36,953 nucleotides of DNA from an uncultured Mollicutes bacterium (lineage in GTDB: Bacteria; Bacillota_I; Bacilli_A; RFN20; CAG-826), in the NCBI GenBank assembly GCA_937893635.1, contig CALBGF010000009.1, positions 1-36,953 on the forward strand, written 5' to 3'. The stretch's first letter is position 1; each line of letters begins with the position of its first letter. The notes below the pieces were generated by a model. It had not been told where the DNA came from. It saw only the letters and a program-made list of their open reading frames with translations, and searched no databases. This document shows positions 1 through 36,953 of this stretch, in pieces. The translations under genes and the position numbers were made by a program.

Positions 1-272
1 ATGAATCTGGAAATAGTTCTATGGAATATTTACAAAATACTTGTGTTCCTGGAAGTGTAACTCAAAATATTAATCTCGCCTTAGCGTTATCTAAACATTT
101 AATCCATGATGGTGCTTGTAGAATTCATGGCGGTGGATTTGAAGGAACAATTTTAGCGTTTGTTCATGAAGATGAATTAGAATATTATGTTGAAGAAATG
201 GGAGAAATATTCGGCAAAGAAAATGTCCATCAAATTTCAATTAGAAATGAAGGATCAAAGCATTTAAATTAA
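1..272 (+). CDS. galK: Galactokinase, C-terminal fragment (5' end outside window)
   Basis: This is the 3' end of a galactokinase, the cytoplasmic GHMP-family enzyme that makes galactose-1-phosphate from galactose and ATP (Leloir pathway). The open frame runs in from the window edge (first full codon at 3) and ends at TAA 270-272. The conserved C-terminal block is clear: an ESGxSS segment, then LQNTCVPGS, then GACRIHGGGFEGTILAFV, the glycine-rich motif closing the GHMP fold. The ATG at 21 is internal, because the ESGNSS residues encoded before it are family-conserved. A terminator follows at once, so it is the last gene of its own unit. It fits the locus: galactose freed by the GH36 and GH42 enzymes would need this kinase. 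Identity is fairly secure although only about 90 residues are visible. Confidence 0.85.
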   Translation, partial: ESGNSSMEYLQNTCVPGSVTQNINLALALSKHLIHDGACRIHGGGFEGTILAFVHEDELEYYVEEMGEIFGKENVHQISIRNEGSKHLN

Positions 273-279
273 TGTAAAT

Positions 280-319
280 AAGACTATTATAAGCAATAAT
301 GGCTTAAATAGTCTTTTTT
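280..319 (+). terminator. Rho-independent terminator after galK
   Basis: AAGACTATT (280-288) pairs with AATAGTCTT (307-315), with an inner AAGC/GCTT helix, followed by TTTTTT (314-319). It separates galK from the glycosidase operon. Confidence 0.85.
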
Positions 320-334
320 AGTTTAAATTACTAT

Positions 335-347
335 AAAAATAATTTTC
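335..347. promoter_or_regulatory. Degenerate copy of the locus-wide 13-bp palindrome
   Basis: AAAAATAATTTTC matches GAAAATTATTTTC except at the first base and the central base. It lies upstream of the GH13 operon, just as the perfect copies lie upstream of the other units. The downstream promoter is less clear here: a TAAAAT at 403-408 lies about 62 bp from the centre, but no good -35 box accompanies it. Confidence 0.45.
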
Positions 348-357
348 GTGCATTTCT

Positions 358-387
358 TTGTTTTATAAAATAAATTTTCTTTATTAT
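358..387 (+). promoter_or_regulatory. Possible sigma-A promoter of the GH13-GH36 operon
   Basis: TTGTTT (358-363) and TATTAT (382-387) are separated by 18 bp, giving a predicted start near 394. It is AT-rich DNA where chance matches are common, and an alternative -10 exists at 403-408. Confidence 0.35.
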
Positions 388-391
388 TGTC

Positions 392-405
392 TTAAACTAG
401 TTTAA
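392..405. promoter_or_regulatory. Perfect 14-bp palindrome TTAAACTAGTTTAA, possible operator
   Basis: The sequence is its own reverse complement. It lies between the candidate -10 box and the ribosome site of the first gene of the operon, where a bound repressor would block transcription. It resembles LacI-type operators in layout but lacks the usual central CG. No regulator in the window can be matched to it. Confidence 0.4.
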
Positions 406-436
406 AATTAAATTGATAAAGGAGTTGTTATCATTT

Positions 437-1972
437 ATGAAATGTAGTTGGTTAAAAGATGCAATATTTTATGAAATATATCCTAATTCTTTTAAAGATA
501 GCAATGATGATGGATATGGTGATTTTTTAGGTATTATATCTAAACTTGATTATGTTAAAGATTTAGGCGTTAATGCTATATGGCTTAATCCACATTATGA
601 TTCTCCTTTTATGGATGGCGGCTATGATGTACGAGACTTTTTTAAATGTTCTTCACGATTTGGAACAGAAGAAGAATTTGATAAATTAGTTAGTGAATGT
701 CATAAAAGAAACATTCACCTTATAGTTGATTTAGTCGCGGGGCATACAAGTGAAGAAAATGAAATGTTTTTAAAAAGTGCTAGTCCAAAACATAATGAAT
801 ACTCTGACCGATTTATATGGACTAAAAATCCTTGGGACTGCCCAAGTGAATATAAATTTCTTAATGGAAGATATAATCGATTTGGCGCTTATATGGTGAA
901 CTTCTTTTCTACTCAACCGGCCTTAAATTATGGATTTAATAAAATAACTCATGATTGGCAAATGTCATATAAAGATGAAGAACCTAGAAAAACACAAGAA
1001 TTTTTATTATCAGTTATGCGCTTTTGGCTTAATAGAGGCGTTGATGGTTTCCGTGTCGATTTAGCGGATTCTTTAGTAAAAAATGATGATAACAAAGAAG
1101 CCACTATTGAGATATGGAAATATATGATTTCTACTATAAAAAAAGATTATCTAGATATTATGTTTGTATCAGAATGGAATAATCCTTATCAATCATTAGA
1201 AGCAGGATTTGACGCTGATTTTGTTCTTGATAGAGCAAATAACTTTTATAACGATTTATCAAGAATTGAAGAATTTAATCCTAAAGTGAAATCATTTTTA
1301 GAAGTTGATAGCGTTTTTGATATAAGAGAAGATTTAAAAAAGACTATAAAAATGATTAATGATAATAAAGATAAGGGATTTTTAAGTTTTATTACATGTA
1401 ATCACGATACCATAAGATCTAGTTATTATTTAGATGAAAAAGAATTAAGATTATTTAATTTTGTAGTTTTAACTTTACCTGGTGTTCCTTTTATTTATTA
1501 TGGCGATGAATTAGGAATGAAATATCAAGATGATATAGATTCGGTAGAATGCGGATATGCAAGAACTGGTTCAAGAACTCCATTCCCTTGGAGTGATAAT
1601 AAGAATCAAGGATTTTCACCTTTAGAAAGTACTAAGCCATTTTTACAAGTCGATTATTCAACTAGTTTATTTAAACAAGAAAAAGATGACAAATCCTTAC
1701 TTAATTTAACTAAAAAATTAATTAAACTTCGTAATGAAGATAATAACTTAAAAGATAATGGTATTCGTTATTTTGAAACTAATGATTCACGCTTATTAGC
1801 GTATTATCGAAATAATGATTTAATAATTGTTAATCCGACTTTAAATACCAAAGATATTAAGTTAGATTGCGTTAGCAAAATTATATTTAAAGATGGAACT
1901 GCTGAAATTAATAATAAGATAATATCAATAGGAGGACAATCCGCAGTGATTGTTAGTATTAAAAATGTTTAA
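437..1972 (+). CDS. GH13 alpha-glucosidase-like enzyme
   Basis: A cytoplasmic (no signal peptide) alpha-amylase-superfamily hydrolase of 511 residues, in the range of oligo-1,6-glucosidases and alpha-glucosidases. The N-terminus (WLKDAIFYEIYPNSF, then NDDGYGDFLGI) is typical. Catalytic residues are visible: the nucleophile Asp in GFRVD (about D208), the general acid Glu in VSEWN (about E246) and the transition-state Asp in NHD (about D324). The usual VNHTS loop reads VAGHTS. The start is taken at ATG 437 because AAAGGAG (418-424) precedes it and homology begins there; the upstream in-frame TTG at 413 lies before that site. It is first in a five-gene operon and overlaps the GH1 gene by 8 bases. 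Substrate among alpha-glucosides (isomaltose, sucrose, trehalose-6-P) cannot be told from sequence. Confidence 0.85.
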   Translation: MKCSWLKDAIFYEIYPNSFKDSNDDGYGDFLGIISKLDYVKDLGVNAIWLNPHYDSPFMDGGYDVRDFFKCSSRFGTEEEFDKLVSECHKRNIHLIVDLVAGHTSEENEMFLKSASPKHNEYSDRFIWTKNPWDCPSEYKFLNGRYNRFGAYMVNFFSTQPALNYGFNKITHDWQMSYKDEEPRKTQEFLLSVMRFWLNRGVDGFRVDLADSLVKNDDNKEATIEIWKYMISTIKKDYLDIMFVSEWNNPYQSLEAGFDADFVLDRANNFYNDLSRIEEFNPKVKSFLEVDSVFDIREDLKKTIKMINDNKDKGFLSFITCNHDTIRSSYYLDEKELRLFNFVVLTLPGVPFIYYGDELGMKYQDDIDSVECGYARTGSRTPFPWSDNKNQGFSPLESTKPFLQVDYSTSLFKQEKDDKSLLNLTKKLIKLRNEDNNLKDNGIRYFETNDSRLLAYYRNNDLIIVNPTLNTKDIKLDCVSKIIFKDGTAEINNKIISIGGQSAVIVSIKNV

Positions 1973-3302
1973 TAAAGATTTTTTATGGGGAGTATCAACA
2001 GCAAGTTATCAAATTGAAGGAGCTTATCTTACGGATGGTAAATCCTTATCAATTTGGGATACATTTACGAATACTTTAGGAAATACTTATCGAAATCAAA
2101 ATGCGAATATTGCATGTGACCATTATCATCGTTATTTAGAAGATATTGGTTATATGGAAAAGTTAGGCGTAAATGTTTATCGATTTTCTATTTCTTGGAG
2201 TCGTGTTTTACCAAATAATTTAGAAGAAATAAATGAAAAAGGTGCACAATTTTATATTAATTTAATAGATAATTTAAAGAAAAACGGCATAAAACCATTT
2301 GTGACTTTATTTCATTGGGATTTACCAGAATATTTAGAAAAACAAGGAGGATTTTTATCTCCTGATTTTCCTAAATGGTTTGAACAATATACCAAGGTAA
2401 TATGTAATATTTTTAAAGATAAGGTATTAGATTATATAACATTTAATGAACCAGAAAATAGTGTTTATAATGGACTGGTTTCTGGAAGTTTTGCACCAGG
2501 CAAAAAATTAAGTAATAAAGAAGTATTATTAGCTATTCATAATATTCTTTTAGCTCATGGCCATTCTGTTAATGTAATAAGAGAAATGGTACCCAATGCT
2601 AAAATTGGTTTTTCAGCTTGCGGATGGGTGCCAGTACCTAATAAGAATCATTCAGAAAGTGAAGAAGATGCTTATCAAGATTATTTTGACTTAAAAGAAG
2701 ATCGTTTAGGTGATGGAGTTGCGATATGGTATGACCCGATTTTCTTAGGAAAATATCCTAGTCGATATTATCAAGTGTTTAATGATATTATGCCAAATAT
2801 TAAAAAAGAAGATATGGAATTAATTTCTCAAAAAATTGATTTTTGTGGAATTAATTTATATTCTGGTTATTATGTTGATAATATTAATGGACATATCATT
2901 CAAGTTAATCCAACAGATCGAAAAATTATGGATAATGGTTATACGATTTTACCAGAAGTAATGTATTATTCACCTAAATTTTTATATAAAAGATATAAGA
3001 CTCCAATCATTATTACGGAAAGTGGATGTGGAGACTTTGCTAAGCCCACTAACAATAAGATTCACGACAAAATGCGTATTGAATGCTTACATTCTTATTT
3101 ATCTTATTTAGAAAAAGCTTATAATGAAGGTGTTGATATTAGAGGATATTTCCATTGGTCACTTATGGATAACTTTGAATGGAGCGAAGGGTTTAAAATT
3201 CGTATGGGACTAATATATGTAGATTATGCTAAACATCAAAAAAGAATATTAAAAGATTCGTTTTTTGAATATAAAAAGATTATTGAATCATCAAAAAATT
3301 AA
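1965..3302 (+). CDS. GH1 beta-glucosidase
   Basis: A cytoplasmic family 1 glycosidase of 445 residues, normal for the family, releasing glucose (or galactose) from beta-linked oligosaccharides such as cellobiose. It starts with FLWGVSTASYQIEGA and carries HWDLP, the acid/base motif TFNEPE (about E162) and the nucleophile motif ITESG (about E352), where ITENG is usual. The C-terminal DNFEWSEGF matches non-phosphorylated-substrate enzymes rather than 6-phospho-beta-glucosidases, which agrees with ABC rather than PTS uptake here. Start: ATG 1965 gives the canonical N-terminus. The only good ribosome site (AGGAGG, 1930-1935) is about 29 bases away but 14 bases from an in-frame TTG at 1950, which could be the real start. 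Overlap with the GH13 gene implies translational coupling. Confidence 0.9.
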   Translation: MFNKDFLWGVSTASYQIEGAYLTDGKSLSIWDTFTNTLGNTYRNQNANIACDHYHRYLEDIGYMEKLGVNVYRFSISWSRVLPNNLEEINEKGAQFYINLIDNLKKNGIKPFVTLFHWDLPEYLEKQGGFLSPDFPKWFEQYTKVICNIFKDKVLDYITFNEPENSVYNGLVSGSFAPGKKLSNKEVLLAIHNILLAHGHSVNVIREMVPNAKIGFSACGWVPVPNKNHSESEEDAYQDYFDLKEDRLGDGVAIWYDPIFLGKYPSRYYQVFNDIMPNIKKEDMELISQKIDFCGINLYSGYYVDNINGHIIQVNPTDRKIMDNGYTILPEVMYYSPKFLYKRYKTPIIITESGCGDFAKPTNNKIHDKMRIECLHSYLSYLEKAYNEGVDIRGYFHWSLMDNFEWSEGFKIRMGLIYVDYAKHQKRILKDSFFEYKKIIESSKN

Positions 3303-3314
3303 GGAAGGAAAAGC

Positions 3315-4139
3315 ATGGAAAATAAAGAAGAAAAATTACCAAGTACAAGAGTGGAACAATTATTTTATTCTTTGAAATTTTATTTTGGAAATGTTTCATT
3401 TGCTAGTTACATGACATTTATATTTGCTATACCGCTTGCCATATATGCTTTTTTCTTTTGCTATCAATGGATTGCTATATTAAATACACCAGATGTAACT
3501 AAAGAAAATATTATGATTTTTGGCTCTTTGTATTTGTTACCATTAATTCCTCTTACTGGATTATTAGGTATAGGATTAAGTGGTGCTTATAAAATGATGA
3601 TAAGAATTACTTCTGATCAACCGTGCAATGCTAGTAATTATTTTTCTGGAATAAAAGAGAATTGGTGGCAATTTCTTATTTATTTTCTTATTTTAGGATT
3701 AGGTAGTTATTTTGTAATATTTAATTTTTTCTTTTTTAGTCCAAAAGAAAATAATTTATTATTTGTAATTATTCGCTTTTTGTCATTAATAGTATTTTGC
3801 TTTTTATTAAATATTGTTACTTGTGCTTCGGTAGAACAAGTTAAATATAATATGAAAGTGCGTGATATTTTACGCAATGCTTTTATATTATCTTTTAAAA
3901 AGACATTACCAACATTTGGACTTATAATTTTAACAATTGCACCATTATCTTTAGTATTTTTCTTTTCTCGTGTCGTTAAAGTTATTATACTTGCCGCGTT
4001 ATTCTTATTTTACTTTGGATTATCTTCTTTAATTATTGTTCTTCGTTATCAATATATATTTGATGAAATAATTCATAAAGAAAATCGTCCGGCAGAATAT
4101 CATCGTGGGTTATCTTCTTTTGGAGGACATAAAGAATGA
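3315..4139 (+). CDS. DUF624 (YesL-like) integral membrane protein
   Basis: A 274-residue membrane protein of the DUF624/YesL family, which is commonly encoded near LplB/YtcP-type sugar ABC importers in Bacillota; the molecular function is unknown. The N-terminal segment (SLKFYFGNVSFASYMTFIFAIP) and about six hydrophobic helices, near 27-50, 73-95, 117-140, 150-172, 195-215 and 218-240, fit the family. AAGGAAGG precedes the ATG. It ends with the only TGA stop I see among intact genes, overlapping the next ATG (ATGA), and an in-frame TAG follows one codon later. Operon position suggests a role in oligosaccharide uptake, by context only. Confidence 0.7.
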   Translation: MENKEEKLPSTRVEQLFYSLKFYFGNVSFASYMTFIFAIPLAIYAFFFCYQWIAILNTPDVTKENIMIFGSLYLLPLIPLTGLLGIGLSGAYKMMIRITSDQPCNASNYFSGIKENWWQFLIYFLILGLGSYFVIFNFFFFSPKENNLLFVIIRFLSLIVFCFLLNIVTCASVEQVKYNMKVRDILRNAFILSFKKTLPTFGLIILTIAPLSLVFFFSRVVKVIILAALFLFYFGLSSLIIVLRYQYIFDEIIHKENRPAEYHRGLSSFGGHKE

Positions 4140-5071
4140 AAATAGGTATTTTAGGATGTGGACGTATTGCTCAAAAAATAGGAAATACTTTAAAATTAAT
4201 GGGATTAAATAAAGAATGTTATATTGCATCTCGAGATATAAACAAAGCTAAACAATTTAAAGAAGAATACGATTTTGCAGGATTTTATGGAAATTATGAT
4301 GATTTGATTAATAACAAAGATATTGAATTAATTTATATAGCTACAATTAACTCATTGCATTATGAGCACGCCAAATTATGCTTAGAAAATGGTAAAAATG
4401 TTTTATTAGAAAAGCCAATCACTTTACGATTAAAAGAGGCTAAAGCGTTATATGATTTAGCAAAAAATAAAAATCTTTATATTGGAGAAGCATTATGGAC
4501 AGCGTATATGCCATCTTTAAAAATAATCCAATCATATATTAATAAGTATTTTAACAATATTACTAGCTCTTTAGCGGTATTTAAAGTTAATTCGATTATT
4601 AAAGAAAGAGTAAATCGTAAAGATTTAGGTGGAGGAGCGCTTTTTGATTTAGGAATATATCCAATTGCAATTACTTTATTAACATGTGGATTTAATTATA
4701 ACGCATTATTAATAAAAAATATTGAATATTCTAATGAAGTAGATATAAAAGAAGAATTTGGGTTTGCTTATGATAGCTTTTTTGCAAAGTGTGTTGTGGA
4801 TGCGACATATAACCGTGAATCTTATTTAAAAATTCAAAATGATGATTATTTAATGCAAGTATCACCAATTGAATGCCCAAAAGAAATTAAAATATTTAAA
4901 GGAAATCAATTGATAGTTAATGAAGATATATCACCAAAATTAACTGGATTTGAATATGAAATATTAGAAAGTATAGATTGTATAAAAAATAAAAAGAATT
5001 ATCCAAGTAGTTGGGATAAAGATAAGTCACTTAAAACTTTAGATATTATGACTAACATTATTCATTTTTAA
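4136..5071 (+). CDS. Gfo/Idh/MocA family NAD(P)-dependent oxidoreductase
   Basis: A 311-residue cytoplasmic dehydrogenase. The N-terminal Rossmann motif is GILGCGRIA (residues 3-11), and the conserved LEKPIT motif carries the catalytic-type lysine (about K93). The C-terminal domain contains GGGALFDLGIYP, the dihydrodiol-dehydrogenase-like variant in which Tyr stands where other members have His. GGAGG (4122-4126) lies 9 bases before the ATG, and the gene overlaps the DUF624 stop by 4 bases. Members oxidise or epimerise sugars and inositols; substrate cannot be predicted. It probably processes an unusual or oxidised sugar from the imported oligosaccharide. Confidence 0.85.
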   Translation: MKIGILGCGRIAQKIGNTLKLMGLNKECYIASRDINKAKQFKEEYDFAGFYGNYDDLINNKDIELIYIATINSLHYEHAKLCLENGKNVLLEKPITLRLKEAKALYDLAKNKNLYIGEALWTAYMPSLKIIQSYINKYFNNITSSLAVFKVNSIIKERVNRKDLGGGALFDLGIYPIAITLLTCGFNYNALLIKNIEYSNEVDIKEEFGFAYDSFFAKCVVDATYNRESYLKIQNDDYLMQVSPIECPKEIKIFKGNQLIVNEDISPKLTGFEYEILESIDCIKNKKNYPSSWDKDKSLKTLDIMTNIIHF

Positions 5072-5082
5072 AGGAGTACATT

Positions 5083-7197
5083 ATGATAAAAGTAATTGAT
5101 AATAAATTTATTAGAGTTGATACAAAAAATAATACTTTAGCTTTTTATATAAAAGGTGAACTTCCTGAAATTGTGTATTATGGAAAAAAGTTAAAAAATG
5201 ATACGGATTTTACTCCATTTTTAGGCATTACAGATATTACTGGTGTTGATATGCGTGATTATGTATTATCACAATTTGGAAAAGAAGATTATAAAGAACC
5301 AAGTATTAAAATAAAAAATTCTAATGGCACCTTTGTTTCAGATTTTAAATTTGTTAAATTTGAACTTAATAAATCATTAATTAATAATTCTTCTTTACCA
5401 TTAAGTAGAAATAAACTAGAAAATATTTGTTTTATTCTTAAAGATGATGTTAATAATATTACTTTAGAAATTTATTATTCATTTTTTAACAATTCTGATA
5501 TTATTGCGGTTAATTCACGCCTAATTAATGAAGGAACACTTCCAATTTATTTAAATAAGATTCCATCTTTGCAATTAGAATTAAAAACAGATTATTTTAA
5601 TATTTATACTTTTGATGGCGGATGGGCTAAAGAAAGAATGCGCCATGAATCAACATTGCGCGGTGGATTATTTATTAATGAATCAAGAACAGGCTCTTCA
5701 TCCGCGGATCATAATCCGTTTGTTTTACTTAAAAATAAAAATGGTTATTATGGCTTCAATTTAATGTATTCTTCTAATCATAAAACAAGTATTGAAATTG
5801 ATGCATATAAACACGCTCGAATAATATCAGGTATTAATGATTTTATGTTTGAATATAAAATTAATCCTAATGATATATTTATTGCTCCAGAAGCATTTAT
5901 GATTTATGAAAAAAATGAAGATATACTTTCTTTAGAATTTCATGAATTTATTCAAAATCATATTGTGCATCCTAAGTACAAAGAAAAAATTAGACCAGTA
6001 TTAATGAATAACTGGGAAGGAACTAATTTTGATTTTACTAAACAAAAAATCATTGATATTGCTAAAGTTGCTAAAGACGTAGGTGCGGAATTATTTGTTC
6101 TTGACGATGGTTGGTTTGGACATCGTGACGGGGATAATTCTTCATTAGGCGATTGGTTTGATTATAAAGAAAAAACTGGTGGATTAGATAAGTTAGCAAA
6201 AGAAATTAAAGATTTAGGACTTAAGTTTGGTATTTGGGTTGAACCAGAAATGATTTCTGAAGATAGCGAATTATATAAGAATCACAAAGAATACGCAATG
6301 TTAATACCTAATCGCAAACCTCATTTACACCGTAATCAACTAATGCTTGATTTAACAAATGAAGAAGTTAAAGAATATGTGTTAAATAGTTTAAGAAATG
6401 TACTCAATTTAACTAAAGCAAATTATGTAAAATGGGATTATAATCGTAATATGTCAGATGTTTATTCATCGAAATATTCTTCGAATGAGTATTATCATCG
6501 TTACATTATGAATTTATATGAAATAATGGCCACTATCACAAAGGAATATGAAGATGTTTTATTTGAAGGATGTGCAGCTGGAGGATCGAGATTTGATTTA
6601 GGAATTTTATATTATATGCCGCAAATTTGGACAAGTGATAATACTGACCCATATGATCGTATTTTCATTCAAACTGGCACTACTTATGCTTATCATCAAG
6701 TTAATATGGGAGCACATGTTTCTGCTTCACCTAATTGGTTTACTAAACGAACTTCATCTTTAGAAACACGTTTTAATGTTGCCTGTGGTGGTAATTTAGG
6801 ATATGAATTAGATCCTACTAAATTTAATGAAGAAGAAAAAAGTGTTGTTAAAAATCAAATTGAATTTTATAAACAAAATCGCGATATTTTTCAATTTGGG
6901 AATATTGCATATTTAAAGAGTGTTTATAAAAATGGAATTGGAGGATTTATTACATTATCTAAAAATCATAAAAAAGGATTTATGGTTATTACTTCCTCAT
7001 CATTAAAAAATGATATTAGTTTAAAATTACCACTTTTATCAAATAAAAAAGAATATCGTCTAATAGGTAGAGATATTCACTTTACTTGTATTTTAAAAGG
7101 AAATACATTAAAAAATATAAATGATATTTTTGCTAAAATAGTTGATAAATCAATTTATAATTTATATAGCGTAATGCTAAGTATTGAAGAAATCTAA
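5083..7197 (+). CDS. GH36 alpha-galactosidase
   Basis: A cytoplasmic family 36 enzyme of 704 residues (usual range about 700-750) that removes alpha-galactose from melibiose, raffinose or galactosylated oligosaccharides. Domains in order: N-terminal beta-sandwich (about 1-300), TIM barrel (about 310-620), C-terminal beta domain. Visible motifs: DDGWFG, the nucleophile Asp in VKWDYN (about D452), CAAGGSRFD, and the acid/base Asp in TSDNTD (about D519). AAGGAG stands 7 bases before the ATG. It is the last gene of the operon; its TAA overlaps the stop of the convergent deacetylase gene, leaving no room for a separate terminator. Released galactose would suit the neighbouring galactokinase. Confidence 0.92.
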   Translation: MIKVIDNKFIRVDTKNNTLAFYIKGELPEIVYYGKKLKNDTDFTPFLGITDITGVDMRDYVLSQFGKEDYKEPSIKIKNSNGTFVSDFKFVKFELNKSLINNSSLPLSRNKLENICFILKDDVNNITLEIYYSFFNNSDIIAVNSRLINEGTLPIYLNKIPSLQLELKTDYFNIYTFDGGWAKERMRHESTLRGGLFINESRTGSSSADHNPFVLLKNKNGYYGFNLMYSSNHKTSIEIDAYKHARIISGINDFMFEYKINPNDIFIAPEAFMIYEKNEDILSLEFHEFIQNHIVHPKYKEKIRPVLMNNWEGTNFDFTKQKIIDIAKVAKDVGAELFVLDDGWFGHRDGDNSSLGDWFDYKEKTGGLDKLAKEIKDLGLKFGIWVEPEMISEDSELYKNHKEYAMLIPNRKPHLHRNQLMLDLTNEEVKEYVLNSLRNVLNLTKANYVKWDYNRNMSDVYSSKYSSNEYYHRYIMNLYEIMATITKEYEDVLFEGCAAGGSRFDLGILYYMPQIWTSDNTDPYDRIFIQTGTTYAYHQVNMGAHVSASPNWFTKRTSSLETRFNVACGGNLGYELDPTKFNEEEKSVVKNQIEFYKQNRDIFQFGNIAYLKSVYKNGIGGFITLSKNHKKGFMVITSSSLKNDISLKLPLLSNKKEYRLIGRDIHFTCILKGNTLKNINDIFAKIVDKSIYNLYSVMLSIEEI

Positions 7198-8021
7198 AGA
7201 TCACCCAAATAAGTGTAAACTTTATGTCGCTCTAACTTTACATCGCGGGCTTTACAATATTCATTAATAGTTACTACCTGATATCCTCTTTCATAAAGAG
7301 CAGGTAGTAATTTTTTTACGGCGTTAATGGTAGTTTGATATCCTTCATGCATTAAAACAATGCCACCTTCACAAAGATTATTAATGACAGTGTTATATAT
7401 TTCATCAGCGCTTTTTCCACTCCAATCTAATGTATCTAATCCATTAGTCCAGTTAATAAGCGGATAATTAATTGTATCTAAAACTAGACCATTATAAGTA
7501 CCAAAAGGTAAACGCACTAAAGCTTCATTAATATCCACAAATTCATTCAAATTTGTTATGGTACCATTAACTTCCGATTTTATTTCTCGAGCAGGTAAAT
7601 CTTCTAAATGTTTATGATTTAAAGTGTGATTACCAATTTGAAATTTGCTTGTAATTGCGCGTTCAATGGTACTTTTATTAGCTTCAACAACATTTATTCC
7701 TTTATAGAAAAAAGTACCATGAGCTTCAAAACCTTCACTAGCGTACTTCTTATTAAAATCATCGAAAACATCTAATAATTGATTCGCGGTATTACTAATT
7801 GGCCCATCATCAAAAGTAAAACAAATTAAGCGATTGTCTTTATCAACATGTGAAATATCGGTATTAGAAACATCCCAATATTTTTCTTTATCTACATCAC
7901 TAGTAGAAGTTGATGTATTTGAATTATTATTACTCGTACTAGGGGTGTTACTTATAGAAGTGGTTCCATTATTACAGGCAGTTAGAAGTGTTAATAATAA
8001 CAAACTAGGTAATTTTTTCAT
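7194..8021 (-). CDS. NodB-family polysaccharide deacetylase lipoprotein
   Basis: A 275-residue exported lipoprotein. Lipobox LTAC lies near residues 14-17, followed by a Ser/Thr/Asn-rich linker to about residue 45. The NodB domain has all five motifs: TFDDGP, NHTLNH (metal-binding His pair), RLPFG, the DW motif in TLDWSG, and LMHEG. An active metal-dependent de-N- or de-O-acetylase is expected; substrate could be peptidoglycan or acetylated plant glycan. The start is the ATG at 8019-8021 because GGAG (complement of 8029-8032) lies 7 bases upstream; the in-frame ATG eight codons earlier has no ribosome site. It lies between two glycan operons and opposes both, and its promoter region shares the 8082-8094 palindrome with the importer operon. 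Confidence 0.88.
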   Translation of the reverse strand: MKKLPSLLLLTLLTACNNGTTSISNTPSTSNNNSNTSTSTSDVDKEKYWDVSNTDISHVDKDNRLICFTFDDGPISNTANQLLDVFDDFNKKYASEGFEAHGTFFYKGINVVEANKSTIERAITSKFQIGNHTLNHKHLEDLPAREIKSEVNGTITNLNEFVDINEALVRLPFGTYNGLVLDTINYPLINWTNGLDTLDWSGKSADEIYNTVINNLCEGGIVLMHEGYQTTINAVKKLLPALYERGYQVVTINEYCKARDVKLERHKVYTYLGDL

Positions 8022-8053
8022 AAATTTTCTCCAATTCTTTTTCATTTTTTTTC

Positions 8054-8059
8054 ATTATA
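8054..8059 (-). promoter_or_regulatory. Probable -10 box for the deacetylase lipoprotein
   Basis: Read on the minus strand this is TATAAT, 33 bases before the start codon. The -35 region (about 8077-8082) is poor (CTATAC) and touches the 8082-8094 palindrome, so a bound regulator could affect both divergent units. Confidence 0.35.
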
Positions 8060-8081
8060 ACATAAGAAATAAAAAAGTATA

Positions 8082-8094
8082 GAAAATTATTTTC
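8082..8094. promoter_or_regulatory. GAAAATTATTTTC palindrome, copy 1 (importer operon)
   Basis: Perfect 13-bp inverted repeat (GAAAAT-T-ATTTTC) in the divergent region between the deacetylase and the ABC permease. Its centre is 59 bp upstream of the first base of the -10 box at 8147, the same distance within one base as three other copies. Confidence 0.75.
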
Positions 8095-8123
8095 ATAGTT
8101 TTTGATTTATAGTAAAAATAATG

Positions 8124-8152
8124 TTGCAGGCATTTTATATTTATTATAAAAT
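8124..8152 (+). promoter_or_regulatory. Sigma-A-type promoter of the ABC importer operon
   Basis: TTGCAG (8124-8129), 17-bp spacer, TAAAAT (8147-8152). Predicted start near 8159, giving a leader of about 40 bases that contains a cre-like site. Confidence 0.6.
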
Positions 8153-8163
8153 TATCGTGTAAA

Positions 8164-8177
8164 TGAAAACGCTTTAA
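8164..8177. promoter_or_regulatory. cre-like catabolite operator (importer operon)
   Basis: TGAAAACGCTTTAA fits the CcpA consensus TGWAANCGNTNWCA at all but the C near the end. Its centre is about +12, a repressing position. Confidence 0.55.
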
Positions 8178-8198
8178 TTTTGTGTTAAGGAGGAAAGT

Positions 8199-9164
8199 AT
8201 GGTTTTTGCAAAGAAGAAAAAATTTAATCCTTTAGATAACTTAACCGATGAAGAAAAAATACTAGCTAAAAAGTCATATTGGCGTAGAAATATTTGTATT
8301 TTCATAATGATGATACCAATAGTTGTTTGGTTTTTAGTATTTGCTTATTGGCCACTTTATTATCTTCGCATGGCTTTTTATGATTATAAGTATTTAAAAG
8401 GCTTTGCAGGTTCAGAATTTGTAGGATTTAAATATTTTATTGAATTTTTCCAAAAAGGTGGATTGAAATATGTTTGGAATACATTAGCTATTAACTTACT
8501 AGCCTTAGTATTCTTATTTCCATTCCCAATTATCTTAGCTGTTTTATTTAATGAACTAAATAATGTGATATTTAAAAGGACAGCTCAAACAATATCATAT
8601 TTGCCACACTTCCTATCCACGACAGCATTAGTTGGTATTATTTATCTAGTATTTGATAGTGACGCCGCGGGTGGATTAATAAATCATATTTTGGTAAGTG
8701 TGTTTAACGTTAATCAACAAAACTTTTTATCAAGTAATGAATGGTTTAGATTTATTCAAGTTGTGTCGGGAATTTGGCAAACAGCTGGTTGGTCCACTAT
8801 TGTGTATACCGCAGCATTAACAGCGATTGATCCGCAACTTTATGAAGCCGCTCGTGTGGAAGGTGCTTCAAGATGGCATCAAATTGTAACTATTACTTTA
8901 CCAGCTTTAGTTCCAACAATATTGATAATGTTAACATTGCAACTAGGATCAATTATGGGTAGTAACTTTGATAAGATTCAGTTATTACAAAATCCGGGTA
9001 ATATTGAAGTTTCAGAAGTAGTCTTAACATTTATTTATGACCAAGGTATTAGAATGCCTGGTTATGGTACAGCAGTAGGACTACTAAATAGTGTCGTTGG
9101 CTTAATATTTGTTATTGCTTCAAATAGAGTTTCTAAAAAGATGGCCAATACATCAGTCTGGTAG
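8199..9164 (+). CDS. ABC sugar importer permease, LplB type
   Basis: A 321-residue integral membrane subunit of a CUT1-family carbohydrate importer. Hydrophobic helices start near residues 30, 90, 130, 200 and 245, with a last one near 290. The cytoplasmic EAA loop, which docks the ATPase, reads YEAARVEGASRW (from about residue 215). The N-terminus is a long basic cytoplasmic tail typical of LplB proteins. AAGGAGGA (8187-8194) precedes the ATG. First gene of the operon, followed 9 bases later by its partner permease and then the binding protein; no ATPase is in this operon, and two candidates lie in the 23004-31906 operon. Confidence 0.9.
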   Translation: MVFAKKKKFNPLDNLTDEEKILAKKSYWRRNICIFIMMIPIVVWFLVFAYWPLYYLRMAFYDYKYLKGFAGSEFVGFKYFIEFFQKGGLKYVWNTLAINLLALVFLFPFPIILAVLFNELNNVIFKRTAQTISYLPHFLSTTALVGIIYLVFDSDAAGGLINHILVSVFNVNQQNFLSSNEWFRFIQVVSGIWQTAGWSTIVYTAALTAIDPQLYEAARVEGASRWHQIVTITLPALVPTILIMLTLQLGSIMGSNFDKIQLLQNPGNIEVSEVVLTFIYDQGIRMPGYGTAVGLLNSVVGLIFVIASNRVSKKMANTSVW

Positions 9165-9172
9165 GTGATAGT

Positions 9173-10066
9173 ATGAAAGAATATAAAGCTAAAATGAAAG
9201 TTAAGAAGTCAGTTGGCGAACATATCTTTGATGCTGTTATCGTTATTATTATGTTGATTTTAATGGTAATGATCTTATATCCATTAATTCATTTAGTAGC
9301 GGTAAGTCTCTCTAATCCTGATTCTATTAGAAATGGCTCAGTAGGCTTAATACCAGTTGGATTTAACTTAGATGCTTATAAATTAATTTTAGGTGACAAA
9401 CAAATTTATGAAGCGTATGGTTCGACAATATTTGTTTGTGTTATGAACTGTATATTGTCACTTGTATTGTTATGTTTTGCTGCTTATCCATTAGCGTATG
9501 GTGATTTTAAATCAAAAGGTTTATTTTCTAAATTTATTATCTTAACAATGTTCTTGTCAGCGGGTATTATACCTAACTTAACAGTAATTAAAGCATTGCA
9601 TTTAGATGGTAGTTTATGGTCATTAATACTTACGGGTTTATTAAGTGCTTATAACATTATTGTTGTAAGAAGTTATTTTGAAGGATTACCAAAAGCACTT
9701 ATTGAATCTGCAAGAGTGGATGGTGCGAATGACTTCCAAATATTGTTTAGAATTATCATTCCTTGCTCTAAACCAATTCTTGCTACAGTCGCACTTTGGA
9801 TAATTGTTGCGCAATGGAATAGTTATATGTATCCACTTATTTATTTAGGAAATGAAAGTACAACATTACAAATTTATTTAGCTAATGCGATTAAAGATGC
9901 GGCGTCATTATATTCAAACAATGGTGGATTATTAATTGATGAAGCATTCTCAACTCAATTACGATATGCTGCAGTGGTATGTAGTATTATCCCAATACTT
10001 GTTATCTTCCCATTTGTACAAAAGTTCTTAGTTAAGGGCGTTACAGTGGGTTCAGTAAAAGAATAA
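9173..10066 (+). CDS. ABC sugar importer permease, YtcP/LplC type
   Basis: A 297-residue MalG-like membrane subunit, partner of the preceding permease. It has six predicted helices (first near 20-42, last near 265-285) and the EAA loop IESARVDGANDF starting about residue 177. The C-terminal FVKGVTVGSVKE ending is characteristic of the YtcP/LplC group. AGGTGA (9163-9168) serves as ribosome site and overlaps the previous stop. The pair would import complex oligosaccharides brought by the lipoprotein encoded next. Confidence 0.9.
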   Translation: MKEYKAKMKVKKSVGEHIFDAVIVIIMLILMVMILYPLIHLVAVSLSNPDSIRNGSVGLIPVGFNLDAYKLILGDKQIYEAYGSTIFVCVMNCILSLVLLCFAAYPLAYGDFKSKGLFSKFIILTMFLSAGIIPNLTVIKALHLDGSLWSLILTGLLSAYNIIVVRSYFEGLPKALIESARVDGANDFQILFRIIIPCSKPILATVALWIIVAQWNSYMYPLIYLGNESTTLQIYLANAIKDAASLYSNNGGLLIDEAFSTQLRYAAVVCSIIPILVIFPFVQKFLVKGVTVGSVKE

Positions 10067-10084
10067 AGAAAGGAAATTTAAATT

Positions 10085-11695
10085 ATGAAAAAGAAAAATT
10101 TAGTTTTGTTATTTGCGGGTTTATTATCAATCTCCCTTACTTCATGTAATGGAGGCGGTAATAATAAAAACAAAGTCGAACACCATAAAGAGGATTATTA
10201 TGAACACATTGATAATAATTATGATTTTTACTCACGTGATAAATTAACAATCACAATGATGTTACCAACCGAAGCTGGTTATTCTGATGCATTGATGAGT
10301 AAAGTAGAAGAAGCAACAAACACAAAAATAATTATCAAATCTTATAATAGTGATGCATACGCTAATGCGATTGTTGATTCATTCTCTAGTGCCAAAAACA
10401 TGCCAGATATTTATTGTCGTGTTCCAGATATTGAAGTATTTAAAGAACAAGACGCTGCTTATGAATTATATGATTTATTAATGCAATATGCTCCTGATTA
10501 TCGTAAAAACTTAAGTGTCGATGATTGGGTACAATTAACTGATGCAACGACACATGGTATTTATTCCATTTCTAATATTCGTGAACCAGAATATCAATTA
10601 TCTTATTTAATGCGTAAAGATTGGCTTAGCAAAGTTGCTAGTGAGTTATCATTTGAAGTTGATGTAAATAACCCATCATTTACTTGGGATCAATTCACTG
10701 AGGTATTAGAACATTTTAGAGATGATGATCCAAATGGAAATGGTAACAAAGACGAATTGCCATTTTCTGTAGAAAATATTTCTTATTTAAGATATTTATT
10801 TGGAATTAATACTTCCTATTATTTCACTAATGATAGCGATAATGGATATCAAGCAGTTGTTGATCATCAAAACTATAAAAAGTATTTATCATCAATTCAA
10901 GATTTATATGCTGGTAATTTATTAGATAACCAATATATTACCGCTAGTGTGGAAAGTTTAATGTCCGCAAATAAATTAGGGGCTTGTATCACTTATGCAG
11001 AATATGCTCAAACATCACTTAATTCTTTACGTGATCCAAATAACGAGAATCGTGTTCCTAATGCTGATTGGGTAAGTTTTAAATTAACTGGTCCAAAATG
11101 TCCAGATGGAAAAACTTATGATGGTGTTCCTTCTGCAGCAGGTTTAGTTCATGGCTTTGTTGTTTCTTCCACAGTTAGTGAAGAAAGAGCAAAAGAATTA
11201 GTAAGAATATTAAACTGGTTTTACCGCGAAGAAGGAGAAACTTTATTTAATTATGGTGTTAAAGATGTTCATTATACTGAAGTAAATGGTAAAAAAGTAA
11301 TTAAACAAGAATATGCATCATTTACTAATGCACGTTCTGCGGGATTATTATTCTCCGCTATGCCATTCCACTGGTTAAAAGATTCTTATATTCAAATGGT
11401 TACTGGTGGAAAGGATATTAGTGAATTAGATGCTGGACAAAAGGCGTTCTACAATGCTTTAGGTATTGATAAATTTAACTTCCAAAAGCAAGCTGTTTCT
11501 ATTAATACTAGTGAATGGAGTAGTAATTCTAAAACGTTAATGAATCAATTAAGTGCTTTTGAAGCAAATGTAATTAAAGGAAGCATTGATGATCGAAAAC
11601 TTGATAGTGAATTAGCTAAGATAGTTTCGGCTTTCTCTAAAGCAAGCAAAGAAGCTAATGAAGTATATTCAGAAATTTACGATATTTGTAAGTAA
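10085..11695 (+). CDS. Extracellular solute-binding lipoprotein (LplA-like)
   Basis: A 536-residue lipid-anchored binding protein of the importer. Lipobox LTSC ends at about residue 21, followed by a Gly/Asn linker. The size (over 500 residues) and the core segment TITMMLPTEAGYSDALMSKVEEATN match large family-1 LplA/YtcQ-type binding proteins, which bind oligosaccharides rather than monosaccharides. A DPNGNGNKDELP segment near 215-230 resembles the Ca-binding-like loop frequent in this group. It sits 18 bases after the permease, with GAAAGGA as ribosome site. Ligand cannot be told from sequence; the locus suggests beta- or galacto-oligosaccharides. Confidence 0.9.
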   Translation: MKKKNLVLLFAGLLSISLTSCNGGGNNKNKVEHHKEDYYEHIDNNYDFYSRDKLTITMMLPTEAGYSDALMSKVEEATNTKIIIKSYNSDAYANAIVDSFSSAKNMPDIYCRVPDIEVFKEQDAAYELYDLLMQYAPDYRKNLSVDDWVQLTDATTHGIYSISNIREPEYQLSYLMRKDWLSKVASELSFEVDVNNPSFTWDQFTEVLEHFRDDDPNGNGNKDELPFSVENISYLRYLFGINTSYYFTNDSDNGYQAVVDHQNYKKYLSSIQDLYAGNLLDNQYITASVESLMSANKLGACITYAEYAQTSLNSLRDPNNENRVPNADWVSFKLTGPKCPDGKTYDGVPSAAGLVHGFVVSSTVSEERAKELVRILNWFYREEGETLFNYGVKDVHYTEVNGKKVIKQEYASFTNARSAGLLFSAMPFHWLKDSYIQMVTGGKDISELDAGQKAFYNALGIDKFNFQKQAVSINTSEWSSNSKTLMNQLSAFEANVIKGSIDDRKLDSELAKIVSAFSKASKEANEVYSEIYDICK

Positions 11696-11698
11696 TTA

Positions 11699-13521
11699 AT
11701 GGTAACAAATATGTTTGAAATTTCTAATGGATTATTAATTAAAGATGGAAAACCGGTAATAGCGGTGGGTAGCCACTATTACCCTTCCTTTCATCCTTTA
11801 AAAGTTCCAGTTATAGACCATGCTAAACGAATAGAAGAAGCAAAAAAAGATATAAAAAGCATTAAAGAATTAGGATTTTCTTTAGTCCGTGTTGCTAGTA
11901 TTGGCGAATCTAAATTAGTTAATGATGTAATTATAAAAGATTTCACTTTTGTTGATGATTTAGTGGATTTAATTAGTCAAAATCAAATGGCGGCGCTCGT
12001 TAGAATTCAAGGATATAGTACAAATTTACGCGGTGTTGATAATGCTTTAATGAAAAATCAAGAAGGAAAAGATATTCCGCTTAAATGGGATTACTTTATT
12101 AGAAATTGTTTGAATAACAAAAGTGTTATTAAAGAAGATGAAGAGATAACAATATTATCCGCAAAACATTTTAAAGATAATAAAAATGTTATTGGATTTC
12201 AAATTTATAATGAGCCTGCTTATCCTTTTGATGGATTTTATGATTATAACGTTTATAGTGTTGAGGCTTGGAAGAACAAATTTCATAAAACAAAAAATCC
12301 TCCAACACATCGACCAACGAATAAGAAGATTTGAAAGATTGGCTATCATTTAGAAAATTCTCTAATGATTCTATGAATGATTATCTTGTTAAATTAGGTA
12401 AATTAACAAAAGAATATTCGAATAAACCAGCATTTACATGTTTAATGCCATGTGCAATTCAACAAGGAAGCGCAATTAGAGGATGTAATATGTTTAAAAT
12501 CGCTAAAGGTATGGATTTTTTAGGAATTACTATTTATATTTCTCCACTTGGAGTAACTGCTCGAGAATTTAGTCGTGCTATTGATATAACTAATGCTATT
12601 GCAAGATTAAATAATACGCATGCTTGGGCAATTGAGTGTGATGCAAGAGTGGATGCTTCCAAAAAAGAATATGAAATTATGATTTTATCTTTATTAGCGG
12701 GTGGATTTAAGGGAATATTACCTTATCAATATCGAGCGGATGCTAAATTACAAAATGCACCAGAGCCGGATAAATATGGAATTGTCTATAATGACTTAAC
12801 GGAAACTAAAAAATTTCAAATAGTCAAGAAAATGAACGAGTTTATTAATTCATTTTCAAATTATTTAGCAAGTTCAGAAGCTTTAAGACAAGATGTTGCC
12901 CTATATATGAGTGAAGATATTAATATATATCAAGACGCTATATATAATGGTGAGATTAATAATGCTTGGAAGTGCAAAGAACCAGTTTCATTATTTAGTA
13001 ATGTTATTTATAACAAATTAATCGATAAAGGATATTTGCCAAGATTTGTAGATATTAATAATTTAAAAGATGTAAAAGTATTATTAATTCCTTCAAGCAT
13101 GGGTATTAGTGATAACGAAAAGGAAATATTAAAAGATTTTGAGCTTAGTGGTGGCGTAGTTCGTGTATATAATCCACTTAACAATGGATTTGAAACATTT
13201 GATGAAACTAAATCAGAAACTTTACAAGATTTAATGACTAATAATCAATTTATGCCAATATATCAAACATTCGATGAAGATATATCACTTAAAATATTAA
13301 AAAACGAAAAAGAATATTTAGTGTTTGTAATTAATCATAATGCTAAATTGCTAGATAAAGATAACGTAATAATTGAATTACCTTTCTTAAATAAAAAGGC
13401 TTTTAGTTATGAAGTATGTTATCAAAATGAAGATGATAAAGATATAAGTTTTATAGGCGAGAAACTTGTACTTAAACACTTAACTAGTGGAATTATAATT
13501 CGCCTAAGAATTGAGGAATAA
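11699..13521 (+). pseudogene. GH42-like beta-galactosidase, frameshifted
   Basis: Two adjacent frames encode the halves of one clan-A glycosidase. The first (11699-12334) holds the barrel start (LIKDGKPVIAVGSHYYPSF) and an acid/base motif IYNEP (about E172). The second (open from 12325, first possible start TTG 12331, to 13521) holds WLSFRKFSNDSMN, a candidate nucleophile in WAIECDAR, the barrel end GGFKGILPYQYRADA and a Rossmann-like C-terminal domain (VKVLLIPSSMG). The halves join if one base is added near 12323: codons for N-K-E-D-L-K-D-W would then read through. From memory of the family, about 20 residues also seem missing before PPTHRPTN (near 12280). It is either an inactivated gene or a sequence error. 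If intact, about 600 residues, cytoplasmic. The start could also be ATG 11711; neither has a clear ribosome site. Confidence 0.7.
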
Positions 13522-13526
13522 ATTAT

Positions 13527-15359
13527 ATGAGTTTTATGTTTTCACCATTTCCGTATGATGATTTAAATGCGGTAAATCACGTTAATGTTAGCAAAAATGT
13601 AACAAATCAAATTCTAACTAACAATGAGTTAATTAAAAAAGAATTAACCGACAAATTATTTAATCATTCAAATAGAGTCCTAGTTATTGATGGTTACCCT
13701 ACTTGTAATTTTAATAGTTTAGTATCAATGTTTGAAGATGTTAAAACATTCAACATGCGTGATATCTATAAAAATGATGAAGAAATACATGATATGTTAA
13801 AAGCATATTTACCAGAAGATCGTGTCATGGATCCAGTTTTGTTATATGGTAAATTATTTACGGATGGTTTAAAGAAATTAATGGATGAAAATAAATTAAA
13901 TGATTTACTTACATCTATTAAAAATGAATCTAGTAAAGTAATTGTTTATGGACATGGTGCTTTAATTAAAGAGATTCGCGCTTTGGCGGACATAAAAATA
14001 TATATGGATGTTTCTCCAAAAGAAGCGGCGATTCGTGCTAAAAAAGGATTATATGTTAATATTGGTGATAAAAAAGCTCGACCATTTAAAGAATTAATGC
14101 GCCGTAATTACTATGTTGATTTTGAAAATGAAACATTATTAAGAAAAGAATTAGTGCAACAAAATGCACTAGATTACTATGTTTTTGGAGATCATGATGA
14201 TGCATTAACTATGGCACCATTTAGTGTTATGAATGTATTATTTGATGAATTAGTAAAAAGACCATTCCGCTGCAAACCTGTATACATTGAAGGTGTATGG
14301 GGCGGATTCTATATGATGCGTATGCGTAATTTACCAAAAACTATGAAAAACTGTGCTTGGATTTTTGATATGATTCCTAGTGAAGTTTCGGTAGTTATTG
14401 AATCAAATGATACGAAAATTGAAGTTCCGTATTATACATTCGTTCATGCGCGTGGCGTTAAATTAATGGGACAAGATTGTGTGAATTATTTCCATGGCTA
14501 TTTCCCAATCCGCTTTAATTATGATGACACATGGCATGCGAATGGAAATATGTCTATTCAATGCCATCCATATCATGACTATGTAAGAAAAGAAAATAAT
14601 GAATTAGGTCGTCAAGATGAATCTTATTACATTGTTGAGGCAGCAGAAGGCGCTAAAACATTCTTAGGTTTTAATGAAGATATTAATCCAGATGATTTTA
14701 TGAAAGAAGTATTTGAATCAGAAAAAACTGGTAAACCAATTGATTATTTAAAATATGTTAATGCTGTTACCTCTACTCCAGGAACACAAGTTTTAATTCC
14801 AGCTGGAACCATCCATTCTTCCGGTAGAAACCAATTAGTTCTTGAGATAGGTTCTTTAACTATTGGCTCATATACTTATAAACTATATGACTATATGCGT
14901 AAAGATTTAGATGGTAATCCACGTCCAATTCACTCAAGACATGGCGACAACGTCCTTCAAAAATACCGCAAAACTAATTGGGTTAATGAGCACATTGTAA
15001 GAAGAGCAAAAGGTTTTGATGACCATGATACAGTTTTAACGCAAACAGTTGGTGAAAGTCCATTATTATACTTTAAATTAATGACAACACAATTTTTAGA
15101 TAAATATGAAGATAATACTAAAAATTCTTTCCATGTATTAACTGTTACTAATGGTGAAAAGGTAAGAATTAGTTCTAAAAATAATCCAGAATATAACTTC
15201 GTGGCTAATTACTTGGATATTGTAGTAGTGCCACAAAATGTCGGTGAATATGTAGTGGAAAATTTAGGTAATCAACCAGTTACTATTCATAAGACATTAT
15301 TAAGAGAAGATTTCTTAGATGAACTTAATCAATACGAAAAAGCATTAAGTGAAAAATAA
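13527..15359 (+). CDS. manA: Class I mannose-6-phosphate isomerase with extra N-terminal P-loop-like domain
   Basis: A 610-residue cytoplasmic protein, about twice the length of a simple bacterial PMI. The C-terminal part (from about residue 250, VYIEGVWGG) is a type I cupin PMI, which interconverts mannose-6-P and fructose-6-P. Zinc-ligand motif QCHPYH is at about 345-350 (Q345, H347), and H430 is in IPAGTIHSSGRN. The N-terminal 240 residues look like a nucleotide/uridine-kinase fold: strand RVLVIDGYP (about 50-58), a second strand VIVYGHG, and IYMDVSPKEA. However, the P-loop reads GYPTCNFNSL, without GKS/T, so ATP binding is doubtful. GAGGA lies 9 bases before the ATG. It lets mannose, phosphorylated perhaps by the ROK kinase, enter glycolysis. 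Confidence 0.85.
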   Translation: MSFMFSPFPYDDLNAVNHVNVSKNVTNQILTNNELIKKELTDKLFNHSNRVLVIDGYPTCNFNSLVSMFEDVKTFNMRDIYKNDEEIHDMLKAYLPEDRVMDPVLLYGKLFTDGLKKLMDENKLNDLLTSIKNESSKVIVYGHGALIKEIRALADIKIYMDVSPKEAAIRAKKGLYVNIGDKKARPFKELMRRNYYVDFENETLLRKELVQQNALDYYVFGDHDDALTMAPFSVMNVLFDELVKRPFRCKPVYIEGVWGGFYMMRMRNLPKTMKNCAWIFDMIPSEVSVVIESNDTKIEVPYYTFVHARGVKLMGQDCVNYFHGYFPIRFNYDDTWHANGNMSIQCHPYHDYVRKENNELGRQDESYYIVEAAEGAKTFLGFNEDINPDDFMKEVFESEKTGKPIDYLKYVNAVTSTPGTQVLIPAGTIHSSGRNQLVLEIGSLTIGSYTYKLYDYMRKDLDGNPRPIHSRHGDNVLQKYRKTNWVNEHIVRRAKGFDDHDTVLTQTVGESPLLYFKLMTTQFLDKYEDNTKNSFHVLTVTNGEKVRISSKNNPEYNFVANYLDIVVVPQNVGEYVVENLGNQPVTIHKTLLREDFLDELNQYEKALSEK

Positions 15360-15397
15360 TTAATAAATAATTCTTAATAGCAAAGGAGGAATGATTA

Positions 15398-18300
15398 ATG
15401 AAAATAGCAAACAAATTATTCTTAACGGCATTATCTTTTTGTTCAATGATTATTGGCGCAGATGGCTTAAATTCATTTGCTAAAGAGCCAGTAATTGAAG
15501 TCAAAGCTAAAGAAAATATGTTAGATGGTGCGACTGTTTATCAAAGAATGTATGAAGATAACTTTGTTGATGGTGTAAATGTTGTTTGGAATACTAGTGA
15601 TTTATGTGGAAACGATACAGAAATTAAAAAAGATGGTAATGCTTCTTGGAAAGTAGAAGTAAATCCAGGTAATAGTTATGTGGAATACTATTGTGAATTC
15701 CCTCGAGTTATCGATTTCCGTCATGGTGACGCGGAAGGCACAGATTCAACATTTAAAAAAGTTGCTACCATTGAATTTGATGTTTATTTAGATTGTAATC
15801 CAGGTTGGTATAATTTCTTTTTACTTGAACATCGCGGTGAAGAATATAAAGATAAACCGATTAACCGCCAATATAATCGTTCATTTGTAACATTAGATAA
15901 ATATATTGATTATACTTTGCAAAAAACTTGGCAACATGTTCAAATTCCTGTTTCTGCTTTCTCTGCTTCTGGTAATAGAGCAAATGATACGGGAACGGCA
16001 TCAGAAAAATGTATGGTTGATTTAACTAATATTAGTGGTTTTGGTGTTTGCCATATGATTAATAATACAGGTGCTGGATATTTCTATTATGATAATATGG
16101 AAATTTGTTTAAATAATAAGCCTGACGATTATTTAGGATGTACTATGGTGCGTCCTGATGAATTTGAGCGCCTAGTTAAAAATAATACTATAAAAATGAC
16201 TCCAATTGATATATCAGCACTTGCAACAACAGCATTTACTGGTGGGGAAGGTAAAGGTTGGTCTGGTCAAGGAGCGGATAATGAACTAACTGGATTTGAT
16301 ATGTTTGGTGATGTGGATTTCCGTGGCATGAAATTTAATATTCTTGATCCTAATGATCATCAATTTACATCCATTGCTTTAGGAAGCAAAAATAATATGA
16401 ACATTCCTAAAAACTCACGTAATTTATATGTTGAATCAGTAGAAATACCAATCAACCAAAAAGCCGATGGATTATATATGATTCATAATACCGCTTGGGA
16501 TGGAAAAAGAGTGGCAAAATACACTTATAATTACGCTGACGGAACAAGTTCAACAACAGACATTATTAAAGGACGCGAAATTTACGACTGGTGGAAGAGT
16601 GATGAAAGCGATGTTTGTCCAATTCTTTGGTCAGGTAATAACAATGAAGCTAGTACATATTCGTTAGGTATTAAAGTAAATGTATTTTCTTTTGTTAATC
16701 CTAATCCAAATAAAACAATTAAATCGTTAACATGCACTATTGATTCTGATACAGCAGTTGATTTAATTGCCGGTATTACCGCTGTTGATTGTGGTGGCAA
16801 TGGATTATATATGCAATATTTAGAAAGTAAATTTAATCCAGATACAACTAATTGGTACAATTATGAATTACCTAATTATTCTGATTATGTTGGTAGTGCC
16901 TTAGATGTATCTTATTTATTAGATAAAAATATTGATGAAAATGGTTATATTACTACAAAAGGCGAGTATTTTGTTAATGAAAAAGATGAAGTAGTTAACT
17001 TTTGGGGAATAAATGTTTCAGGACAATCATTCTTTGGAACATCTAAAGAACAAATCGAATTATTAACTGATACTATTGCCGCAATGGGATATAATATGGT
17101 TCGTTTAATTGACTGGGATGCTGGTTTCTATTCTCCTAATATCTTTGGAAAAAATGGTAGTACTAGTGTGGTTGATTCAAATTCTTTAGATGAATTTAAT
17201 TATTTCTGGTATTGCTGTAAAGAACGTGGCATTTATATTGATATGGTAATGTTAGGTGGAAGATATGGTTCAACACTTAAATCAGTTGGTAGTTTTACTG
17301 ATGAAGAAATAAGTGATATTAGTAGTGGATTTAAATTTGAAACATATATTGACAGTCGTTTAGTTGATGGAACAAAAAGACTAGTTAAAGAAGTAATGAC
17401 AACTACTAATAAATATACAAATACCACTTTAGCGGAAGATAAAGTTTTAGCATTAATGGAAGTAGCAAATGAGAATAACTTAACGGATATGTATGGCTAT
17501 TACACTAGTAGCGAGCAATATGAATTTGTAAGTGATTCTTATAAATTAATGTTCCAAAATCGTTTTAATGAATGGTTATTAAAATTATATGGTAGTAATG
17601 ATGCATTAAAAGAAGCTTGGAAAGATAAGACTGGAACTGGATTAGTGGGATTATCACGTAAAGAAAATTGTGAAGAAGGAACTGTATTAATTTCTCAAAA
17701 TTATTTAGGATCTGATTATTCCGCACAAAGAATTAATGACACCTTCCGTTTCTTATATGAACTTCAAGTTAATTATTATGACGATATGTATAGTTGGGCA
17801 AAAGGTAGTGATGGACTTAATCTTCATGTTGGATTATGTGGAACAACGAACTTACCAACTGGAGATTTAAATGATTTATATGTAAATGCTGCTTATGATT
17901 ATATAGCAAGACACTACTACAAATCACATCCAACAACCGGTACAGAATTTGGTGTTGATACCGCAACTGGAACAGTTGGCTCAATGGTTGAGAGTATGAG
18001 TGGTAATATTTATGGAGATGCTGCTAAAGGAGATTTAGTTGGTAGTCCATATATCGTAAATGAAGCAAATGAAGCAGAACCGAATACTCATACTGCAGAA
18101 TATAATATTATGACTTCTGCAATATTCTCTTTACAAGGTTGGAGTGTATGTTCATTTAACTTATCAACTTCGCCATTAGATAGTCAAAGCAATATGATTA
18201 CTAATGCATTCCAATTTGTAAATCATCCTACTAGAATGGGAACGGCATCTTCTGCAGCACTTCTTTATTACTCACAAGCAATTGCTAAAAATAAAGAAAA

Positions 18301-19684
18301 TTATTATAACGGAATAAATGCTGAAAATGCTTTTGATACAAATAATCAAAATCATAGTATTGCGGGTGGATCTTATATTATTGCTAATGTTGGTAATTAT
18401 TTCTATGAAGAAGATGAAAAGGGAAACATTACATATATAAATGGTGATGCAGAAACAATTGGTAAAAATAAAGCATCATTACTTGAAAAACTTGAACATT
18501 ATTATGTTACTAGTGAAGATGGATCTATTTTATGGTCACAAGATGGAACAAGATTTTTAGTAAACACTAATGTATGTCAAGGTGCAGTAGGATATTACGC
18601 TAATAAAAAATTAGAACTATCTGATGTAGTAATTGATATTGATAATGATTATAGCACTATCACATTAGCGGGTATTGGAAGTAAAGGCGCAACGATTGAA
18701 GGTGCTGATCGCTTATTATTAACTGCTGCTGGACAATGCCGCAATACAGGATATGAATTATCCGCAGATGGAACAACTATTAAAGATTTAGGTGAAGGTC
18801 CAGTAAAAGTTGAACAAATTACTGGTGATATTACCATTAAATCAAAAGATGATTTTGAAGTTTATTGCTTAAATAGTTCAGGCAGAAGAACTAAACAAGC
18901 AAGTACAAGTAAGACAAGCGAAGGATTTACTGTAATTCATCTTCAACTTGGTGATAATGCGATGAACTATGAATTAGTTCGTAAAAATAAATCGCAAGAT
19001 ACTATCGTAAAATCGTATGATGATGTATATGGTGATATGATGAGTAAAGTAGAAAGCGTTAAAGATTACTTACCATCAATTACAGATAACTTATATATGC
19101 TTGATGAAGATGTTACTAGAGGTGATTATTTAGTAGCGTTAGTAAGAGGATTAAATCTTGAAAGTGAAGACGAAAAAGCTTACGCCGATGTATCAAGGTA
19201 TTATTATGGATATCAAGAGTTAAAAGTTGCGCGTGGACTATATTTAGTTGATGGAACACAAGTAAAAGCTTATGACGCAATGACTAAGTTAGATGCTTAT
19301 GTTGCGGCATATCGTGTTTTAAATCATTTTGGATTTAAATGTCATAAAGATTATTCGCTTATTTCTGAAGAACTTAAGAGCAGTTTAACTGAAGAACAAT
19401 TAGACGCTGTTGCAGGATTGTTAGGATCTAAATTTATTGATAAAGAAGATATTAATAATTTAACTTTAGAAAGCAAAATGACAAGAAAAGAGACAGTTAA
19501 TTTATTATTAGAACTTAAAGATTATAGTAACCATAATCAAGGAAAAGACAAAAATAGTAATGTTGGTTTAATTATTGGATTATCTATTGGTGGAGCAATC
19601 ATATTAGGAGGGGCAAGTTACGCATTGATAATGTTCTTTAAAAAAAGAAAATTAAATGCTAAAATAAGTAATGAAAAAGAATAG
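15398..19684 (+). CDS. Giant surface clan GH-A glycosidase with SLH-like repeats and C-terminal membrane anchor
   Basis: A 1428-residue exported protein. Order: signal peptide (1 to about 29, no lipobox); two beta-sandwich, CBM-like regions (about 40-235 and 265-490); a TIM barrel (about 515-960) opening with FWGINVSGQ and MGYNMVRLIDWD; a beta domain (about 970-1205); three SLH-like segments (about 1239-1385, e.g. VTRGDYLVALVRGL and MTRKETVNLLLELK); a transmembrane helix (about 1389-1412); and a Lys-rich tail. The likely acid/base is E692 in VANENN (Asn-Glu pair of clan A). The nucleophile is probably E889 or E892 in VNEANEAEP. I cannot assign a GH family. AAAGGAGG lies 8 bases before the ATG. 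Probably cuts polysaccharide at the cell surface. The overlapping downstream regulator gene suggests coupling. Confidence 0.75.
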   Translation: MKIANKLFLTALSFCSMIIGADGLNSFAKEPVIEVKAKENMLDGATVYQRMYEDNFVDGVNVVWNTSDLCGNDTEIKKDGNASWKVEVNPGNSYVEYYCEFPRVIDFRHGDAEGTDSTFKKVATIEFDVYLDCNPGWYNFFLLEHRGEEYKDKPINRQYNRSFVTLDKYIDYTLQKTWQHVQIPVSAFSASGNRANDTGTASEKCMVDLTNISGFGVCHMINNTGAGYFYYDNMEICLNNKPDDYLGCTMVRPDEFERLVKNNTIKMTPIDISALATTAFTGGEGKGWSGQGADNELTGFDMFGDVDFRGMKFNILDPNDHQFTSIALGSKNNMNIPKNSRNLYVESVEIPINQKADGLYMIHNTAWDGKRVAKYTYNYADGTSSTTDIIKGREIYDWWKSDESDVCPILWSGNNNEASTYSLGIKVNVFSFVNPNPNKTIKSLTCTIDSDTAVDLIAGITAVDCGGNGLYMQYLESKFNPDTTNWYNYELPNYSDYVGSALDVSYLLDKNIDENGYITTKGEYFVNEKDEVVNFWGINVSGQSFFGTSKEQIELLTDTIAAMGYNMVRLIDWDAGFYSPNIFGKNGSTSVVDSNSLDEFNYFWYCCKERGIYIDMVMLGGRYGSTLKSVGSFTDEEISDISSGFKFETYIDSRLVDGTKRLVKEVMTTTNKYTNTTLAEDKVLALMEVANENNLTDMYGYYTSSEQYEFVSDSYKLMFQNRFNEWLLKLYGSNDALKEAWKDKTGTGLVGLSRKENCEEGTVLISQNYLGSDYSAQRINDTFRFLYELQVNYYDDMYSWAKGSDGLNLHVGLCGTTNLPTGDLNDLYVNAAYDYIARHYYKSHPTTGTEFGVDTATGTVGSMVESMSGNIYGDAAKGDLVGSPYIVNEANEAEPNTHTAEYNIMTSAIFSLQGWSVCSFNLSTSPLDSQSNMITNAFQFVNHPTRMGTASSAALLYYSQAIAKNKENYYNGINAENAFDTNNQNHSIAGGSYIIANVGNYFYEEDEKGNITYINGDAETIGKNKASLLEKLEHYYVTSEDGSILWSQDGTRFLVNTNVCQGAVGYYANKKLELSDVVIDIDNDYSTITLAGIGSKGATIEGADRLLLTAAGQCRNTGYELSADGTTIKDLGEGPVKVEQITGDITIKSKDDFEVYCLNSSGRRTKQASTSKTSEGFTVIHLQLGDNAMNYELVRKNKSQDTIVKSYDDVYGDMMSKVESVKDYLPSITDNLYMLDEDVTRGDYLVALVRGLNLESEDEKAYADVSRYYYGYQELKVARGLYLVDGTQVKAYDAMTKLDAYVAAYRVLNHFGFKCHKDYSLISEELKSSLTEEQLDAVAGLLGSKFIDKEDINNLTLESKMTRKETVNLLLELKDYSNHNQGKDKNSNVGLIIGLSIGGAIILGGASYALIMFFKKRKLNAKISNEKE

Positions 19685-19694
19685 GGGAGAGTTT

Positions 19695-20558
19695 ATGGAT
19701 AATTGTTTTGTCAAAATGTGTGAAATAAAAAATGATTTGTCTACTTCAGAAAGAAAAATCGTTGATGCAATTATCGAAAATCCAAAAAAAGTTTGTTTGT
19801 ATTCTGTTACTGAATTAGCAGATTATTGTCATACATCACCAGCCACAATAACGAGAATGTGTAAATCATTAGGTTATTCTGGCTATCGTGATTTTATCAA
19901 ATGCTTAATGCTTGATGTATCTAATCGTACAATTACTAATGAATTTAGTAATGACTACGCTATGATTGATCCAGATGAATCATTAGAAGGTATTGTTAAT
20001 AAAGTAATATCTAACAATGCATTAGCAATTAAAAATAGTTATAAAATTGTTGATTTCAATGAATTACGTAAAGCAGTAAGTTTACTTTCTACAACCAAAA
20101 GAATTCATTTTTATGGCTTAGGTGGATCAAGCATTGCGGCTTTAGATGCTGAATGTAGATTTTTAAGAATAGGAAAAGATGCTCATGCTTTTACGGCTTA
20201 TCATGAACAAATATTTGCCTCTGCAAATTTAACTAAAGCTGATGTTGCTGTAATTATTTCTTATTCTGGTGAAACTAATGAAATACTTGATGTAGCAAAA
20301 TTATGCCAACAAGTAGGTACAAAAATCATATCAATTACAAGATATTCAAACAATTCTCTTAGCGAATTAGCGGATGTTAAACTTAAAACAACATCAATAG
20401 GTAATTCAATAAGAAGTGTAGCTTCTGGTGCGCAAATTGCTCAATTAAATATGGTTGATATTTTGTATTCTGCAGTTGCTATGAATAACTACGAAGAATT
20501 AGATAAACTATATCAATTAACGAATGAAATAATTAATAAGAGTAAAAAAACTTATTAG
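19695..20558 (+). CDS. RpiR/MurR-family transcriptional regulator
   Basis: A 287-residue sugar-phosphate-responsive regulator. Residues 1-77 are the RpiR helix-turn-helix domain (LSTSERKIVDAIIENP, then SPATITRMCKSLGYSGYRDF). Residues about 120-250 are a SIS sugar-phosphate-binding domain (YGLGGSSIAALDA, ISYSGETNE). The start is ATG 19695, because GGGGAG (19684-19689) lies 5 bases before it; the in-frame ATG at 19671 lies inside the previous gene without a ribosome site. It is the only DNA-binding regulator in the window, so it is the best candidate to bind the repeated GAAAATTATTTTC palindrome; that link is inference. Members may repress or activate. Confidence 0.9.
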   Translation: MDNCFVKMCEIKNDLSTSERKIVDAIIENPKKVCLYSVTELADYCHTSPATITRMCKSLGYSGYRDFIKCLMLDVSNRTITNEFSNDYAMIDPDESLEGIVNKVISNNALAIKNSYKIVDFNELRKAVSLLSTTKRIHFYGLGGSSIAALDAECRFLRIGKDAHAFTAYHEQIFASANLTKADVAVIISYSGETNEILDVAKLCQQVGTKIISITRYSNNSLSELADVKLKTTSIGNSIRSVASGAQIAQLNMVDILYSAVAMNNYEELDKLYQLTNEIINKSKKTY

Positions 20559-20569
20559 GAGAATTAAAC

Positions 20570-21253
20570 ATGTATAAAAACAAATATAAAAAAGCACTGA
20601 CATTTTCCTTTGATGATGGCACTGTTTTTGATAAGCATTTAGTAGAATTATTAAACAAATATGGAATGAAATGTACCTTTAATCTTAATAGTGGTAAAAT
20701 GACTCACGCAGATAACTGGGTTAATAAAAATGTAATCATTTCTCACTTAAATCGTACCGAAATTAAAGATATGTATAAAGGCCATGAAATTGCTAGTCAT
20801 AGTTTAACACATCCATTCTTTGATCGCTTAGATTATGAAACACAATTAAATGAAATTAAAACTGATATTGAAAATTTAGAATATTATTTTAATACAAAAA
20901 TCAAAGGATTTGCCTTACCATATGGTTGCTATAATGATGATACTTTAAAAGCATTAAAAGAATGTAATCTTCATTATAACCGCCTTGCTGGTACTACAAT
21001 GTCATTTGATAAACCAAAAGATTTAATGAAATTTAGTGGCACTTGTCATTTCCATAATCCAAAAATCATGGAATTAGCTAAACAATTTATTGAATTAAAC
21101 CCAGATGAAGAAAAAATATTTTATATTTGGGGACATAGTTATGAATTAGAAGTTGATAATTTATGGGAAGAGTTTGAGGAATTATTAAAATACTTAGCAA
21201 ATAGAGACGATATCTATTATTGTACTAATTCAGAAGCATTTCATATCGACTAA
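20570..21253 (+). CDS. Cytoplasmic NodB-like polysaccharide deacetylase
   Basis: A 227-residue protein with no signal peptide or membrane segment, unlike most deacetylases of this family. Motifs: SFDDGT (about 14-19), HSLTHP metal-binding His pair (about 76-81), LPYGCY, and a final WGHSYELE segment in place of the usual LxH motif. Together these suggest a metal-dependent deacetylase acting inside the cell, plausibly removing acetyl groups from imported oligosaccharides such as acetylated hemicellulose fragments. GGAG overlaps the RpiR stop. Last gene of the importer operon, followed by a terminator. Confidence 0.8.
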   Translation: MYKNKYKKALTFSFDDGTVFDKHLVELLNKYGMKCTFNLNSGKMTHADNWVNKNVIISHLNRTEIKDMYKGHEIASHSLTHPFFDRLDYETQLNEIKTDIENLEYYFNTKIKGFALPYGCYNDDTLKALKECNLHYNRLAGTTMSFDKPKDLMKFSGTCHFHNPKIMELAKQFIELNPDEEKIFYIWGHSYELEVDNLWEEFEELLKYLANRDDIYYCTNSEAFHID

Positions 21254-21257
21254 TTTA

Positions 21258-21287
21258 GCGGCACATTACGTGTCGTTTTCTTTTTTC
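21258..21287 (+). terminator. Terminator of the importer operon
   Basis: CGGCAC (21259-21264) pairs with GTGTCG (21270-21275) with one G-U pair and a 5-base loop, followed by TTTTCTTTTTT. Confidence 0.75.
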
Positions 21288-21296
21288 TTTCTTTGT

Positions 21297-21309
21297 GAAA
21301 ATTATTTTC
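21297..21309. promoter_or_regulatory. GAAAATTATTTTC palindrome, copy 2
   Basis: Perfect copy, extended to 15 bp by flanking T and A (TGAAAATTATTTTCA). Its centre is 60 bp upstream of the TATAAT at 21363. Confidence 0.8.
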
Positions 21310-21339
21310 ATATATAATTTGCTTTTGTTAAAAAAATTA

Positions 21340-21368
21340 TTGATACATATTTTATTCATCACTATAAT
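21340..21368 (+). promoter_or_regulatory. Strong sigma-A promoter of the two-module surface protein
   Basis: TTGATA (21340-21345), 17-bp spacer, TATAAT (21363-21368); start predicted near 21375. The best consensus promoter in the window, and the anchor for the spacing rule of the palindromes. Confidence 0.85.
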
Positions 21369-21373
21369 TACTT

Positions 21374-21387
21374 TGTAATCGCTTACA
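21374..21387. promoter_or_regulatory. cre site (CcpA operator)
   Basis: TGTAATCGCTTACA matches TGWNANCGNTNWCA fully. It covers the predicted transcription start (centre about +6), so CcpA binding would repress. Confidence 0.75.
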
Positions 21388-21401
21388 CAGGAGGATAATT
21401 T

Positions 21402-22808
21402 ATGAAAGCAAAACATTTGTTTGCAGTTATGTGTGCAGTTATGATGGGATTTAGCGTAGCAATTAATAATAAAGAAGAAGTTAAGAAAGCTGATGCTGAT
21501 GTTGTAGAAAAGAGTTTAACAATTTTTGAAAATGGTAGTTTCTATGATGATGGTGCACATAGTGGAGGATCTAGCATTACTGATGGTAATTGGTGTAATA
21601 GTGGCAGTTGGGCTACATCTATAGTTACTTTGAATTCTGTTATTGATTTATCATCTTATGAAAAGATAAATATAACATACACTAACACAGGAACTTCTGC
21701 TGCTTGGATTCAATTTGGAATGGGAAATATTAATGGTAATGAATATGACTTTTTCCAAACAGGTAAAAGTTTTGCTATTAGTGAAAAATCAAATGTTATA
21801 ACTATCGATATGAGTTTGTTTACATCTGCTACAAGTTTATCTTGTATTCAAAATGAAACAAAAGTGGAAAATAAACATCAAGGCATATCACTTGATATGA
21901 CTAAAATTCAAGGATTTAGTATGCAAGGAGATAATGTAGTGAGTGTTTCCAAAATAGTTGTAACAAAAAATGTTACAATTGATGTTACATCAAAAGAAAT
22001 TGCTATTTTAAAAGATGGAAAGACATATAGCAGTTTTGATTCTACAAAAGGAATTGTTTCATCAAATTTGACTGATGGAATTTGGGCTAATAATGCTGCA
22101 TGGGCTCATTCAAGAATAATATTTGATACACCTTTAGATTTAACTTATTTTGAAACAATTGAAATTAAATATACAGCAACTGCAACTGCTACATGGGCAA
22201 AAAGCGGAGAATTTGGTATTGGAAATAAAGGCGGAGAAGGAACTACCTTTGAATATGATTACGTAGCTATCACTAAAGATATAGATGTTACTGGTGCAGA
22301 AGCCACGATGGTTTTGAATATTGCTGACTATTTAACAACTAATGTTACATGTACTTGGACCGATGATCATTCAGATACTTTACTGGATGTGAGTAAAATT
22401 CAAGGCATTAGTGTTAAAGCAGGTGCAATTAATTTAAATATTACAAGTATTATTGCTAAAAGTTCTCTATTATCTTTAGTTGAAAAATTAGACACATTTA
22501 ATTTATGTGATGCAACCATCGAACAAATTCAAGCAATGATTGAAGAATATAATTTAGTGCTTACCAAAAATCCTAATGCAAGTAATTATCAGCTTGATGA
22601 GAATACTACTTTAGCTCAAAGAATGGATTATATGGAAATGATTCTAAATAAAAAGGCAGCTAATTCTAGTCAAACAGTGGGTTCTGGAGTTGTTATTCAA
22701 ACTAACAAAACAGGCAAAGAGTCATTAATTGCATTAATTGCAATATTAGGAATTCTTTCAGTTAGTGCTTATTACTTTATTGAAAAAAGAAAAGTTTCTA
22801 ATAAATAA
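21402..22808 (+). CDS. Membrane-anchored surface protein with two CBM-like beta-sandwich modules
   Basis: A 468-residue exported protein: signal peptide (1 to about 33), module A (about 36-185), module B (about 190-345), a helical spacer (about 350-435), a transmembrane helix (about 440-461) and a basic tail EKRKVSNK. The modules are related to each other: each has a start like IFENG or ILKDG, a TDGxW motif, a DLS-Y / DLT-F strand, a Y/FG-IGN segment, an EYDY/F segment and a closing D-KIQG strand pair. The same module recurs in the 32026-35148 protein. No catalytic motif and no LPXTG signal. A carbohydrate-binding role is inferred from context and fold-like pattern only. AGGAGGA precedes the ATG. 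Monocistronic, with its own promoter, cre site and terminator. Confidence 0.75.
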   Translation: MKAKHLFAVMCAVMMGFSVAINNKEEVKKADADVVEKSLTIFENGSFYDDGAHSGGSSITDGNWCNSGSWATSIVTLNSVIDLSSYEKINITYTNTGTSAAWIQFGMGNINGNEYDFFQTGKSFAISEKSNVITIDMSLFTSATSLSCIQNETKVENKHQGISLDMTKIQGFSMQGDNVVSVSKIVVTKNVTIDVTSKEIAILKDGKTYSSFDSTKGIVSSNLTDGIWANNAAWAHSRIIFDTPLDLTYFETIEIKYTATATATWAKSGEFGIGNKGGEGTTFEYDYVAITKDIDVTGAEATMVLNIADYLTTNVTCTWTDDHSDTLLDVSKIQGISVKAGAINLNITSIIAKSSLLSLVEKLDTFNLCDATIEQIQAMIEEYNLVLTKNPNASNYQLDENTTLAQRMDYMEMILNKKAANSSQTVGSGVVIQTNKTGKESLIALIAILGILSVSAYYFIEKRKVSNK

Positions 22809-22823
22809 TTAAAAGTTTAAAAG

Positions 22824-22850
22824 ACTAAGCCAACAAAGCTTAGTTTTTTT
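22824..22850 (+). terminator. Terminator after the two-module surface protein
   Basis: ACTAAGC (22824-22830) and GCTTAGT (22838-22844) form a 7-bp stem with a 7-base loop, followed by seven T. Confidence 0.85.
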
Positions 22851-22863
22851 GTGCATTTAAAAC

Positions 22864-22876
22864 GAAAATTATTTTC
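22864..22876. promoter_or_regulatory. GAAAATTATTTTC palindrome, copy 3
   Basis: Perfect copy; centre 59 bp upstream of the -10 box at 22929, upstream of the isomerase-kinase-phosphorylase operon. Confidence 0.78.
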
Positions 22877-22905
22877 TTTAAATGTCTAAAGTAATGAAAA
22901 AAATA

Positions 22906-22934
22906 TTGTAAGAAGTTTATATGATTGTTAAAAT
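22906..22934 (+). promoter_or_regulatory. Sigma-A-type promoter of the GH94 operon
   Basis: TTGTAA (22906-22911), 17-bp spacer, TAAAAT (22929-22934). Predicted start near 22941 and a leader of about 63 bases. Confidence 0.6.
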
Positions 22935-22949
22935 GTTATTAAGCAAAAG

Positions 22950-22972
22950 AATATTTATTTTTAATAAATATT
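22950..22972. promoter_or_regulatory. Perfect inverted repeat in the leader of the GH94 operon
   Basis: AATATTTATT (22950-22959) and AATAAATATT (22963-22972) flank TTT. It sits at about +20, where the other units carry a cre-like site. It could be an operator for a different regulator or a weak leader hairpin; the A/T-only stem makes the hairpin unstable. Confidence 0.45.
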
Positions 22973-23003
22973 ACTCTTTAAATTATTGTTTTAGGAGGTA
23001 CTT

Positions 23004-24293
23004 ATGGCTCAAGTTCGTATAGAAAATGTAAATAAAATTTACCCTAATGGTGCCCAAGCAGTTTTTGATTTTAATCTTGATATTAATGACCATGAATTTA
23101 TTGCTTTTGTTGGCCCATCAGGATGTGGTAAATCAACAACACTACGTATGATCGCGGGTTTAGAAGATATTACATCAGGCAAAGTATATATTGATGGAAA
23201 GTTAGTAAATTATGTTCAACCAAAAGATCGACATATCGCCATGGTGTTTCAAAGTTATGCTTTATATCCAAATATGTCAGTGTATGACAACTTAGCTTTT
23301 GGATTAAAAATGCGTAAAAGAAAATATCCTTTACTTGATAAAGAGAATAAACAAGTAATTGGAATTGATAATAAAGAAGTCAAAGAATTAACTAAAGAAC
23401 TTAAATTTTATGAACGTCGTTTGAAAATAGCTAAAGACGAAACTAAAAAAAGTGAAATGCAAAATAAGATTTCTGTTTTAGAAAAAGAATTAAATGGAGC
23501 TAAAACAAGCGAAGTTCCTTTGTATCATTTAAGATATATGACAAAAGCTGAAATCCATGAAAAAGTAATGGAAGCGGCAAAGATATTACAAATTGAAGAA
23601 TATTTAGCTAGAAAACCAAAAGCTTTATCTGGCGGACAACGTCAAAGAGTGGCAATTGGTAGAGCAATTGTTCGTCATCCTAAACTATTTTTAATGGATG
23701 AACCACTTAGTAATTTGGATGCTAAGCTTAGACTTCAAATGCGTCAAGAAATTTTAAGAATACATAACGCAATAAATGCCACAACCATTTACGTTACTCA
23801 TGATCAAACTGAAGCAATGACAATGGCTAGCCGTATCGTTGTTATGTCAAAAGGACACATTCAACAAATTGGTGAACCACGTGAAATTTATGAACATCCG
23901 AAAAATAAATATGTTGCTTCATTTATTGGAACTCCGGCGATGAACTTCATTGATGGAAAAGTAAATAAAGAAAATATTATAATAAATGACAAAATATTAA
24001 TTTTAGATGATGATAAAAAAAGTAAACTCAGTAGTTATAACGAAAAAGAAGTTTGTGTTGGAATAAGACCAGAAGCAATTGAGTTTAGTGATGATGGTTT
24101 ATTTGAATGTAAAGTTGATACTGTTGAACTTGTAGGCGTTGAAAAATTAGTGCACTTTAAATTTAACGATTTATATTTTATAGCTAAAGTTAAAAATAAT
24201 GTAAATATAAAAGTAAATGAAATAAGAAAATTTAATTTTAAAACCAAATATCTTCATGTATTTGATAAAGAAAGCGAAGAAGCTTTATTTTAG
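23004..24293 (+). CDS. ABC sugar importer ATPase, MsmK/UgpC type, with long helical insertion
   Basis: A 429-residue ATPase of the CUT1 class, energising sugar permeases. Walker A GPSGCGKST (about 38-46), Q-loop FQSYALYP, signature LSGGQRQR (about 208-215), Walker B LFLMDEP, H-loop VTHDQTEA, then the C-terminal regulatory OB-like domain (from about 300, with IGTPAMNF and GIRPEAIEF). The usual helical subdomain is enlarged by about 70 residues (about 105-175), rich in Lys and Glu with a coiled-coil look (LTKELKFYERRLKI, NKISVLEKELN). AGGAGG precedes the ATG. First gene of its operon; expected partner of the permeases at 8199 and 9173. Confidence 0.9.
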   Translation: MAQVRIENVNKIYPNGAQAVFDFNLDINDHEFIAFVGPSGCGKSTTLRMIAGLEDITSGKVYIDGKLVNYVQPKDRHIAMVFQSYALYPNMSVYDNLAFGLKMRKRKYPLLDKENKQVIGIDNKEVKELTKELKFYERRLKIAKDETKKSEMQNKISVLEKELNGAKTSEVPLYHLRYMTKAEIHEKVMEAAKILQIEEYLARKPKALSGGQRQRVAIGRAIVRHPKLFLMDEPLSNLDAKLRLQMRQEILRIHNAINATTIYVTHDQTEAMTMASRIVVMSKGHIQQIGEPREIYEHPKNKYVASFIGTPAMNFIDGKVNKENIIINDKILILDDDKKSKLSSYNEKEVCVGIRPEAIEFSDDGLFECKVDTVELVGVEKLVHFKFNDLYFIAKVKNNVNIKVNEIRKFNFKTKYLHVFDKESEEALF

Positions 24294-24311
24294 AAAGGTG
24301 ATGTAATTATT

Positions 24312-25730
24312 ATGAAAACAAAAATGCCAAAGATCGGAATTATCCTTGTTTCTCCTCCAAGATTTCATGATTTAGGAGTTGGAACGAAAAATGGACCTTA
24401 TTCAGAAAGAAAAGAAAAAGTAGCCCAAGAACTTTTAACGCATTTTGATTATGCTGAGACTATTTTCCCAGGAATTATTTATTCTAAAGAAGATATGGAA
24501 AAAGCTATTGTTCAAATGAAAAGCGAAGATGTTGATATGATTTTTGCTCATTTCTTATCATGGGCTGATGACTTTGCTTGGGTAAGATTTTTAAGAGATA
24601 TTGGTGATATGCCAATAATGTACGCTACTATCGTAAGAGATAAATTAGGATTTGAAAATTCATTTACTGAAGATTCATTTATTGAATTTTTAACAGCTGG
24701 TGGATTAGTAGGATCATTAGAAGGATCTGGCGATATTGCAAGATTAAAGAAAGGACAAGTAAAAATTGTTCTAGGCTCAAAAGAAGAAGTAATGTCGGCG
24801 TGTAAAGAAATGGCACAAATTTGTGCTTTACGCCATGAATTACGTCATAGAAGCATTGCATTACTTCCATCATTTAATGAAGCAATGTGGTCTACTTATG
24901 TTGATCCATATGATATATTTACTAAAATCGGTCCAGAAATTCGCTTCTTATCAATTGTAGAATTAAGCGAAATTATGGATGCTATTGACGATGAAGAATG
25001 TAATAAACTAACAAAAGAAATTTTATCTAAATATGAAGTTAAAGGAACAATTGATGAAGAAAAAATGGCAGCTTCAGTTAAAGGAAGTCTAGCTCTAGAA
25101 AAAATTGCTCGTAAATATGATTCAGAATTATTAGTATTAAATGATATTGATAAAGTCTTGCAACGCACAATAGGTTTAAGACCAGGATTTACACCATGTC
25201 CAGGCACTGATGATGTTTTAGTTGTTCCTGAAGGTGATATTGGTGCTGGTTTATGTGCTTATATTTTGAAAAAGTTAACATCACAACATGTTTCATTTAT
25301 TGAACCATTCCATATTGATGCTCAAACTGGTACATTTGCAGCGGGTCACGCTGGACCTAATGATTATACCGATGAATTAGGAAAAACGATGATTGCCACT
25401 GATACAAGATTTGCTAAATCTAATCTTAAATATGCCGGTGCGCCATTTGCTAACCATGTTTTCTCTCCAGGAGAAAAAACAATGATTCATCTTTCTGAAA
25501 ATAATGGTCGCTTTAAATTAGTTGCTACAACTGTAGAAGTATTAGAAAGTGATCATTTCTTAGATGGATATTCACATGGATTATTTAAACCTCATATGCC
25601 AGTAAATGAATTTTTCCAAAAGCTATTAGAAATAGGCGTAACTCAACACTATGCCATAACTGCGGGTAATTTATTAAGCAAAATGCGTCTTTTAGCGGAA
25701 ATAATGGGATTTGATTATTATGAAATTTAA
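24312..25730 (+). CDS. L-arabinose/L-fucose isomerase-family ketol isomerase
   Basis: A 472-residue cytoplasmic isomerase interconverting an aldose and a ketose. Four metal-ligand positions align with those known for E. coli AraA (E306, E333, H350, H450): E307 in VPEGDIG, E331 in FIEPFHID, H346 in AAGHAG and H446 in VTQHYAI. The N-terminal half is divergent from AraA, so the substrate may be L-arabinose, L-fucose, D-galactose, D-mannose or another aldose. There is no ribulokinase, fuculokinase or aldolase beside it; instead a ROK kinase overlaps its end by 11 bases, suggesting isomerisation then phosphorylation (or the reverse order) of one sugar. Confidence 0.8.
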   Translation: MKTKMPKIGIILVSPPRFHDLGVGTKNGPYSERKEKVAQELLTHFDYAETIFPGIIYSKEDMEKAIVQMKSEDVDMIFAHFLSWADDFAWVRFLRDIGDMPIMYATIVRDKLGFENSFTEDSFIEFLTAGGLVGSLEGSGDIARLKKGQVKIVLGSKEEVMSACKEMAQICALRHELRHRSIALLPSFNEAMWSTYVDPYDIFTKIGPEIRFLSIVELSEIMDAIDDEECNKLTKEILSKYEVKGTIDEEKMAASVKGSLALEKIARKYDSELLVLNDIDKVLQRTIGLRPGFTPCPGTDDVLVVPEGDIGAGLCAYILKKLTSQHVSFIEPFHIDAQTGTFAAGHAGPNDYTDELGKTMIATDTRFAKSNLKYAGAPFANHVFSPGEKTMIHLSENNGRFKLVATTVEVLESDHFLDGYSHGLFKPHMPVNEFFQKLLEIGVTQHYAITAGNLLSKMRLLAEIMGFDYYEI

Positions 25731-26592
25731 TTATGCATATTGCATTGATATGGGTGGAACTTTCTTAAAGGGAGCGATTACGGATTATAAAGGCAACTTA
25801 ATAACAAAAGTATATCAAGTTCCCGCTAATTCAGCTTCTTCACTAGATGATTATATCAATAGTTTTGCCACTATGTTTAAGAATTTAGAAATAGAGGCAA
25901 AAGAAAAGAATATTGATATAGAGTTTATTGCGCTAAGTATTCCAGGACCTTTTGATTATGAAAAAGGTGTTTCAAAAATGAGTCATAAATATCAAGCAAT
26001 ATATAATCTAGATTTAAAACAATTATTCTTAGAAAAATTAAATATAACAAAACCAATGTTTTTTGAAAATGATGTCATTTCATTTTTGCTTGGTGAATCA
26101 AAAGATATGGTTGATTTAGATAAAAAATCAATATGTGCAATTACATTAGGTACAGGATTAGGATATGTTGTTATGAATAAAAATGTGATTTTGCGTAATG
26201 ATTTAGGTTCTCCAAAAGAATATATCTATGATAAACCTTATAAAGATGGAATTATGGAAGATTATTTTTCCGCTCGCGGAATGATATATTTTTATAAACT
26301 AATGACAAATAAAAGTATAGAATCATCAAAAGCAATTAGCGATTTAGCTAAAAATGGTGATTATGAAGCGTTAGAAACTTTAAAGCAATTTGGTAAAGAA
26401 TTAGGACTAGGATTATTACCTTATTTAACCAAAAATAAAGTTAATGATCTTTATTTAGGCGGACAAGTTAGTAAAGCTTATCCTTACTTTTTAGAATCGC
26501 TTCAAAAAGAATTAAAAAATATAAATGTGCATGTATCACAAAATGAAAACAGTGCATTAAGCGGACTAGCAGTTCGTTTCTTTAATAGTTAA
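25720..26592 (+). CDS. ROK-family sugar kinase, divergent
   Basis: A 290-residue cytoplasmic kinase. N-terminal phosphate-binding motif DMGGTFLKGAI (about 9-19); catalytic Asp in FENDVIS (about D118); second phosphate motif TLGTGLGY. The family's usual zinc-binding CxCGxxGC motif is missing; that region reads LGSPKEYIYDKPYKDG. Start ATG 25720 gives the canonical N-terminus; a TTG three codons earlier lacks support. It overlaps the isomerase gene by 11 bases, so the two are coupled. Probable roles are phosphorylation of glucose, mannose or fructose set free by the glycosidases; mannose would then feed the PMI of the importer operon. Confidence 0.8.
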   Translation: MKFNYAYCIDMGGTFLKGAITDYKGNLITKVYQVPANSASSLDDYINSFATMFKNLEIEAKEKNIDIEFIALSIPGPFDYEKGVSKMSHKYQAIYNLDLKQLFLEKLNITKPMFFENDVISFLLGESKDMVDLDKKSICAITLGTGLGYVVMNKNVILRNDLGSPKEYIYDKPYKDGIMEDYFSARGMIYFYKLMTNKSIESSKAISDLAKNGDYEALETLKQFGKELGLGLLPYLTKNKVNDLYLGGQVSKAYPYFLESLQKELKNINVHVSQNENSALSGLAVRFFNS

Positions 26593-26607
26593 AGGAGAAT
26601 TTTACTT

Positions 26608-29028
26608 ATGAAGTATGGGTATTTTGATGATAAAAATAAAGAATATGTAATTACTACACCATTTACACCGTTACCTTGGATAAATTATTTAGGAAATAAG
26701 GACTTTTTCTCACTTATTTCTAATACCGCAGGTGGATATTCTTTTTATAAAGATGCCAAATTAAGAAGAATAACAAGATTCCGTTATAATAATGTTCCTA
26801 ATGATAATGGTGGAAGATTATTTTATATTGTTGATGGAGATACTAAGTGGTCACCAAGCTTTTTGCCACTTAAAACACCTTTAGATAGTTATGAATGTCA
26901 TCATGGGATAGGATATACAAAATTTATATCAACAAAAAATAATTTAAAAGGAAATTTAACTTGTTTTGTACCTTTAAATGATGCTTGCGAAATAAATACT
27001 CTTACTTTAACTAATAATTCAGATGTCGAAAAGAAAATAAAATTATTTTCAGCCGTGGAATTTTGTTTATGGAATGCTAGTGATGATAGTCAAAACTTTC
27101 AAAGAAATTATTCTACAGGTGAAGTTGAAATTGAAGAATGCGCTATTTATCATAAGACTGAATACCGTGAAAGAAGAAATCACTATAGTTTTTATTGCAC
27201 TAATGGCAAAGTTATTGGATTTGATAGTGATCGAGATACTTTCTTAGGAAAATTTAATAATTATGATAGTCCAATTGTTATTCAAAATAACAAGTGTACC
27301 AATTCTAAAGCCTCAGGTTGGTCTCCAATTGCATGTTTTGAAATAGAAGTCACTCTAGCGCCAAAAGAAGAAAAAACTATTAATTTTATATTAGGATATG
27401 TTGAAAATAAAGAAGAAGATAAATGGGATAAATTTGGAAACATTAATAAGCAAAAAGCCCATGAATTAATTAAAAAATATAATAATGAAGAAAATGTTCA
27501 AAAAGAATTAGATAACTTACATGCTTATTGGGAAGAATTGTTCTCTCATTTCCAAGTTCAATCAAGCGATGAACATGTAAATCGTATGGTCAACATTTGG
27601 AATCAATATCAATGCATGGTGACATTTAATATGTCAAGAAGTGCTTCTTATTATGAATCAGGTATTGGTAGAGGTATGGGCTTTAGAGATTCTTGCCAAG
27701 ATTTATTAGGATTTGTTCATATGATTCCTAATCGTGCAAGAGAAAGAATTATTGATATAGCTTCTATTCAAAAAGAAGATGGATCGACATATCACCAATA
27801 TCAACCATTAACTAAAAAAGGAAATTCTGATATTGGCGGAGGATTTAATGATGATCCACTTTGGTTAATCGCCGCGACTTATGCTTATGTAGCGGAAACT
27901 GGTGATTATTCAATTCTTAGTGAATTAGTGCCGTTTGATAATGATGAAACTAAAGCAAAGTCATTACTCGAACACTTAAAGTTAAGTATCAATTATACTT
28001 TAAACAATTTAGGCCCACATAAATTACCATTAATTGGACGCGCTGACTGGAATGATTGTTTAAATTTAAATTGCTTTTCTAAAGAGCCAGGAGAATCTTT
28101 CCAAACTTGTTCGAACTTTGAATCGCATAAAGCTGAATCAGTTTTTATAGCGGGTATGTTTGTTAAATATGGAAAAGAATATGTGGAAATATGTAAACAA
28201 TTAAATGATTTAAAAGAAGTTAGTAGAGTTTCAAAAGCTATTGAAGAAATGATAAATGCCGTTGAAACTTATGGATGGGATGGAGAATGGTTTATTCGTG
28301 CTTATGATGCTTTCTTAAATCCAGTAGGAAGTAAAGTCTGTGAAGAAGGTAAGATATTTATTGAACCACAGGGAATGTGCGTAATGGCGGGAATTGGTGA
28401 AAAAAACGGTCTTGCTAATAAAGCATTAGAAAGTGTAAAAAAACATTTAGATACAAAATATGGTATCGTTTTATTACAACCAGCTTATCAAACATATCAT
28501 TTAAATTTAGGCGAAGTTTCTTCTTATCCACCAGGATATAAAGAAAATGCAGGAATTTTCTGCCATAACAATCCATGGGTAAGTTGCGCAGAAGCATATA
28601 TGCGTCATGGTGATAGAGCTTTTGAAATATATAAGAAAATATGTCCTTCTTATATTGAAGATATTAGTGATATTCATAGAACAGAACCATATGTCTATTC
28701 CCAAATGATTGCTGGTATTGACGCTCCGCACTTTGGTGAAGCTAAAAACTCTTGGCTTACTGGTACTTCAGCGTGGACATTAGTAAATATTACACAATAC
28801 ATTTTAGGTATTATTCCAACACTAGAAGGATTAAAAATAGATCCAGTTTTACCTAATTCTATTAATGAATTTAAAATTGAAAGATTATATCGTGGTACTA
28901 GATACCATATTGAAGCAAAAAGAGGAAACAAATATTCGATGATTGTTGATGGAAAAGAGATAATCGGAAAAATTGTACCTTTAAGTGATAAAAAAGACGT
29001 AAATATAAAAATAACTTATGTTGATTAA
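26608..29028 (+). CDS. GH94 cellobiose phosphorylase
   Basis: An 806-residue cytoplasmic phosphorylase, the standard length of cellobiose phosphorylases (about 810). It splits cellobiose with inorganic phosphate into glucose-1-phosphate and glucose, saving ATP. The start [16 protein letters not shown] is typical. Core motifs are [33 protein letters not shown], the [11 protein letters not shown] segment and [11 protein letters not shown] (Asp near 480 is the family's catalytic acid). AAAGGAG stands before the ATG. It shares an operon with the ATPase, matching the known coupling of ABC cellodextrin uptake to phosphorolysis. Chitobiose or other GH94 specificities are less likely, since the [14 protein letters not shown] block matches cellobiose enzymes. 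Confidence 0.92.
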
Positions 29029-29045
29029 AAGAAAGGGTGATAGTT

Positions 29046-30203
29046 ATGCCAAATATTAAATTAATAAATATTAATAAGTATTATAGCAAAGACAATCATG
29101 TTGTTTATGACTTTAATTTAGATATTAAAGATAAAGAATTTATCGTGCTTGTTGGTCCTTCTGGATGTGGTAAATCCACAACTTTGCGTATGGTCGCTGG
29201 TCTAGAAGATATCACAAGTGGTGAGTTATATATTGATGACAAATTAGTTAATGATGTTCAAGCTAAAGACCGTGGCATATCTATGGTATTTCAAAGTTAT
29301 GCTTTATTTCCTAATTTATCAGTTAGAAGAAATATTAGCTATGGTTTAGAAATAAGAAAAGTTCCAACTGTAATTAAGAAAAAAGTGTATGACAAAAAAG
29401 AACATAAATTTGTAGAAAAAGAAGTTACAGTTATGCGTCATATGTCAAAAAGTGAAATCAATGAACGAGTTAATAAAGCGGCAAATATGTTAGGATTGAC
29501 CGAATATTTAGACCGTAAACCACGTGCACTATCTGGTGGACAAAAACAACGTGTGGCTTTAGGAAGAACAATAGTCCGTGATTCCAAAGTATTCTTAATG
29601 GATGAACCATTAAGTAACCTTGATGCTAAATTAAGAGTACAAATGCGTAAAGAAATTACTGATTTACATCATCGTATTGGCGCAACAACTATATATGTTA
29701 CTCATGATCAATTAGAAGCTATGACTATGGCGGATCGTATTGTTATTATGAATAAAGGTGTTGTGCAACAAATTGGTACGCCAGAAGAAGTATATAATAA
29801 ACCAAGTAATAAATTTGTAGCATCATTTATTGGTTCTCCAACCATGAATTTCTTTAATGCTTTAATTAATATTAAAGATAAGAAAGCAATTGTTGGTAAT
29901 CAAGAAATAAAATTAAATAGTAAAATTATTAATGCTTTAAAAGAATATGATAATAAAGAATTATGTTTTGGTATCCGTGCGGAAGATTTATCTATTACTG
30001 ATAAAGGTGAACTTGAAGCAGAAGTAACAATGATTGAATTATTAGGAAAAGATAGCATTATCCATGCAAAATTTGAAAATTATGATTTAGCAATTTATTG
30101 TGAAGAAGGATATAGTTTATCTGTTAATGATAAAATTAAATTTAATGTTGATTTAGAACGTATACATATTTTTGATGAATTTGAAAATACTATCAATTTA
30201 TAA
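29046..30203 (+). CDS. Second ABC sugar importer ATPase, MsmK/UgpC type
   Basis: A 385-residue CUT1 ATPase, paralogous to the one at 23004. Walker A GPSGCGKST, Q-loop FQSYALFP, signature LSGGQKQR (about 162-169), Walker B LMDEPLSNLDA, H-loop VTHDQLEA, C-terminal regulatory domain with IGSPTMNFF. It carries a shorter (about 25-30 residues) Lys-rich insertion before the signature, around KKKVYDKKEHKFVEKE, at the same place as the long insertion in its paralogue. Start ATG 29046 with AAGGG (29033-29037) 8 bases before; an earlier in-frame GTG (29037) overlaps that site. Two ATPases but one permease pair are visible in the window. Confidence 0.9.
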   Translation: MPNIKLININKYYSKDNHVVYDFNLDIKDKEFIVLVGPSGCGKSTTLRMVAGLEDITSGELYIDDKLVNDVQAKDRGISMVFQSYALFPNLSVRRNISYGLEIRKVPTVIKKKVYDKKEHKFVEKEVTVMRHMSKSEINERVNKAANMLGLTEYLDRKPRALSGGQKQRVALGRTIVRDSKVFLMDEPLSNLDAKLRVQMRKEITDLHHRIGATTIYVTHDQLEAMTMADRIVIMNKGVVQQIGTPEEVYNKPSNKFVASFIGSPTMNFFNALINIKDKKAIVGNQEIKLNSKIINALKEYDNKELCFGIRAEDLSITDKGELEAEVTMIELLGKDSIIHAKFENYDLAIYCEEGYSLSVNDKIKFNVDLERIHIFDEFENTINL

Positions 30204-30214
30204 TAGGAGTTATT

Positions 30215-31906
30215 ATGAGCAAGTTTAATAAGATTTTTTTGATGTTTTCTATTACGTTATTATTACCATCTTGTGAATTTATTTTTAATAGTTCTACTAG
30301 TGAAAGTACTTCAAATAAACCATCAATAAGTGCAAGTGATTCTAAAAATACTACCTCTATTGATAAATCGACATCTACTTTGCCTTCACCAAGCACTAGC
30401 GCTAGTTCATCTATTAATAAAATACTTGAAGTCACTTGGGAAGAGGAGCCAATAATATCTTCATATTATGGAGAAGAATTAGAGTTTTCTAATTATGGAA
30501 GAGTTAAAGTTAGTTATACTAATGGAACTGTTGAATATGTCAATTTAACTAAAAACAATTTAAAAACCAATCGTGCGAATATATATTCTTTAGAAAAACA
30601 AGTAATATATGCAGTATATGATGAGTACACATTAAAATTTGAATTTACATTAACAAAAAGAAGCACAAATTCTAGTGTTGTCTTTACTAAAAAATTAGGC
30701 GTTGGTTGGAATTTAGGAAATAGCTTTTCTTCTTTTATTGATGGATTTGATTATAAATCTAATACCGGTATTGTTACTGAATTAGGATTTGATGTTAATA
30801 ATATTGAGATGTTTTGCGAAGTCCGTGATCAACCTCAAAAGTTTCGTGGTAAGATTACTAAAAATACTATTAAAGCAGTTTATGATAAAGGTTTTAGGTC
30901 TATTCGCATCCCAATGAGTTGGTCTAACCATATGACTAATGGTAAGATTAATGAACAATGGATGAATAGAATACAAGAAGTGGTTGACTATATATATAAA
31001 GACTATGAAGATTTATATGTAATAATTACACTTATGGATGGAGTTAGAGGCTATGATTTATCAAATACTAACCGCACTAAAACAATGAATCTTGTACATA
31101 ATGTTTGGGAACAAGTATCAGAAACTTTTAAAGATTATGATGAAAGGTTAATTTTTGAAAATCTTAATGAGCCAATGTATAGTGATGAAATAAAGTGGGA
31201 TATGAATCCAACTGATAGCAAATATTCTAGTTTATATAAAGAAGCAAATAAAAATCTTATGGATTATAATCAAGAATTTGTTAATGTTGTTCGTGCTTCA
31301 AATAGCGAGAATAATAAAAATAGATACTTAACAATTAATACATATGGAAATATTCCAGAATATGCTTATGATTCTAGTATAAACGCCATTTCTAAATTTG
31401 AGTTTCCAACGGATTCTGCAACGGATAAATTATTATTTAACGGCCACGCCTATTATCCAAATTATTTCTGTTACCATAATTCAGATAACGGATATTATAA
31501 AGATGTGTGGGATAAAAATTCATCTGAAGATAAAAAAACATTAGATCAATTATTCACTAATCTTGAAAATAATTTTATTAAAAAAGGAATTGGTGTGATT
31601 ATATCAGAATGGGGAAGTATTGATCGAGATATTGATGGTCGAGATAAATGTCGAGAAGATCATGCTTATTATTATATGAAAAATGCCACACAAAAAAATA
31701 TTGCATGTATGGTTTGGGATAATGGGGCAATGTCAGGAAATGAGCATAGTGAAGCATTTGGTTTCTTAAACAAACATAAAGCATCTGGGTTATATGATAA
31801 TATGAAAAAGATGAGTTATGTCACGTATGAAAACGATACTTTGTGGTACCATGAAAATATTTTAAACCAAATTTTCCAAGGATTTAGTGATGGTAAGAGC
31901 GCTTAA
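30215..31906 (+). CDS. GH5 endo-beta-glucanase lipoprotein A
   Basis: A 563-residue surface lipoprotein. The signal peptide ends in a lipobox-like LPSC (about 17-20), then a Ser/Thr/Lys/Pro linker to about residue 70, then an Ig-like domain (about 72-150) and a GH5 barrel (about 165-555). Catalytic motifs: GWNLGNSF, IRIPMSW, acid/base E319 in ENLNEP, nucleophile E465 in ISEWGS, then MVWDNG. The pattern resembles GH5 subfamily 4, which includes endoglucanases, lichenases and xyloglucanases. It probably cuts beta-1,4-glucan chains at the surface. It is the last gene of the operon; AGGAG precedes the ATG, and the terminator stem overlaps its final codons. Closest relative in the window is the 35226 gene. 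Confidence 0.88.
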   Translation: MSKFNKIFLMFSITLLLPSCEFIFNSSTSESTSNKPSISASDSKNTTSIDKSTSTLPSPSTSASSSINKILEVTWEEEPIISSYYGEELEFSNYGRVKVSYTNGTVEYVNLTKNNLKTNRANIYSLEKQVIYAVYDEYTLKFEFTLTKRSTNSSVVFTKKLGVGWNLGNSFSSFIDGFDYKSNTGIVTELGFDVNNIEMFCEVRDQPQKFRGKITKNTIKAVYDKGFRSIRIPMSWSNHMTNGKINEQWMNRIQEVVDYIYKDYEDLYVIITLMDGVRGYDLSNTNRTKTMNLVHNVWEQVSETFKDYDERLIFENLNEPMYSDEIKWDMNPTDSKYSSLYKEANKNLMDYNQEFVNVVRASNSENNKNRYLTINTYGNIPEYAYDSSINAISKFEFPTDSATDKLLFNGHAYYPNYFCYHNSDNGYYKDVWDKNSSEDKKTLDQLFTNLENNFIKKGIGVIISEWGSIDRDIDGRDKCREDHAYYYMKNATQKNIACMVWDNGAMSGNEHSEAFGFLNKHKASGLYDNMKKMSYVTYENDTLWYHENILNQIFQGFSDGKSA

Positions 31907-31921
31907 AAAACGCTCTTTTTT
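31895..31921 (+). terminator. Terminator overlapping the end of GH5 gene A
   Basis: AAGAGCG (31895-31901) and CGCTCTT (31911-31917) form a stem whose left arm lies in the last codons of the gene; the T run extends to about 31921. Confidence 0.85.
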
Positions 31922-31928
31922 ATTGCAT

Positions 31929-31941
31929 GAAAATTATTTTC
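31929..31941. promoter_or_regulatory. GAAAATTATTTTC palindrome, copy 4
   Basis: Perfect copy upstream of the large surface protein; centre 60 bp upstream of the proposed -10 at 31995. Confidence 0.75.
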
Positions 31942-31971
31942 TTACAAAAATTGGAAGTATGAAAAAAATAG

Positions 31972-32000
31972 TTGAAAGCGGTTCCGTGTCGTGCTACTTT
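31972..32000 (+). promoter_or_regulatory. Likely promoter of the large surface protein, with overlapping cre-like site
   Basis: TTGAAA (31972-31977), 17-bp spacer, TACTTT (31995-32000). The -10 is weak but lies at the spacing seen for the other palindrome promoters. TGAAAGCGGTTCCG (31973-31986) is a cre-like sequence (12 of 14) covering the -35, so CcpA could repress. A small dyad, CTACTT and AAGTAG (31994-32008), spans the -10 box. Confidence 0.5.
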
Positions 32001-32025
32001 TTAAGTAGATAGCGAGGTTATTTAT

Positions 32026-35000
32026 ATGAAAAAAAAGACAACTATAATGTTAATGACGCTTGGTGTTTTAGCGGGCGCAATGGCTATTAAAAGTCAACAA
32101 AAAGTCGCTAATGCGGAAGGCGAGTTAGTGATTTTTGAAAATGGTAATTTTACAAAAGAAGTAGATAAGTATGGAGCTAGCGGTGCTATTTCTGATGGCG
32201 TATTTCGTAATGATGCTAGTGGCAATGCTTCTAGAGTACTTTTAAAAGAAGCGTTTGATTTATCAACTTATAAAAATTTAACAATTAGATATTCTATAAG
32301 TGATTCTACTAGTGATGGAAAAGATCTTTGGGCACAATTTGGAATTGCTAATGTTAAACAATATGATGAATTTGATTATGTGGTAAAAGATTTATCTTTA
32401 ACAAAAAATGAAACAACAATTAGCATAGATGATTTTGCTTCAGCAACAACAACATTATGCACTTGGGGCGGTACACATAGTGCTTCCTTAGATATGATAG
32501 ACATAAAAGGCTTTTGTATCAAATCAAATGCCACAGTTAGCATTAGTAAAATTAGTGCAACACAAAGTGATCCTATTCTTCAAGATGAAAACATTTTTAA
32601 AGATGGTACATGGTCAGATAGTTCAGCTTATGCTGATCCTAAGGTGGCCGCGAATTCTATTTTAGAGGATAATATATGGAAAATTAGGGGCGAAGTCGGT
32701 AATGAAAAAATGTGTCGAGTTCTATTTAATAATGCTCTTAATCTAAAAGGATATAAACGCTTAATTGTTAGTTATAAAAATTCTACTGTAGAATCAATGA
32801 AATTTGGTGTTGGCACTGTTGAGTCATATGCTTATACATCTGTACATACAAATGTATCTTTAACAAAAGATAGTGAAGAGGTTAAGACATTTGAAGTGAA
32901 TTTAATTGATTATGATGGAGTTGCATTTGATCAACATCAGTGGAGTTCGCCAACAGGTAATTTAGATTTAACAAATGTTAAAGGATTTGACTTTTTAACC
33001 ACAGATAGTATCGATATTGTTAGTATCGTAGCAACTGCAACTGAAGCAGTAATTCCATTTGATCCTACACCAGTAGACAAGCCATTGTTTGATAATGCTA
33101 GTGTTGCAGAAAGTGCTGTTGATTTTGGAAATTCTGCAGCTTATAGAATTGAATATGGTAGCAAAAACTATGCATATATTGGTACATCTGATACTGCTAA
33201 TAATTTAAATAGCGGTATTGCTACAAGAGTTGCAGATGGTGATAATTACGCAATTCAATATAATAAAGCCAATTTAATTAGATATGATAATATTGCAGCA
33301 TCTGATCTTACTGATGCTATGCTTAATGATGGATGGTTAGAATTTGATTTAAATTTCTTGACTGCACCAACATCTAATAAATTTAGTTTTAGATTATATG
33401 ATGAAGCCTTATATACTGAAAGATACTTTGTTAGTAAAGAAATGAGTGTTGAAGGCGAGGTTGGAAGTTATCATACATACCGCGTTGCATTAAAAGATTT
33501 ACCAAAATATTGTTTTGGCTCAAGTTGGTCTCCAACATTTGAAGACTCTACAAAAATCAGATTAATTAATATATCGGCAATAAAAGGTATGGGATTTGCT
33601 TTTGATCAAGATGTCACTGTTCAAATTCGTAATTTACATTATGGATATGAACCAGATGATCATGCTATTACAGGCATTGAAGCTACAACGACAAAAGCAA
33701 ATTATAATAGTGGTGAGAAATTAGATGTTAATACTTTTAAAGTAAATGTTTTATTTGATGATGATACTAAAGCTGAAAACATTTCAAATTTCACTGTTAA
33801 AAATATTGGCAATGTAACTGCAGAAAATAAAAATGTTGAAGTCACATTTAAACATGGATCACAAAAATATACAGCCAATGTTGAATTATCTATTAATACA
33901 GCACGAAGTTTAGTAATCAAAACTATGCCAGAAAAATTAGAATATAATGTTGGCGATAAATTAGATTTAAAAGGAATAGTAGTAGAAGCCACGATGAGTG
34001 ATGGATCAACTAAAAACGTTGATATCTCTGAATTACAAGTTTCGGTTGATATAGTTTCTCAAGGTGATGATGAAATTATTATTTCTTATGCTGGCGCTTA
34101 TACCACATTTACAATTACTGTCAATTCAAATGGAAAATCTTACGCTGCATTTAATGATAGTTATTTAACTTATGATGAAACAACTCAAACCGCTAATCCA
34201 AAACAAGGTTATTTTGTTGGCGGTAATGATAATAATAGTGAAACTCCAACAGTATATGTAGATAAAGTTGATGGTAAATCAGTATTTGTTACAAATCAAA
34301 CTGTTGACTGGAGAATCTCAAGATTTTTATCAAGCGATGGTGTGCTTGATTTACAAGAAATAAGTGTTGATTATGAAATTAGCGTGCTAATTACATATCG
34401 TACAAGCAATGTTGCTTCTGGTAAATTCTATTTATTTAACCCAGTTGAAACGAGTACATGGGATCAAGTATATAGTAATGCTAATGTTTCATTTAATAAC
34501 GATGGCGCATGGCATAAAGCAAAAGTTTCATTTGATGATTTAATTGTTAATACCGTTGGTCATTTAGATTCTGGAGATATCCCATCAGGTTATAGCATGA
34601 TCTCTCCAAAGAAAATAAGCGGATGGGGTTTAACAGCAGTAGGAAAAGTTGAAGTAGCGGAAATATCTTACATTTGGGAAAGTGACATTGATGCTAAATG
34701 GAAAGATACTAAGGCACCAGAAATTACTTATGATGGTGAAACAACATTTAATCAAGTAGAAGGTGAAAAACCACATGAAGTAAAGGCGACTGCTTATGAC
34801 TCTTATGATGGAGAAGTTACTCCAAAATATACTTGGTCTGAAGGAGCATTAGACGCAAACGGAAACTTAAAAGCTGGTACACATACATTAACAATCTCAG
34901 CTGTAGACAAAGCGGGAAATGAAGCAGCAATACGTACAATTACTTATGTTGTTACCGCTAGTGGAAATCCAGATCCAACTCCAGATCCAGAAGTTAAAAA

Positions 35001-35148
35001 AGGATTACCAACAGGAGCTATTGTTGGTATCGTAGCAGGAGCAGTTGTTGTTATTGGCGGAGCAGTTGGTGCTTACTTATTCTTTAAAAACAAAAAAGCA
35101 AATGTAGTTAATGAAGAAAATGCAACTACTGAAGACAAAAAAGAATAA
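32026..35148 (+). CDS. Large membrane-anchored multi-module surface protein
   Basis: A 1040-residue exported protein without a visible catalytic domain. Order: signal peptide (1 to about 30); module A (about 34-181) and module B (about 186-340), both of the kind found in the 21402 protein; module C (about 349-540), another beta-sandwich; two bacterial Ig-like domains (about 546-625 and 626-700, with YNSGEKLD and YNVGDKLDLKGIVV); module D (about 704-888), CBM-like; an Ig/HYR-like domain (about 893-985, with TLTISAVDKAGNEA); a Pro-rich hinge; a transmembrane helix (about 996-1018) and a charged tail. GAGG stands 8 bases before the ATG. A scaffold or glycan-binding role is inferred from architecture and from co-regulation with the enzymes. 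Confidence 0.75.
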   Translation: MKKKTTIMLMTLGVLAGAMAIKSQQKVANAEGELVIFENGNFTKEVDKYGASGAISDGVFRNDASGNASRVLLKEAFDLSTYKNLTIRYSISDSTSDGKDLWAQFGIANVKQYDEFDYVVKDLSLTKNETTISIDDFASATTTLCTWGGTHSASLDMIDIKGFCIKSNATVSISKISATQSDPILQDENIFKDGTWSDSSAYADPKVAANSILEDNIWKIRGEVGNEKMCRVLFNNALNLKGYKRLIVSYKNSTVESMKFGVGTVESYAYTSVHTNVSLTKDSEEVKTFEVNLIDYDGVAFDQHQWSSPTGNLDLTNVKGFDFLTTDSIDIVSIVATATEAVIPFDPTPVDKPLFDNASVAESAVDFGNSAAYRIEYGSKNYAYIGTSDTANNLNSGIATRVADGDNYAIQYNKANLIRYDNIAASDLTDAMLNDGWLEFDLNFLTAPTSNKFSFRLYDEALYTERYFVSKEMSVEGEVGSYHTYRVALKDLPKYCFGSSWSPTFEDSTKIRLINISAIKGMGFAFDQDVTVQIRNLHYGYEPDDHAITGIEATTTKANYNSGEKLDVNTFKVNVLFDDDTKAENISNFTVKNIGNVTAENKNVEVTFKHGSQKYTANVELSINTARSLVIKTMPEKLEYNVGDKLDLKGIVVEATMSDGSTKNVDISELQVSVDIVSQGDDEIIISYAGAYTTFTITVNSNGKSYAAFNDSYLTYDETTQTANPKQGYFVGGNDNNSETPTVYVDKVDGKSVFVTNQTVDWRISRFLSSDGVLDLQEISVDYEISVLITYRTSNVASGKFYLFNPVETSTWDQVYSNANVSFNNDGAWHKAKVSFDDLIVNTVGHLDSGDIPSGYSMISPKKISGWGLTAVGKVEVAEISYIWESDIDAKWKDTKAPEITYDGETTFNQVEGEKPHEVKATAYDSYDGEVTPKYTWSEGALDANGNLKAGTHTLTISAVDKAGNEAAIRTITYVVTASGNPDPTPDPEVKKGLPTGAIVGIVAGAVVVIGGAVGAYLFFKNKKANVVNEENATTEDKKE

Positions 35149-35176
35149 GTTGTAAAAAAATCTAAAATATAAATTT

Positions 35177-35212
35177 AAGAACTATAGACTATGTTGGTTT
35201 ATAGTTCTTTTT
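35177..35212 (+). terminator. Terminator between the large surface protein and GH5 gene B
   Basis: AAGAACTATA (35177-35186) pairs perfectly with TATAGTTCTT (35200-35209), followed by a T run. The next gene starts 14 bases later with its ribosome site directly after the T run, and I find no convincing promoter between them, so gene B probably depends on read-through. Confidence 0.85.
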
Positions 35213-35225
35213 AGAAAGGACAGTA

Positions 35226-36824
35226 ATGAAAAAAAGTTTAATTGGATTATTAAGTTTACTATTATTAACTTCTTGCAATAATTTAGCAAGTAGCAGTAAT
35301 TCGCATAATTTAACAAGTGATTTATCTAATAATAAGCGTGAAATATCTTGGTATAGAATGCCAGTTATAAGTTCATTTTTAAAAGAAAAATTTGTATTGA
35401 GTGACTTTGGATCTGTTACTATCCAAGAAATAGATGGAAGAACTTTTAATTATGAATTAGAAAAGAGTAATTATTCAGATTTTTCAAATGTTGATTATTT
35501 TTCTATGAATGAACAAACTATTACGGCAAATTATGAGGAGTTATCAATTGATTTTAAATTTACTTTAAAAGAAAAAGAAGTCAATTTATCATCAGTTGAA
35601 TTAGTAAAAGCGATGGGAGTTGGCTATAATTTAGGCGACACATTTGAAAGTGATATTGGAAATTATTTTACTAATGCTAACCCAACTTACGCTAAAGCTA
35701 TATATGATGAGTTAGGATATAGTGATATAGATGGTAAGCCTGATGAATTATTTTGTGAAGTAAGGCAACATTATACACCATATCGCGGAAAAACAACGCA
35801 AAACACTATTCGCGCTATATATGATAAAGGATTTAGATCTATACGTATTCCTGTTGCTTGGTCAAATCATATGGAAAATGGAAATATATCTACGAGATGG
35901 ATGAGTAGAATTAAAGAAGTTGTAGATTATTGTTTTAAATATAAAGATTTATATGTAATATTAACACTTATGGAGCCACCTTCTTTTAGTGGCTATTGGC
36001 TAGATAATGAGCATAAAGAAACAACAGAAGCACTTGTAAAAAATGTTTGGACACAAGTTAGTAAAGAATTTGCAAGATATGATTATCATTTAATTTTTGA
36101 AAATCTTAACGAACCTCTACACTATAAATATCAATGGCAAATGAGTAGTGTTATGGAAACAAATCCGGAAGCATATAAAGAAGCAAACGAAAATCTTATG
36201 TATTTTAATCAATTATTTGTAGATACAGTTCGTAAATCAAAAGAAACAAATAATAAAAATAGGTTTTTGACAGTAAATACATATGGAAATATGGCATATT
36301 TAGCTTATGAAGAAAAGGTTAATAAAATATCCAGATTTTCTTTTCCTTTAGATAACGCTACCGATAAATTATTATTTAATGTTCATGGATATAATCCATA
36401 TAATTATGTATATGGTAAATCAGATAATTGGAGTTCAACTAATAATAGTGATACTTCAGGAATTGTTGGCTTATTTAATAATTTAAAAAGTAATTTTGTA
36501 GATAAAGGAATTGGAGTAATTGTTACTGAATGGGGATCTGTTCATGATGCAAAAGATAGTAAAGAACGAGAAGATACACGCAAAGATTATTATTCTTATT
36601 TTATGAAGCAAGCTACAATAAATGATATTGGAGTCATGATGTGGGATAATACGGCGATAAAAGATAGTTGGAAAGAAGGATTTGGCTTTTTAAACCGTCA
36701 TAAAGCAGCGGGCATTTATGATGATATGAAAAATATATCTAATACAAATTATGATAATGAAACGCTTTGGTTTTACGAAGATATTTTAGATGCTATGTTT
36801 AATAGTTATCTAGAAAATAAATAG
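35226..36824 (+). CDS. GH5 endo-beta-glucanase lipoprotein B
   Basis: A 532-residue lipoprotein paralogous to the enzyme at 30215. Lipobox LTSC (about 14-17) is followed by only a short Ser/Asn linker, an Ig-like domain (about 38-120, aligning with gene A's WEEEPIISS region as WYRMPVISS) and the GH5 barrel (about 130-525). Motifs: GYNLGDTF (gene A has GWNLGNSF), IRIPVAW, acid/base E296 in ENLNEP, nucleophile E435 in VTEWGS, then MMWDNT. Both catalytic Glu are kept; the Trp-to-Tyr and Asn-to-Asp changes at the barrel entrance suggest altered substrate binding. GAAAGGA precedes the ATG. A strong terminator stands just upstream. Confidence 0.87.
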   Translation: MKKSLIGLLSLLLLTSCNNLASSSNSHNLTSDLSNNKREISWYRMPVISSFLKEKFVLSDFGSVTIQEIDGRTFNYELEKSNYSDFSNVDYFSMNEQTITANYEELSIDFKFTLKEKEVNLSSVELVKAMGVGYNLGDTFESDIGNYFTNANPTYAKAIYDELGYSDIDGKPDELFCEVRQHYTPYRGKTTQNTIRAIYDKGFRSIRIPVAWSNHMENGNISTRWMSRIKEVVDYCFKYKDLYVILTLMEPPSFSGYWLDNEHKETTEALVKNVWTQVSKEFARYDYHLIFENLNEPLHYKYQWQMSSVMETNPEAYKEANENLMYFNQLFVDTVRKSKETNNKNRFLTVNTYGNMAYLAYEEKVNKISRFSFPLDNATDKLLFNVHGYNPYNYVYGKSDNWSSTNNSDTSGIVGLFNNLKSNFVDKGIGVIVTEWGSVHDAKDSKEREDTRKDYYSYFMKQATINDIGVMMWDNTAIKDSWKEGFGFLNRHKAAGIYDDMKNISNTNYDNETLWFYEDILDAMFNSYLENK

Positions 36825-36877
36825 TTTATTTATAAATTTTTCTATTCAAATGCATATACATATAATAGGTGATTTAT

Positions 36878-36953
36878 ATGAATAGAGAAATTATTGCAAA
36901 AACTTTAGTGGGTAAAGGAAAACTTGCTATCCAAGAAAAACAAGTCATAAAAT
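36878..36953 (+). CDS. Start of a CotE-like spore-coat protein (3' end outside window)
   Basis: Only 25 residues are visible, beginning MNREIIAKTLVGKGK. This resembles the start of Bacillus CotE, the outer-coat morphogenetic protein (which I recall as beginning with a REIITKAVVAKG segment), and the position of the match at the N-terminus is right. AGGTGA (36867-36872) lies 5 bases before the ATG. It is unrelated to glycan use and probably marks the edge of the locus. With so few residues the assignment is tentative. Confidence 0.5.
   Translation, partial: MNREIIAKTLVGKGKLAIQEKQVIK

Follow-up and report, generated by a model that had tools for sequence, protein, structure and literature searches.

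GlvR of B. subtilis as well as ClaR and GlaR of L. lactis are RpiR-family activators of sugar operons (PMC6528599; PMC4286628; GlvR as cited there). The NanR protein of Streptococcus pneumoniae (SpNanR) is also an RpiR activator, which acts on the promoters of nan operon-I and siaA and whose deletion abolished induction (PMC12713135). At these promoters the site is located about 55–59 bp 5′ of the −35 box, a degenerate half palindrome that adjoins an UP element follows ~23 bp downstream, and a cre lies over the −35 box (PMC12713135). A tetramer bridging to the half-site was offered in this preprint as a hypothesis, with the mechanism being unproven. In Clostridium perfringens, the RpiR protein NanR binds DNA of the nanI and nanE promoters carrying the conserved element GAAAAATATTTTC, whose recognition by NanR was suggested by the authors (PMC4509764). 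RpiR proteins have also been described as repressors on paired sites, namely MurR of E. coli and NanR of V. vulnificus (PMC12713135).

The window analysed here, a stretch of 36,953 nucleotides from an uncultured Mollicutes bacterium, contains four exact copies of the 13-bp palindrome GAAAATTATTTTC, which are located at 8082..8094 (centre 8088), 21297..21309 (centre 21303), 22864..22876 (centre 22870) and 31929..31941 (centre 31935). All four are intergenic, as had been claimed in a preliminary description and as is borne out by the window count and a spacer scan, and no further exact copy is present. On the plus strand of the window it is the sole 13-mer with four occurrences. When the intergenic DNA was shuffled 2000 times with its dinucleotides preserved, the palindrome was not obtained once, the form GAAA-N5-TTTC reached a maximum of two copies, and a different 13-mer attained four copies in three of the 2000 shuffles. 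GAAA and TTTC arms separated by five nucleotides occur in the window in four intergenic copies and one coding copy; with any other spacer from 0 to 12 there is no intergenic copy at all. If up to two mismatches are allowed, the window contains 25 matches, equally many being found in one of 100 shuffles; this number is an overestimate, as either strand of the motif is nearly a match to the motif itself.

Each of the palindromes precedes a transcription unit on the plus strand. Unit 1 (8199..21253), as read from its ORFs and Pfam matches, encodes two ABC permeases and a binding-protein-like lipoprotein (Pfam match below the cut-off), together with a GH42-like pair of frames, a ManA-like protein, a 1428-aa surface protein, RpiR and a polysaccharide deacetylase. 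Unit 2 (21402..22808) contains a 468-aa surface protein without Pfam match. Unit 3 (23004..31906) encodes two MalK-like ATPases, an isomerase-like protein, a ROK kinase, a GH5 glucanase lipoprotein and a GH94 enzyme, which is nearest to cellobiose phosphorylases, and unit 4 (32026..36824) a 1040-aa surface protein (Big_3) and a GH5 enzyme. The rpiR gene of unit 1 (19671..20558, plus strand; a later in-frame start is possible at 19695) encodes the sole DNA-binding regulator among the 25 ORFs scanned, and for these ORFs the earlier statement of a single such regulator located inside one of the units holds. That the four units, with importer, surface proteins, isomerase, kinase, phosphorylase and glucanases, form a regulon, as had been proposed, is likewise supported.

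The window RpiR consists of an N-terminal HTH_6 domain (PF01418; 1.4e-16) and a C-terminal SIS domain (PF01380; 1.9e-18). In 44 loci around its relatives, which are distant and just ~30–40% identical to it, GAAA-N5-TTTC was found in 30 distinct intergenic contexts, compared to 1–9 for the other twelve spacers (raw counts: 30 versus 1–10). In 50 lower-scoring control loci, most of which match RpiR by the SIS part alone, spacer 5 accounted for 7 cases and the other spacers for 2–9. All four sites of the window exhibit precisely this form, a 13-bp intergenic inverted repeat GAAA-N5-TTTC at the genes presumed to be regulated. For SpNanR, nine DNA-facing residues have been named from the solved structure of an RpiR–DNA complex (PMC12713135), of which Thr18 and Leu20 fall outside the alignment with the window RpiR. 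The seven alignable ones are all identical, with S50, A52, T55, R56, K59, Y66 and R67 of SpNanR corresponding to S56, A58, T61, R62, K65, Y72 and R73. The family-wide operator form, the conserved DNA-facing residues and the near-identical C. perfringens element suggest that GAAAATTATTTTC is very probably the operator of the unit 1 RpiR protein, which had been put forward as its binder before. A literature search on the motif letters did not find RpiR together with the exact GAAAATTATTTTC; the one bacterial paper that it found deals with Fur-type sites (PMC545781), and the others belong, by their titles, to neuroscience and cell biology.

It appears very improbable that the palindrome is instead bound by a regulator encoded elsewhere, for example a Fur-type protein. 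The same 13-mer is contained in TGAAAATtATTTTCA and TGAAAATaATTTTCA, which are among the predicted Fur-type sites of Desulfovibrio (PMC545781), and the survey of regulators covered the 25 ORFs scanned in the window. However, the targets are sugar genes, the gene of RpiR itself among them, and no iron genes were recognised among the 25 ORFs. Moreover, the enrichment of GAAA-N5-TTTC is seen at RpiR genes but is lacking in the control loci, and for a Fur repressor one would expect an overlap with the promoter. A CodY box was also considered and rejected, because its arms face the opposite way to those of the palindrome.

Promoters were predicted by sequence, not mapped, using a sigma-A weight matrix with assumed base frequencies. 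The top predictions of the four regions, all on the plus strand, are TTGCAG-17-TAAAAT (promoter 1; 8124..8152), TTGATA-17-TATAAT (promoter 2; 21340..21368), TTGTAA-17-TAAAAT (promoter 3; 22906..22934) and TTGAAA-17-TACTTT (promoter 4; 31972..32000). In all four regions, the best prediction has a 17-bp spacer and its −35 box lies 36–37 bp from the palindrome centre. The distances given in the preliminary description were reproduced, with 29, 30, 29 and 30 bp from the palindrome end to the −35 box and 59, 60, 59 and 60 bp from the palindrome centre to the first −10 base at promoters 1 to 4. Whatever shared distance was allowed, none of 2000 shuffles attained the summed score or the lowest score observed. 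A one-mismatch candidate for a fifth site, at 335, was dropped, as the three best promoters there miss the fixed distance.

Relative to the predicted starts, the palindromes are placed near −71.5, at a constant distance, on one face of the DNA and clear of the −35 and −10 boxes at all four predicted promoters. Class I activators such as CRP sit at −61.5 or −71.5. The window sites are similar to these in their position and in occupying the same DNA face in four promoters, and the earlier idea of an activator-type upstream site near −71 thereby finds support on the predicted promoters. A contact with the C-terminal domain of the alpha subunit, as implied by the term class I, would be suggested by this position. 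The predicted promoters are of uneven quality: the −10 box of promoter 4 (TACTTT) is poor, and promoter 2 matches the consensus at 11 of 12 positions and therefore may need no activator.

The DNA between palindrome and promoter contains further elements. A-tracts are located just 5′ of the −35 boxes of promoter 1 (8113..8119, plus strand), where the tract might represent an UP element or a degenerate half-site, and of promoter 2 (21330..21336, plus strand). At promoters 3 and 4, TGAAAAAAAT (22895..22904 and 31960..31969, both plus strand) provides an exact TGAAA that starts 32 bp past the first G of the respective palindrome and adjoins the −35 box; the candidate downstream half-site is exact at these two promoters, with an A-tract alone at the other two. 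An A5 run is present at most 14 nt upstream of the −35 box in all four promoters, and only 4 of 20000 mononucleotide shuffles were as good in a test that was devised once the run had been noticed. As an A-tract precedes each −35 box and the DNA is AT-rich, the palindromes could be taken for UP-like or curved DNA, rich in A and T, that lies in the upstream part of the promoters, was copied along with them and is not specific for any protein. Yet, this is hardly credible. The sequences flanking the four copies are unrelated to one another, and the exact dyad with its G and C ends as well as the enrichment of spacer 5 at RpiR genes would be left unexplained. Nor did the exact motif followed by TTG at the window distance exceed its control in a possibly related order (196 genomes; 8 matches versus 15 for the reversed control).

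The same elements bear on the idea that RpiR is a repressor, which would bridge two palindromes, or a palindrome and a −35 half-site, as a tetramer and would be released by a sugar phosphate. This would be in line with the paired sites of MurR and V. vulnificus NanR mentioned above, with TGAAA adjoining the −35 box in promoters 3 and 4, and with promoter 2 being strong enough to want restraint. Operators also overlap the predicted −35 box in some RpiR relatives, where the top predicted −35 TTGAAA lies within the palindrome or following TGAAA (loci L011, L086 (site 107), L006 and L019). Nevertheless, repression appears unlikely, as full palindromes 29–30 bp 5′ of the −35 box are in a poor spot for blocking polymerase, an exact TGAAA is found in just two of four promoters and a kindred fixed layout activates in pneumococcus (PMC12713135).

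Cre-like boxes with at most one mismatch are present on the plus strand at three of the four promoters, promoter 3 being without one. They are located directly 3′ of promoter 1 (8163..8177; one mismatch), on the expected transcription start of promoter 2 (21373..21387; no mismatch) and over the −35 box of promoter 4 (31972..31986; one mismatch). With at most two mismatches, the 55 matches in the window, compared to a mean of 62.7 by chance, are not enriched.

Starting from the observed sites, distances, operator form, conserved residues and cre-like boxes, we infer the binding of RpiR, its ligand, its oligomeric state and, from the position of the sites, its activating role. The RpiR protein of unit 1 probably binds the palindromes as its operator and activates all four promoters from upstream. 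A dimer would occupy each palindrome near −71.5, and the SIS sensor domain would bind a phosphorylated sugar derived from the imported oligosaccharide. As RpiR is probably tetrameric, its second DNA-binding pair could reach the A-tract or half-site beside the −35 box. Ligand-bound RpiR would then assist RNA polymerase at the four promoters, most likely via the alpha C-terminal domain, and increase the output of importer, surface proteins, cellobiose phosphorylase, kinase and glucanases as well as its own expression (positive feedback). In the presence of better sugars, CcpA-type repression via the cre-like boxes at three promoters might override this activation.

Close relatives of the window RpiR (P0002–P0006) are 60–92% identical to it. 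Searches of 395, 245 and 23 genomes (E 1e-40) and of 4 genomes (1e-30), these sets overlapping, yielded no RpiR above 38% identity, and relatives in genome contigs were at most 40% identical among the matches listed. The viral contigs gave a single distant match, a DNA search of a plasmid collection gave none, and at 1e-60 no counterpart of the isomerase-like protein was found in 395 genomes. Three genomes of one order (loci L105–L107) exhibit only a partial likeness to the window cluster: L105 and L106 each contain genes for RpiR and a MalK-like protein, and L107 contains MalK-, ROK- and ManA-like genes. The exact 13-mer is absent from these three loci, which contain a single intergenic GAAA-N5-TTTC (L105, 7903).

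In the genomes of an Erysipelotrichaceae-type order, 16 of the 18 intergenic palindromes of this form that are followed by TGAAA at exactly 42 bp lie 65–66 bp before the −35 box. This rigid layout, which resembles the published pneumococcal one, is new here; RpiR activators themselves were already known. The window is a compact version of it, ~30 bp closer and with an A-tract or half-site beside the −35 box. Its −71.5 register differs from the Erysipelotrichaceae-type and pneumococcal class, and no second promoter set with it was found in the 196 genomes of the possibly related order. We tentatively suggest, with slightly less than even confidence, a grammar shared by RpiR activators of Firmicutes, in which a 13-bp operator and a weak half-site whole helical turns nearer to the promoter are recognised together by a tetramer. 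Stabilised by its ligand, this tetramer would bring one of its DNA-binding domains next to polymerase. The grammar would come in at least two registers, one with 66 bp and a half-site 42 bp on (in Erysipelotrichaceae-type genomes and, judging from the published distances, in pneumococcus) and that of the window with 36–37 bp and a half-site or A-tract 32 bp on. The layout, which recurs in many genomes to the base pair, and the shorter register of the window make the bridging proposal for RpiR activation testable by simple spacing experiments, and GAAA-N5-TTTC is a usable operator rule when sugar regulons of similar uncultured bacteria are annotated.

The view of the preliminary description that an RpiR activator at a fixed upstream site would be unusual was not supported, with GlvR, ClaR, GlaR and pneumococcal NanR being precedents. 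GlvR, ClaR and GlaR share with the proposed role of the window RpiR the positive control of sugar uptake and use, and in some cases control by CcpA; unlike in the window, no operator of the GAAA-N5-TTTC form and no fixed position is described in the available text of these reports (PMC6528599; PMC4286628). The C. perfringens element is a 13-letter palindrome just one base away from GAAAATTATTTTC, but serves another pathway and lies near transcription starts, with no fixed distance described in the text available (PMC4509764). The SpNanR promoters have in common with the window an upstream GAAA...TTTC palindrome or near-palindrome and a cre or cre-like box at the promoter (PMC12713135). However, the centre of the SpNanR site comprises 4 bp and that of the window palindrome 5 bp, the spacing of about 55–59 bp to the −35 box is not found in the window (29–30 bp), and SpNanR serves sialic acid, whereas the window cluster serves cellulose sugars. 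The fixed promoter layout of the window is a new variant and offers a way to test RpiR activators.

The palindrome GAAAATTATTTTC matches exactly at 8082, 21297, 22864 and 31929 (palindromes 1–4, before the promoters and units of the same numbers) and nowhere else in the window, so that the four intergenic copies of the preliminary description were confirmed. It is the sole 13-mer with four copies on the plus strand of the window, and the sequence flanking the copies is dissimilar from one to the next. None of 2000 dinucleotide shuffles of the 1070 intergenic bases produced GAAAATTATTTTC, while a different 13-mer attained four copies in three of them. Of the form GAAA-Nk-TTTC (k = 0–12), intergenic copies exist in the window for k = 5 alone (n = 4), with one further k = 5 copy in coding sequence. 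Every −35/−10 pair 3′ of each palindrome was scored with a sigma-A weight matrix. In the top-scoring pairs the −35 begins 36, 37, 36 and 37 bp from the palindrome centre, with a 17 bp spacer in all four, and the pair score at any common distance was equalled in none of 2000 shuffles. The described 59–60 bp to the −10 and 29–30 bp gap to the −35 are correct figures, the positions being those of predicted promoters, relative to which the palindrome centre lies at about −71.5 by the usual numbering.

A single DNA-binding regulator had been claimed, and the Pfam scan, which took 25 of the 30 ORFs of at least 80 aa (the five omitted overlie or oppose longer frames), indeed found the HTH_6 + SIS protein at 19671–20558 alone (the RpiR protein). 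An operator form was derived without the window from 44 loci around RpiR relatives, about 30–40% identical and taken from the matches listed (L002–L031, plus 12 and 2 loci from further genome searches). Intergenic GAAA-Nk-TTTC occurred there at 30 sites with spacer 5, spread over 23 of the 44 loci, compared with 1–10 sites at twelve other spacers (30 and 1–9, respectively, for distinct contexts only). The 50 lower-scoring loci L032–L081, mostly matches to the SIS part only, with L032 and L035 extending into the HTH part, gave seven sites at spacer 5 and 2–9 at other spacers. The enrichment of spacer 5 around RpiR relatives indicates that, at the level of sequence, the window motif has the operator form of this family.

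In the solved DNA complex of the RpiR-family regulator NanR from Streptococcus pneumoniae (SpNanR), nine residues are named at the DNA in the available part of the preprint, with A52 facing the groove without contact (PMC12713135). The alignment covers seven of the nine (S50, A52, T55, R56, K59, Y66 and R67), and at each of these the window protein has the identical residue; Thr18 and Leu20 lie outside the alignment. In gel shifts, NanR of C. perfringens binds fragments of the nanE and nanI promoters. An element of consensus GAAAAATATTTTC is common to its promoters, and the authors suggest that NanR recognises it; they term it a 14-bp element, yet print 13 letters (PMC4509764). It differs from GAAAATTATTTTC in one base. 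However, a palindrome sharing the core of the window motif is among the listed Fur-type sites of Desulfovibrio (PMC545781, in part), which counts against the RpiR protein as binder.

When 29 site-directions, chosen from the 30 spacer-5 sites, were scored for promoters, several RpiR relatives showed a −35 at 65–67 bp from the operator centre, at times in the second-scoring promoter. These also had a TGAAA 41–43 bp past the first G of the operator, offset 42 being the commonest (eight cases; 60 directions, 30 sites). A search for operator plus TGAAA at 41–43 in 186 genomes from the order of G003 (Erysipelotrichaceae-type) yielded 96 matches in 55 genomes versus 22, summed by eye, for the reversed control, with 15, 64 and 17 matches at offsets 41, 42 and 43. 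Thirty of the 96 matches were taken as loci and 22 kept, eight being dropped (seven with offset 41 or 43, one with a short flank). Eighteen of the 22 were intergenic, and in 16 of these the best promoter had its −35 at 65–66 bp, a distance that was no part of the search pattern, in counts that include related, non-independent species. The opposite direction exhibited no peak at 65–66 bp in the 18 intergenic cases, and one of the four loci called coding likewise had its −35 at 66. Four of the 18 (L115, L117, L120 and L136) have the same matched letters as promoters seen earlier; without them 13 of 14 fit. Ten genes downstream of the layout were scanned (six GH1, two mannose-6-phosphate isomerases, one nitroreductase, one without match), and an RpiR frame was also present in nine of the 30 fetched loci. 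The layout in L114–L143 comprises GAAA-N5-TTTC, TGAAA 42 bp on and a −35, often TTTACA or TTTACT, at 66 bp from the centre, and often precedes GH1 or mannose-6-phosphate isomerase genes. Among the papers listed by searches of open-licence full texts, none was found that gives a spacer-5 operator rule or a 66/42 arrangement.

The window register of 36–37 bp is shorter than the 66 bp of these Erysipelotrichaceae-type promoters. It was not found elsewhere in 196 genomes from the order of G048 (eight matches versus 15, summed by eye, for the control), nor was a close RpiR ortholog among 245 genomes of that order. Moderate similarity of individual proteins (43–59% identity) suggests a placement of the organism near small-genome Bacilli. 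TGAAA lies precisely 32 bp past the first G of the palindrome at promoters 3 and 4; at promoters 1 and 2 an A-tract takes its place. An A5 run at most 14 nt upstream of the −35 is present in all four promoters and was matched by four of 20000 mononucleotide shuffles, in a test designed only once the run had been noticed. These elements may serve as a half-site, as an UP element or in both roles. When one mismatch is allowed, the window has six cre-like boxes, of which three are at promoters 1, 2 and 4; with at most two mismatches there is no excess (55 in the window versus 62.7 by chance). The divergent deacetylase gene (7194–8045, minus strand) has a weak predicted promoter whose −35 abuts palindrome 1, so that this site could repress the deacetylase gene while activating unit 1.

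The probable target genes encode importer permeases together with a binding-protein-like lipoprotein, two MalK-like ATPases, surface proteins, a ROK kinase, an isomerase-like protein, two GH5 enzymes and a GH94 enzyme that, among solved structures, best matches cellobiose phosphorylases. Of the two GH5 enzymes, one was set against solved structures, and its nearest relatives there are a beta-1,3-1,4-glucanase and endoglucanases. This set fits uptake of beta-glucan oligosaccharides followed by phosphorolysis, with a sugar phosphate as the putative RpiR ligand. As the RpiR gene sits in unit 1, activation would be self-reinforcing. The MalK-like ATPases (23004–24293, by eye with a long insertion, and 29037–30203) share one unit, and the window has one permease pair only. 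The 472-aa isomerase-like protein (24312–25730) matches sulfoquinovose isomerase SftI and arabinose isomerase weakly; sequence comparison gave no solved relative for it, and a search of 395 genomes at 1e-60 gave no match. The 1428-aa surface protein (15398–19684) of a regulated unit, which by eye carries a membrane anchor at its C-terminus, gave no match in Pfam and NCBIfam. A GH42-like glycosidase is matched in halves by the adjoining frames at 11699–12334 and 12331–13521, and this gene therefore appears split by a frameshift or an assembly error.

Promoter 2 is almost perfect consensus, which counts against a need for activation. In loci L011, L086, L006 and L019 around RpiR relatives the operators lie at or over the best-scoring predicted −35, a placement suggestive of repression or autoregulation. 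The preliminary description regarded an RpiR activator as unusual, which was not borne out, since GlaR and ClaR are published as RpiR activators, with GlvR cited alongside (PMC6528599, PMC4286628), and the pneumococcal regulator is apparently an activator (PMC3509027). These publications contradict the statement in PMC12713135 that every other RpiR regulator is a repressor. The same preprint, in its available part, describes for two SpNanR promoters a site about 55 bp upstream of the −35, followed some 23 bp downstream by a degenerate half palindrome, and a cre over the −35, and cites that induction is lost without NanR. From these rounded figures we infer a −35 distance of about 64 bp and an offset of roughly 41, similar to the 66 and 42 of the Erysipelotrichaceae-type promoters. 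Together with the counts from the latter, this similarity shows that RpiR sites placed upstream and in phase form a layout that recurs and that is activating where others tested it.
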